From contig OZ020484.1 in assembly GCA_963971405.1 (NCBI GenBank), positions 16,740,001 through 16,804,000 of the forward strand: a stretch of DNA of 64,000 nt. Reading direction: 5' to 3'. Below are positions 1 through 64,000 of this stretch, piece by piece; position 1 is the stretch's first letter, and each line of letters opens with the position of its first letter. The DNA comes from Psococerastis gibbosa. Its lineage: Eukaryota; Arthropoda; Insecta; Psocodea; Psocidae. Position numbers and translations under genes: made by a program. The notes under the pieces are model-generated. The model worked only from the letters and a program-made list of their open reading frames with translations. It was not told the DNA's origin and ran no database searches.

Positions 1-83
1 TAATAGTAGATGTAAGGGGTGGTCCGCAACAACATATTGTCGGCCTTAGTGGTCCTCAGACCGTCACTGGTTGGGAACCACTG
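1..83. mobile_element. 3' end of a hAT-type element cut by the window edge
   Basis: The stretch ends in GGTTGGGAACCACTG, the same terminal motif as the complete hAT element at 567-885, and carries the same GTGGTCC-type subterminal repeats. The other end is outside the window, so no target duplication can be checked. Confidence 0.55.
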
Positions 84-566
84 TGATAGTCGACTCTGCA
101 GCAGAATTTTGGATGGTTTTAGCATTAAGACATAGCATTAGCAAGCGCTGTTATATAGACATTCGCGTTGATCAGAATTTTGAAATTGCACTTGTTTAGG
201 ATTTAGACCATAATTCTACTGCAAAATAATAATGCATTTGTAGTTATGTCACTACTTCAATATTCTTTTCACCTTCTTTAATGATGTCTCGCTCTCATTC
301 ATATTCTAAAGAAAGCACCCTTCAACTCATTATCTTCCCATTGCGTTCACATCATATTACACCCTTTTCATCAAGCAACTCAAGAGCTTTTAACAAAAGC
401 AAACTCATTGACCTAGTTTGAATCGCTGGATCTGTTTCTATTGCATTTTAATAGTCAACCGGAGGTGGAAAAGCCTTGCAGAGGAACTAAATCAAATATC
501 ACATGATATGTTGATCTAATGGATGTCAAAAGTATCAAGTCCCTTAGAATAAATGTCCCTCTATAG

Positions 567-885
567 CAGCGGTTCCCAACCTGTGGTCCATGGACCACCG
601 GTGGTCCACAGACTTACATCAGGTGGTCCACGGGCCAAAGAAAGAAATAAAACAGCTGAGTTATTCGAAATTTAAAATAAAATACAGTAAATCTTGGCAC
701 TGAACTATAAAATCCGACCGATACCAGTCGTAAATAGTCAATCAAATAATAGCACGTAATTGTAGGCACTAACTACTTGATCTTGGTCCTAGAATTTAAA
801 GATTTTCCTATCATAGCCATGGTGGTCCACGGAAAATCATAAAATAATCTAGTGGTCCACGGACAAAAAAGTTTGGGAACCACTG
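567..885. mobile_element. Non-autonomous hAT element (319 bp)
   Basis: Terminal inverted repeats CAGCGGTTCCCAACC and GTTTGGGAACCACTG are flanked by an 8-bp target duplication, CTCTATAG at 559-566 and CTCTATAT at 886-893 (7 of 8 match). Several GTGGTCCA/TGGACCAC repeats lie just inside both ends. The 8-bp duplication and the CAG...CTG tips are typical of hAT. No transposase is encoded. The right-hand part resembles the end of the larger element at 17775-18556. Confidence 0.85.
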
Positions 886-1070
886 CTCTATATTATGCGC
901 CGTCCGTAACACCGATTGGCCAGAACTATTGATCTTGATTTGTAACAATAACGGATAGTGAGTGTCCGGAGGTAAGAGTTCAACAACTATCAGTGATGCC
1001 AAAATAGCATATGTATAAAAATGTAGTGGAGTACTTCTTCTAAGGAATTCGATATAGATGAACTGTTCTT

Positions 1071-1200
1071 GTCGGGGTTTGTGGTCCACCGGTTAAGACG
1101 ACGCCGCGGTTAGGCGTAGATCGTGGGTTCGAATCCCGCCAAGTCCAGTTCTTCTATTGTATATCCTCCAATGTCTGTTATGTCCAGTGAAATTGTACTT
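1071..1200 (+). repeat. SINE-A: tRNA-derived head plus partial tail
   Basis: Positions 1075-1147 fold as a complete tRNA cloverleaf: a 7-bp acceptor stem (GGGTTTG with CAAGTCC, including G-U pairs), a D arm, a 5-bp anticodon stem (ACGCC/GGCGT) with a 7-nt loop, a 5-nt variable region and a T arm containing the B box GGTTCGAATCCC. Position 33 of the anticodon loop is C rather than U, and related sequences are dispersed in the window, so this is read as a SINE head and not a working tRNA gene. A tail related to the other SINE-A copies follows from about 1148. Confidence 0.75.
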
Positions 1201-1364
1201 TAATCAAAAAACGGATATTAGGGTGACGGGTGTGCTCTTAAGCATATTATCCACCTTTTCGATCTGTCGTAGATGAATGGAGTGGAACGCAAACACCGAT
1301 TTAATAGCTACTACTAAAAACTATCATGAATTAAATTATAAATTATTTTTAAATAAAGACTTAC

Positions 1365-1437
1365 GTATTCTTTGACGTTCTTGGTCCGGACAGCCTTATA
1401 TGACGCATATGCAGGATACAGGGTCCCGAAGACGAGT
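1365..1437 (-). CDS. REEP family (TB2/DP1/HVA22) protein, internal exon
   Basis: This 73-bp minus-strand exon reads [10 protein letters not shown], then [14 protein letters not shown], which matches the start of the REEP1-4 domain (known pattern: [15 protein letters not shown], then KEYV). REEP proteins are hairpin-forming membrane proteins that shape and position tubular endoplasmic reticulum. The exon is bounded by a TTTCAG acceptor (CAG at 1438-1440) and a perfect GTAAGT donor (1359-1364). It begins with one base of a split codon, probably Arg as in known REEPs, and ends in phase 0 before the expected Val. Open reading continues upstream without similarity, so the acceptor is the natural boundary. 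The following exon, which should continue KWMMYW-like, would lie below position 1359 and is not visible; the first exon was not found to the right. Paralogue assignment within REEP1-4 is not possible from 24 residues. Confidence 0.85.
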
Positions 1438-1440
1438 CTG

Positions 1441-3465
1441 AAACCAGGGTATAGCATCATATAAATGACTGGCCGAGGGAGAAAACAACACAAAAATGCT
1501 GTAGTCAATCCAAGAGCAGTTGGAGACTTTGGAAGCAGCGCCGAAATCCAGGGAGTTGAGAGAGGAGGCTGTTGGCCAGCAGGGGCCAGTGACCCCATGT
1601 GAAGGGAGTCCAGCTCGCAACTGATGGCCAGTGATAGAGTCTCAAGCAGGTGCCATGTCTCCCACAGATGATATCCCAAAAGGGGGGCCTATATAACAGG
1701 AAAATTAATGATCATTAGTCAAAAATTATAAAATAATAAACAATTAGCTAACATCGAAATAGACGATAAGTCGCACTTCAAATGTTTCTCGAATTTATTA
1801 AGTATTACAAGTGCATAGTCAACCAACCCCACCAGCATCCGTAAAACAACGGAAAAGAATAACTTTCCGGGGAATTATTTAAACTATTTTTATACGGTGT
1901 TAAAACCACTCGTTTAAAAACAAAGCAGACGCAAACTGCTTTGTCATGTTAGGCAACAATTTGTAATTTAAAAATTCGCTCTTATTCCCGTGAATCCATT
2001 TATTGAGGCTTATTTAGGATAAGTTACACTTAGTGCTATTCCTGCAGGCAGTGTAACTTAGCTGTATTTGGATGTTATGGCAATTTCCTATCACAAGTCA
2101 AGTCGCCAGCAAAACAAATTAAAATTTGTAACTAACCACTTTTTGTATATATAATATTAATACTTGTTACAGCAAATGATACCTGAAACCTGTAGCCCTT
2201 ATTATTGGTCATATAAAATTCCATCCTCGGCCGATATACGGACTCGCTCAACGTAGACTACGAGAACCAATCCACCGAACCGATCCACACAAGTAACATG
2301 AGAGATCGAAAAAAATATCATGGCGGAAAAATAAGCAACACCGCTGAACCGATAAAGGAGGTTTCAGTACGAGTACTGGAGGCATGGCTAAGTGTCATCC
2401 ACATCCATTCCCACATCCGGATAAAGGCAATCCGCCCAGGAAGTCATAAGCCTTTCAACTTGCAAATCCCGGCAATCAATGATCCGAGCTGCCCATAATT
2501 CATGTCACATGCATGACAGCTCAGTGCACCGCAACCACAATAGCTGAGGTGTGACATCATTGTCCGAAAACTTCCAACGGGCGCTTTTATCACGCATAAT
2601 AACACAATAGCTCAGAACTAACTGCTGACCGATCTTTAATTTGTCAGTTTAGAATCAGCTTAGCTTAGATTTAGGCATATTTTTGGGACATTGGGTAATC
2701 TATACGATTTGTTCTATCACTGCAATTACTATGTACTCTACTGTTGATTTTGCTCTCAATACATCTTTTCTATTCAATATAGAACCTCTTCAACCAGACA
2801 GTACTAACTACCCACAAGACCAATAACTCATACTTTGATTTTTACTTAACAGTACATTACTTGCCCACTGTCACTTGCCCGTTACAAGACAATTTGTGAT
2901 TTGCAAGCCGAAAAAACAACTTCGCTACTTCATGAAAACAACTTCACTAACACCGAACTTTAACATCCGAATTGAATGATAGCGTTATCATTAATTAAAT
3001 AATCGATGATAGTTCGGAGAACTTCGTCGCACATCTTCAGGGTGATGTTAGATCTTCAATATTGCCAATGCTCATAACTATACGCAATAGAATGACAAAA
3101 TTTCAAAATCGTTCAAAAATTAATTGGAGTATTGTGACCCTTTCTATCGTTCCTTTGCACTCAGAGTACCTCCTCAAGAGACTCGTTCCCATACTTGGTT
3201 AAGACAAGTTAACGCCTGTTATGATGCCAATGATACGTCTCAGCTTGTACATTATCACTTGTAGTCGGTGTGAGTTGACATCGAGGACGCAAACCAGTTC
3301 TTCAACGGCCAAAAATTCATACGAAAACAATACCAAAACTGTCCGGAAAACTGATTGACAGGCCAAGGTTCCATGGACCACTACATGTGGCCTACGTCCA
3401 TAAAAACCTCTTCATTTTATAATAATAATGTCTTCTCAAGAGTGGAAACATATATACATAAATGA
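1441..3465. other. Probable REEP intron or 5' flank, no gene recognised
   Basis: AT-rich sequence with only short open frames. I see no splice-bounded coding exon and no repeat shared with the rest of the window. Confidence 0.4.
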
Positions 3466-3469
3466 AATA

Positions 3470-3690
3470 TAAATAAATAAATAAATATTGGCTTTTTATT
3501 GTTTCTATTACTAAGTCAACCTAGCGGAGTTAGGGCTATAAAGCCCTCTCTTACACTCAACTATGAAGACGCGAGACCACCTGCTTTACATGCCCTCTAA
3601 AGCATGGCCAGATGATGTAGCAAGTGTGGGACTCAAACCAACAACCTTTCGTGTGAAAGTCGGAGTCTGTACCAATACTCTACATATCCT
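3470..3690 (-). repeat. SINE-B copy 1, probably tRNA-Glu-derived
   Basis: On the minus strand the element starts with a tRNA-like head: an A-box-like TAGAGTATTGGTACAGAC, an anticodon-loop region CTTTCAC and a B box GGTTTGAGTCCC (GGTTCGAGTCC in better copies). It continues through a body with TAACTCCGCTAGGTT and ends in an AAATA-rich tail at the low-coordinate end. Five other copies occur in the window. The order CTTTCACCC followed by GGTTCGA resembles tRNA-Glu(TTC); that origin is an inference. Confidence 0.85.
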
Positions 3691-3699
3691 GCCAATATG

Positions 3700-5810
3700 G
3701 TTAACCTACACTTACAAGTTATTTTGTAAATAGGTAATGAACAAGACTACATAGTTCTTAGCAGGCCTATTTGATGCTGCTAAGGGAAGAACCAACAGAT
3801 TAATGATGTATAGAAAATTGTTAATTGTATGGAAATTATCACTTATCACCACAGCACTTTGCAGTCTTACTCACTTAACGGCAACCTAGACTAGCAGACT
3901 GGTCATTTCACCACTGAGGTTGACCTCTTCAGAAACAAACTTGTCACTCGATACGAAAAGTTCCAGCTCAATGAAGTAGATACAACTCAAGAGTATCCCT
4001 CCAAACCTAATCAATGAAGGAGAACTTATTCAATTACATGATGAAATTATAGAGTTGTGGGATTACGAACAGCCATGTCCAACTAGGGATTACCGAAGTC
4101 CACTAAAAGCACACATCCTTCGCACGACTAACACTGATAACTAACTGCCTAATAACGGCGTGATAACGAAGTTGATGATGTCGCGGGTGTTCGGACATGC
4201 CGCGCACGACAAATCTTTATTAAGGACTACTTAAGCTAACTACAATAATTACAGTGACCTCCTACAACAATCCGGTAGACTAACCTTAGCACTCCTAGCT
4301 ATCAGCACCTGGAGGGGGCGATTTCTGTATGAACTCCAGTAAGCTAAATAATTAGGTGAGACAAAAATTGTTGTCCCTGTCGCTCCACGGAGGGTTGCGT
4401 TTGCCAGTTCAAATACTGTCATTATTTTCAAATATTGAATTTCATAATCAGTGGGCACACTTGACATTTTGAAAATACAGCTGTAGACTAGACAGGATGA
4501 GCTTCAGACAGACAACTTTAAGAAAACACGGGTATAAAATAAATGGTATATTAACATTTTTGTCTTATGTATTTCAGAAGAACATATTTAATTTTACAGA
4601 TTTAAGATTATTTAAAAAAATATATAATACTACAGTAGACACCGACCACAAGGAAGGACGGCGGGGTCTTGGCAGATAAGTTTGCAAAACAGGCATGCAC
4701 ACCTAAATGAGGCATACAGTACGTACTGAACTTATGGTTAATTTTATTATATTTATTTTGTTCGAGAAAAAAAAGTTACAGTTATGTTTGCTGGGTTAGG
4801 ACTAGAGGAACAAGAATAGAGGTTATTAGCGCGGCGAATCCGAAGAGAAAATTAATATACTGCTATTTTTGTACTATTGAAGAACATGAATTTTTCGTAA
4901 GACAAAAATATAAGCACCGTTCAAGTCTACAGTAATTATATATTTGGGGGGGGGGGGCTAGTCCATTAGGTGTCCTACACATGGAAACGACCTTGTCTCC
5001 GAAAAAAAACCTCCGACCATTAGACCATAGATCTATGATAGAAACATTTGTGTTCAATAATAACTGCAGACTGAGCTGGTTCATGGACTGCTCCCCTCCC
5101 ACATAGCTGTACCAGACCTGCCGCAACGCACGATAAACTTTCTGCGCGCCCACCCGAGCACCACCTGCGGACAGACTCTTTGCCACCTTTGCCATGGAAA
5201 CGGAATAAGACCATGAGTACCGGAGTACCGTAGGCGACCTGGCTCTCATTAAAAATCACTGTCTGGCCCTTTATCTTGCGTTGCCACCTACACAGCATAC
5301 TTTTATTGTAGAAACCTGAATCAACGGGACTTCAGTCACCTGCATGCTGGGGCCTGCTTTCCCCCCCCCCCCCCCATACGGTGGCCAGAACATGTTGAAA
5401 ATACTTGGAGGGTGCACAGAGCCCATTGGGGGGAGGGGGAGGGGGTAGTTGCGGGTAAAATTGGAAAAACATATGTAGTATCGATTAAATCAGAGCGTAA
5501 TAAATTAAATTACAATAGATTTACTATATTTGGGGGGGGGCAGCTGCCCATCTGCCCACCCCCCTGGTACCGCACACGAGGGTGCAGTGAGCGACTTATT
5601 TAATGAATAGGGCTGTGAACTGTGATCAACTCTTAGACCAGCTGCGCGGGGGACAGGTGTTGCATGTTTCCAAGTTATTGTGGCCTCCAATCGTTTTGTT
5701 GGGGGGACCTTTGCAGCCCTTGGTCCAGGTATCTAAGCTTTTTAACTCGGTACAGTATGGTTACTTCTCAACCATTCAATGAACGAGCCTATATTCCATA
5801 TTAGTATTTT
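3700..5810. other. No recognised gene; several G/C homopolymer tracts
   Basis: Contains long G or C runs near 4946, 5361 and 5531, like those inside the hAT-type elements elsewhere, but I could not pair ends or target duplications here. A minus-strand open frame of about 128 codons (4863-5249) has no recognisable domain and crosses a G run, so I do not call it. Confidence 0.4.
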
Positions 5811-5814
5811 ACTG

Positions 5815-6075
5815 CTCATTCAAACCACAATAAACGCCATGGTACGACAACCCAATGAGTAGACCTGTGGACTCGTAGACGGTGCCCTCTTTTAACCACT
5901 GCTCTATTGTGGCCAGCAACATGCCCAACTGCTTCGTTTTCCCTTACCCATGAAGGTAGGGTACACATAAGGATTGGGTAGACCCAGGACAGGCGGAAAT
6001 ATTTTCCATTCATATCGAGTCTCGAACCTCCACCTTTCGTTTCATATAGTCTAGTTCCGCACCAACTTGACTATT
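5815..6075 (-). repeat. SINE-D copy 1 (tRNA-like head)
   Basis: Shares its layout with 53700-54092: ACGACAACCCAATGAG-like, GGCCAGC, TGATGAAGG/CCATGAAGG, GTCCAGGCGGAA, then a head region. Read on the minus strand, the head carries TAGACTATATGAAACG followed by the B-box-like GGTTCGAGACTC, consistent with a tRNA-derived SINE. Only two diverged copies are in the window. Confidence 0.55.
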
Positions 6076-6345
6076 CCCGACCATCCTTAAATGAATTCAG
6101 TAAATTTTGCGCGTATTCATTTCCCCCCCCCCCTGAAAAATTTTGAAGTGCAATACCTAAATTCAGATTCAAATCGTATACTGCAACAAAAACATTCCAA
6201 ATATATAATATACGGAATAATAAAAATTAATATTGGATCGAATAAACATTAGTGTGCAGATCAGGGCCATTGATATTAATATTGAGAGCGTCGAATTTCA
6301 CTAAAATTGTAATACTTACGGTACTTTCTGACTATAGATAGCCAA

Positions 6346-6579
6346 TTACAAAAATATCGTGTTCATTAAAATAAGAAACAAGCGTTGCCTATCTTCTTCT
6401 TCTTGGTGGGCTTTGGCCTGCTCGACAACACTCCTCCATTCTTCTCGGTTTTGCACAACGCTCCACCATCTGGAGACTCCCAACTCGCGAAGGTCATTCT
6501 CTAACTCGTCCTTCCAGCGGTTTCTTGGCCGTCCTGGCAGTCGTCTTCCCGTCATGCTTGCTTTGTACATTTTGTACAA
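6346..6579 (-). pseudogene. LINE ORF2 C-terminal fragment (RTE/CR1-type tail)
   Basis: The minus-strand frame contains GRPRNRWKDELENDLRELGV, then REEWRSVVEQAKAHQ. This is the usual end of certain LINE ORF2 proteins (known pattern: GRPRxRWxDDVExDLxxLGV...DRxxWRxLVExA). Nothing upstream of this tail is preserved, so it is a 5'-truncated dead copy. Confidence 0.75.
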
Positions 6580-6652
6580 AAATGTACAAAGCGTTGCCTA
6601 TGCGATATTCTAATTGCAACAATGCCAGGCAAACGAAATAATGTGTTAAGAA

Positions 6653-6741
6653 GTTCGAGGATATAACGAGGATGTTACCTCTTCAACCAGAGTTAATTTA
6701 ATGACAGTGTTATATTATATACCATATTGATATAATACTGC
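6653..6741 (+). repeat. SINE-A tail fragment
   Basis: Contains GAGGATATAACGAGGATGTT, ACCTCTTCAACC, GTTAATTTAATG and ATAATACTGCAATG, in the same order as the tails at 21085-21172 and (inverted) at 23355-23458 and 62505-62620. The tRNA-like head is missing. Confidence 0.7.
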
Positions 6742-6814
6742 AATGTACATGTTAAGAAACGCTGTTGCTACCAATTCACAATACAAATTCCAACATTTTT
6801 TTAAACGCTAATAA

Positions 6815-7198
6815 GGTGCCCATTCCATTGACCGGCTAGGGCTATTTCCAAAAACGGTGACGTGGTAGCAGACATTCAAGACTTAGGTGTCGTCTCCACC
6901 GACCTCGCATTGCAGATTGCAAGTGACATTGACGGAAATTAGAATTTTTCTTTTTATAGAAATCTATTAAAATGTTTGTAATTAACATATCCCATGAAGC
7001 CATTTTTTAATTTTAGTTTGTTTGTTTGTGATTTTATTGTATGATCATTGATCAATTTTAACTATGGCATAGAGGAAAATAAACATTTCCGTCAATTCTG
7101 CAATGCGAGGTCGGTGGAAACGCCACCTAAATCTTGAATGTCTGCTACCACGTCACCGTTTTTGGAAATAGCCCTAGCCGGTCAATGGAATGGGCACC
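6815..7198. mobile_element. PIF/Harbinger-like MITE, family 1, copy 1 (384 bp)
   Basis: A nearly perfect long palindrome: the arms begin GGTGCCCATTCCATTGACCG and pair with the other end over roughly 150 bp. It is flanked by the 3-bp duplication TAA (6812-6814 and 7199-7201), the TWA target typical of PIF/Harbinger. The box TGACGTGGTAGCAGACA starts 44 nt from the tip. A second end-like motif (TTTCCACCGACC-type) lies deeper in each arm. No transposase is present. Confidence 0.88.
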
Positions 7199-7639
7199 TA
7201 ACGTAGTTGACAAGATGATCACCTGAGTATTGTCATCAGATGTAGACGTAGACTATGGTACCCCCAGACCAGATTATGGTGATGCGAATATCCACTTTGG
7301 TGCGCGAAGACATTTCAGCTGAGTCAAGCGCAGCCTTACTATTACAGTACTATATTCCTATTACTAACGAATCCGCGTCCCTCTCCACAACTTGCTCAAA
7401 AGTAAAAAGGGTCTAGGAAGACCGAAAAATGCAGCACAGTGGTCAAGTATCAGCTTAATCACATGTAAATGTTATTCAATTTCACATTTTAATTGGTCCA
7501 CTTGAAATAAATTAGCCCCATGTAGTATGTTGAGGCCCATTATCATTTTGCACCCATTCATATTCTTTGAACATAGAACATTTTGAGGGAAAAACCCTGA
7601 GATAATAATCTTCATTCATGTGAGAACAATGGCCATATG

Positions 7640-7878
7640 TTTTTGTTTTTTTTAATTGAATTGAATTGAATTGAAAACGACTTTAATGCAAGAAAACAAA
7701 ACAAAAAGATTATTCGCATACAAACAATTCAATGAATGTATCCGAATAACCTCTTCAAGCGCCTCTGTAGGTAATACCTGTGTTGAGTTACGACAGGTTT
7801 CCGATCGCATGGTGTGTACAGCCTCGAACAACTCACAGGTACGAACAAGCTACCACTATGCCATCGAAGACCATTAGA
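7640..7878 (-). repeat. SINE-C copy 1 (tRNA-like head)
   Basis: On the minus strand it begins CTTCGATGGCATAGTGGTAGC, with an A-box-like TGGCATAGTGG, and runs through ATGCGATCGGA, CAACACAGGTATTACC, GAGGCGCTTGAAGAGGT and ATTGTTTGTATGCG to a simple (TTCAA)n tail near 7655. A second copy is at 43675-43840. Confidence 0.65.
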
Positions 7879-8514
7879 TCTAGCTGCTGCGTTTCCCATC
7901 AAACCTATCCCCTAAAGGACGATCGACTGTCTATGAGTGTCTAAAAATGAGGTTCCATGGGAATTTTAAACGAAAGCCCCCGATTAGCTACATATATAAG
8001 TGACTCGTATGCAAGGTTCTGAGGATTACTCAGCATTTCAGCCTTGCCCAAGATAATCCTTCAGTAATCCTCACGATATTTACTACCAGCCCATAGGGGA
8101 AAGAGGTGGGGTTTAAGCCTAACACATTTATCAGGGGGCCGAGGCATTGTTCAGTTCGCACACACAAATGCGTTACGGAACACGAATTTTGGGGAGGGCG
8201 GGTTTTCCGACCATTCATCTTCCATTCCAACTTCCTGGCATTCTTAATAGCTCCCAACCAACCAAAACTTTGCAAATTTACATTTTCAGCCGCAGAGGTA
8301 ACTTAAAAATGAGCTTCCTCTCATCGCTGGAAAATTAAACGAAACTTCTAATTTAATAACTTAGCTTAAACTTGAAGCTAAAGTATTGCTGACAACACTT
8401 GCATGCGTAACATTGCATCTAAACGTTTATGGCCACCACACCATCATAGCACTACCCTGTTATTACTGTTCCAAGAATTATTAGATTTAAAGAGGTATTA
8501 AACCAAAATACCCA

Positions 8515-8917
8515 ACTTGAATAGAGTAAGGCCACTAAGTCCAGCCACTAAGTTTAAGGGGAGCTTATCTCACTATAAGCTTTTGAGATAACCTCCCCCT
8601 ATATGTAGTGGCTGCCGCAGTGCCCGGTTTGGCCTTGTGGGAGCCCGCGGGCCGGAATTGTGTGGGGGCCCCTTCTCGAGCAGAACAGTCTTATGTACCC
8701 TTTGGGCTTAGACGAATATTCCACTATCAATGATAAAATGGAGACCCAAAGTCCCGCCAAATATTTGGACAAGTCTATTTGCATTGGTTTTTAATCTATT
8801 GTTATTTTGTATTTTTGTGGGGGGGGGAGCAATGGGGCCCTCCTGACCCCAGGGCCAAACCCGGCACTGGTGGCTGGATAAGTTCCGTTCGTCGGAAAGG
8901 GCCTTAGTCTATTCAAG
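8515..8917. mobile_element. Inverted-repeat element interrupted by a hAT
   Basis: Ends CTTGAATAGAGTAAGGCC and GGCCTTAGTCTATTCAAG are inverted copies. The interior holds a hairpin, GGGGAGCTTATCTCA with TGAGATAACCTCCCC (8559-8598), and a nested hAT element. I could not define a target duplication for the outer element. Confidence 0.55.
8618..8869. mobile_element. Non-autonomous hAT-type element nested in 8515-8917
   Basis: Ends CAGTGCCCGGTTTGGCC and GGCCAAACCCGGCACTG are inverted copies. The interior has a GGGGGGGGG run near 8819. GTGGCTG occurs close to both sides, offset by three bases on the left, so the target duplication is slightly degraded. Confidence 0.65.
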
Positions 8918-9336
8918 ATAGGTATTTCATAAACATTGTTTACAATTTATGAAAAACGAATGCTGTAGGTTTAGTGAAATTCAATAATACATTGAAATTA
9001 GTAATAAACAAAAACTTGACAGACAACATGTGTAGGCATAACGCCTAAGGCATTTAAATAGAAGCAAAGGTGTATTGAGGGTCACTTTCAATGTCGCCTA
9101 CAATGAGAACAAAACTGCGCAGTCACGTTAACATACATCAACCACTAGCGCAGAAACACAATACCCTGCATTACGCGGCTAAGCCAGGAGATATGGGACA
9201 TTAGATCCCACTAAAAATATAATTGAATCCTAGGGCCCACCTACTACGTCTTCTCAATGGCTAGTCACAGGAGACGTGGTTGCAGAAAATCAATAATAAA
9301 TTTTTGGCGGGAAGTGATTGTCAGATCTCTCCTATA

Positions 9337-9553
9337 GGCGGCTATTGCACCGACGTGGTTTTAATTGTGCATGTGCATGACGTGGTAGCAGACATCATTA
9401 ATAAGTCTCTACCATATTATAACTTAATTTATAATAGATAAGTTAAGTATCCACATTATAGTCTCCTTAAAATATGGCAGAGACTTATTAATGATGTCTG
9501 CTACCACATCATGCACATGCACAATGAAAATCGACGTCGGTGGAATAGCCGCC
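9337..9553. mobile_element. Harbinger-like MITE, family 2 (217 bp)
   Basis: Palindromic element with ends GGCGGCTATTGCACCGACG and, on the opposite arm, GGCGGCTATTCCACCGACG. It is flanked by ATA on both sides (9334-9336 and 9554-9556). The box TGACGTGGTAGCAGACA starts 42 nt from the left tip; its mirror copy near 9507 has one changed base. Confidence 0.75.
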
Positions 9554-9559
9554 ATATTA

Positions 9560-10510
9560 AACTGTACGTAAGCCATCTCTTAACCAGTGTCCCATTCGCC
9601 TAGAATTCGCCTAGGATTTTGGTAGTGGCTCGGTAGAGGAGGACGCTGGGCAATGGGACAGTGATCCCAGCTCACCAGAACCAGAAGAAAAAGCTTTAAG
9701 TCACTACTTGAATTAGGGCCTACTTCATTGTATAATTGAACAGAAATACTTATTTATTATTGATTTATAATGTGAATTTTGATTGAACACCGATAAATTA
9801 CTGTAACTTACATAGTACTATGTACAGAACAGAAGGACACATGTATATAAGCAACAGATTTGAGATATTTCGGAAGAGTTTCAGAGCAAATACTATTACT
9901 AAATAAAAAATCCTTCACAAAGTGGAACGAAAAAGGCGCTGATATTACGTTTGGGTCTATTTTGAAGTAAAAGAATAGACGTAATTAAAAACTAACTGAA
10001 ATAACGATTCATATTGTGTTTATGTTTATATGTTGAAGTTATAAAGCCAAAGCGCATCCTGCTTGCATATTTCTTAACATTGCTTGTATCTAAGCATCGC
10101 ACAATTAACTGTTTGTGATTGGGCTAAAAAGCGCACGACCCGCTAGATAACTAAGCAGAAATAGCCACAGTAGGGCCGCACCGTAACTGATTGGCTGTGG
10201 GCCAAAAATAAACAAACCGCTCGCCACGTGGACTTCCGGACACTATGGGCTACACATGCCATCAGGGCCGGAACAACTGATGAACCTAAGGAATTTTAGT
10301 ACTCTGTATTTCTGTTGGGTATTTTTGGCAACCCTCAAATTTGCTTTTCAAGAACGAGACTGCATTATCTGAAAATTTAAAGTTGGCAATCACTAAACAA
10401 TCAACTGCCAAAGAGACTAATTAGAGAACATCTGAGAATATATTTAAAGTTGGATCCGACTTTCCGAGAGAAAGTTTAACACACCCTATTTGCTTGTTAG
10501 CATTTCATCT
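9560..10510. other. No gene recognised
   Basis: Mixed-composition DNA, including a GC-richer patch at 10110-10260 with CCACGTGGAC. No open frame of note and no splice-bounded exon seen. Confidence 0.35.
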
Positions 10511-10515
10511 ATTAA

Positions 10516-10899
10516 GAGTGTACAGCCCGTAGGAAAGCGGCAGCCCGAAATTTAATACTTTTTATGTTTTATTTAATTAATCAAGCATTTTATTAAAGAT
10601 CTGGCTCATCAAAGTTGTAGAAGACTACTTCATGCATCATATAATAAGGTATTTTTACTTTTCGAAATTGTAGTTTTTTTATAAAATCGATTATACGTGA
10701 AAAGTTATTGTTTATAAAATATTTCCATGTTTCTTAAAAAACTACAATTTTGAAAACTAAAAATACCTTATTATATGATACATGAAGTAGTCTTCTACAA
10801 CTTTGATTAGCCAAATTTATAAGAACATGCTTAGTTAATTAAATAAAAAATAAAAAGTATTAAATGTCGGGCTTCGAATTTCCTACGGCCTGTACACTC
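10516..10899. mobile_element. TTAA-flanked palindromic MITE, copy 1 (384 bp)
   Basis: Flanked by TTAA on both sides (10512-10515 and 10900-10903), the target used by piggyBac-type elements. Ends GAGTGTACAGCCCGTAGGAAA and GAGTGTACAGGCCGTAGGAAA (reverse of the right end) are near-identical. The arms pair over most of the length, through GTAGAAGACTACTTCATG. No transposase. The piggyBac assignment rests only on TTAA and the palindromic ends. Confidence 0.8.
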
Positions 10900-11291
10900 T
10901 TAAGCTACGCTATGGGCTAGTTGAAGTGGAGTCAGTTTCCGCTGCGGGTATGGGTGGAAACAGTGGTGTGGTGCCGCATCAATACTTGTGCGTTTAATAC
11001 AGTCGAAATGAGGGATAGTTTGCTATTTTGATTATTCTTTTTCTTTTATATGCGACAGGCTCACATCCCACACCCTCCCAAGCTGGAACAGCTGTTAACG
11101 CGTTGTTTACCAAGAATATGGAGAAGAATCAGAAATTACAACAGTTGCTGCAGGGGTCGAGACCAGCCAAGCAATTTTCCTCCCTCGCCAACTAGTCATT
11201 CCAGCATTTTTAGTACAATATTGCATACATCATTCATAAGTAGGCAACAATACGTTCTAACACTAAATAAACACAGTGGCAGGCAGAGCTG

Positions 11292-11669
11292 CAGCCCGAT
11301 CATGGCGATTTGGGATAATCATAAAACCGGGGTTTATTTTTTAATGCCGAAGTAGTAGTAGGGTGTCACGTGAAGATGTTAAAATATGCGCGGGAAATTC
11401 AAATTGATACATTATTAGAATACAAGAGTATGGTTGCATTGTTTAATAATTATTTATGGCAATACTAATAAACGTTCAAATGTACAGGTAGAATTTTGAA
11501 ATATAATATGAATTAATGTGTCTACATTTAAGGGAGAAAAAATTGAAAACGCACCAAAAATATTAATTTATCAATTTGAATTTCCCGCGCATATTGCACT
11601 CATTTCTTTAAAACAATTGAATGAACCCGTTATTATAATAATCCCAAATCGCCATGATCGGCCCGCTGG
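11292..11669. mobile_element. Palindromic element with arms of about 130 bp
   Basis: Left CCCGATCATGGCGATTTGGG mirrors the right-hand CCCAAATCGCCATGATCGG, and inner ATGCGCGGGAAATTCAAATT mirrors AATTTGAATTTCCCGCGCAT. The arms have diverged between these blocks. No clear target duplication, so the superfamily is not assigned. Confidence 0.65.
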
Positions 11670-11679
11670 TACCGGGTGG

Positions 11680-13255
11680 TGTATAAGGTTGCAGCTTCAT
11701 CACCTTACCATTACGCCGATGCCATACTGGATCAAGGTTAATGCCATATAAGACAACGCGGCCTTCTCTTCCTCAACCTCTACTATAGCATTTTCGGACC
11801 GACAAACTAGCCCAATAAAAATATTCCAATCGCAAAGCGTAGTCTTGGTCATACAAATAGCCTATTGTAGAAAAACAGCAAATAACAAAAACAATAGAAC
11901 TATCCCACTTTGGTGGTTCAATGAATTTAATTGATTCGCCTTAGTAGAAGTATAAAATACAAATATTAAGGTTCTTGAACATCAAAGGTGTGCAATTATG
12001 AATCATATCTTGCTGATAAAATATATTAAAAACTATGTGTGCTTGGACCACACGATAGAGAAAGAGAAAATCAAGCACCCTCAAAGTTATAAAAAAAAAT
12101 GCTCCACTTCTAAGTTTTCTACAACAAAACAACATCCAATCTATGGGCCCAACCAATTGTTAAAAGACTGGGATTTGAGCCGTTTGAGGTCATTTCTCTA
12201 TAGCTACATGTATAGCCGGCACTTAGGAGATTTATATGAAAGACTGAAATTACTTAAAAAATCAGTAATTATCTCTACCTTTGACTAAAGCCAAAAAAAA
12301 ATTTTTTTAACTTGTGCTAGTTTTATTTATTTTATTTTAATTTAAAAAAAAAATGTCAGCCAGAGGCCTCATACCTTGACTGAAAATAAAGACAGTAGAA
12401 CTGGCTAGTGTCTATATTGTAGCTCAAGTTGCAAATTCTCTTCAAACTGCCAAAATCTGCCGCAATTGGAGTTCCCATTTTAAAAAAAAAAAAAAAAAAA
12501 GGTAAAAGCTTACTTAAGCTACCACGCAGTTTAAAAAGTCCAATAAAAATGCATATATAAAGAGGAATGCAAAGGTCCCATTGGTGAGGTAATTTATATT
12601 TTAAGCAAGGATTGTTATATTTGCATGCCTCTGATATGTTGTTGTTGTTGTGTTGTTACTTGGTAGCCAAAGGCTAATTTGAACAACCTCTTGGTCCTAA
12701 CGTTTCAAATAAATGTCTGCTCCCGCTGTACTACAAGTTGTACACTTGTTACTTCCATAAAATTTGTCGTAGGCCATAAGTGCCTATGGCCCTATACCTG
12801 CTAAAGCAAACAATCGACATAAAATGAGATGTAACTAAGTAAATAACTATACTTCGCCTATCCCTAATTCTTTCAGAAATGGGTTGCTGTTAGCTTTATT
12901 TAAACGATACTTAACCAAATTCTGCTCTTTTACTACGGGTAGCTTAACTAGTAGACCTTTAGCAAAAATTAAATAAAAAAAATATTTCACACATAGAGCT
13001 ATTCCTACGGGCTATTTCATATAATTCGAGAACAATAGATCATCTTTTAAAGTTCAGTCCGTTACTGGGTTACTACCTAGAAAAATGAATGTGTTACAGC
13101 CTTCGTACTCACTAACTAAACACTTACATGACAATTCTCGAGATAAATGAAGAAATCATAGTTAAAATTTACACACACGGCACCACATTTAAAGTAATAA
13201 TCAACAATATAAATATTTCAGAAAGTCAAAAAAAAAAATTATTCACCAAGCATTA
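11680..13255. other. No gene recognised; A-rich runs
   Basis: AT-rich DNA with A runs near 12482-12500 and a TTGTTGTTGTTG repeat near 12640. A 96-codon plus-strand frame at 11998 has no recognisable domain and is probably chance. Confidence 0.35.
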
Positions 13256-13261
13256 AGCAAA

Positions 13262-13600
13262 GCGTCCGCCATATTGTTTTTCATCTCCCTCCAGCGAAAC
13301 GCGAACACATTTTCTATATTCTAATGCCACTTATTTCTAGGTTGGCGGGAATTTCCGGTAATTTCAAATAATTTAGACAGTAACTAACAATGGGGTATAC
13401 AAGTGCTAGAGATAGAAGGATTCTGATGTTAATTTACGTTAGGTTCCTCGTAGATTAAGGAAAAATGGCCATTAGTTTAATTTTAAATGCAATATTTAAC
13501 TATTTATTTTAACTTTTAATGTGCAAATTTCATTCGGAAACATACGGAGGTGCTCGGCTTAAAATGGCGGCTCTGACGTCAGAGAATTGGAATTGAATGT
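13262..13600 (+). promoter_or_regulatory. Probable promoter of the gene starting at 13689
   Basis: Contains AAAATGGCGGC (13560-13570), a YY1/pho-type core-promoter motif, followed six bases later by the full CRE palindrome TGACGTCA. A second CCGCCAT motif near 13268 lies in the opposite orientation, and the region is richer in CpG than its surroundings. It sits just upstream of an ATG exon with a consensus donor. The opposite-strand motif could mean divergent transcription, but I found no coding exon on that side. Confidence 0.55.
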
Positions 13601-13688
13601 AAACAAAGGCTTTTTATATAGAGAAAAGCCGTAAGCGCGTTGTTACTTTTATTTATAACATTAATTTCTTTTCATTACGCATTTATCT

Positions 13689-13780
13689 ATGGATAGTTTT
13701 GTGCAGTGGGATTCAGGAAACTATCTATGCGGAAAAACCGTCTACTCAGTCCCCGAGACCAGAGGAGTTAAAGAATCTAG
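13689..13780 (+). CDS. Candidate first coding exon, unknown protein
   Basis: The ATG at 13689 opens a frame reading MDSFVQWDSGNYLCGKTVYS, then VPETRGVKES, and runs without a stop into AG|GTAAGC, a strong splice donor at 13781. The exon ends in phase 2. It lies about 120 bases downstream of the CRE and YY1-type motifs, as expected for a first exon. I do not recognise the protein; it has no signal peptide or membrane segment in these 30 residues. No downstream exon was identified, so the intron is long or the next exon is short and unrecognised. Support comes from the coincidence of promoter motifs, start and donor, not from homology. Confidence 0.5.
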
Positions 13781-13784
13781 GTAA

Positions 13785-15195
13785 GCATCTTCGTTAATTC
13801 AATGAACTAGAGTACTCTACTTAGGCCTAGTAGTAAAACCTTTTTGTTTGGAAAAACACAGTTGTCCCCATAACATGAAACGCATGTTCGATATGGCTAA
13901 GAATCGCTTGTGTAATGTGTTGGGTATTACTATATAGTCATCTTCTGTGAGGCCTGCAATAGGTAATACAGTAGTTGCTTTTAGAAAGCTAGTTTATTTA
14001 ATATTTGCATTTATTTACTACTTTATGTGTATACAGAGATTTGTTAGCCTATAATTATTGCACAGTACTGACGTTCATGTAAACCCTTCTCGCCGACTTC
14101 AGCCACTTTAACCGGCGTATCTTATCTGTCGGCAGCCATATAAACAATATGTTTCTATAGTTTTATAAGTCGTATTCGTGCAGCAAAGTACTGCACAATA
14201 TTTGTAGCACTGCGCTCGTGCATTTTCCATTTAAAATAAAAAAAAATTAACTGGCGTAAATTATGCTTTTGACTATGCAGAAAACTGTAGGGCTCTATAT
14301 AGTGCCTTAGAAAACTGTAAACAAATTCTATGACGCGTCAAGGGGGCGTACCCAATGTGGCGGGGTAACCTTTAAAGCCATTTATAAATAAGAAAAAAAC
14401 TACTTAAACCATGAATTGAAAGAAAATTTATCGTTTATTTGATTTTTATTAATCAATGCCTCTTTTTAAATCATAATAATGTTATAATGATAGTCCAGCC
14501 GGTTTCGTCTATTGCTAACTTAATATTATTATTACAAAGTCGTTAGTTGTTGATAATTCAGGGCAATCTCTGCAAAAGATTAAATATGGAATAACTATTA
14601 GACTAGGTGTCACATTGGTCGAATCAATGCTGAGGTTATTGAATTAGCCTATAGATGGCATGAAAAAAATTATTTGCGCAATAAAGAATAAAATTTATTT
14701 TCAAATAATAATGGTACGGCGCAATATTGGTACGTAAGTATACGTACGGCTGTATGGTATATATATATATATATATATAAACATACTCAATTTCATTGCG
14801 CAACTATTAATAATCATAATACGTACCCTTGAAATTAATAATTGATATTGATGAACATACATTTTTGATAACCTCAGAATAATAAAATTTGTCCTAAATG
14901 ATAATTCTAGACGTTAAAATATAGCATAATCTCAAAATTGCAGGATTTCTTAAGAAATCGGCTATTGACGCATGATCTTGGCTAGCCACCTATGCCTCAT
15001 TTGCCACTTCGCGAACTGCGCAGTCAACCAGTTTAAACAGTGTTGTTGTTCTTGTCGTCGTTGATGATGTTATTGAAACTCAGAAGCACGCTCGCTTAAT
15101 TAGAATCTCCAACTTCAGATCATGTAGGGGTGGTGTGTTAGAGGATTTAGGAATAGACAGAGTTCTAACATTTAAGTACACGATTGATTGATTGA
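13785..15195. other. Probable intron; AT-rich with simple repeats
   Basis: AT-rich DNA containing the (TA)n run listed separately and, near 15183, four GATT units. No exon or dispersed repeat recognised. Confidence 0.35.
14758..14779. repeat. (TA)n microsatellite
   Basis: About eleven uninterrupted TA units. Confidence 0.9.
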
Positions 15196-15204
15196 TTGAT
15201 GGAG

Positions 15205-15548
15205 TAGGCAGCTGCCTAGGGGCCCCCACGCAAAATTTAAAAAAAAAAAACACGAATTTAAAAGGTAAAAAATAAGTAAATTTCTTGTGACAAAAATAAT
15301 TTTAAATTTTTAGTATGGCGAGAAATTTAGTGTCGTGGCACCTAACAGTGACACGTTACCGTTTTCCAAAATTGAAATGTGAGGACAAGTATTATGCTCT
15401 TATTTTTATTGTTCCTCCTTTTCCTAATACCTACTATACTCTGCATCTGCAGTGTGACAGTGAGGGCAAGCCAATGGAGCTTCTTCTTTTGGGAGGGCCC
15501 CCACAGAGATCTGTGCCTAGGGGCCTCCAAAGCCTAAATCCGGCCCTG
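15205..15548 (-). mobile_element. hAT-like non-autonomous element, GGCCCCTAGGC type
   Basis: On the minus strand it starts CAGGGCCGGATTTAGGC, and both ends carry GGCCCCTAGGCA/TGCCTAGGGGCC subterminal repeats. The CAGGG tip and repeated subterminal motif resemble hAT elements. The second tip is not clean, so no 8-bp duplication could be shown. Confidence 0.5.
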
Positions 15549-15738
15549 GGGGGACCAATGAAAAACAAAACAGCTGCTTCTTGACATGCCGACCTTGCCT
15601 CAGTTCTGTCAGGAATATAAAAAATACATTATATCTTTGTCAATCTTATTAGGTACATACAGTAAAAAACACACAACCGGTTTTGACCTTTTATGTCTTT
15701 GTAAACAATTTTTAATTTTTTTTAATGACACCATAGCA

Positions 15739-15960
15739 TTAGGCTTCCGCCATCAGCTTTCTTGCAGCCCATAATCTGCTACTGACAATAGCCTGGCACG
15801 TCTTAAGATGGTTTCCGTCCATCCCCTCCCGGTTGTCGCATAAAGGGCAGAAAGGCTCCGCTGCTAGGCCTACACCTATAAGTTACTGTGTAGATGTTTT
15901 TGAAGGTACCATCTAGCCATGACCCGTAGTCTGTAAACAATTCATCCTTGTTAGATTTGG
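15739..15960 (-). pseudogene. LINE ORF2 C-terminus with CCHC zinc finger
   Basis: Minus-strand reading gives EPFCPLCDNREGMDGNHLKT, then CQAIVSSRLWAARKLMAEA and a stop at 15739-15741. The C-P-L-C ... H-L-x-x-C pattern is the zinc finger found after the RNase H domain of jockey/I/R1-type LINE ORF2 proteins. Upstream sequence is recognisable only in shifted frames. An A-rich tract follows the stop, consistent with a LINE 3' end. Confidence 0.65.
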
Positions 15961-16224
15961 CAGTTTATTTATAGCTTGCAATTACTTGTCTCAATTTAAA
16001 TTTTCACTTGACGATCACATAAGGTCGAAAACAGTCGTGTTTTTTGTTTTTAATTTGATTGACAAAGATAACTTATAGCCTAATATTCAAAATATTACAA
16101 AGTTAAAAAGGAGACTTATAAGAGAGGCAGGAGAGGCTGAGTTCTCTTTTGTCGAGTTCTCTTTTGTCACCCCCCGTCCCCCATCCATTGAGCGAATAAG
16201 GGGCTACTGATATAAGCCAACCAC

Positions 16225-16228
<4 letters not shown>

Positions 16229-16257
<29 letters not shown>
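16229..16257. repeat. Poly(A) run of 29
   Basis: Uninterrupted A tract. It may be the tail of a retroposed sequence on the plus strand, but the sequence upstream (16060-16228) matches no SINE or LINE here apart from a short ATATTACAAAGTTA motif shared with 60058 and 39810. Confidence 0.9.
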
Positions 16258-16394
16258 CGCCTTAGTATTTTGCGATAATATCATAATGGCCCTGATTACA
16301 CACTTGAATATTTATTCAATATATATATAGCCTACCTAACATTTATTCGATAGGAGAAAATTTTGTAATGTTGTTGAAGTAGCTAGCCTAAGTG

Positions 16395-16768
16395 CAGGGA
16401 CGCCGAGTTTTAAAAATTCTGGGGGGGGGGGCAAGAATTCGGTACTCTGGAAAGTATTAAGAAAATGCATTGGTATATGGTTACTTAAAAATAACTATAA
16501 TGCAGAAAACTTTGACCGACGTACACTCGCTCTTTCTATAAAATTATTGACTACAGCCTTTATATCAAAAATCATTCGAAAGTTGGCTATGCGAACAAAA
16601 TTGGCGCGAAAAAGTTTCTAAACGTTGGTGCGGTGCAAATTCCAAATTTTGTGATTTACTTTTATCATAATGTTTGAAATATTAAGGGAGACAAATAAAT
16701 AAACTGCACAAATGGTTCTTTGCTTCTGGGGGGCGCTGCCCCCCCCCCCCCCCAAGTCGGCGTCCCTG
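16395..16768. mobile_element. Non-autonomous hAT element with G/C runs (374 bp)
   Basis: Ends CAGGGACGCCGAGTTTT and CAAGTCGGCGTCCCTG form inverted repeats, flanked by the perfect 8-bp duplication CCTAAGTG (16387-16394 and 16769-16776). A G run lies near the left end and a 15-base C run near the right end. Confidence 0.9.
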
Positions 16769-16794
16769 CCTAAGTGTAGCCTATCTATATTGGT

Positions 16795-17016
16795 AAGTGT
16801 AAATAAGTAAATAAGGACTTTTTATTGTCTCTATTACTAAGCTAACCTAGCGGAGTTAGGGCTATAAAGCCCTCTCTTACACTCAACTAGGAAGGCCCGG
16901 GACCGCCTGCTTTACATGCCCTCCGAAGCATGGCCAGAAAATGTAGCCAGTGTGGGACTCGAACCAACAACCTTTCGGGTGAAAGTCAGAGTCCGTACCA
17001 CTACGCTACATGTCCT
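16795..17016 (-). repeat. SINE-B copy 2
   Basis: Full-length SINE-B; minus strand starts GGACATGTAGCGTAGTGGTACGG, with B box GGTTCGAGTCCC, and ends in a TTATTTACTTA-type tail. AAGTAAGT-like sequence on both sides may be the target duplication. Confidence 0.88.
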
Positions 17017-17774
17017 GAGTAAGTAAGTTTATAGGCTATAGCCCATGTATTCAACGTTCAAGTATAAGTAACCTATAAGTCTATAATATAATGAACAATA
17101 AATTAATAATGTCCTGAAAGACTTTATGTACCTAGGCTTACTTGTGGTGGCCATTGGTCCCTTTTCAAATGAAATCAACGAGACAACGACCCCATGAATT
17201 TCGGACATAATTTCTCGCAATCCCGGGGTCGTTTGAGTGGTTGGGCAATGTGATATTTGTGTTGAGTTAATATTAGTAACTTATACAGTGGCGTAACAAT
17301 AGGTTTTCGGGGGGGGGGGGTATCACCTGCCCCCTCCATCGCAATTTCATAAAAATTTAGAAGTAGAAGCCATTTTTGTTACAAAATATGAAATACAAAA
17401 TGTAAAAATAGTGGCTATTCACGCATTTTCTCATCAAATTTTTTTAAATTTTTTAGACAAAGACTTTATTAAAAAAACCGGTACCTATCTCACAAGGAAT
17501 GTTTTTAAATAAATACGCCCACAATAGGCTACACACTCGCCACTTTATTCCAATATAAGTCTTATTTGATGCAATAAATAGGCCTATGGGTCCAAGGAAA
17601 ATTTGAACTAATACCGAAATTCAGATTCAAATCGTAGATACATTTCACACAAGCGAGTATTGTAATATCAACCCCCTCTCAGAATTCCTGGATACGGGGA
17701 TACGGCCTTGGTTTAGGCAATGGAAAAGTTCACAAATTCACAAATAGGTATAAAAGATTAATTAGTCTAAGCTA

Positions 17775-18556
17775 GTGGTGGCCTTGGACCAGTAGATTAT
17801 TTTACGATTTTCCGCGGACCGGCCACCACGGCAGTGACAGAAAAATCGCTAAATTTTTGGACCAAAATCAAGTAGGTATTCAAAAGGAAAGGAAGGGTTT
17901 CGGAATAATTCGTTAAAATTGGATTGAAGGAATAATTTTTAGTTTTTATTTCGCTGCGTGGAAATGGGGAAAATACAAAATACAAACTTACCAAGTCCTG
18001 GAGCCGGTTCCTGGATATTGACTTGATGTTCAAAAGGGAAGAGAACAAGTACCTATGATGACCATGTTTTGATTTCGGGGGGGGGGGTCCAAATTTTTTT
18101 TTACGTAATTTGTTAATGAATTAATGGATAAATTCTTCAAGCCATGCAGGTTTACATCCAAAAATTTATTTCAGGGGTGGTCCGGACCCCATGGACCACC
18201 CCCCTGGGCACGGCCCTGATGACGACACAAGGGGTACCATAATTTCTAGAGCTGCTGGCGATAAATTTTGACAATCTTCGGCAATATAAGCCGAGAAGCT
18301 AGGCAGTTCCGTTTTAAGCAAACATCAACTACTTGTAACTCTTATATTTTGTCATAATTTCCGTAAGTTCCCGCTTCTTCCTTCTCATTCAAGGAACCAA
18401 CGGTTCACGATGAATGTATGCAACAATGGCGCCACTCTGTTTCTAATGATATTTCTTTAAATTATACTCCTTTATACTCCTACTTTACCGCGTGACCACC
18501 TGAAATAGCCTACATAATTATGTCCGTAGACCCCCGGTTGGGAAGCCTAGGTTCTA
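17775..18556 (-). mobile_element. Decayed hAT element with transposase C-terminal remnant
   Basis: The right part (17775-17835 reversed) matches the right part of the hAT at 567-885: both read GGAAAATC(A/G)TAAAATAATCTA next to TGGTCC motifs. The other end reads TTCCCAACCGGGGGTCTACGG at about 18550, the expected hAT tip. Between them a minus-strand frame reads LLNIKSISRNRLQDL, resembling the NIKxKxRNRLxxxxL motif near the C-terminus of ZBED-like hAT transposases. It is interrupted by the nested element at 18063-18218. Transposase identity from so short a motif is tentative. Confidence 0.5.
18063..18218. mobile_element. G/C-run hAT MITE nested in 17775-18556
   Basis: The right end CTGGGCACGGCCCTG matches the family at 32452 and 56375. 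The left end starts CATGTTTTGATTTCGGGG, as if the usual GGCCGTGCCCAGG tip were deleted. Flanked by ATGATGAC (18055-18062) and ATGACGAC (18219-18226), 7 of 8 matching. Confidence 0.75.
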
Positions 18557-18567
18557 ACGTACCGTAC

Positions 18568-18705
18568 GGCGGGGTTTCCACCAACGTCAATAGTGATAGT
18601 AAATGTTTTTTGACGTGGTAGCAGACAGTTTTAGACAGTCTAAAAATGTCTGCTACCACGTCAAAAACATTTACTATCACTATTGACGTCGGTGGAATCC
18701 CCGCC
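18568..18705. mobile_element. Harbinger-like MITE, family 3 (138 bp), at the KDM3 promoter
   Basis: Near-perfect palindrome with ends GGCGGGGTTTCCACCAACGTC and GGCGGGGATTCCACCGACGTC, flanked by TAC on both sides (18565-18567 and 18706-18708). The box TGACGTGGTAGCAGACA starts 44 nt from the left tip and is mirrored in the right arm. It ends about 210 bp before the KDM3 start codon. Confidence 0.8.
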
Positions 18706-18724
18706 TACCTGAAATGAGAATTTT

Positions 18725-18913
18725 AAATTTAGGCGGGAAAGGTATGTACCGTGTCGCGTCGTCTGCTGCGCGGGAGGCGTGAAACGTTGGCTGACAGTTG
18801 CTCCTTGCTCAGTGTTGTTTCGTGCTTTGCATGTGGAGGCTGTGTCAGTTCCGTTTTCAAAGCTATCTTATTCAAAATATGTAATTTGTCAGTGTTTCTG
18901 AGTGGTCCCAACG
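18725..18913 (+). promoter_or_regulatory. Probable 5' region of the KDM3 homologue
   Basis: GC-richer stretch with CpGs. It starts with TTTAGGCGGGAAA, an E2F-type motif, and contains TCAGTG (18809), compatible with an arthropod initiator. It leads into the coding exon at 18914. An overlapping upstream open frame (18751-18951), in a different frame from KDM3, may reduce translation or be chance. The transcription start is not proven. Confidence 0.5.
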
Positions 18914-19063
18914 ATGAAGCGCGAGGAGATTGTGGGGAAACGGTTTATTAGTGTTAGTGGCTTCATTAAATTGAAGCAAAATAATAAAGTGAGTGAGTGG
19001 GGATGGAGGGCGGGTATCATACGAGCCTCAAGCCACAAGGATAACCTGCACCCAGATCTACAG
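18914..19063 (+). CDS. Lysine-specific demethylase 3 (KDM3/JMJD1) homologue, first coding exon
   Basis: The ATG at 18914 opens 50 codons. They read MKREEIVGKRFISVSGFIKL, then KQNNKVSEWG, WRAGIIRASSHKD and NLHPDLQ. Human KDM3 proteins begin with the same arrangement: a VGKR-F/L-L motif, then a W-x-WRAG-x-(I/V)RA-(M/V)S segment, then DL followed by a VEFD motif. Here the frame stops matching exactly after LQ, where CAG|GTTCGT supplies a splice donor (phase 0), so the VEFD part should begin the next exon. KDM3 enzymes are nuclear JmjC dioxygenases that remove methyl groups from histone H3 lysine 9; this exon is the non-catalytic N-terminus. The donor is not a strong consensus, and no second exon was found in the remaining 45 kb, suggesting a long intron. 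Confidence 0.82.
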
Positions 19064-19069
19064 GTTCGT

Positions 19070-20110
19070 TGCTTTGTTTGATTTGTAAGAGATAGGGGTA
19101 AAGGTGTGAACCCGATTCACCAAATTCAATACAGGCAAGCGCAGCTGTCCATCACTGTCCAGTTGGCATTTTAGACTACTTGCAGCATCGCAAGTTGAAG
19201 AATCCCATGTAGCCTACAGGCGGACAGGCCTAGTCCACCTATGGGCCACTATAAGTAGGCCTGGGTCCATAAAAAGTCCTTCAAAAATTACTACTCGCTT
19301 CGCGGGCTGGTCATGTTGCTGGAAATTATGCAGTAGGCTAGCCTAGCTGCAATGTGGTCTAGGGTGAGTATAGTTATACCTTCTGCACACCATATTATTT
19401 TCGACTATAGGCCTACGTTGTGTAGCCTATTATTCCAAGCTCTGTTAATTTCAAGATCTTCCTTCTATTAGTTCCATTTGAAAGTCTCTTCGTCAGTTTA
19501 TTTTTAAATTCTCTTGTTGGCAACTACGCCAACCGTCAATAACCCTGGATTTGATCATGGATGAGGAATAACCCTTTATCGGGAAAACGCAGCTTCGGGG
19601 CATGTTGCTGACCAAAAATCCCGAATAGAACCGTGATCAAGAAAGAGATTCTTCTACTCTTCTACCTCATTGGGTTGCCGTCCAACGGCGTTTTAATTAT
19701 TTTTATTTTTATCTTGTAGGTACTTGTCCACTGACATGATTTTAATTATACTGTATATTACATTAATATGGTTAATAATATTTTTTAGAATATTAAACTT
19801 TAAATTCATACTCACAGCGGCATGACTTGCCTTCCGCGATTTATTGTAAAAGTATAATAAAGTAAAAGTCAAACTCTGATGCTGGGGTGAATTCCTATGC
19901 GTTCTTAGGGTTGGCTGATTCACATCCTAGCTCTGTGGTTTTTATTAATGGGCTAATTACAAGTACTAGCTGCATTGGTGTATAGTGTCACTACGCGGTA
20001 CCTAGGCCACGTTGCTTGTAGCAGGCTGCGTTCTACATTATTATCATGACTTTCTCTATCTCACATTAAATTGAATCTCTCTTGCCTCTAGTCGGCCCAT
20101 ATCAATTTAA
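19070..20110. other. Probable KDM3 intron 1, no element recognised
   Basis: Unique-looking DNA. GGTGAGTATAG near 19362 looks like a donor, but the sequence before it has no supported reading frame. Confidence 0.35.
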
Positions 20111-20119
20111 TAAAGATCC

Positions 20120-20345
20120 GAATTAAGAGGACACGCTACGCAGAAAATTGGCAACCCAAAATTCGTTGTTTTTATTGGCTTTTGATTTTTTATTTAATTA
20201 ACAAAGCATGTTATCTAAGATTTGACTCATATAAGTAAAATAGAATCTTTGAAAGAACACCGTATATTAAAAATACCCTATTATATGATGCACGAAGTAG
20301 GTAATCTTCTGCGAATTAAATGAGCCAAATCTCTAAAGCTGGGTG
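20120..20345. mobile_element. Degraded relative of the TTAA palindromic MITE
   Basis: Contains TTTATTTAATTAACAAAGCATG, ATATGATGCACGAAGTAG and GAGCCAAATC, which align with 10516-10899 and 58170-58535. Both terminal regions are altered, though TTAAGAGGA at the left recalls the 51084 relative. Confidence 0.6.
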
Positions 20346-20486
20346 ATGCTACTTTGACTAATCAGCATGAGCTGTTATTGATAATGTCTAGTTAACGGGA
20401 ATAATATTTGGAAAGAGTTATTACTTTAACCAAATAATAGCTGTCCAAAATGACTAATTAATCACTTCAGCTAGCCAATTTAGCTA

Positions 20487-20509
20487 TTATATATATATAT
20501 ATATATATA
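20487..20509. repeat. (TA)n microsatellite
   Basis: About eleven TA units, next to the 3' end of a LINE fragment. Confidence 0.85.
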
Positions 20510-20514
20510 ATTCT

Positions 20515-20668
20515 TCTTCTTCTGAGGTCACAATATTAATGATTGGTTGGCAGCAACTCCCTGTATATCATCCCCCAACTCTCTCAGTCCTCTGTCTTCC
20601 TCTGCAGCTTTTTGTACGTCTGAGCTCTTACTTCCTCCTTCAGTTGGCCGATGAACAATATTTAATAG
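20515..20668 (-). pseudogene. LINE ORF2 3'-terminal fragment
   Basis: Read on the minus strand: a QLKEEVRAQTYKKLQRKTED-like segment, then a region ending in RELLPTNH and an A/G-rich (GAA)n tail at the low-coordinate end. The same tail occurs at 33805-33885 and 62265-62450, and resembles the end of RTE/CR1-type ORF2 proteins. Confidence 0.6.
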
Positions 20669-20982
20669 CCAGCTATTATTCATAATGAATGGTTTATCAC
20701 TTTGGCTGCAACACATAGACTAAAGGGACACATTGCAAAAGCTTTTGTTTACAAGGAATGCTCGTGTATTTTTGTCGAAATTAATTAATGGCTCGTTTCA
20801 GAGCCGCAAAGATATGATAGTGCCAGTGGTCACATGTAAAATTAATAAATAATACAAACATTCACAGGAAATTTACATTTTCTCACGTGAAATATTGTTG
20901 CTTCAGAAATAGCCCTTAAAGTGAGATAACCAGATTCTTTAGACTAGTAGTAAACCAGTAGGGGACACCTTTTACAGAAAGC

Positions 20983-21172
20983 TGAAATTAGAGGATATGG
21001 AAAAAACTGGGCTTGGCGGGATTCGAACCCACGATCTACGCCTCGCGTCGTCTTAACCGCTGGACCACAAGCCCCGACAAGTCCAGTAAATGCCAAATCC
21101 TCTACTTATGCTCTTGTTACCTCTTGAACCAAAGTTAATTTAATACATACCATATAACACTACAATATATTT
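20983..21172. repeat. SINE-A, head-to-head inverted copy
   Basis: The left part (20983-21077) is a minus-strand SINE-A: ATCCTCTAATTTC tail, then a tRNA-like head with B box GGTTCGAATCCC and matching GGGCTTG/CAAGCCC acceptor arms. The anticodon arm is shortened. It is joined directly to a plus-strand partial head, AAGTCCAG, and a long plus-strand tail ending ATAACACTACAAT. Confidence 0.7.
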
Positions 21173-21179
21173 TACAGAA

Positions 21180-23350
21180 AGCATGCATTTTCAATGAATT
21201 TTTCGTCTGACCATTTTCATATCATCGCAGCTGTGGATCGAGAAATAAATAATTTTTTTTCAAGAACATACGACTGGTTTATAAAATATTTTGAAATCTG
21301 TCCTTTAACCCTTGTCTTAAGAACAATCATTTCTATTTTCTTTTTTTCGTCACAATGCAATTCACAATTGAAATATAAGTGGTTTGCAATACAGGTTGTG
21401 TAAACCTGTAAATCATGACAGCAGACAATTCTCCTGGTGCGAGTCCTGGGGGTAGTTTGGTTCACCCCAGGATCGTTATAATTCATTACAGTGCACAATC
21501 GTAACAATAATTTACAGCCATTTTTAAAAGCCTGCTTTAAAAATTGTCAAATGGAATGACTCAAGGTGTCGGAAACCCCATATCTATACTCTGAAAGTGA
21601 GCCAGACAGAATCCACGTTAAATTTACGATAGTTTTGCGTCCCCTAAAACTTTATTCCTCGTGATAATTCTAGTGTAGGTCCCCTACCCAGCAGGGGTTG
21701 ATGCTGTTTTCTTTTGAAACTTACCACATTGCCTTTGGAATCTTAATAGACTCACAGATCATCACTGTATGTGCCTATCTTCTTTCTTATTCCTTATCTT
21801 ATCCCCTATGGGATTTGTGATGAATCAGTAGAATCCTGGATGATAGACCAGGGTCGTTCTGAAATGACAGGCGCCCCCCCCCCCCATAAAAATCCTGGTT
21901 ACTGCCTTGGAGGACACAGACCGTAAAAATGTTCAGTCCCAATACTCCGTTTTTTTTTACATCTTTCATGTGTAAATAAATCCACAGTCACTTCTCAATT
22001 TTTAGGTGAATAAAAACACCTGTTTAGAATTTTCATTACCACGTAAAAATGGGTGAAATGGTAGCAATGGAGATTTTGCCCACGTGGCAGTGTTTGTTGA
22101 TGAGCGGGGCGTTGACCCGGCCCGCTCTACATTGCAATGTGGGGCAAACCTCGCTTGCCTCGCTCGGTTCGTTCGTTCAACCGGGGGCCGGGGGTCGCTG
22201 CTTTTCAACTTTTTGCTTGTCTCTGTTTTATTCTTGTCTTTGATGTCGTAAAAAAAAACTTGGGTGGTAAAGCATGTATCATTGCGGGGAATGCAGTATG
22301 TGCACTCTTATCCCACTACCACCTACATTTTTGGGAAATAAATTGAATACACTTGAAGAATATATCATTTTATGTAGTGTAATCTAAGTTTTTGTTTAGT
22401 TTAAACGTGCCCGAATCATTTCCTCACATGCCACAGCTGGCACGAGTCATCCTTGGCCTAATGGCTAGGCTACTTCCCGCCCCTCGTTAGACTATACTCG
22501 GGGACATTTGCCAGTTTCCAAATGCTTTTTACAATTTTACGATCTGCTGTAAATCAGCACTATAAGTAAATCCACCCAAGCAGCGCAATCTCAATCTCAC
22601 CCCAAAGCTCCAAAGTATGTGCAATGCAATCCAATGGAGATGATGGGGTGCCGCCGTGCCGGGGTGGTTAGGTTTCCGATACATTTGTTAGAAATTGTCT
22701 AGGCTGGAAAACGCTCTACGCCAAATGACCCAAATCACCGCTTGTTATTCAAATGATCCATTTGGCTTTAGCCTTCCCTGTGTAATAAAATAATAAATTA
22801 TAAAAGAACGACATGGGGCATTGGGACCTATATCTCTGCAGGCATTATACCAGCCCACGGCTAAAGAATAGTGCAGCTTGGATGTTAGACGCAGGGGTCG
22901 AGACACCCCAATATTGTGAGGGTACCTTCCTGGAATTCGGGACACCTGCAGACCCTAACCAATGCAGTCCAACAAGTGCACCCAGCTGTTTCTCATTGTA
23001 GCCTTTTACGTGTTCGGCTACTGTGTATAATACTCGGTTTGTTTACGTTGCGCAAGTGAAATGGTCGATATTCTGGGTCATTTTTTGTCGATAAGCCTTC
23101 CTTGTTTGTCCCCATGGCCCATGCACGCTGTTTTTACCCTTGAGCCCCTCAAGGTTTTAGGCTTTGTCTATTTCGGTTCTAGTAACACCCTGGTGAGGGC
23201 GGCCTGAATGCCTGATGGCTGCGAGACCTCTTTCGAGCATATGCGACGGTTTGTGTGTGTTTATGGTGTTTTGCTGTGTTGCATGATACGGTATCAGTTA
23301 TCATTGATGCCTGAAGATATGATGCGATTTCTTTAAGGTTTGGTTTGCAA
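21180..23350. other. KDM3 intronic or intergenic DNA, no gene recognised
   Basis: Includes a C run near 21870 attached to a fragment of a G/C-run element, and a GC-rich patch at 22090-22210. Open frames of 60-96 codons overlap on both strands without recognisable domains. Confidence 0.35.
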
Positions 23351-23354
23351 TGCT

Positions 23355-23458
23355 TCAGGTATTACATTGTAGTATTATATGGTATATATAACACTGACAT
23401 TAAATTAACTTTGGTTGAAGAGGTAACCTCCTCGTTATAACCATATCCTCTAATTTAG
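23355..23458 (-). repeat. SINE-A tail fragment
   Basis: Minus-strand tail: ATCCTCTAATTT at one end through GGTTATAACGAGGAGGTTACC and GTTAATTTAATGTCAGTG to ATACTACAATG. No tRNA-like head. Confidence 0.75.
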
Positions 23459-23689
23459 CTTCAGGTATTCCTGGAATAACGGGCAACTCAGCAACCGCCT
23501 CACATATAATCTCACAATAAAATTGCCAACTCCCATTACTCCATCAGACCGGCAAATGTGAAAGAGCGATAGGTTACTAAAGGGTTACTATATGATTATC
23601 AAGGTCGTTGAGACTAGTGACCATAACAGTATATTGGGCGCAGTGTTAAGATTAGTTGGACTGCTAGTTGCTACTTGCCGCGAGCAGGG

Positions 23690-23968
23690 CCGTAAGTTGG
23701 GGGGGGGGGGGCACGGTCCATCTTGCCTCAAGCATTGTAGGACACTAGGACGTGGTTCAAAGACACCCTGGCCCCTTTGGGGCAATATGAATATAAGCAT
23801 TCCTTTGTTAGCTTTGTAATATCTACAGCTATACTTTACTACTATTGAAATGCGTAAAACCCTACTATTTTGCTCTTATATTTTCAATTTTTCCTTATCC
23901 TGCCTGATAACGTCATAACGTCTACTTAGTTTTGCCCCCGCCACTATTCTAAAACTTTACGCCTGTGG
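23690..23968. mobile_element. Possible G/C-run hAT-like element
   Basis: Ends CAGGGCCGTAAGTT and AACTTTACGCCTG resemble each other inverted, with a 12-base G run beside the left tip. Flanks TTGCCGCGAG and TGGCTGCAAG are only partly alike, so a target duplication is not proven. Confidence 0.4.
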
Positions 23969-23999
23969 CTGCAAGTCAAGAATACCAACAAGAAGCACT

Positions 24000-24560
24000 G
24001 TGTTTTTCCTAGCTATGGATATGGTACACCAAGCGAAAGTGACCTTCAACAAAAAATCTAAAATTTTTGAGCCGAACAGCATAAGCCTTGGACTAAAGAA
24101 ACGATTTGTGAAGTCCCGGGTTTGGAACGTTGCACTGGACGGATGTGAAACATGGTGTATAAGTGAAAATCAACTACGAAAACTCGGAGCATTTGCGATG
24201 TGTTACTAGTACCTAATATCGTCGGATGCTATGGATACCTTTGCAAGCTCATGTTACAAATGAGGAGGTTCTAACCAGAAAAAGCGGAAGCAAACCTCTG
24301 GTTGCGTCGAGAAGTACAAGAAGAGCTCACTGGATTGGACATTTGCTTCGACACGAGAACTATATAACCTGCATCATAGAGGGAACCATAGAAGGCTCAA
24401 GGCGTCAACTGACCTGAGCGCCCGAGAAAAGAGTATCTACAGCAAGTCATGGAGGATGTAGGGGCCAATACATAGCTGAAGAGGGTGTGCCAGAATCGAG
24501 GGGGTGGAGGCATCGATGCCACACGTTACTGCCAACCAGCCAGCCGGCTGTGACTTGAAG
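24000..24560 (+). pseudogene. LINE ORF2 C-terminal fragment, RTE-type, frameshifted
   Basis: Frames read WNVALDGCETWCISENQLRK, LGAFAMCY, then RMLWIPLQAHVTNEEVLTRK, HWIGHLLRHENYI and IIEGTIEGSRR. This order (GCETW, EAFEMWCYRRMLRIPW, HVTNEEVL, GHxLRH, IIEGxxEGKRGRGRPR) is well known from LINE ORF2 C-termini after the reverse transcriptase domain. A stop at 24208 and further shifts break it. It ends in AGAAGAAGAAAAAG, a typical 3' tail of this LINE. A second, more damaged copy is at 37600-37985. Confidence 0.8.
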
Positions 24561-24799
24561 AAGAAGAAAAAGATGGATATGGCTAGTTTTTATTGAACTA
24601 ATTTTATGGCCAGCATGTATATAAGTATAGACCCCACACTACATAACCCAGTGGCGGATGAGACCATATTGAATGTATCGAAAGTACAAAGGAATAGATT
24701 TTAATGGAAGAAGGACGGAAAGTAATACAGGTTACTAAATAACTTAACTTATGTTATTAGGCTGTAACTCAATTTATAGAATGCTATAAAGTTACTTAC

Positions 24800-24895
24800 T
24801 TTTTCGTGTCCAAGCGCGTCCAAAACTGGGCGAAATTCATAGCCGCCACATTGGCCTCCCACAGATCTTCAGGTGTGCAGCGGTGGGGGCAAAGG
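24800..24895 (-). CDS. Candidate internal coding exon, unknown protein
   Basis: On the minus strand a strong acceptor (TTTCTGTTCCTGTGCAG, ending at 24896) and a perfect GTAAGT donor (24794-24799) bound 96 bases with one open frame. It reads LCPHRCTPEDLWEANVAAMN, then FAQFWTRLDTK, entering in phase 1 and leaving in phase 2. The composition looks protein-like, but I recognise no family. On the plus strand the overlapping interval 24873-24963 also has an acceptor (TTCAG) and a GTGAGT donor, and could in principle be a KDM3 exon. Its sequence does not match the expected VEFD-containing continuation. The minus-strand reading has the better signals. Neither is proven. Confidence 0.3.
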
Positions 24896-25544
24896 CTGCA
24901 CAGGAACAGAAATTGAGATGGCCGCCTGGCCGTCAGAGCAGGCCCTGACAAGGGCCGATTTGGGTGAGTATTCACATTCGTCTGGTTTCTTTGGTCGCTT
25001 GGTAGTGGAAGAATTAGCCGTACTTTGTACGTTGCCCAGGGGATGCCGACGATTTGTCACTTAAGACAGATGGCCAAAAGAAATCGTACGCGGGGAGGCT
25101 TCTTCCGTGTCCCCCCCTATAAACTAAAAACTACCTGTCATAGGTACCTACCTATAATTGTCTATTAAATCGAGCGCATTGTTGTTCGGCTCTGCTTAAA
25201 GCACAAACCATCGAATACCTGAGTTGGCAACCACATCCGCTTTGGTAGGTTCTCCTTGCTTCCCAGGTCAATGGTTCCCGATGACGTCAGCCACTTTCTC
25301 AGGCACGAGAATAAGTACACGTTCTAACTTCTCACCAGGTCCATCCAAAGAGTCCTCCCTTTTGTATTCCACAGCAAATTGGACAACCTACTATCCAATT
25401 TTTGTTTGTTTACAAAATCATATTGTACCTGAGACATTGTGCGTCTAGAGTCTATACTCTAGCTAGACCAAGGGTCGGCAACTGGCGGCCCGTGGACCAT
25501 CTCGATGCTCGCAAGCCTGAAAAGAAGAAAAAAAAAATACCTAA

Positions 25545-25680
25545 GCAAAAGGCCCAATTCCTCAATACCGAAGCAAAAGGCCCAATTCCTCAATACCGAA
25601 GCAAAAGGCCCAATTCCTCAATACCGAAGCAAAAGGCCCAAATCCTCCATACCGAAGCAGGAGGCCCAAATCCTCATGCT
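25545..25680 (+). repeat. 28-bp tandem repeat, about 5 units
   Basis: Units start at 25545, 25573, 25601, 25629 and 25657 (GCAAAAGGCCCAATTCCTCA then ATACCGAA). The first three are identical; the last two carry substitutions, and the last is incomplete. As 28 is not a multiple of three, each unit shifts the reading frame, so it is unlikely to be coding. It lies inside the decayed hAT element. Confidence 0.9.
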
Positions 25681-25894
25681 GCTGGGCCATGAGAGTATTC
25701 TCGGGAGCTCGCTCCCACGTGGATTAATTAAAAATGTACCTATTTCATTTCTTAAGAACTGTTTATCAAGACTGTGATGTTGTGTATTGTTTCTACCAAA
25801 AATAAGGATTTGCTCAAAGATCTATTCAATTATAAATGGCAAATTCATTTGCGCTTATCTGCCGCACGATGAAACTGAAACTATTGATCAAACC

Positions 25895-26055
25895 TCGCTA
25901 CGGAGCCACCGAGGTACAACCTTCGAAGTCTACGCGGCGCCACTGAAGATGTCGACCGCAGATGTTGACAAAAGTTCACTTTTATTTCGACCACGACCCA
26001 TCAGCCCGGATTCTACTGGTTCTTTATTCTACTCCGGCCGTGAAAGCCATTGAAG
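25895..26055 (+). repeat. Dispersed repeat E, copy 1
   Basis: Shares CCGAGGTACAACCTTCGAAG, CTACGC(A/G)G(C/T)GCC, CCCGGATT(C/A)TACTG and TACTCCGGCCGTGAAAG with 28635-28775, in the same order. The function is unknown; it overlaps the hAT remnant and may be part of that family. Confidence 0.6.
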
Positions 26056-26299
26056 TTACTTTATTTATCAAACATATTGATGAAAGAAAGCTTGACCATT
26101 TTCCTAATTGCAAGAAAGCCGTGGAAGAAGCTGGTTCACAATGTGAAACAAACTGAGTTTGTAAACCGATTCGCCGACTTTAAAAAGATCTCCTTCAACA
26201 TGAAAATTTTCCATAACCCTTTTGCAATTGATATTAAAGATGTGTCAAGCTATTTTCAAATAAACAATAGTATATTTGCAAAGTAATATCACACTTAAA

Positions 26300-28630
26300 A
26301 TGACATTCAAGGAAATCACTGACTTGGTACAGTTCTAGGACGTTTTAGTGCTGAAAACTTAAAATCATTAAAAAAGTTTGCTCAGCTGATAATCACTATT
26401 TTTAGTCATCCGAATGCCCCCTCTGCTTCCAAGGGAAGGGGAATGCAGATTACCTATTCAGCTGCACTGGCATTGAGGTATAAAACCGAACTGGCGAACT
26501 GAGACACAGGAGGGATTGGCCCAGCTCTACTACGCGGCACGGCGTCAAATGGCCTACCAGCCAAGGACGGGTGTTGGCTGAAGAAGAAGACTCTTTTTGG
26601 TACTTTTCTACTAATTGTTTTTCGTTCATAGGCCTAGTATATGTGGACTGTGGAGGCACAGGCATACCTTTACTGTCCGATCTCTACTAACTGGTCTACA
26701 GTATTAGCGTTATTACCAGGTAACTGAGCCAAAGGAGGCCGCCTGAGAAAAAAAATGCTGGCGACTGACCTGACGCAGCGATTGTGTAAAAGGACTTGAG
26801 TTGATTGGCGCGTTATTTTCTGGACTGTGTTGGAATGATGGGGGAAAGTTGCATGTGGGACCCTCGCATGTTCGTTCTGCTGTCACGCAACCCAAACGCC
26901 GTAGTGGCAAAAGAACCCCGTATGCAACTGCTTACAGCACTTTTTCTGGCGAGAAGAGTAGTCGTAGAGAACAAAATTTGATTGGATATTTAGAATCGGC
27001 ACCTTTTTTATTCCTGGGTCAAAACCTGTCGGATTGGTAGCCCTTTACTGCAGTCTTTGGCTTGTACCCCGATTCGCCTCCCTTTGTAACCTGAGGTTTC
27101 ACATGCTACACCTTTCCTAATCTTAGGTACCTATCAAACTGTGTTAGTCCTGTTTTTCCTTCGCTAGTCAGCGTATCATTCGTCCCCCGTACGACATTGA
27201 GCATAGTTGCTCAACAACCGCTCAATAGACTTGCCAACTCCTATCAGACCTGTTAGTGCCCATTCTGACAGGTTATTTACCGTATTTATCATTCTTCTAT
27301 TTGGTTCGCCAACAATAGGATTTTTGTTTGTTTTTTAGGTTCGTTAGTTACTATACCAGACAAAAGCTTTTGCAAAGATGACTATCCCGCACATTCCCAG
27401 CTGAATAAACCTGCAAATCGTACAATATATTCGTATCGCAATTTGCCGAAAACTTGTGATTAAGTACTTATCATAAGCACTGTGTTAAGTGAACACTCGA
27501 ATAGATTTACAGGTGCGCAGCTCTTTGTCTTTCTTCCTTCCTACGCAAAGTAAGCTCAGTCTGAATATAGCAGTATCCCGCTGTGTACAGTATGCAGCCT
27601 CCACCCTCCCACTGGAACATTAGCTATCCGACACCTTTTATTGTAGCATGTGTGTATTGGTTGACCTACTATTCAAGAACACCGGCGGTGGGTGGCTATA
27701 CTACAATGTTGACCTTGCTGACTATATACAGTATGTTGAGACTCAAACACAAGCATATATAGCACCACGTCACGATCTCAGGTCACATGCTTCGCGTCGG
27801 CTGCATTTATCTGTAAAAAGCCTTGTTACTCATTTGTTTACCTTGTCTGACGTGATTGTGTACATTGTTGACTAACAGACTTTGGGCACAAACAAATGTT
27901 TGTATAGCAAAAAAAAATGACCCTAGACATTCAGTGGGGACTAGTATTATAAAATACAGTGGTGTGGTTTGGAAGTTTGAACATCAAAATTATAGGAATA
28001 AAATGATAGATATATCTGTCGGAATTTGCGTTTTTTGCGAATTGGAGTAAAACTACGCGTTTTTAGTGCAAAGTGTGTGTATATATAAGTAAATCTAGTT
28101 AAGTCAAGTTAATTTATTACACTCTTATTTCGACATATGTTTCTTCTATTTTGACCCAACTACCCCCCCCCCCCCTCCCAACGGGCTGGCTTCGTCCCTG
28201 GCCCTAGAGCGACGATCATCGGAGAGAAATGAGAAAATGACATTCTACTACCTATCTCCTCCCATTCACTAATAACTCAACTACATCCACTACAAAGGGC
28301 TAATATAAATTAGCTACTACAATACTATAATGCTGAAAACAAATCTGCAGTTGGAAATCTATGCCAAAGATTAAATGATTCCGTATATTTTAGGTGTAAA
28401 TAAGTTTGGAATAGCTCCAGGGCGTCTTGCTTAGGTTTTGCGAACGTGCCAGCAGCCATTTGCTAATTGTCATTGTTATGCTTAAAGGCTTAGGGCCCTC
28501 AGCTTGGAGCCTGGTGATATTTCAGAATTTTTTCAAGCAAGTTTACCATTTTTTAAAAGCTTCTATTGCTCATTCTAAGTTCGTAGCCATTGCATGATGA
28601 AGCGGTAGAATCTGTGAGATGTTAGGCCGT
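26300..28630. other. No gene recognised
   Basis: Contains a GAAGAAGAAG stretch near 26580 that could be the 3' tail of another LINE fragment, and a 14-base C run near 28165. A 79-codon plus-strand frame at 26801 has no recognised domain. Confidence 0.35.
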
Positions 28631-28634
28631 GGTC

Positions 28635-28775
28635 GATGCTTCCGAGATACAATCTTCGAAGCCTACGCAGTGCCGCGGATGATGGCGATACGTTTGGAAG
28701 TACGCTTTCAAATCCACTATCATCCCGGATTATACTGCTTCCTCATGTTACTCCGGCCGTGAAAGTCTTTCAATT
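28635..28775 (+). repeat. Dispersed repeat E, copy 2
   Basis: Same conserved blocks as 25895-26055, without the downstream transposase remnant. Confidence 0.55.
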
Positions 28776-28779
28776 CAAT

Positions 28780-29855
28780 TATTTATTACCAACACACAAG
28801 TTATAGTAATTTATGTCATCTACCACAAGGCCCGTGAGTGGTTTAACGTTGGTTAGTTTGTTACCTATCTACCTATCAATTAATTATAACAAATTTAAAA
28901 ACATTCAATGTTTCGTAGCCATTGCGCATTATTTTCATGTGCTCAGTCCTGTATTACTTTAGACATTGAATATATTATTATTATTATTATATTACATTTT
29001 AAAACAGGACAAGGACATTGCCCCTTAAACGTAGTACATATAGTCTAATACATATATAGTCTAGGTCAATACGATAAATAAATATATATAAAAAACTACT
29101 TATGAACTAGCACAGAAGAAATAATTAAAAATTGTTTTACAAGTTGTTTAACAAATAGGTCACAACATACATACATACAACGTACAGCCAAGTTCAACAA
29201 CATAACGTAAAAAATAAATAAGAAATAAATAAAATATGAATAAATAGTAAGTATAACACTAGGGAAGTGTACAATGGATCGACAAGCAACCCCTGGTCTG
29301 GCTCGGGTAGAAAAAAATCTGAAGCTCCGCGGGTGTTTTTTGTGGTGAGTCTCGGTTCAACCCAAACTATCTGCTTAATTCCACTTTCTGTTGAATGGAA
29401 TTAGGAATGTGAGGGTCATTCTAAAGCGTTATGTATATATTCAATGGTTTAGGTAACCGCTTGCTGTAGGTACATGTTATTTATAAAAATGACCCTCTCC
29501 CACATCCACTTCTGAATACAGGTAACGATGAGTCATAATCCGCTCCCGGCAAAAAATAAATGGAAACGTTCGATCGTTATACACTTGATAAGAAGTCAAG
29601 TGAGTCACAGGAAAATCATTTAGGCGCGAAACTAGCCTTTCAGTAAGAAACCCCACTGCTACAACACACTGAAACAAAGAAGGTCATACCTTTATAGTCA
29701 CTGTGCACCCCCTCTTCAGAACTCTCTTAGGAGAGTCTTGGCTCTTGGGTTGACAACAGCGCGGATGAAAGGAAAGACGCCTACTTATTGAATAAATAAA
29801 AACACTTTCGTCCACCTTTAACGCCTTAGTTTATTGTAGAACTATTGTACTATGT
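28780..29855. other. AT-rich DNA, no gene recognised
   Basis: Includes a (TTA)n stretch near 28976 and AAATA-rich sequence to 29250. No exon or shared repeat seen. Confidence 0.35.
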
Positions 29856-29858
29856 CAT

Positions 29859-30063
29859 GACATGTAGAGTATAGTGGTACGGACTCTGACTTTCCCCCGA
29901 AAGGTTGTTGGTTCGAGTCCTACACTTTCTTCATTTTCTTGCCATGCTTCGGAGGGCCTGTAAAACAGGCTGTCCCGGGCCTTCCTAGTTGAGTGTAAGA
30001 GAGGGCTTTATAGCCCTAACTCCGCTAGGTTGGCTTAGTAATAGAACAACAAGCCCTTATTTA
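29859..30063 (+). repeat. SINE-B copy 3
   Basis: Complete plus-strand copy: head GACATGTAGAGTATAGTGG, B box GGTTCGAGTCC, body with CTAACTCCGCTAGGTTGGC, and a short TTATTTATGG end. Confidence 0.88.
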
Positions 30064-30641
30064 TGGATTGTATAATGACAGGTACTGCAGTGGTGGCATG
30101 GCTTGTGACGCAGTCTGGTGAAAGCCAGTCAGAGGATAAGGCCGTTCGTTCACCCGACGTTCTCCGAAACCTGAATTCAATCCAGGTGCGACAACGTTAT
30201 ATCCACTTTTTATGCTTTCCTCCATGTCGTCTCTTGCTGGACATGTCTGTAGGCCTGTTGCAAACCACCAAACGTTACTGCCTGCCATGCGGCATTTCGG
30301 CCGACTCCGAAAAGCTTTCTGACAAGGGGCGGTCCCACCAAGCCGCAGTAAAGGTTCCTGCGAGAAAGTCTTGCCCAGAGTTGTCGGTTGTCGGTAGAAC
30401 CTTTGGTTCTGGAAAAGGTTTCACAACTTCATGCTGCATGGATGCTTACCTGTGGGCGATGTATACTCTCAGGAAACTTTTCCGAGATTTGGCGAAAGTG
30501 ACCCTAATTAATCCGATGGGCAATCTGTTGCTGGCACCTTTTACCATTTACCACATTCCAAAGCATGTGGTATCTTCAATGGCCCTACTGATTTCGATTG
30601 TTCCGCGAGCGATCGGAAACACCCTCTACAGTCTACACTGA
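30063..30641 (+). CDS. Hypothetical 192-codon open frame
   Basis: An ATG directly after SINE-B opens 192 codons in a GC-richer region. I recognise no domain, and there is no obvious Kozak context or promoter. An antisense frame with a GTAAGC donor near 30444 (minus) also exists: MVKGASNRLPIGLIRVTFAK, then SRKSFLRVYIAHR. Either strand could be chance; the open length is only mildly unusual at this base composition. Listed because it is one of the longest open frames in the window. Confidence 0.2.
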   Translation: MDCIMTGTAVVAWLVTQSGESQSEDKAVRSPDVLRNLNSIQVRQRYIHFLCFPPCRLLLDMSVGLLQTTKRYCLPCGISADSEKLSDKGRSHQAAVKVPARKSCPELSVVGRTFGSGKGFTTSCCMDAYLWAMYTLRKLFRDLAKVTLINPMGNLLLAPFTIYHIPKHVVSSMALLISIVPRAIGNTLYSLH

Positions 30642-30844
30642 ACATTAATTGCAGATCATAAGTACCTACAATATCGTAATGTACGTGCACGGCGCAATAA
30701 ATATTGCCTTTACTTTAACTGAAATACCAGATGGTTTAGCACACGCATGTTAATTTCTGCTACGCCCCTGAGAAAATGAGTAACAGTGTTACGTTGAACG
30801 ATATACGATACTTCTTACCTACTGTATATACGGCCGGCCGGCAT

Positions 30845-31078
30845 ACCAAGTTGAATCCAGCGGACCAGAGCAGGTTCAAAGCTGCAGATAACTTGGTCGT
30901 ATGCACAGTGCCGGTAGGGAAACATGGTAGGACTTGTCCTGGTCACCTACGAACTAATCGTGTGACTTCACTGTGTTTCCCAAGTGGTTCGGAATCCACT
31001 ATAATCAGAAGGTCCACTGTCCTATGGGCTGGCGTAGGACAGTTAAGTCGGAGTCGCTCTATGGTCCCAAATATGAGG
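30845..31078 (+). repeat. Dispersed repeat D, copy 1
   Basis: Shares TTCAAAGCTGC, AACTTGGT(C/A)GT, CCTGGTCACCT, ATCGTGTGACTT and AGTGGTTCGGAATCCACTAT with 50020-50340, and the last block with 42690-42845. Unclassified, possibly LINE-derived. A short (ACT)n run lies just downstream. Confidence 0.7.
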
Positions 31079-31299
31079 CCTAAGTAGTTATTAACCCGAC
31101 GAACACTACTACTACTACTGTATATACTTCCAAACTATGAAACTCTTATAACATCCCACTTGGGAAAAGCCACCCACCTCGGGAAAAAGAACCGTGCCAA
31201 GTTTACTCGAAAATGCTTTCCAATTTATCAATTAGTAGATGGAGAAAATGAGTAATTTCATGGTAAATAATTTTCCTATGGTTAAATTTTGGATGGATA

Positions 31300-32065
31300 T
31301 CTCGGGGAGGGGAGGGGGGTTGTCCACCTGACGTCACTGGAGGTGAGGTAAATTCTAGATAGGTCAGACCGAAACATTACCAAACAGTAATAATGGCAAG
31401 GTACGCAATGCATTTGAGCGTGAATTTTCTATCATTTTTTCAAAAAATAATTTTTTGCACACAACCAAATAGTATTTTGGGAAAGCAACCTGTTCGGTTT
31501 CATTACTCAATTTAACACCTAAAACATGCCTGGAAGAAAAAATCATCGATAGAAAGGTTTCGCAGAAAAATTATTTTTTAGTCATTCTTCATTCAAATTT
31601 AGTTATTTTTATTTTTTTACCCACAGAAGTAAACTATCTAGGGGCAAGCGATTTTGCATTTTATTAACATTAGTAACGACTACAATATATGTGAATTTAA
31701 AAGAAATCGTTGCAGCCGTTTTTGAGAAATATTTTTTTAGACGTTGTTTTGGAGTTTCTTGAAAATAAACCCCCCCCCCCCCCCGAATTTAGTTAGCCCA
31801 AAATAATAAAAAAATAATCCCGAGGTATGATTTTTGCGAACCTACATCCTAAATTTCATCCAAATCCACCGAGTAATTTGCCCGCAAATCGATGAACAGA
31901 CAGAGCGATAGACAGAGCGACAGACAGACATTTCGTAATAAACCACTTTTTTTGGTTCCTGGGACCTCAAAACGTGTAAATCCGTTAAATTCTCAGAATC
32001 GAATATTTCGACCATCAGAAAGCTTTCCTTATACTACGTATAAATTGGAAAGCAAAAAACGGATA
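31300..32065 (-). repeat. Dispersed repeat R, long copy
   Basis: Minus-strand copy of an approximately 750-bp repeat. It starts (at 32065) with the small hairpin GCTTTCC...GGAAAGC, then CGTTTTGAGGTCCCAGGAACC, a CTGTCTGTCG simple-sequence zone, GGGCAAATTACTCGGTGGAT, a C/G run, and ends near GTGACGTCAGGTGGACAA. The same order is found at 51702-52455. No coding capacity recognised. Confidence 0.8.
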
Positions 32066-32451
32066 TAATAATCGTGCCCCCGAGCGGTATTTAGACAGCT
32101 TCATTTCATTTTCCTTGACACTACAGCTTGATGTGTGTTTTGACCTCTCGCATCAGGCATTCCTCTGCCAAGCTGCCACTGAATTCTTTTCGCTTTCCAC
32201 ATCGTCTCACCATCGGTTCCGTGGCCCACCTAGCTGCTTTCTGACCTCCATTCTCGCTCTGTATACGGCATTTGGAGCATGGTGTTGAGCCATTGCCTCC
32301 TCATACCTAATCCATCATATTATTTTGGCTTTTGCGGTGTCCTCTTATTTCTCTAGATACGTCGTTCGTTAACCCCTCCGTATATATACGCCTAACGATG
32401 TTTCTTTCAAGACATTATGCCTAATAACCCGGAGGGAAGTAATTCCACAAC

Positions 32452-32631
32452 CATGGCCGTGCCTACGGGGGTGGTCCATGCGGTCCGGACCCCCCCCCCC
32501 CCGAAACAATTTTTTTTATGTAAACCTGTTGTTTTTTTTTAAAGAATTCATCCATTAATTCATTAATAAATTACGTAAAAAAAATGGACACCCCCCCCCC
32601 CCCCCGAAATCAAAACCTGGGCACGGCCTTG
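32452..32631. mobile_element. G/C-run hAT MITE (180 bp)
   Basis: Tips CATGGCCGTGCC and GGGCACGGCCTTG are inverted copies, flanked by TCCACAAC (32444-32451) and TCCATAAC (32632-32639), 7 of 8 matching. C runs of 14 and 15 bases lie near the two ends. Confidence 0.85.
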
Positions 32632-33136
32632 TCCATAACCACTATGTAAGATGGATGAGTTGTTAAGAGAGATCTAAGGATAACACAAGCTGTGGAAGAA
32701 TACAACACTAGTGGAAAGTACCGACAAGAGCAGTTTTCAGAAATTCGCACACTTATCACACATTCTTATACCCATAATGTGGAACTCCGTTTGTGGTTGA
32801 GACTGAAAAGTTATTTTAATATCAATTTATTGGTCCAATATTTGAATTCAGATTAATTACAGGAAAATTTCTAAGTACCGAAATCAAAACCTAAGCAATT
32901 CAAGCATTAACGGGATAATGATGGTTAATGGAAATTAAAATCGGTTTAATGAAGCATGATTGCTGCTTCTCTCCATTGCACAGAATTGGCTGTTTAGTAT
33001 TCTCTGAGAGCATTTTCTTTTCGTTGAGCGTCTGGTGGAATATGAGATAATGAAGAAGACAATGGTATCACGTATAGGTGAGGAAAATGGAATCTCAGGC
33101 GCGGAAATAAAACACTGTGTGGCAATCGAAATTATG

Positions 33137-33232
33137 GGATATAGAAAAAACTGGACTTGGTGGGATTCGAACCCAGAAATCACGCCTATCCGGGGTGTTG
33201 CCTTAACCTGTGTGGCCTTGTTAGAGCGGTTC
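33137..33232 (-). repeat. SINE-A head fragment
   Basis: Minus-strand tRNA-like head with B box GGTTCGAATCCC and end CCAAGTCCAGTTTTTTCTATATCCC. The anticodon arm is diverged. Confidence 0.65.
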
Positions 33233-33333
33233 CCATCGTCGCTTGAAAAGTTTTGGTAAGGAATACTGCACGGCACCGCCATGCATTGGTAGATGGCGTG
33301 CTGTGTTCCTTAATGATACTTTTCAAACGATGG
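33233..33333. repeat. Long imperfect hairpin of about 100 nt
   Basis: Arms of roughly 45 nt: CCATCGTCGCTTGAAAAGT with ACTTTTCAAACGATGG, then TAAGGAATAC with GTTCCTTA, and GCACGGCACCGCCATGC with ATGGCGTGC, around a short loop. It abuts the SINE-A head. It may be a fold-back element or a miRNA-precursor-like hairpin. Confidence 0.6.
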
Positions 33334-33339
33334 TGTCTG

Positions 33340-35225
33340 TGGTGTTGTGGGGGCAGGAAAAACTGATCTGAGACCTCTCCCCATCTCAGCGGTGATATTT
33401 TCTTCATATTTTACAATAAGAGTTACTAGGGTTCGTGAGAATGTTGCAATATCTTCTTCTTTAAATACCTAAATACCTCTTCTATCGAAGATTGGCGATC
33501 ATCATGGCAATTTGGACCGGGGAGGGGGGGGGGGCTGCTGCTCTGATAAGGGAAGTCGTGCTCTTGCCAAACCACTGCCTCAGGTTTTTCAATCAGGATG
33601 TTATTCCTCTGCTGAGAGCCCTCAGTACTTCCACCTTCCCTTGGATTATTACCTACATGCATAAGTCAATATTTTTCGTTTCTCATCACATGGCCAAGGT
33701 ATGTTAGTTTCCGTTTCTAATAAGCCGTCAGCAGCAACTTAGCAATGTTGCAATATTGCTACACAACTTTTTAATTTAATTTAATTTAAATAATGACTGT
33801 ACACTACCAGTTCTTCTTCTTAAGGTTACAATCTTAGCGATTGGTTGGCAGCAACTCCCTGCATATCGTCCTCACTGCCAGTTACCGTTGCTTATTACAT
33901 CTAGAAATTTAAAATTGGTTTATGGGTCATGTTGTGTAACTGTAGATGCACAATATTTTATCTACAGGTAGATAAGACGATATCATGTGTCTTATAAGGG
34001 ACCGACTTTTTATATATTTTTTTTAAATCTTATCTTAATAGCTTTACACGTCTTGTTGACAATCTTTTGCCTGTGATTAATTTTTCAACCTTGGCCTTTG
34101 GTGACTAGTCATATTTGCTCTGTTTGTATATTTTCGGGCTAATCGTAAGATGTATACTAATTAAATATACAGTAGACCAAGTTCTCTGTAGTAATTTAAA
34201 TGTTAATGAATCATCATAATGCCATATAGCTCTTACTTCTGGTAGGTACCCCGCACACCATTACGTTAAGGGGGCCTACAATATATGTTGTTGTGTCAAT
34301 AATGTTGGGAAATACACGAATTATTATTATACTTCTTATTAAGGGTTGTTGCAATTTATTTTGCGTCACAATACAATAATTGAAACATAAAATAAAACGA
34401 AGCAATCCCCAACGTAGACTGGAAATTATGCACGCGTGAAGTCATTTTTTCCAAAAAATTGCGCGTATTTTGGCTAATTTGAAAATCAATGTATTTTTAT
34501 TTTATTTTATAAATAAAGTATAAATTTTTTTAATATTAGTGTGAATTTCAAAGTTTTCTCCATTTCATGTCTTTTCCAACAGTTAGAACTCTATTATGAT
34601 CAAATCTCTTGGAGGTACCTTCTTCATTATGCATAAACGGAATAGTTTTGTTTTGACTAGGCCTACTATTGGAGAAGTGGCAGATAGAGCGTGACGTCAT
34701 GTTTGGGCTCACACCATTGTCAAGTCAAACAATGGGAAAGTCCTCACCCATGAGTACGTATACAGTACGCACCCAACTGTACACCACTATACAATTACCA
34801 ATGTACACAGTTCCTACGCAGTTCTATGCCATGGTCAATAGTCCGTTCACCTCTTAAACGGAGGAAATTAAAGGGGTGGACTTAACGAACACTCCAGCCT
34901 CCAGCTATAAAGCAGTTCTGCAAATGATCTTCGCAACCGTATCAATGCTTTATTATTATTGTTTAATAAAGATTGAAAATAAATAAAAAGTTCAAAATTC
35001 AAATTCAAAATGTTTCTTTCTCTGAAAAACCTCATCTTCACTGCTGTCACAATGACTAAAAACCCCGACTGATTCTTTTTGGTTTGGTCCAGTCCCAATG
35101 ATTTTTATGTTTCACTTAGTTTCGGTGCGGTCTTCGGTAATCAAGCGCTCGCGCCATTTTTTGGCCAGTAGGCCTCCATGCCAGTTGCTATTACACTCGC
35201 TTAGGGATAGGGTTTTGCCGTTTTG
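33340..35225. other. No gene recognised; one LINE 3' tail
   Basis: Contains a LINE 3' fragment at 33805-33885 (minus strand, ATTGGTTGGCAGCAACTCCC shared with 20540) and a 9-base G run near 33523. No supported exon. Confidence 0.35.
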
Positions 35226-35234
35226 GGTTCGAAT

Positions 35235-35769
35235 TAGGGTTGAGAGCAGGGACGGATCCTTGGGGGGGGGGTGGTGGGTGCGGTCGCCCCCCCCCCCCCG
35301 AGAAAAATATCTTTATACTAGATAGAATGGACTTTTGAAGGAAATGAAGAGAAATTGTTACTCGAGTAAGGGAAACGCGATATTTTTCAGGTCACCGCCC
35401 CCCAAAAACTTTTTCTGAAACCGTCCCTGGTTGAGAGGTGTCCGGTTTTTCGTACCTCTGTCCGGGAAAAAAATAATTGTTTGACCGAACAATGCTTTAC
35501 TGTCCGGTTTTTTCGCTCTCGAGTGTGCAAAAATATTTTTTTTTTCTGGAGGATAGAACGAATTAAATTTCAAAATTACAGTTACAGAAGTTAAAAATGT
35601 CTGCTGTCATTTTAAATTTTTATTTAAGTTACAATAGGCTACGGCTAACTTGCTAGCTACATTGATAGAAAAGAAAATTTTTTTATAAAAAAATTTACAC
35701 TTGATAGAATGGCCCATTGACTCCCTGTCTGCCGTCCGGTTTTTATGTTTTGTAAATCTGGCAACCCTA
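35235..35769. mobile_element. Non-autonomous hAT-type element, TAGGGTTG ends (535 bp)
   Basis: Tips TAGGGTTG and CAACCCTA, with CCGGTTTTT motifs inside both ends, are flanked by the perfect 8-bp duplication GTTCGAAT (35227-35234 and 35770-35777). A second hAT is inserted 12 bp from the left tip. The target GGGTTCGAATGCC resembles a tRNA-type B box, so the element may have landed in a tRNA-like sequence. Confidence 0.8.
35247..35429. mobile_element. G/C-run hAT MITE nested in 35235-35769 (183 bp)
   Basis: Tips CAGGGACGGATCC and AAACCGTCCCTG are flanked by the perfect duplication GTTGAGAG (35239-35246 and 35430-35437). G and C runs lie near the left end. Confidence 0.9.
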
Positions 35770-35925
35770 GTTCGAATGCCACTGAGGTATCAGGTATGGA
35801 TGTTTATTTAGCGCCTCACCGCTTTTTACAAAAATTGCATCATATACCTCTTGCTCTTGTAATAAAGATATGCAGCATTTGTATTTTTTTATTATTTTTC
35901 TTGACCAAACCATTTTCTATTAGAC

Positions 35926-36284
35926 CAGAGGTCGGCGACGTGGGGCTCTTGAGCCGCATGCGGCTCTTTGGCTTATTGGGTGCGGCTCTTCCCTATGGCC
36001 GGTTCCACACACAAATATATATTTTTTTTTTTTAAATATTATTATTTTTTAATTTTTTTTTTTTAATATTAAATGGGTCATGCAGTCCAGGCCTACTTTT
36101 TATAGTGCGTTCGTATTTTAAAGATACATAAATCATAAAAACCAGTAAAGCGTTTCTTACACAGCAGATTGCAATCAATTTGTTGTTTATTATTTGGATT
36201 GGGATGTGTGGCTCTTCTAACAGATCTAAATCTTGTTATTTCGAAATTTGACTCAACTACTAAAAAAAAGGTAGCCGATCGTTG
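35926..36284. mobile_element. Non-autonomous hAT element (359 bp)
   Basis: Left tip CAGAGGTCGGCGACG with repeated GCGGCTCTT motifs; right tip GGTAGCCGATCGTTG, the inverted counterpart. Flanked by TATTAGAC (35918-35925) and TTTTAGAC (36285-36292), 7 of 8 matching. The GCGGCTCTTTGG subterminal repeats are of a type seen in animal hAT elements. Confidence 0.82.
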
Positions 36285-36294
36285 TTTTAGACAA

Positions 36295-37595
36295 AGGCTA
36301 CAACCAACAAGGCAATAAGTTGGCGACCATGGCTACGAGTATATTTGCCAGTCAGTCTACTTGACGATTTATGGGACATTATCCGTATTATCTGGAGACT
36401 AACTACATTGGAAGTCACTGCAGTTGTATTTGGCTGCAGTGCAGATTATACACCTACTAAACAGGTCTGATAACAGCAATAAAGTGAGTATAGCTCTGTA
36501 AATGGCATTAGAGTTTGTTGTCCTGTTGCGTCAGAAGTATGTCATTGCCGTTACGACGTTCTACTCGACTATGAACCGCTCAAGGTTCATTCTATTTAGC
36601 CTGATGTTTCGTCTCCAACCATCCATATGATTGCTTTCTTAAATTAGCTCAATCACAGTCGAGACTTTAGCTTCAAGTCATTCCCATTCGCGTAGCTGCT
36701 CGCAAACTTCGTAACTGGAAATTGCTGGAATGAATATACAATAGTACAGACGGTTGAACTCATGATGTCTGCTGTTACAAGTTTTGGGGGCGAACTGGAG
36801 TCGGGCTACCACGGCTAGGTACTTACGGTACATCAATTTTCATTACGATTTATGCTCTGGGTAACCCAACTTTATGCATGATATTTTCGGTTGAAGTATT
36901 AGATTTCTCATAAAATGATAACTGCACATTGGGTTCCCCAACTCTTTTAGAATGAAAATATCAAACAAGTGGGTCAACGCCAGAAGGGATTCATTTTTAT
37001 GCATAAGCTACCAAAAGATACGTGTATATATTTTCGGCTTCCCGCTTTCCTTCGACATTTAAATTGGAGGAGGAATTCCGAAAATATTTCACAGAAGATG
37101 GGAAGGAGCGGAATATGAAAATAGCCTGTTTCAAAAACGAAAAAGTAAATTTGGCAGCAGCATACACATGGTTTCTCTCGCCAACACACTTTTGAACGCC
37201 CCGTCATTCTCATCCGAAGCCCTGCCAATTCCATACTCACGTGTATGCGATGGGCAGGTCAACCTTCCATTTTATGATATCGTTGATGTTGAATACAAAA
37301 TAAAATAAATAAATAAATATACATTGTCTTAAATTTGTACTAGGGCTTTTGATGGGTACATGCATATACAGTACATGTTTACGGTTTGCATACAGTTTAA
37401 GTTACATCAAGAATAATAAATAAATAATGTAAGCTACCATTGCTTAAGACAACTAAATGACCCCGCATTTATTCTGACCCCGCATCGTCCGGCATTTCTG
37501 GCTTTTTTTAAACTAAATTGAATTTGAGAATTTGAGATGAGGAATGGTTGAATGAAGCTTCGAAACTAAGTACATTTTGGCAGGTCGAACCAAAA
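36295..37595. other. No gene recognised
   Basis: No shared repeat or splice-bounded exon seen; an AAATAAATAAATAAAT stretch lies near 37302. Confidence 0.35.
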
Positions 37596-37599
37596 GAAA

Positions 37600-37985
37600 T
37601 AGAATAGAGTGCACCAAGCGAAAGTGGTTTTCAACAAAACATCTAAAATTTTCGAGTCGAACAATATAGTATGTCTTGGACTAAGGAAGCAAACGTGGAA
37701 ATCTCTAGTTTGGGGCATTGCACTGTGCGAATGCGAAACACGGTATGTAAGCGAGAAATACCTGAAAAAAACTTGAAGCATGCGAGATGTGGTGCTATCG
37801 TTGCATGCTACGAACACCTTGACAAGAGGACCTACCCATGAAGTTCTAACCAGTTTAAGCGAAAGCAAAACTCTGGCTGCATGTACAAGAAGAGCTTGCT
37901 GGATCGGACATTTGCTATTGAGAAATTTGTAGATGTCGTCAACCGACCTGGGCGCCCAGGAAATGAATATCTGCAGCAATGAACT
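37600..37985 (+). pseudogene. LINE ORF2 C-terminal fragment, second copy
   Basis: The DNA is clearly related to 24000-24450 (GCACCAAGCGAAAGTG, CAACAAAACATCTAAAATTTT, GCATTGCACTG, GAAGTTCTAACCAG, AGAAGAGCTTGCTGGAT). Frame-shifting indels and stops are frequent and the fragment ends at TGCAGCAAT. Confidence 0.75.
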
Positions 37986-38544
37986 GCACGAACGGCTTAG
38001 GGGGACCAGAGGGTACTCACCCGAGGAATAATGTTGAAAATAATATTGGAATGTTGGATTTTAAGAAAAAACACTGGCCCTTGTTGACCCCCCCCCCCCC
38101 CCACCCTGTCAACGGGCCTATTCCGCCCCCCCTCCCTGTATGTTATTTCATTCTCCATTGCATTTAATTTTTGTCCTGCAGTATACAATTATATTTTATA
38201 CTTCACTTAATTTACGGAGAACGCCCACAGGGGCCTTACACCGCTGGCACTTGTTTCTGGCGACGATCCCAAATACCTGTCCATAAAAACGTTACTGTTA
38301 TAGTGTGAAAACATGTTATTCGCCCCGCTGGCTGATAGTGTTCGCATCTGTTTAATAATATATGTCGTCTCAAGAAGCTGGTTGACTCGAGGTCAAGACC
38401 CTTATATGGAAACAATAGAGGAAAAGAAAGGGCTGAGTGGTTTTTGCTCATTCCTTTGAGTTCTGACTTTAATAATTGCATGTTAAAAGTATTGTCGCAT
38501 TTTTAGGCGCCTATTGTGATTATTATTGCTTTCCTATTTATACG

Positions 38545-38663
38545 TACAGTAGGTAGTATTAGGAAAGCTTAATGATGGACGAAATGGTTGATTTCGAGAT
38601 TCTAGTGGATTTACACGTCCCAGGTACCCAAAAGGAGGTTTTTGTTTTACGAAATATCTGTCT
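38545..38663 (+). repeat. Dispersed repeat R, 5' part (interrupted copy)
   Basis: Contains AGGAAAGCTTAATGATGG, GTGGATTTACACGT and ACGAAATATCTGTCT, matching the start of repeat R. It is interrupted at 38664 and resumes near 39836 with GTCGGTCTGTCGG, GGGCAAACTACT and GGGCTAACTCAA (to about 40060). Confidence 0.7.
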
Positions 38664-38715
38664 CTCATTGTGAAAAATTACTTTAAAACATTACATTACA
38701 TTACGTTAAGACATA

Positions 38716-39541
38716 AAAAAATGTTCGGGTTACTTTTGAGGGGAAGAAGCTGCCACAGTGCATGATTGTCGGGTACCTCAGACTCAATGTTCGAAGGTAC
38801 GTGCCACGGGTGATGTCTTGCACTTCGTGCCTGAAGTTGCATCACACGGCCAAATATTGTGTCAACAAACCTGCCTGCAGTCAATGCGGGGGAAATCACG
38901 AAGGGGCATGTGAGACGAAGGCCTTCAGCTGCCCCAACTGCAAAGGTTCCTTCCCTACTTCGCAACATGACTGCCCAACCCTCAACAAGGCCCGCCGGAA
39001 AATCAAAACACAATACAGTGCTAGTCAACGGCCCATAGCGGTGGGAAATCGGTTCCTCGTACTAGCTGAGTCCTCATCTGACCCCTCGCAGGGAGAGGAG
39101 AATGCGAGGGCCTTACCTCTATCTACACAGGCACATAAGAGGCGTAGATGGCAGGTCTTCCCTAGCGTAAGTCCGGGGCAGGAAGGTCCCGATCCACTAG
39201 AGTTCCCGGAGTTGCCCCCTTCTCAGGCCTATGGTAAAGGTCGTAAATCGCAGTCTGAAGCAGCTGTTTCAGCGGACGCGGACGCTAAGGCGCAGAATAC
39301 GCAACAGCGCCGTAGTGCAGGCAACCGGCGCCCAAGGGAGACTACAAGCCAAGGCTTGTCATTCCTCTCGATCCTCCGTGGTGTTGTTACGCAACTTATG
39401 AGCTACCTCAGAATCCCAAATCAGATTGCTACGTTTTTATGCGACTCCATCATCGAGTGGGTTGATAGCTGGGTAACACGTCAGGAACAGCCTCCGCCCA
39501 CTCAGATGCGCAGCAATACCTACAACAGCCAGCATGACTAG
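38716..39541 (+). pseudogene. LINE ORF1 (gag-like) with three zinc knuckles, 5'-truncated
   Basis: The frame reads VRVTFEGKKLPQC just before an ATG at 38762, then RRYVPRVMSCTSCLKLHHTA. Three cysteine clusters follow: C-x2-C-x4-H-x4-C (CTSCLKLHHTAKYC), C-x2-C-x3-H-x3-C (CSQCGGNHEGAC) and C-x2-C-x8-H-x-C (CPNCKGSFPTSQHDC). This is the nucleic-acid-binding region of jockey/I-type LINE ORF1. The N-terminal part is missing, so the ATG at 38762 is probably internal. The frame is open to a stop at 39539-39541. It is not expected to be mobile because ORF2 is almost absent. Confidence 0.85.
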
Positions 39542-39668
39542 ACCTCTAAGATGCCTGCAGTGGAACATCACCAGTATCCGAAGGAGAGACGAGCCGCTGC
39601 ATATCATAGAGGAGAATGATTGCAATGTGATAGCTATCAAGGTGTTGAGCGCGGTCACAACTCTCTAG
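39534..39668 (+). pseudogene. Start of LINE ORF2 (endonuclease N-terminus), truncated
   Basis: The ATG at 39534 overlaps the ORF1 stop (ATGACTAG), as in many LINEs. It reads MTRPLRCLQWNITSIRRRDE, then PLHIIEENDCNVIAIKV, matching the LQWNxxSIxxxxxxLxxxLxxxxxDVIAIQET start of the apurinic endonuclease domain. Similarity ends there, and a stop follows at 39666-39668. About 60 bases later comes an A-rich stretch, so ORF2 was removed by a large internal deletion or truncated before capture. Confidence 0.75.
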
Positions 39669-40064
39669 GCTTTCGGGCTAAACGAACTCCCGGCCTATCT
39701 TTTGGCTCAGCCACGTGGCCTTTAAAAATAAAAAAATAAAAAATGTATGTTTTTTATTTTTTAACGTAAAACTCTACCAAGTAATTTTTCACAATGAGTG
39801 ACAGCAAATTTTACAAAGTTACTAAGGAGGCTATTATGTATAAATGTCGGTCTGTCGGTTTGTGGGCAAACTACTAGGTGAATTTTGATGAAATTTAGCT
39901 TGATAGGTTCACAAATATCATATCTAGGGACAATGTTTTATTATTTTGGGCTAACTCAACTTTAGGGATTTTACCGTCCAAAAACTAAAAAAAAGGGCTT
40001 CTCAAAAGCGGCTCCAACGATTTTCTTTGAATCCATATAATTATAATTTAGTAGCTGCTAAATT

Positions 40065-41155
40065 TATTATAATTTTGTTATTATGAAAATTGTCTTTATT
40101 TTCCACATGGGCGCCAAGAATATCTCATACACCAAATCCAGCCAAAAATGGCAATCCACGCGGAGATAAATTAGATATATTAAAATAAAATTGTCAATAA
40201 TGGGGTTTGACTTCTCAAAGAACCCATATACCGAATATCTTGGCATTTTAATTTCTAGTGTTACGAATGAATTCTTTTATTCGGCAAATTTCTATTCCCT
40301 TCCAGTTTAACGTAAAAGTCACTCCACCAAAACTAAAAAAAAATCCTATTATATTAAATCAAAAATGTAAACTAACAGATTTTGGAGGGGGTAGCAAATA
40401 TAGCAAAGGGGTCAACTTCCCCTTAACTCACAGTTTTCAACGGGAATAATAATTCACAGCAAAGAGAAGATATCGTTTTTTTGTGAGTATAAATCACATA
40501 AATGGGATCTTCGGGCCAGTTTTTTCTGGGCATGCAGGTGCTTGAAAAAATATTGCTGGGTTTTGTAAAATGGGGAGAGATGGGAATAAACACACGCAGG
40601 CACACACTACGAGTGCGAGGGTGGCCGGGCTCTGGGTTACGGGGGCTGCATGGGCCATTAACCCCCTCCCCCACCCTTACTTCCAGTTCTGGGCTTTCAT
40701 TTCCCAGTGTAGCTTGGGGGAGGGGGCCCCGGGATCCCCTACAGCTCCACGTGCTGCCGGTGCATTCCGCCTCCCCTCGCTGTTGTAAACCATTACCATC
40801 CCATTGCTGGAGGGCCGGATAATAGAAACTATAGTCCAAACAATGGTCTTGTGTCTACGCGTTAGAAGTGAAACTTCACCAATCAATTGAAGGGCCCGGT
40901 GGAAGAGGGCGTTAAGTACCATTTAATAATAATTAATAAAATAATAAATATAATAAATCAATTATAAAACGAGTCCTTCAATATGAAGCCGTCAAAAATG
41001 ATGGGGAGAGGAGAGGTATATTAGACTATTATTTAAAATAAATAAAAGTAGGGTAACCGATTTTATCATGGAAGAATACCCCACGTCTTATATATATCTT
41101 AAGGGTCCGGTACTCCTGTAGATGAAGGCGGTAGTAAGCACATAGAAATACAATA
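40065..41155. other. No gene recognised
   Basis: AT-rich flanks around a GC-rich block (40600-40790). Overlapping frames of up to 138 codons on both strands in that block share no known domain and probably reflect base composition. Confidence 0.35.
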
Positions 41156-41159
41156 AAGC

Positions 41160-41695
41160 CCCTAAAATTGAGTTAGCAAAAAATAGAAAAAAAAGTTGTA
41201 CCGAGATATATTTTTTTTTTTGTCGTTTTTTAATCGTTTTTATTATTATTTTTAGCTAAACCTAACTATCATGGGAAAGGGGCATTAGTGAGTTTTACTC
41301 TCACTAATAATGACTAGAATTCACGGCAATTTAAAAAAAAAGGTTTGTGCCGTTTTTAGAAATATTTTTTAGCCGTTTTTATGTTTTTTAAAAAAATTAA
41401 TAAATAAGGACTTTATTTTGTTCTATTACTAAGCCAAACTAGCGGAGTTAGGGCTATAAAGCCCTCCCTTACACTCAACTAGGAAAGCCCGGGACCGCCT
41501 GCTTTACATGCCCTCATGGCCAGAAAATGTAGGAAGTGCAGGACTCGAACCAACAACCCTTAGTCCGTACCACTATACTCTACATGTCCCTTTTTTAGGG
41601 TAAACCCCACAAAATTTAGTTAGCCCATATGTTTTTTTTATGAACCGACATGCCAAATTTCATCGAAATCCATCGAGCAGTTTGCCTGCAGTATG
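41160..41695 (-). repeat. Dispersed repeat R, copy interrupted by SINE-B
   Basis: Minus-orientation remains: TTGAGTTAGCAAAA at one end, GCCGTTTTTAGAAATATTTTTT in the middle, and AATTTAGTTAGCCCATA, CCAAATTTCATCGAAATCC and GAGCAGTTTGCC at the other. SINE-B copy 4 lies between the last two parts. Confidence 0.6.
41396..41590 (-). repeat. SINE-B copy 4, inserted in repeat R
   Basis: Minus-strand SINE-B from ACATGTAGAGTATAGTGG to a TTATTAATT-type tail. Part of the head (between the B box and the A box) is deleted. Confidence 0.85.
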
Positions 41696-41699
41696 TGTC

Positions 41700-42685
41700 A
41701 CACGAAAAGGATAACACCCCAGAATTCAAGGCCCTCCCATAGGAAGTTACACTTCAAACTTCGTGGGTTCTATCCCCAATCGACGTACTTGGACTTCCCA
41801 TGGCACTTTCATGTGAAACAATTAGTGAAATGGTGTGTCCTCCCAGTCCTGAGAGCTTGTCTGAGAATCCGACTGAGTGGGCTGGGTGGTTCTAAAGTAT
41901 TCATCAGAAAATGCTCTGTCGGGTCGTTGCCATTTCGAGGGGACCTTTTGCTTGCTGTGACATTCATTTTAGGGGTCGAACACAAATAACCTTTCTCTGG
42001 ATTAAGAAAACGACACTTAAAGCATTGTACTTGTGCATCTAAAATATTACCAAAAAAATACACAAACTTATATAATATATTACTAGAATTAAAAATGTTG
42101 TTGTGTTGTGATAGTCGTAGGCAGCTATTTACCAGAAGTGCCTACTGTATTTTTTGTTCAGATTGTCGTTGTCAATTTACATACCTGTAGCGATTGTTCA
42201 GTTTTATTAATTTTGTGCTGCTGTACCTGGAAGAGGATCTCCTGTCTGAGGACGCGAATGCAGAGCAAACAATCACCATTTATGCACGTTGGCATGGTTG
42301 CTGACTGAAATATCTGACTTATTACATATGGTACTACGGAGTCGATGTCACTCATGGTAAAGAGAAGTTCTGGAGCAAGAGAAGAGAACAAGAGAACCTT
42401 TCTAAACGAAAATTACCAACAATAGCCAAATAATTTAACACCTCTGCACACACACACAACGACCGGCGCAAATACTCGAAAGAGTCCCGCGCCTGAAAAT
42501 TCAATAAAAAAAAAAAGATTAGTTAGGGAGCCCAGCCCAAAAGCAGGCTTATTAAATTCCGACAACCTTGTAAAACACAGCCTTTCCTTAGCTTCCGCCC
42601 CCATCCAAAATATTTTTCAATTTACTTCCATTAAGTATGTTACTGAAAGGTTTGTTTGTATATTTGTTATCCAACGCCCGCTTTC
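41700..42685. other. No gene recognised
   Basis: A 98-codon plus-strand frame (41693-41989) has no recognisable domain. No shared repeats found. Confidence 0.35.
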
Positions 42686-42689
42686 AGCA

Positions 42690-42845
42690 TTTCTGATTTA
42701 AGCAACCCTGTCAGCCTGGCAGGGGGAGTGAGTCTGTATATTAACTTGTGACGTCCAAAGGGCAGACTTCTTCACTTCAGAGAAGGGGAGTTGACTGGCA
42801 GGGTGAACCTCCTGATTATAGTGGATTCCGAACCACTATTTTGCA
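42690..42845 (-). repeat. Dispersed repeat D, copy 2
   Basis: On the minus strand: AGTGGTTCGGAATCCACTATA, CAGTCAACTCCCCTT, AGACTCACTCCCCC, GCCAGGCTGACAGGGTTGC, as in 50180-50340. The 5' half is missing. Confidence 0.7.
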
Positions 42846-42849
42846 AAAG

Positions 42850-43670
42850 GTTGTTACATGAGTCCATGACGAACTTGCGGAAGCTTATGATCCTGGCTTG
42901 ACCACCCTAGTTACTCGTGTCGATTTCCAAAACAAAGTACATATGCCTTCTGCCTAAAACTCGCGGTTGAATCTCCCACCGTTTTGCAATTTTAGTGGTA
43001 TACCCCGTAACCACACCCCTCCCACATGTCCCGAATTTAAATTTACAATGTATTTAAATAAAAATAAATATGTACTGTAGGTGAATGATAACGCCCCGAC
43101 AGAGCCACGTTTGTGCATTCATCCACAAAGCAAAGTGATGGGGGTGTAGTCGGTAATGATGGTTACATGTAAACAATAGGGTGCGGTAATGGGGCATGCG
43201 CTAAGAAGGGTTTGAGGGGATGGGGGTTTCACACAATCACACGTTTCAAAAACCACATCACCTGCAGCGGATTCTATTTCAGAATGAAACCACTCACTAT
43301 TGTCAGCCTTATATGCCTCAGACAAGGTGGGGTAGAAGGAGATGACGTCTCTAACGAGGGTGATGTGGTTCTAATTTTCAAGAAGGGTTCGCAATGCAGA
43401 AATTGCCAACTCTTTTCCATTATTTAACATGTTTTGTTAAACTTTAATAGTAATTCTGAAAACAATTTTAATTTGATTTATGGGGGGTGTATTATTTTAC
43501 TGTGATCAATCAGGTATATTGACACTGACAGTGGAGAACCGTTGAGAGAATTGTTTGGGGGGGGGGGGATAACAATTTGTGATAGGATTATATTGTAGAG
43601 GAGGCCGAAAAAGTGTACAAGGAAAGGTTTTAATACTTTTTGGGACTTACCAAGACAGTTTTTTTTTTTT
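42850..43670. other. No gene recognised
   Basis: Contains a G run near 43556 and a T run near 43660 next to SINE-C; nothing else identified. Confidence 0.35.
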
Positions 43671-43674
43671 TTTT

Positions 43675-43840
43675 AAGGTTAAACGCATACAAACAATTTA
43701 ATGAATACATCCGATTGACCTCTTCAGTCGCCTCTGTGAGTTAGTACCCGTGTTGAGCTACGACACGTCTCCGATCGCATGGCGTGTAAAGACTCGCACA
43801 AGTGCAAGCACGTTACCACCTGGCCATCGAAGTTGTATTT
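43675..43840 (-). repeat. SINE-C copy 2
   Basis: Matches 7640-7878: minus strand CTTCGATGGCCAGGTGGTAAC, GCCATGCGATCGGAGACG, GAGGCGACTGAAGAGGTCAA and AATTGTTTGTATGCGTTTAACC, with a poly(T) (minus poly(A)) at the low-coordinate end. Confidence 0.65.
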
Positions 43841-44326
43841 ACTCTTACATTTGTGGAGGGAGTTTGGCGCCCTGAGGTACTCCCTTGGTGGAAAATTGAT
43901 GGTCAATTAGGTGTAAAATACACGTTTTTTGTAGAATTTAAGAATCTATGTTTTTAAACACAGACAAATTTAAATTTAATGAAATATGAAGTTTTTTTAT
44001 TGAGCCCCGATGTCACTCATGGGCTGACAGCCCCATATTTAATTTTCAAATATAGAGGAACAATACTTCTAAAGTACAGTAGGTGAACCCACGGATGCTG
44101 GCGGTGTTACCATACACTGTGAGCTTCGTGCCTAATACAGATTTAGCGGGGCGACTTGATAATCTTGACGACGTTACGGTTTTTTTAGTCCACCCAAGGA
44201 TAGAGCATAATATTCGAGAATACCATGAGTAACCAGAAGCTAAAACTGTACTGTACAACGAACAAGAAACATTCCCGAATTTATGTCTAGGACCGGATTT
44301 TTTATTGATGTAGGTTAGCTCCATTA

Positions 44327-44712
44327 GGTGCCCATTCCATTGACCGGCTAGGGCTATTTCCAAAACGGTGACGTGGTAGCAGACACTCAAGACTTAGGTG
44401 CGTTTCCACCGACCTCGCATTGCAGAATTGACGGAAATGTTTATTTTCCTCTAGTCTATGCCATAGTTAAAATTGATCAATGATCCTACAATAAAATCAC
44501 AAACAAACAAACTAAAATTAAAAAATGGCTTCATGGGATATGTTAATTACAAACATTTTAATAGATTTCTATAAAAAGAAAAACAAACATTTCCGTCAAT
44601 GTCACTTGCAATCTGCAATGCGAGGTCGGTGGAAACGCTACCCAAGTCTTGAGTGTCTGCTACCACGTCACGGTTTTGGAAATAGCCCTAGCCGGTCAAT
44701 GGAATGGGCGCC
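44327..44712. mobile_element. PIF/Harbinger-like MITE, family 1, copy 2 (386 bp)
   Basis: Same palindrome as 6815-7198, flanked by TTA (44324-44326 and 44713-44715). The box GGTGACGTGGTAGCAGACA is at the same distance from the tip. A 65-codon frame crossing its centre is a by-product of the palindrome. Confidence 0.88.
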
Positions 44713-44989
44713 TTATTACTAGCTGAAGTTAATAACACGTTCATCTATAGCAACCGCAGTACTTGCATGTCCGTTTTAAACGTTTAAGCCTTCATTATTT
44801 ATTACAATAGTAAGTCATCCATCTTGGGACTTCCTGCAGGTGCAGGTTTTCATGCTTACAATAATAATGTATATGACAGTAAAAATAACCATAACAATAA
44901 GAAATATAACAAATGTATTGAAATTTATGTATTAAGTATACTACTTGTATTATACAGGGTGCAAGAAGTTGAAAAATGCTATAGAGTAC

Positions 44990-45128
44990 AGTATATCACT
45001 CATACCAGGGAATTGATCGTTTTCCTATTTATATATTGTAGTACGTATAGCATAAGGAAATTTTCTATTCCGAGATTTCAGTGGATTTACACGTTTTGAG
45101 GTCCCAGGTACCAATTTTTTACGAAATG
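44990..45128 (+). repeat. Dispersed repeat R, 5' fragment
   Basis: CATAAGGAAATTTTC, CGAGATTTCAGTGGATTTAC and CGTTTTGAGGTCCCAGGTACC match the first 130 bp of repeat R; the rest is absent. Confidence 0.7.
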
Positions 45129-45709
45129 TAATGTAATGAAAAATAGGGGTTTCCACTTTACTCATCAATGATCCCCTTTGAAATTGAAAAATTTGACATT
45201 TGGTCCCATTTTTTGGAGATCTTCACTATATACGCTTACAAATAGAAAGTAAATATATTAAAGTAGGTAGGTAGGTAAACACAAGGTTCGTTGGTCAATA
45301 ATACTGTATATCCTAGTACTGTTGTTACCTTTATTATACCTATAATTTGGTCATAGTCAATAGGTCCGAAAGCGGTATTTCCACTTGGGTACCTATAGTA
45401 CTTCTGGCCACGGTTTGATGCACTTTTGCACTGTCTGAGTTGCGTACAAAGGTATTCTCTAGGCTATCTGATTTCTGATCGGAAAATTGCGCATTTATCA
45501 ATTTATCATTTTCTTTTCCAAACGCCTACAATAGAAATAAAATCGTCAACACTTCAACTATTTCTGCCTACCGACAAGGGGCACCATACAATATTAACAA
45601 TTATTCCCTAGGGTAAGAATATTTTATCTGCAAAAAACTATACACTTTAAGAATGCATGTAGGCCAGAAATTAGAGTCCATGAAACAATGTGTGATTTCT
45701 TAGGTTTTA

Positions 45710-45982
45710 GGCCCGTATTACACTTTAATTTAATTTTATTAAACATATTTTATAAAATATTTGAAGAATGGGTCTTTTATAAAAGAAAGTTTCAACAGTC
45801 CAACTGAACTTCGCCATTTTGGAATCTTCTTCAAATTCTTTTATAAAATGTAATGCCAACCTATTACATTTTATTAAAAAAATGTTTTATAAAATATGGC
45901 CTATTATACACTATCAAAGATCTTTGTCAAATAACTTTTATAAAATATATTTTATAAAATGTTTTACAGTGTAATACGGACC
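45710..45982. mobile_element. PIF/Harbinger-like MITE, different family (273 bp)
   Basis: Tips GGCCCGTATTACACT and AGTGTAATACGGACC are flanked by TTA on both sides (45707-45709 and 45983-45985). The interior repeats TTTTATAAAATAT-type palindromes. GGCCCGT-like tips and the TTA target fit PIF/Harbinger. It lacks the TGACGTGG box of families 1-3. Confidence 0.82.
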
Positions 45983-45989
45983 TTAGCAA

Positions 45990-48900
45990 TGCTTGTTTTC
46001 AAATAAACACAATATTCACTGACTTTTAATCAATTGCTGGTGAGGCAGTAATTCGTTCAGATGGGTTGAAAACTTTTCTGCTTAATTTACATATATATTA
46101 CCTTTAAGCAACAGTTTTGAGCCCGTCGATTTTTTTCTATGATCACTTATAGGGGTGTTATATTTCGGAGTCGGGCAAGCCGGTGCCTACTCCTGTAAAA
46201 TTTTGTTCTGTGAAGTTAGGTACTTTTTATTTATGAAGACCGTGAACCTACTTGCCATCGATTTACTAAAGCTCATCTCCTTTTTTTTTCTTTAACAAGA
46301 CACTGCTATATTTGCCTTGAATCATGAAGATCCCGCCATTTCCCCTGCAGCCCAACATTCTACCATTTTAAGAGCGTCCGGTTTTTTTTACCAGTTCGCC
46401 GGAAATTACTCTTCTCTCAAAGTTTTTGTTTCTCCTTTCACATTTTCCCTCCCTTTTGCTGAATATGATTTAAATTGCTGATTTTCCATATCTCACCAGC
46501 CCTTTTACCATAGTTTGCAAGTTTTGTTATCATATCGAAAACATCGTGCCTGGTTTGCATGTGCCTAAAAAATAATAATGAGTTTTTATGTTTAAAAAAA
46601 TGGTTCAGTTAATTAAAGTATGTTCATAGCTTGTCTGGACGTACAGTATTAAAGTAAAAACATTAAAACATTTGATAAGTGTGACGTGACCACTCCAACC
46701 CCCCATCCCCCAAACCATCTGTATTACCTATGTACCAAATCCGATGTCACACGTACATTCTATATAGGCATGTGTCAAAATGAAGAGGGACATTTCTTCG
46801 GTCCCATGCTTCTTCAGCTCTGCGATCAATAATTATTATAGCATTTTATTTGATTAAAACCGCAGATACAGCGCCGCTGTACAATACAATACAATACTCC
46901 ACTCTACTGCACTTAATAGATTAGAAATTTCGAAGTTTCAATAAGAAATTTCTTGCATTATGGCATTAGTTTTTACTTTGAAGTTAATACTGAAGTTCGA
47001 AGACTCTCAGCGCCTTCGATTTCCCAGTAATTCATTGGTTCTTACATTAATCGATTGAAAACTTACAATATATTTCTATAACATTGTTTCCAGTTTTATA
47101 GGGCTCCATAGCCCAATTGACAGATTTTCGTAGCTAAGTGGCCATGTCTTCTGTTGCATTATTTATTATGCTTTTTGTCATATACTAAAATTTATTTTAT
47201 TCAGGCCCGTAAGCAGCAGTGCAGCAGTCCGGACCCCCCCCCCCCCAAAAAAAAATGGCGAATCGCCGGGGAGACCCCGGTCCCCTTTTTCCCAGTTTTG
47301 TTGATAAAGTCATCGTCAGCCGTATATATACATCAAAATGTGCAAAACTCCACAATTTCAGGCCTATTTTTTCAAAAAATCTTCGCGGAGGAAACCCCCC
47401 TTTGGCCTACCGACCCCGCGGGTGGGGAAGTTGAGATCATGCCCCTAATTAGAAGATGCGTACGTCCATGAGAACGGCTTTCCTCTTTTCCACTGTTTTA
47501 CGAAAATACGGGGGGGGGGAGCGCCAAATGAAACACCACCCCGTTCGAAAACCTATCGTAAGCGGGCAAACTTTATGAAAACTGGATCCCCAAAAAAAAT
47601 TCTGGCTACGCCACTGGAAAGCAGGATGGCTTTCGTTGGGGGCGGGGCTGCGATCTCATAGCATGTAGTGAAAGTCCAGTTCTATCTAATGTAAAGCTTA
47701 TAAATTTCGGGAGCTGCAGCCCCCCACCCTCCCCCCTGGATACGAGCCTGATTTTATTCAATGTATTTTGTTTCTGCTGATCTGCATACGTAATGCAGTT
47801 GTTATGTCACGTACCCCCCAGAGCAAATTTAGTAATTCGTAAACTCCTAATAATGATGGGTTGATAAGAATATCGGGAAAGATGGATCGTACGATAAGCA
47901 TTGATGGCCACAGTATTGGACACGGTGAATTAACTCATATTATCATCAGGTATTGACGGGAAAAGTGGTTGGCCTTTACGTGAAAAAAAGGGACAGCCTA
48001 CAACAAACTGGTTTTCATGGAGGATAACTTCCCCGTGTTACCTGCTCTCTAGTACCTACATTTCCATTGCAAATGGTATTTTACGAAATGAGTGAGTTCA
48101 TAGTTTGGAATGTTATCCTTCATCCTGCCCATCTAAGAACTTTCCAATGCATGCTGTTAGTATTGTATATACTATATAGGATTTATCGTAACATCCTCAG
48201 TTACAACAAGCACTGGTGGTTGAAGAAGTAGAAGAAATGCTCACCTAATGTAACCTTGAATTTTTTCACGCCTTCAAAAACTGTGACCAAACAGTGTGTT
48301 TTTGTCGGCTACATACTATGTATGAAAATATAGAGGAACATTTCTTCTAAGTCTTCTGCTCCATGATGATTATTTTATAACAGTGCAGTGTGTGGGGGGT
48401 CTGATTTTCTCTTAAAAACACAGTAAGCGCGTGCTTAGGGCCCCGAAAAATAGAAACTTGAAACTTTGAACGCAACCATTTTTATTGATACTGACAGCAA
48501 TCCTGTTGATTTTCTGGAGAGTAACTGTTTTTTGTTGTTCCACTTCGGCCTAGGCCGGTACAGACACGTAGACCGCTACACTGCGTAGGTAATATGTGGT
48601 CCATTTGAACGCCAAGCCCCCACCTGGACGTTGCGCGCCACAGATTATCATCACGGATGATTTACGGTACTTCCTACAAGATTCCTCGGTAATGCGACCG
48701 GTCTGCAGAAGATACTGGCTGCACGCCAACTCCGCGCATTTCTCATCTATTTTCATGTGTTCCCGCAATATTACGTTCGGAATGCTGTCTTGTCAAAATA
48801 TGGGGCGGGCCGATGTACTCTGCAGTTGACCTTCCCTGAATAGTACCGCATATTAAGCCACGTCACTGATAAATCACATCTTCTGGGGCAGGTGGTTGGT

Positions 48901-49050
48901 TATCTCGTATAAGATTATTAATTTCATTAAATGACCCATATGGGCCAGTTGTCATCATCATCAGTATTCAGCTCCAGTTACCCGGGTGTGATATATGATC
49001 CTCCTCCACTCTCTACTGTCTCTCCAGTTCTGATTATTCAACGTTCCTCT
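45990..49050. other. No gene recognised; several G/C-run fragments
   Basis: Includes G/C runs near 47235 and 47512, and C-rich sequence near 47720 with tip-like GGCTACGCCACTG (47602) and GGATACGAGCCTG. These suggest further hAT MITE debris that I could not pair. Frames near 48550-48830 overlap on both strands without known domains. Confidence 0.4.
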
Positions 49051-49058
49051 TGTACTAG

Positions 49059-49237
49059 CAAGGCGGTAGCCAGGATTTCGTTCCGGGGGGGGGGGGGGGG
49101 TTTCAGAAATTTCATAGAATATTACAAGGTGGTTTTTATTTTTCCTCTCAAAATCCGATTCTATCTATTATCAAGCCATTTCATTTCGGGGGGGGGGGGG
49201 GTGGGGTGAACCCCCATGACCCCCCCCCTTGGCCTTG
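49059..49237. mobile_element. G/C-run hAT MITE (179 bp)
   Basis: Tips CAAGGCGGTAGCCAGG and CCTTGGCCTTG are flanked by the perfect duplication TGTACTAG (49051-49058 and 49238-49245). Two G runs (16 and 13) and a C run lie inside. It landed at the edge of the LINE fragment at 49246. Confidence 0.88.
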
Positions 49238-49245
49238 TGTACTAG

Positions 49246-49500
49246 TATTCTTAGAACTCTTCTTCGTGTTCCCTCTGCTTCTTCCTCCAGCCATTTCCTC
49301 GCGTATCTGCTGTTATCCATTCGCTGTACGTGTCCGAATCATTGCAGTCTAGTCTTCTCTCTATCTTCTCTACCAATGCTGGTTCTTCCACCCCGAACTC
49401 TCTTCTCATCCTTTTATTTCGAATCCTATCCCATCTTGCTCTCTTACTGTGCCTTATCCTCATGGAGGGTCGGCGGCACAACAGCAGTGTTTCCACGAAG
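49246..49500 (-). pseudogene. LINE ORF2 fragment (post-RT region)
   Basis: Minus-strand frame: RIRHSKRARWDRIRNKRMRR, then EFGVEEPALVEKIERRL. This resembles the RTRxDRxRNxxIRxxLxVxxxxxKIExxRLRWxGH stretch after the reverse transcriptase of RTE/CR1-like ORF2 proteins. The preceding and following parts are frameshifted. Confidence 0.6.
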
Positions 49501-49504
49501 TCCT

Positions 49505-50015
49505 GTTGTGTGCGTCCTCGGTTGAGAGCCCCAAACTTGTCATACCACCGGCGAACTTTCTTCTCAATGTACCTATCGGCCTTCCTGGTGGTCTTTTTCC
49601 TTTTATCTCCCTGTGATGAGCGTGAGGAGTCATTTCATTTTTTTCTTAGGGAATTAAAGATTCATCGAATAGGGAGGAGGGTTTGGGGTTCTGTACTAGG
49701 TATAATTTGTCTGCAGTATTTAAAATTCAAGGTGTCTAGGTATATACTGAATGCATTGTATATTTTTATTTATTTAGCTAAGTAATGCTGCAGCAGGCCA
49801 TGGCCATAAGTATTATGTATGTGTGTGGAACTAGGAAATTAAAAACTACCGTTTATCGGTTGTTTCGTAGAGGCGTTGGGTTGTTACCGGTACCCCGCTA
49901 TTCTATATTAGTAGTTTTTATTAATTCATATAATCTCAATGGTACCCAGATTAAATTAAATGTTACCTAGTCCTCTTTACTTTATCTTGCTGCCGACGGC
50001 CTTACCATGTTGATT
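49505..50015. other. No gene recognised
   Basis: Short frames only; the first 100 bases may continue the LINE fragment in a shifted frame. Confidence 0.35.
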
Positions 50016-50019
50016 CCAT

Positions 50020-50340
50020 TAGAGCAGAGCATGTTTCAAACTGCGGCAACTTGGTAGTGTGCACAGCGTTGGCAGGGGAACCTGGTGGGACATGATAACG
50101 CGCTTTGGCAGTATAAGTCGAGTCCTGGTCACCTCCGATTTAATCGTGTGACTTTACCATGTCCCCCAAGTGGTTCGGAATCCACTATAATCGGGAGGTC
50201 CACCCTGTCAGTCAACTCCCCTTTCCCCGAGGTGAACGAGTCTGCCCTTAGGGTGCCTCAAGTTAACAAACAGACTCACTCCCCCCGCCAGGCTGACAGG
50301 GTTGCTTAAAAAGCAGAAATGCTGAAAGCAGGCGTTAGAA
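50020..50340 (+). repeat. Dispersed repeat D, fullest copy
   Basis: Carries all blocks seen in the other two copies, from TTTCAAACTGCGGCAACTTGG to CAGGCTGACAGGGTTGCTTAA and GCAGAAATGCTGAAAGCAGGCG. It overlaps a 74-codon frame that is probably not protein-coding because the copies are not frame-conserved. Confidence 0.7.
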
Positions 50341-50932
50341 ACAACAACAAACAGTTTTTCTTGCTAATAGCACGCTCCTTACTGCTAGTTTATTTTTTAT
50401 TTTTACTCAGAATAACTTGAACTTGGCAAGATATTAAAATGGAATACCTGTAGAACTTTTGTTACGCAGTGTTGTTACCCCACAGAAGTATTGGGCGTTA
50501 GTCTATATAGGAAGTTTGTCGGGGACTTACATCACTGTGTTGGAGTTTGACTTTCAGTCAATCCTTACCTGAAGCTTATAGCAGGTAAATTAATTGCATT
50601 GCAATTGCTCTGTGCTCGACTAATTCCAATTGCAAACTGAATGTGTATATTCTCTCCGTCGTGTTTGTCTTCTATGGTGAACAACATCTTCTGTTTTCGA
50701 AAATGGACCCTTGAGCTACATTGTCTCTCTTTGTATTTACCAGCATTATTGTGCTTGCTGCTGGATATACTGTTGTACTATGCAGCAACTAAAGGACATT
50801 GCCCTCTGGTCTTGCAATTCTAGACAATCCAGTATAATTTAATATTTGTTTCTGGGCATGAAGCAGTAATTTAGCTTCTGTTGTTGATGTTACCAAAGCA
50901 CCCTTCAGAGGAATTAAACAAGAAATAAGAAC

Positions 50933-51515
50933 TTGTAGAGTAGTGGTGCGGACACTGACTTTCACTCGAAAGGTTGTTGAATGTTGGTTCAAGTCTCGCG
51001 CTTGCTATATATTATTGTTATGCTTCGGAGGGCATGTAAGTCAGGCGGACTCCGGCCGTCCTAGTTGATTAAAATAGTCTTAAGAGGAAGCTGACTGCAC
51101 ACATTGGCCATCCCTGAATCACCTTAAAATATGTTGGTTTATATTTTTTATTTAAGTTAATACTTCAAGTTATACATAGGTTTGGTCTACTCAATTGATG
51201 GAGGACTATTTCATGCACAGTACAATGACTATTTATTTAGTTTTGGTCTAAGGGGTTTTCCCTGAAACTGATAATAGATAGAAATTTACCGAATTATCGA
51301 ATTCATGGAAAAATTATACCAACAAAAATGAAAAACACCTTATAACAGGATGTATGAAATATTCCTCTAGCAATTGAGTAAACCAAATCTTTTTAAATTA
51401 AGTATTAACTTAAGTAAAAAATATAAACCAACCTGATTCAGGCTGATCCAGGGGTGGCCAATGTGTACGGCCAGCATCCTCTTAACTCCACTAGGTTAGC
51501 TTAGTAAAGGCGTAT
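50933..51515 (+). repeat. SINE-B copy 5, split by a TTAA element
   Basis: The head and proximal body (50933-51068) are followed by the TTAA element. The distal SINE-B body, TAACTCCACTAGGTTAGCTT, resumes at 51484. The uninterrupted copies have CTAACTCCGCTAGG at this point. Confidence 0.75.
51084..51481. mobile_element. TTAA-flanked palindromic MITE, second subfamily (398 bp)
   Basis: Flanked by TTAA (51080-51083 and 51482-51485). Ends GAGGAAGCTGACTGCACACA and GAGGATGCTGGCCGTACACA (reverse of right end) are followed by TTGGCCA on both arms. Inner arms pair through GAGGACTATTTCATGCA-type sequence. Related to 10516-10899 in interior layout but with different tips. Confidence 0.8.
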
Positions 51516-51701
51516 TTTGTTACACGAATTCGAATTTGGATTACTGGATTTGGTGCATTTTGTTACCAAAGGGGGCGGAGCGTATTAAATGTTCGATTCT
51601 TAACCCGGATTAGAAAACAGGATTAGTATTATGTATTCAATAATATTTAATCTTGGTCGGGAGGTAGATCAGATATTCATTTTTTTTCTGATAAGTTTTT
51701 T

Positions 51702-52455
51702 GCTTTCCAATTTATACGTAGTATAAGGAAAGCTTTGTGATGGTCGAAATTTTCGATTCCGAGATTTCAACGGATTTACACGTTTTGAGGTCCCAGGAAC
51801 CCAAAAAAGTGGTTTTTACAAAATGTCTGTCTGTCGGTCGGTCTGTCGGTCGGTCTGTCTGTTCGTCGATTTCCGGGCAAACTACTCAGTGGATTTGAGT
51901 GAAATTTGGCATGTAGGTTCACAAAAATCATACCTCGGGACCATTTTTTTTTTTTTTTTTTTGGGCTAACTCAATTTGGGGGGTTTTATTTTCAAAAAAA
52001 CTCCAAAAAAACGTCTAAAAAAATTATTTCTCAAAAACGGCTCCAACGATTTCTTTTAAATTCTCGTAGATTGTAGTCGTTATTAATGTTGACAAAATGC
52101 GGGGGGTCGCTTGCCCCTTGATAGTTTGCTTCTGGGAGTAAAAAAATAAAAATAACTAAATTTTAATGAAAAAATGACTAAAAAATGCGAAACCTTTCTA
52201 TCGATGATTTCTACCTTCAAGCATGTTTTAGGTGTTAAATTGAGTAACGAAACCGGATAGGTTGCTTTCCCAAAAAATATTTGGTTTTGCCCAAAAAATT
52301 ATTTTTTGAAAAAAAATGATAGAAAATTCGCGCTCAAATGCATTGCATGCCCTGCCATTATTGCTGTGTGGTAATTAAATAGTGTTTGTTTGACCTATCG
52401 AGAATTTACCTCACTTCCAGTGACGTCAGGTGGACAACCGCAATCACAGCCCATC
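51702..52455 (+). repeat. Dispersed repeat R, fullest copy
   Basis: Begins with GCTTTCC then GGAAAGC, a small hairpin, and CGTTTTGAGGTCCCAGGAAC. A CTGTCTGTCGGTCGG simple-sequence zone, GGGCAAACTACTCAGTGG, a T run, GGGCTAACTCAATTTGG and GCGCTCAAATGCATTGC follow. It ends near CAGTGACGTCAGGTGGACAA. No frame of note, no terminal inverted repeats found. Confidence 0.8.
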
Positions 52456-52469
52456 AGCCCAATTTCCAC

Positions 52470-53690
52470 TGGTTCTTCATTTTTTTTAGTTAGTTGTTTT
52501 AAGTTATTTTTTATAATGGGTGATGTTGATATCATTTATTTTCTTCAAATTTTGGATTGGCGCCTTTAACTTGAATTCATGTCTACTGCTTAGAATATAA
52601 TATTTGAATATCACAATACGCTCATTTTGTTGCATTTTTTGCTTCTTTTCCTCCTGTTCCCTGATTGGTCCAACTTCTAATACGGATTTGTGTTCAAATG
52701 TAAAATATTCGTGTAACAAAATACGCCTTAATTGACAAAAGTCATTCTTTAAATTTAAATAAGTATACGGTGCTCGTACCTTTCTCGATAGCGTATTCTT
52801 GTATGAACAATTTCGAGGACTATATCATTGCTGTTGTGCAAACGTTCAGTATGTGATTCTAACATATAGAATCGTTTGTGGCATTTTTATATCGCATTTC
52901 TATATTCGATTTAAAACACGTACTTCCTAACCCATTTCACGTACATAAATAACCTAAACACTGATGTAACCTAACCTAACTAACAATATCAACCTTATGG
53001 AATAATTGACTAATGACGCTCCCTGTAATTAAGTCACACACGATAAATGCCCGTGGCTATAGAAGAAAAGAAAAAAAAATGTAAGTGATTGAGAAATATA
53101 TTATTATTATTGTTATTATAACGGTAGACATTATTAAGTTGATTTCAGTGGCCTAGAAAACTTAAATTTCTTTGCTTGCATAATTGTACCTGTTGTGTTT
53201 TAAGTGCATTCATCATAATTTTATAAGAATGGAAAATGTATTTAATTCATCATATAATGAATGAATAAACGGACATTCAATACTTATAATCATGTCATGA
53301 CTATGGTTATTTTTTCTGAAGATAGACCTCTTTGTTAAAATTGAGTAGAAGACGACTTTGACATGTATGATATTTTTTGTAAGAAAAGCTTCATATGCGT
53401 CGCTGTAGAAATGTACAATATACATCTCAGAGAAGAATTTGTAGTAACAAAGGAAACGAGGGCCTTCGGCCCCTTATTGCCCTTATTATTTCCACTCTAG
53501 TTCTCTTCTCAGAATTAAATAATATGTGAATGTCGGCGAGCTGTCTGAGCTGTGGGCTTCTTGTTGCAATTTTGTTAAATTATAACAATGCTCCTATAGA
53601 GCTAAGGGCATGTTGCTGACCACAACATTACAAATAGTGTCCTCAATCCCTCATTGTATTGTTGTGCCACGGTGTTTTTTTCCTGAGCTA
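52470..53690. other. AT-rich DNA, no gene recognised
   Basis: Nothing shared with other parts of the window; a few TAACC repeats near 52968 are too short to be telomeric. Confidence 0.35.
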
Positions 53691-53699
53691 AAACATTTT

Positions 53700-54092
53700 A
53701 ATAAAAAACGCCCGGTACGACAACCCAGTGAGGTCCGAGGCCTGAGGGCTGGCAGAGAATCCTCTCTCTTCACCACTGACCTTTTTTGGGGCCAGCCATA
53801 TGCCCGACAGCCGCCTTTTCTCCCTACTGATGAAGGAGAGGTACCCATTGGGCAATGGCGGGTCCACAGGGGGGGGGGGGGTCATGACTCCCCTAAATGA
53901 ATAAATTCATAAGATACCTAGTTTAAAAAAAAAAAAAAAATCGACAAAAAAAAATACCTTTAAACTTTCAAACAATTTGTGATCCCCCCTAAATTTTCTT
54001 GCCATTAGGGTAGGTATTGGTAGGTTGAGTCCAGTCCAGGCGGAATTTTCTGTCAAGTATCGAATCTCTGCCTTCCGTTTCATAGCCTAGTT
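53700..54092 (-). repeat. SINE-D copy 2, interrupted
   Basis: Blocks shared with 5815-6075 (ACAACCCAGTGAGG, GGCCAGCCATATGCCC, TGATGAAGGAGAGGTACCCA, GTCCAGGCGGAA, TTCCGTTTCATAGCCTAGTT) are split by the insertion at 53853-54001. Confidence 0.55.
53853..54001. mobile_element. G/C-run hAT MITE in SINE-D (149 bp)
   Basis: CAATGGCGGGTCC at one end, TTTTCTTG at the other, flanked by CCATTGGG (53845-53852) and CCATTAGG (54002-54009), 7 of 8 matching. A related fragment is at 55925-56035. Confidence 0.65.
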
Positions 54093-54576
54093 CAGAGGCT
54101 CTCAAAGGGTGGTCCGCGGACCCCCGTACCATTTTTAGCACTAGTTAGAATTATAGGTACCTACATTATTTAGTCACGTAGTTTTTACTTGTTTATACTC
54201 TTCGTCAGTAGTTAACTTTTCAAAGTTATTAAAGCCGACAATCAATTTTTTTTTTTTAATTTCAAGACCTTGTTGATGTTCCAATATTTTTGGTATGAGG
54301 GGGCAGGGGCGGATTTCAGGGGGTCTGGACCCCCCCCCCCCAAATAAAATGAACTTACACTAGATAAAAATTGGTTTACAGTGGGAGTTAAAAATAATAA
54401 TGTTTATTAATGTTATAATCCACTGAATCTGCCCGCTGACCCCCCCCCCCTCCTAAATTGGAGGCAAAATCCGCCCTTGGGGGGGGGGGTATGATATGGT
54501 ATGATAAAAGGTTTGGCGTCCGCCGAACCATAGTATTTTTAGGGTGTCCGCGGTATATGAAGTTTCAGAGCCCCTG
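54093..54576. mobile_element. Non-autonomous hAT element (484 bp) with nested element
   Basis: Tips CAGAGGCTCTCAAA and TTTCAGAGCCCCTG, with GTCCGCGG beside both, are flanked by GCCTAGTT (54085-54092) and GTCTAGTT (54577-54584), 7 of 8 matching. Confidence 0.85.
54304..54479. mobile_element. G/C-run hAT MITE nested in 54093-54576 (176 bp)
   Basis: Tips CAGGGGCGGATTTCAGG and AAAATCCGCCCTTG are inverted copies with 10- to 13-base C runs inside. Both flanks are G-rich, so the exact duplication cannot be read. Confidence 0.7.
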
Positions 54577-54589
54577 GTCTAGTTCTCTA

Positions 54590-55920
54590 CCTGCTGGACT
54601 AATCTTGACCATACATTTTAATCACCTTTAGCTAAAAAGTGAATCAAGGGAAGTACAATAGCATATTTAAAGGGAACTTTACAGATTGAAGTCATTAAAA
54701 TGTAATTATATTCTCCATGCAACTAAACAAATCATGAAATTTGTAAGCAAATAACTGCGTTGGATATGTTCTTGCGCATGCGTATAGGCTTGTGAACGGG
54801 GTTCCCAGGTAAATTAAGAGAAAAATTGTACTAATTCTAATGTAAAATGTAAAATTACTAATGTAAAATTGTCTAATTCAGTATTTCCTTGTAAATATTT
54901 TATCGTAGTAAGTATTAAGTTCATAGTTTGTGCAACAATAAATTAATGCAATAGATTAGAAGGGAAGCGTTGTAAATTATGTATAGTTATTAAGTAAAGA
55001 AAATATTAGCATTTTCGCGCCAATAATGTTTTCGAGAGTCTGCGTTGTAGGTTATTAGTTTTGGTACATTTTTGTGAGGCTGGCCTTGAAGACGCCGATC
55101 CCTCTCTTACGAGTAAATTGAGTTAATGGCTGCTCTATATTGTCATAGGGTCTTATGAATAAAATAAGTTACGTTATTAACGTTGTATTAACTGTGCTTA
55201 TGTTTTTTACAGGTAAGCCTATTCAGTGGATCCTGTGAAGCCTCCTGCTGAAACTTGCAGATAATGCTATATATCCATAAGTACCTGCCTATATTGATAA
55301 TTCATAATAATAATAATTGTGTGTGCAGTATTATTAGTAACTGTACTAAGCTAAAATGTTCTTTTATGCGAGGAATATCCGTGAATGATTACAATACTTA
55401 TTATTGTTTCGCTAAATTGACTCTTTTATCTAGGTTATATTTTTCACTTGCTGTGTATAAATTCTATATATGCGCCATAATGGGATTATTTTTAGTGACA
55501 ACTCTTTTTTTATGACGCTATTTTGTAGGTTATTTCTTCCATTCACCTTTACTTATTGCTTAGAAAAACAAATAGTTTCAAAGCCACAAATAGTTCCTAG
55601 ACCACCTTGTATAGTGCACATTTAATTCATTATAGGTCACATTACATGACCAACATCGTCAACAAGATCAATTCAATCTGATTGATAACTCGATAAGATT
55701 GCTCAATTTATTAATGTTTGCCCGCTATATTAAAGTAGTATTTGTATTATATCTATATCATGTAACGTGTGAGATTAAATACGTAACCCCCACTATCCAT
55801 TTTTCATCAAATTCGAATTTCTTCTTCTTCTTCCCCCTTAATGCCGCGTGCGCAGCGTGGGGGGTCGCCCCGCGCCCATTTCCTGAACTCGCCCCGGTCG
55901 GACGTTAACGCCTTGAGCTC
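54590..55920. other. AT-rich DNA, no gene recognised
   Basis: A short GC-rich patch at 55840-55925 preceded by TTCTTCTTCTTC may be a LINE 3' fragment; no exon found. Confidence 0.35.
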
Positions 55921-55924
55921 GGCC

Positions 55925-56032
55925 ATTGTTTTCATTCAATTCATAAGATACCTAGTAAAAAAAAAACCATTTAAACGTACAAAAACTTGTGACCCCCCTA
56001 AATTTTCCGCTGGATCTGCCCTTGATCGTAGG
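55925..56032. mobile_element. Fragment of the 53853-type hAT MITE
   Basis: TTCATAAGATACCTAGT, GTGACCCCCCTAAATTTTCC and the tip GATCTGCCCTTG match the family, but the left tip is missing. Confidence 0.5.
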
Positions 56033-56374
56033 GCCATCAATGAAATGTCATATATATATATATAGAAATGTTCCTCAGCATTTTTATATATAGCAGTATG
56101 TGGTTTCCACTAATACCGTTTGTATTGTAGTTTTTGAAGGCTAGGTTAGATTAGGTATTGTAAGCCTTCCAAAACTGTGGCGGTGACGCAAACAAGTCAT
56201 GTATAAAAATATAGAAGAAATTGTCGTCGACTTTTTGTCATGTTACACAGGTCTACGACCAATATTTCCAATGCAACTTCACTTTGAACAACAGCGGAGG
56301 TTGGTGATTTTCCACGCATTGTCCCCAAATAGTCCATCGTATTGGTGGATACAGTGAATGCAATTATTCTGTTA

Positions 56375-56520
56375 CAAGGCCGTGCCCAGGGGGTGGTCCA
56401 AGGGGTTCGGACCCCCTCCGAAATAAAATTGCTTTACGCTGAATAGAATGGACTTCCATTAATAAAATAGTTTAAAAAAATTTGGACCCCCTCCCAAACA
56501 AAAACCTGGGCACGCCCTTG
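56375..56520. mobile_element. G/C-run hAT MITE (146 bp)
   Basis: Tips CAAGGCCGTGCCCAGG and CCTGGGCACGCCCTTG are flanked by the perfect duplication TTCTGTTA (56367-56374 and 56521-56528). Same family as 18063 and 32452, but with shortened homopolymer runs. Confidence 0.9.
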
Positions 56521-56941
56521 TTCTGTTACATATTGTTTTTTACTGAAAGCCAGTCAGCAAAACTTTCGTATATTGGGAACAAAATGCATCAACATCGACA
56601 GTCAACACGGTATAAGATGATTTTTATTGAGCATCTACGATTCATGTCATGCATTAGGTTATTACAAAATAAATATATTTATATTTGGTTAAACTATGTA
56701 CATATGTAGTGGTATAGCCTACTGCTAACGTCGTGGTTGCACGTTAATTCTTAGGCTGCGGATGGTGCCGAAATAATGTTATTTGTTGAAAGGGGTCAAG
56801 GTAGATTAGTAGGTGGAACCTGCATATTTCTTAGTCCATTACAATTTAAAAATACTGTGCTACATTCACTCAGTGACACATACGGTAGGTACCTCAAATT
56901 GCCTTTAACGGCATTATGTTTTTTTTTTTTTTTTTAACTAA

Positions 56942-57320
56942 GGCGCCCATTCCATCGACCGGCTAGGGCTATTTACAAAAACAGTGACGTGTAGCAGACA
57001 TTCAAGACTTAGGCGAGGTTTCCACCGACCTCGCATTGCAGATTTGACGGAAATGTTTGTTTTCCTCTATGCCATAGTTTAAATTGATCAATGATCATAC
57101 AGTAAAATCACAAACAAACTAAAATTAAAAAATGGCGTCATGGGATATGTTAAGTACAAACATTTTAATAGATTTCTATAAAAAGAAAAATTCTAATTTC
57201 CGTCAATGTCATTTGCATTCTGCAATGCGAGGTCGGTGGAAACCCTGCCTAAGTCTTGAATGTCTGCTACCACGTCACTGTTTTTGTAAATAGCCCTAGC
57301 CGGTCGATGGAATGGGCACC
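56942..57320. mobile_element. PIF/Harbinger-like MITE, family 1, copy 3 (379 bp)
   Basis: Flanked by TAA (56939-56941 and 57321-57323). Same palindrome as 6815 and 44327. One base is lost in the left subterminal box (GACGTGTAGCAGACA). The deeper arm motif reads GGCGAGGTTTCCACCGACC, closely matching the terminal sequence of family 3. Confidence 0.88.
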
Positions 57321-57324
57321 TAAA

Positions 57325-57680
57325 GAATGTATACATATGAGGAGCTTGGTTACAAACGTGGCCAACTCCATTTTTTTACAAAATGGGGTTTTGATCCGAC
57401 CTTGCAGAAAATTTTAATGTCCACCTGCACGTTGTAAAATAAAGTGACAAAAGCAGCCAGATTGCGCACAGAAGCGCTGACAAGCCTGGGGTTAGCAATA
57501 GACTTAATGAATTTTCCAACAGAAAATCCGCTCTACTGAAAAATTCTACAACTTGGAGTTGGCCATGTTTGTAAACAGCCTCCTCATATATAGTTGATAT
57601 GTACAGTTGGGTGTAAGAGAGGCCCTAATCTCGCTGTATTTACACAATTTTTTTCTTCAGTAAAGACTTTATTATTATTA
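57325..57680. other. No gene recognised; weak inverted repeat
   Basis: GAGGAGCTTGGTTACAAACGTGGCCAAC (broken here for reading: GAGGAGCTTGG, ACAAACGTGGCC) near 57340 is mirrored by GGCCATGTTTGT and AGCCTCCTC near 57563, suggesting a degraded palindromic element of about 255 bp. Confidence 0.45.
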
Positions 57681-57682
57681 GA

Positions 57683-57900
57683 TTTCACTTATAAATAAAA
57701 TAAATATTGACTTTTTGTTCTATTACTAAGGCAACCTAGCGGAGTTAGGGCCATAAATATACACTCAACTAGGAAGGCCCGGGACCACCTGCTTTACATG
57801 CCCTCCGAAGCATGGTCAGAAAATTTAACAAGTGTGGGACGCGAACCAACCACCTTTCGGGTGAAAGTCGGAGTGTGTACCACTGCTCTACATGTCCTTA
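57683..57900 (-). repeat. SINE-B copy 6
   Basis: Minus-strand SINE-B with B box GGTTCGCGTCCC (one change) and a body deletion next to GCGGAGTTAGGGCC. The tail is TTATTTATAAG-like. Confidence 0.85.
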
Positions 57901-58169
57901 AGGTCTCATTGTCATGCATATATTTATATAATATTTCTCCTTCGTAATTAAACTGTTATACATTTCTAGAGCTCTGGTTGCAACTTGCAAGTCGAATTTG
58001 AAAGGGGACTTTTTTTTAACTGTTTGTTAATATGATATTGTTTATTTATTTATTTCTTATACCTATAATATATATTTACGGGTCATGCCCATTTTACAAT
58101 TTTAACATAAAATAAATTATTTTTACATGTAATTAAAATTGTTTATTGGGTTACACGCCATAGGTTTAA

Positions 58170-58535
58170 GAGTGTACAGCCCGTAGGAAAGTAGCAGCCC
58201 GAAATTTAATACTTTTTATTTTTTATTTAATTAACTAAGCATGTTATTTAAGATTTGGCTCATCAAAGTTGTAGAAGACTACTTCATCCATCATATAATA
58301 AGGAATTTTTTGTTTTCGAAATTTTAGTTTTTGTATATAAAATCGATTATAAATGAAAAGTTATTGTTTACAATATATGTGCATGTTTATGAAAAAACTA
58401 CAATTTCGAAAATATCTTATAATATGATGCATGAAGTAGTCTTCTACAACTTTGATGAGTCAAATCTTTAATAACATGCTTAGTTAATTAAATAATAAAT
58501 AAAAAGTATTAAAGTTCGGGCTGCCAATTTCCTTA
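58170..58535. mobile_element. TTAA palindromic MITE, copy 2
   Basis: The left tip GAGTGTACAGCCCGTAGG follows TTAA (58166-58169) and the interior matches 10516-10899. On the right the terminal GTACACTC part is lost: TTTCC is followed directly by TTAA (58532-58535). Confidence 0.75.
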
Positions 58536-58549
58536 ACGTCTGAGGGTCC

Positions 58550-59750
58550 GGCGGAATGTAAATTCAGTGTAGTGATGCTATTTTACTGACAAAATTCACT
58601 GACAAAATTCAAGCTTATAATGTTACGAGCAGAAAATATGCAATAGGCTCAGTCTGTTTGAAAGAGTTCTGCCAGTTGTTTGCTTCTAATCACGTTATCA
58701 ACAAACCGCGACCTTAATACCTGCCTTTGCTGATAACGTAATTATCTTGGCTTTCTCCCAGTTAAAAAAGAGTGAAGATTTGTTGCAAAGCTATGTGACT
58801 TATGATAGTAGAATTTGACGATTCCCTTGAAAGTCGAATTCTTGCACCAAAGGGTAATTCTGACTAACTGCTGAAAGATAGTTCAATCCAAAAGTCAAAT
58901 TGCTTCCTGCACGTTTTACATTTAACTTAAACCAGTACGCATCATGCTATTGATTTTTGTTGACGTTTTGTGTTTGAAGGTTTGTCCATTATGGTATTCA
59001 GTTTTGTTGCCAACAGAGGTCTTCCCTGGGGGATTCAGGGAAAATCGAAATCTAAGTAAAAAGTAACCTTGAATCAAAGATACTAAAAATGGCGCCTAAC
59101 CATAAGCTCAGTAATGCTGATAGTGGTGACAATTAAGGGGAAATGTAAAAGGAAGTTGAAGGAAAATGGATCGAGGTTGTAGGGTTTCAACTCAAAAAAG
59201 CTCGAAAAGGGAGTACAGTGCGCACATGAAACGCAGAAAAGATGCTCCTGATAGCAGTTTGCTAAATTGTAGTTGATGTAATTACGAGTATTACTTTTTT
59301 TAGTAATATTAAGATAGGTACCAGACAATCACGGGATTGAGAAAAGGTTTGGAAGTGCGACCTCCACTGAGCACACGTCACTGGGTTTTTAGAGTATTTC
59401 CGATTTTTTTAAGTTCCAATCCTTGCTTGTTTTCGACTCTTGTATAAAATGGCAATAAAAATTCCCAATTACTAAAAAATGACAATATTTTCCACGAATA
59501 GCCCTCATTTGCCCGGCAAACTCACCCTTCGAAGGAATAAAACACCCGTCAAACAATAAATAAATAGCCTTCGCGCTAATAATTCACTTTAATACCTTTT
59601 TCGTACCCTCACTCTCGTTATTGACGACAAAATCTTTAATGTTGCTGAGAAGGTGTATTATAATAAAGAACCAATTAGGTGTTGTTAGTTGCTTTTTGTA
59701 TAACATCATTGGGAATACAACTTGTGTTCGTCCCATTTCTTTCGTCTATG
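58550..59750. other. No gene recognised
   Basis: AT-rich DNA with no shared repeat or splice-bounded exon. An 81-codon minus-strand frame at 59083 has no known domain. Confidence 0.35.
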
Positions 59751-59756
59751 TGATCT

Positions 59757-59872
59757 TAACCGAAATTAGAGGATGTAAAAATGTAGATCTGAACTGGACA
59801 GAACTCACGATCTATTAGAATTTAGAAGTCCAGATTTTTCTGCATCCTCTAATTTCGGTTGTAACAAGTACA
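59757..59872. repeat. SINE-A, head-to-head inverted copy
   Basis: The left arm CCGAAATTAGAGGATGTA mirrors the right arm TGCATCCTCTAATTTCGG. GTCCAG is found in inverted orientation on the left and direct on the right, around a short remnant of the tRNA-like head (CACGATCTA). Confidence 0.6.
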
Positions 59873-59925
59873 AAATTCAATAAAAACAGCAGATTTTGGA
59901 GTGTCAATTTTATAAGTTCTGTAAG

Positions 59926-60100
59926 CATTATAATGAGAGTTAACTTAGTAAAATATCGCATAAAAAGATATAAAACATAACCCGTCGTGACGATATTTTT
60001 ATGTTTTATATGTTTTTATGTGATATTTTTTAAGTAACTTTCATTATAATGTGTTCAAAATATTACAAAGTTACAAAGGAGACGATTTTATGTATTAAGT
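59926..60100. mobile_element. Fold-back element without cargo
   Basis: CATTATAATGAGAGTTAACTT and AAGTAACTTTCATTATAATG are inverted copies at the ends of a 126-bp palindrome, with inner ATATAAAACATAA mirrored by TTATGTTTTATAT-like sequence. A tail, ATATTACAAAGTTACAAAGG, follows. Arms and tail parallel those around the LINE ORF1 segment at 38664-39835. Confidence 0.6.
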
Positions 60101-60114
60101 TCTGTAAGATTTAA

Positions 60115-61666
60115 GAGGAAATTATCGATATTGGCCACCCCCAATTCTCTGGATTATTTTTTATTGAGTTTAATACGCAAGTTATAAAGAATAGGTCTAT
60201 TCGACTTATAGAAGACTATTCCATTTATACATACATATATACATATTCCAATTAGCCTTACTTACGCTGTGGCCCTCTTACGCTGATCTGAACGATGGAA
60301 CGCCTTCGTGGCTTGCGCCAAAGCTGCGTATCAACCTACCTCTAAATATCCATTCAAAACAAACTACCCATCCTTCCTTATATTTGGCCCACTTTGCTGA
60401 GATTAAAATGGACACCCTAAACCTAAGTGGACCCATTTATATACAGACGGATCCAAAAAAGATGACAGAGTCGGTGCAGCCTTTGCGATAGGAAAGGAAA
60501 AGTATATGTACACTCTCTTACCATACACAACGGTTTATTCAGCAGAACTATTTGCAATATTACGGGCTCTTTTATACATCCATGAACATCACTTGGAATT
60601 CTCCATTATTTTCGCAGATAGTTTTAGTGCCCTAGAAGCCCTAAAAAATAGTTCCGCTGAAAACAGAAAACACTCTCCTTATTTCAGCCATTCACGGCTC
60701 ATATAAACAGATCTATGCGCAAGGTGTCGTGAAATTCTGCTGGGTACCAGCACATGTAGGCATCTCGGGGAATACGGCAGCAGACAATGCCGCTAAAGAG
60801 GCAACAACAGCAATTTCAGTCCCTTGGCCATTAACCACCTTGTATGATGTGCGCACCTACTCGTACATCGATCATCTGGTCAGGCTTGATTGGCAGGGGG
60901 ATTGGAGTGGTCCATCGCATGATTACAACAAGTTACGAGACATTAAACCCCGCCTGGGGTGGTGGGCAACAGCCAGCCGCCCTTACAGACGAGAGGAGAT
61001 ACTGCTGTCGCGCATGCGTCTGGGCCACTCCAGACTTACCCACGGCCACCTTATGGCAGGTGAACCGCCTCCGAACTGCCAGTATTGTAGCGTACCACTG
61101 TCGGTGGAGCACATCATACTGGCCTAGGCCTGCCCGAGTTACGCTGGCCCCAGAGCCCTTCTGCCGCCCCCCCCCCCCCTCACTCTGCAACACCTGCTGG
61201 GAAATGACGAGAAGGTAACCTCTCTCGTCAAAAAATTTCTAATGTAAACCCCCCTCTTCGGAACACTCTGAGAAGGGTTGGGTTTGGCGTGATAACAACA
61301 TGAGCGCGGAAGCCCAAAATGGGCAGAGCGCCTAGCATTAAAAAAAAAAAAAAAAAAAAAAAAATATTCCATACATATTGTAGTATGACTACTAAAGGTT
61401 TTTTTTTAGTTTTTTAGTACAGTGATTTCTCAGTTAAACATATAAGGTACAGAAATATGCCGAATTATCAAATTCATGGGAAAATTATTGCACCAAAAAT
61501 TAAAAACACCTCATAATATGGTGAATGAAATAGTCCTCAACAACTTGAATAGACTAAATCTGTATAACTTTTGTAAGAAATTAAATTAAAAATATAATAC
61601 ATAGGCCTACAGTATATATATATATATATCCAAGGGTGGCCAATAACTTTGGTGGTCAGCTTCCTT
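60115..61666. mobile_element. TTAA palindromic MITE, split by a LINE
   Basis: The left tip GAGGAAATTATCGATATTGGCC follows TTAA (60111-60114). The right end reads TTGGCCACC (reversed), then GGTCAGCTTCCTT before TTAA (61667-61670). The arms match the 51084 subfamily. A LINE of about 1.1 kb lies between them. Confidence 0.7.
60225..61364 (+). pseudogene. 5'-truncated LINE: RNase H domain, zinc finger, 3' UTR, poly(A)
   Basis: From 60419 the frame reads PKWTHLYTDGSKKDDRVGAA, then YSAELFAILRAL and FADSFSALEAL. After a frameshift near 60680 it continues VKFCWVPAHVGISGNTAADN. The four acidic RNase H residues are visible (D in YTDGS, E in AELFA, D in FADS, D in AADNAAKEA), as is the CWVPAHxGIxGN motif. 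A C-x2-C...H zinc finger (CQYCSVPLSVEH) follows, then LQHLLGNDEKVTSLVKKFLM and a stop near 61245. A 3' UTR ends in about 25 A (61340-61364). TATTCCAT on both sides (60217-60224, 61365-61372) may be the target duplication. This layout is typical of I/jockey-group LINEs with RNase H. Confidence 0.85.
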
Positions 61667-61674
61667 TTAATTTA

Positions 61675-62260
61675 TTTGGAAATAAAGTAAATCTTTTGAA
61701 AAAATTAGGATTGTTGAAAGAACGGTTTTCGAACTCATCCTACTCCACCTGCGAGAATTCTCGCTAGAAACCCCGCGGGACCCACTTTCAGACTTCTGGG
61801 GAAAAGGGGGGTTGGCGAGAGGGGGGGGGGTGGTTACGTCTACCTGAAAATTGGGTAACTGGCTTTCCACACTTGGAAAAACAGACGAAAGTAGAGATCG
61901 TGCTAGGAATATAGAAAAGAGAAAAAACATATACTGTATTGGTGTGCTCCATCCTGAACAACTCAGGAAAATTAACTAACTCCCTTTGAACGAGAATAGG
62001 AGAACAGCAAAGTTTTCCCTAGTAGGGAAATTAAAATTGGCACCAACTTTAAAATCTGAGAGTTTAATCAGGTTATCAGTAGGTGACACTGGTTTTGAGG
62101 GTCTGGCATTCGTTTGATTTACACGTATTCATTTCAAATAATTGCAAGTCGAATAAAGCAATTCAATTTATATTGTAATAATTATTGTTTAATTTACTTG
62201 AATGTTAATTAAACATTGGTCTCTTTGACGGAAGGTTATACTGTATGTCTGAAACAATTG
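61675..62260. other. No gene recognised
   Basis: Contains a G run near 61821 in G-rich sequence and otherwise AT-rich DNA. Confidence 0.35.
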
Positions 62261-62264
62261 CCGG

Positions 62265-62450
62265 CATGCGTATGCCAGCGGCAACTGCCTGCATATCATC
62301 CATCCTCTAGCTCTCTCGGTCCTGCGCCTTCCTCTTCAGCTCTTGGTACATTCGAGCTCCTGTCAGTCCTGTGTCCTCCTTCAGTTGGTCCATGAATTTC
62401 TTCTTCTATTGGTTACTTCCACTGTGCCCTCAATGATGGTGTGTAAGTAC
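62265..62450 (-). pseudogene. LINE ORF2 3'-terminal fragment
   Basis: Minus strand: TIIEGTVEVTNRRR, then a FMDQLKEDT-like part and MYQELKRKAQDRES-like part in shifted frames, related to 20515-20668. Confidence 0.6.
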
Positions 62451-62504
62451 CCGATTCTCGTGTCTTTACAAATGCCGTACCCATAATATGGGGTAGCAGC
62501 TGTC

Positions 62505-62665
62505 TTAGCCTCATTGCAGTATTATATGGTATATAATACTGAAATTAAACTAACTTATGGTGACTTATATTGAAGGGGCAATATTCTCGTTATAACTGAA
62601 ATTAGAGGATTTCGAAAAATCCCGCCAAGTTCAGATTTTTCTAAATCCTCTAATTTCGGATCTGA
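62505..62665. repeat. SINE-A, head-to-head inverted copy
   Basis: The left 110 bp is an inverted full tail (TTGCAGTATTATATGG to AAATTAGAGGAT). The right part is a direct copy starting with the last bases of the head, CCCGCCAAGTTCAG, then ATTTTTCTAAATCCTCTAAT. Confidence 0.65.
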
Positions 62666-62711
62666 AATGAACCCCAGTCGGCCAATACTACTTGATCTTC
62701 TCCTCCTATTT

Positions 62712-62815
62712 TATTTATCACGTTTTTGGGTTCCTGAGACCTCAAAACGTGTAAATCCACGGAAATCTCGAAAATTTCGACCATCTCAAAGCTTTCCTTA
62801 TACTAAGGTTTCGGT
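62712..62815 (-). repeat. Dispersed repeat R, 5' fragment
   Basis: Minus strand: AGTATAAGGAAAGCTTTG, GGATTTACACGTTTTGAGGT, then CTCAGGAACCCAAAAACG; the remainder is absent. Confidence 0.7.
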
Positions 62816-62819
62816 CGGC

Positions 62820-64000
62820 TGCGTGCGGCAGGATGTTGATAGCTAGAGGTGATGTGGTCTCAGCCACTCCCGAAAATATTTATATATACGCCACTGCTGA
62901 GTTCCTCTTGTTCCCACTCTCCTAAGACCGTCCCCAATCTAATTTCTGTATCTCTTTCTCGGCCATTCAATTACTAATTAATTACATTATTGTAAAATGT
63001 TGATCAATATCGCATTACTTTCTTGCACGATGGACTGGGCATAGAAGTGAAATCTCGTGTTTGCTTTATGGATTATAACTTCTGTCGTTCTTAATAGTAC
63101 TAGAAATTTAAGGGTCAGCAAATTACGAAGTCATGACCATTTGTTTTGCGCCTTTAATTGCTGCGTGCGGACACCGTCATCCGTGTCGTGCCGTGGCACC
63201 TCATTAGTCATTACATTGCAGCCTACGGCGAAATTCATAATAAATATCATTCTTCGGTCATTATTACGCTTTAGTTTCGTATATTCGTAAAAATATTGTA
63301 AGAAATCAGCCCCCATATCAGTGTGAAGAAGGAAGATATAAAAGAAGTGAACAAGATCGGGATTCCTCATTCGGCCGGAACAGTGTTAACCTCTAGATCA
63401 CACCTTTCACGCTAACCCTTCCTTCATATTGGTACCTGGCTATGCACAGAATGGTGACGTCCCATTGCCATAAGTCTCTGTGCTACATAAAGTAATTAGG
63501 TGGTATCTTATGTCCATTATCGCTTGTAGCCAGTGTAGGTGTAGGGTTCATTCTTCAATTTTTGATTACGAGTACCAGTACGTAGCTAGCAATTATATCA
63601 GTTGTGACCTCAATATTCCCACTCATTATTCTATCTCAATCTCTTCCATTTTATCAAAAACTTGTAAGCGTATTGCAGGGACAGCGTATGAGGTTCTGTA
63701 GGGACAGTTTTGGTCACTAGGTTCGCTGATGACAAACCGATATCCATATTGTTCAAAATGGCCGCCGTTTGCATGTGAAAGCTAAGCTCTTGGCATCTAA
63801 TTAATTCTTTTAATATTTTTTATAATATTTTTACTGGACCTTATTTCGCTGCATATAATTTAATATATATATTCTCCATGATGTATAGAAAAATATCACT
63901 TTAAAATAATACGTAATTAAAAATCATTTTAAAATAGTATTGAGGCTTATGGAAAAATCAACGCTTTGATATCATTGCAACTGGTGCTGCTATCTACAAA
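62820..64000. other. No gene recognised
   Basis: AT-rich DNA to the window end. Frames of 60-79 codons on both strands at 63057-63370 have no known domain. AATGGCCGCC near 63758 is a lone YY1-like motif without a following exon. Confidence 0.35.

Follow-up and report, generated by a model that had tools for sequence, protein, structure and literature searches.

A Two-Block End Module in Abundant PIF/Harbinger-Type MITEs of Psococerastis gibbosa

Two-Protein Transposition in the PIF/Harbinger Superfamily

The published work is drawn on here in excerpt, and the statements taken from it hold for those parts of the sources. PIF/Harbinger elements split DNA binding and catalysis between two proteins (PMC2836001, PMC9710019), and the results obtained in yeast are consistent with ORF1/Myb binding the DNA and the transposase acting as the catalyst (PMC2836001). 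The zebrafish system Harbinger3_DR/Harbinger3N_DR, where non-autonomous copies are moved by two proteins (PMC2836001, PMC9710019), is closely similar to the case described below, as a subterminal motif of 9 bp is recognised there by the Myb-like partner (PMC9710019); as of 2022, partner binding of this kind had been shown experimentally only for Harbinger3_DR (PMC9710019). Likewise, in the Tourist-like mPing/Ping/Pong group of rice, MITEs are cross-mobilised by related two-protein systems and internal regions affect mobility (PMC2836001, PMC9921582). An end layout of two blocks is, in outline, already known for the superfamily.

The elements analysed here come from a 64,000-nt stretch of the Psococerastis gibbosa genome (contig OZ020484.1, positions 16,740,001 to 16,804,000), called the window. 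They differ from Harbinger3_DR in having a 17-bp block instead of a 9-bp motif, compared by description and not by letters, and in that the Myb-like partner is known there, whereas the block here is linked to no source protein. According to the excerpt of PMC9921582, mPing and mPong were found to have no internal block in common, while the present block is common to several classes of spacer, the DNA between tip and block. A literature search made without the letters of the block found no paper on it.

Tip, Box and Flanks of the Window Elements

MITEs of the PIF/Harbinger type have terminal inverted repeats and a 3-bp target site duplication (TSD), usually TWA. Both features are present in all five window elements, each having the same 3 bp on its two sides (TAA, ATA, TAC, TTA and TAA in element order, thus TWA in three, with ATA and TAC being not TWA) and inverted arms of 43 to 103 nt, interrupted in some. 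Their outer tips have the form GGYG-N4-TTCCAYYGAC and, compared with GGYGNNNNTTCCAYYGAC, eight of the ten are exact, the left tips of the elements at 9337 and 18568 bearing one change each. The second block, or box (TGACGTGGTAGCAGACA, 17 bp), lies on all ten arms, in eight exactly, in one with a single mismatch and in one with a base lost. Shuffles of the window gave 0.11 box matches at three or fewer mismatches, and a further match at 9272, with three mismatches, falls outside the five elements.

Offsets are counted from the first tip base to the first box base, starting at 0, so 41-43 here equals 42-44 when counting from 1; the elements themselves are given without strand. Family 1 comprises three of them. 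The first (6815..7198, 384 bp, TSD TAA) has exact boxes at 6858..6874 (+) and 7139..7155 (-), both at offset 43, and the second (44327..44712, 386 bp, TSD TTA) at 44369..44385 (+) and 44654..44670 (-), both at offset 42. In the third (56942..57320, 379 bp, TSD TAA), the right box (57261..57277, -, offset 43) is exact and the left one, read from the arm at 56985..57000 (+, offset 43), is the copy short of one base. Family 2 (9337..9553, 217 bp, TSD ATA) has an exact left box at 9378..9394 (+, offset 41) and a right box with the single mismatch at 9495..9511 (-, offset 42). Family 3 (18568..18705, 138 bp, TSD TAC) is scarcely more than two end modules placed head to head, with exact boxes at 18611..18627 (+, offset 43) and 18647..18663 (-, offset 42). 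The tips, the 3-bp duplications and the box 42-44 nt from the tip, as claimed in the earlier note, are therefore borne out in these five elements.

Abundance and Spacing of the Module in the Genome

Throughout the 409 Mb searched, the box occurs 38,515 times at one mismatch or fewer (backwards control, 0) and the exact tip, outer and inner tips pooled, 43,865 times (control, 6). An exact box followed by the tip core at a gap of 10-40 is found 21,789 times (control, 0). The random box-to-tip distances that the earlier note had named as evidence against itself were not seen, as at least 20,902 of these pairs have an offset of 41-46; genome-wide, 637 pairs lie at 16-40, 250 at 47-53 and 57 at 54-84. 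Among the first 100 pairs listed, all on contig C1 and used for spacing and spacer classes alone, because an exact box and tip core were required and block conservation is there by construction, the offsets were 42 (12 pairs), 43 (76), 44 (2), 45 (8), 46 (1) and 53 (1). A minor group stands at offset 38, accounting for 51 of the 100 listed among the 637 pairs at 16-40.

A query with the tip alone led to the same spacing. Of 100 listed plus-strand tips, 34 fell into the class of inner tips in composite elements, for which the presence of a box 26-30 nt upstream was part of the definition; in 43 of the 66 others an exact box lies within 120 nt, at offset 42-44 in all 43, and 23 have no exact box, it being mutated or absent.

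Longer spacings show small excesses at offset 53 (28 of the 100 listed among the 250 pairs at 47-53) and at offset 54 (12 of the 57 pairs at 54-84). As these derive partly from local duplications, helical phasing is not claimed, and the spacing data touch the helical-turn idea weakly.

Composite and Minimal Elements

Each family 1 arm carries a further, inner tip, 69-71 nt inward of the outer one and about 28 nt past the start of the box. In the 6815 element these are at 6886..6903 (+, one mismatch) and 7110..7127 (-, exact); in the 44327 element, at 44396 on the left, with three mismatches when left ungapped, and at 44625..44642 (-, one mismatch); and in the 56942 element, at 57012..57029 (+, exact) and 57232..57249 (-, one mismatch). 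The inner arm consists of the tip and then CCTCGCATTGCAGA, matching by eye another family's terminal arm, where the box lies at offset 46 from the tip, as at C1:2573261. Family 1 thus looks like one MITE family with the ends of another inside it. None of the 34 listed inner tips has an exact box 38-48 nt downstream, suggesting that amplification probably proceeded through the outer module.

At the other extreme, exact boxes placed head to head 1-31 bp apart gave 3,186 matches in the genome, corresponding to 1,593 places, because every pair is detected once on each strand. The 138-bp element of family 3 is an example of this kind. The gaps in 50 listed places were 17 bp (8 places), 18 (30), 19 (7), 20 (1) and 29 (4), and never below 17. 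Among the places listed, the shortening of elements halts outside the boxes, which agrees with the box being needed, in a search that required two boxes, so that elements having lost one cannot appear.

Divergence of the Spacers

By their spacers, the 100 listed arms form seven clusters, the largest having 82 members. Eight arms were compared: six cluster arms (A to F, class A being family 1), a family 3 arm from the window (B2) and the arm of a MITE nested in another repeat (G; see below). Against each of the seven others the class A spacer scores no higher than shuffles (z -0.7 to 1.6), and its box is identical in six of them, with two mismatches in the nested-MITE arm. The B, B2, C and G spacers are mutually related (z 2.2 to 5.7), as are those of D, E and F (z 3.1 to 6.4), and some pairs across these two groups are borderline (z 1.9-2.0 for C with D, E and F, 2.1 for B with D and 1.9 for D with G).

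The same pattern is seen in the window, where family 1 agrees with families 2 and 3 at 16 and 17 of the 17 box positions and at 3-8 of 24 spacer positions. Between families 2 and 3, an ungapped comparison finds 14 of 24 spacer positions in agreement, and their class arms, B and C, have a z of 4.2, so that these two are probably one spacer lineage and family 1 another. The earlier description of three families thus stands in keeping the family 1 spacer apart, and is reduced to two spacer lineages by the probable union of families 2 and 3. Uniform divergence along the arm, named there as a finding that would speak against it, was not seen, the family 1 spacer being unrelated and its box kept. 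Given the tight spacing and this non-uniform divergence, a real, very abundant and tightly spaced two-block end module is well supported.

Transposase Loci and the Search for a Source Element

DDE_Tnp_4 gave 220 candidates in the genome, 150 of them scored places, of which 45 were read: 30 with flanks of 1.5 kb, 12 as stretches of about 5 kb and three as stretches of about 4 kb. The autonomous Harbinger with the same tips and box that the earlier note proposed to look for was not found among these 45 loci, one of which, L079, has a related tip. The box was absent from 25 of the 45, at four or fewer mismatches in L030-L038, L042-L053 and L078-L080 and at two or fewer in L029.

In the remaining 20 (L009-L028) the box is present within a nested MITE, a hairpin of about 151-162 bp with TTA flanks, situated between the DDE and YqaJ frames. 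The host repeat is ISL2EU-like, with HTH_Tnp_4, DDE_Tnp_4 and a YqaJ frame, ISL2EU being described as having DDE plus YqaJ (PMC9179366). These loci were considered as autonomous elements ending in the box pair and rejected, because the shared repeat continues on both sides of the hairpin, so the box pair marks a nested MITE and not the ISL2EU ends; this was checked at the site for 11 of the 20, by print or alignment ends, and for the rest by alignment to L012, L018, L010 or L016.

Regarding partner domains, the genome-wide matches were nine for Myb_DNA-bind_5, 15 for Myb_DNA-bind_4 and 113 for MADF. For several of the MADF matches, the distance to a DDE_Tnp_4 match is about 0.5-5 kb, indicating that the usual two-gene PIF/Harbinger elements are present in this genome; the loci read across both genes were L078-L080. 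When 17 loci were tested for a strong inverted repeat enclosing the transposase and flanked by TTA or TAA, L079 alone had one, and 51 shuffled loci gave no candidate.

Some further observations were made at these loci. Weak AT-rich inverted-repeat candidates in L045 and L047 were set aside, and L043 has a long inverted repeat with a different tip. The pairing of target duplications demanded equal 3-bp flanks, so its 17 elements are no test of duplication length and their counts were not used as evidence; among them, L006, L008, L061 and L077 are probable mis-pairings, and L010, L011, L013, L014 and L015 are copies of one nested insertion.

L079 (C2:50586200-50590400) contains a 2,840-bp element with a TTA duplication, a MADF frame and a DDE_Tnp_4 frame, the latter interrupted. 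Its tip agrees with the MITE tip at 10 of the 14 specified positions (P 0.0014, one ungapped comparison). The two arms have 24 bases in common, then differ, and then share AACAGTGTTYGCGA from offset 33, a block delimited by eye. This PIF/Harbinger element resembles the MITEs in its TTA duplication, against their 3-bp flanks, in part in its tip and in having a second block on both arms; it differs from them in that this block is another one, at offset 33, the box being absent at four or fewer mismatches. Judging from this one element, such a layout would follow naturally if each family's partner protein had a second block of its own.

Proposed Recognition of the Two Blocks

From what is seen directly, including the 3-bp flanks in the window and the partly matching L079 tip, we infer that the two blocks are recognition sites, each for its own protein, and that one protein set serves all families. 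We regard it as probable, with reservations, that these are non-autonomous PIF/Harbinger-type MITEs in which the tip is the site of the transposase and the box that of a partner protein, one machinery acting on all of them. The outer tip would be the putative cut-and-join site of the DDE transposase, and the box, mostly 41-46 bases in, a putative second sequence-specific contact, made most likely by an element-encoded partner of the Myb/SANT/MADF type that would bring the transposase to the end. Elements keeping both blocks at the right distance would have been amplified, so that the blocks stayed alike while the spacers drifted or were replaced. This assignment is preferred because PIF/Harbinger transposition needs two proteins. 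Some points count against it, namely that no source element with the box was found among the 45 transposase loci read, L079 included, that 23 of the 66 tips outside the inner class have no exact box, that mPing and mPong were not seen to share an internal block (PMC9921582), that the partner is said to bind the terminal inverted repeats, the excerpts naming no subterminal site (PMC2836001, PMC9179366), and that Myb-type domains contact about 6-8 bases (PMC9921582), making a 17-base box long for one.

The earlier note read both blocks as contacts of a single transposase, which would have a bipartite DNA-binding domain and need no partner on the box. The fixed spacing and joint conservation suit one rigid protein, an HTH is predicted for PIF transposases (PMC9710019), and the ISL2EU-like transposase of this genome has HTH_Tnp_4. 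However, the spacing is not quite rigid, covering 41-46 plus the group at 38, two proteins were required where this was tested, and excision was lost when the Myb-like domain of ORF1 was mutated (PMC2836001). As binding and catalysis are split between two proteins, the box is at least as likely to be contacted by a second protein, and a single transposase on both blocks is possible but not preferred.

A broader proposal is offered tentatively and considered rather improbable: the box at 41-46 may be the entire second site recognised by a single machinery, which would amplify any DNA bearing the two-block module, whether its spacers are unrelated or it is even built from two MITE families, with extra spacing tolerated mainly in steps of one helical turn, as the small excess at 53-54 might suggest.

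It is doubtful, and clearly so, that common descent without function accounts for the pattern, with all elements forming one lineage in which box and tip either survived by chance or passed between copies through recombination or gene conversion. The relatedness of the spacers within B, B2, C and G and within D, E and F, with C borderline to D-F (z about 2), speaks for shared ancestry, and the composite family 1 indicates that exchange between families does happen; but uniform divergence would not spare 17 bases lying 25 bases from the tip, the class A spacer is at the shuffle level against all seven others with the box unchanged, and an exchange that affects just two short blocks, and does so on both arms, is difficult to imagine.

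Finally, a host transcription-factor site kept for regulation is very improbable, its one argument being TGACGTGG within the box, which we take to resemble bZIP sites, while the fixed distance to the tip at both ends and the conservation of all 17 bases go unexplained.

Significance for PIF/Harbinger Elements

Many thousands of MITEs in this genome have the same two blocks at a fixed distance from their ends and differing DNA between them, as would be expected if one machinery recognises both. The module predicts a 17-bp site, and its distance from the tip, for a DNA-binding partner. In this very large natural sample of transposon ends, the rules of sequence and spacing followed by PIF/Harbinger elements may be read and then put to the test.

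Composite and inverted-repeat elements in the window

The family 1 MITE is a composite element, carrying inside its own tips the tip and arm of a second family. The tip of this second family sits 69-71 nt inward of the family 1 outer tips, at 6886-6903, 7110-7127, 44625-44642, 57012-57029 and 57232-57249. Further inverted-repeat elements of the window, with tips unlike those of the box-bearing MITEs, lie at 10512-10903 and 58185-58533, which have GTACAGCCCGTAGGAAA-like ends in common, as well as at 11291-11666, 51080-51485 and 57332-57592, the last beginning 11 bp past the end of a family 1 element. An orphan box-like sequence with three mismatches is also present at 9272-9288, 65 nt to the left of the family 2 element, and no tip was found near it.

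Box spacing and the nested MITE

Regarding the offset from the first tip base to the first box base (0-based), a minor group was seen genome-wide at 38, comprising 51 of the 100 short-spaced box-tip pairs (offsets 16-40) listed, with small excesses at 53 (28 of the 100 pairs listed for offsets 47-53) and 54 (12 of the 57 pairs at offsets 54-84). The ISL2EU-like repeat (loci L009-L028) harbours, in the stretch separating its DDE frame from its YqaJ frame, a nested hairpin MITE bearing the box, as in the copy at L011:2574-2724. The two arms of this MITE differ in box offset, one having 45 and the other 55 or 66, due to short tandem duplications. In the L029 copy, a match of approximately 99% to the other ISL2EU-like copies ends at position 2573, 1 base before the left tip of the nested MITE, and the sequence diverges past that point; this break is perhaps a failed excision.
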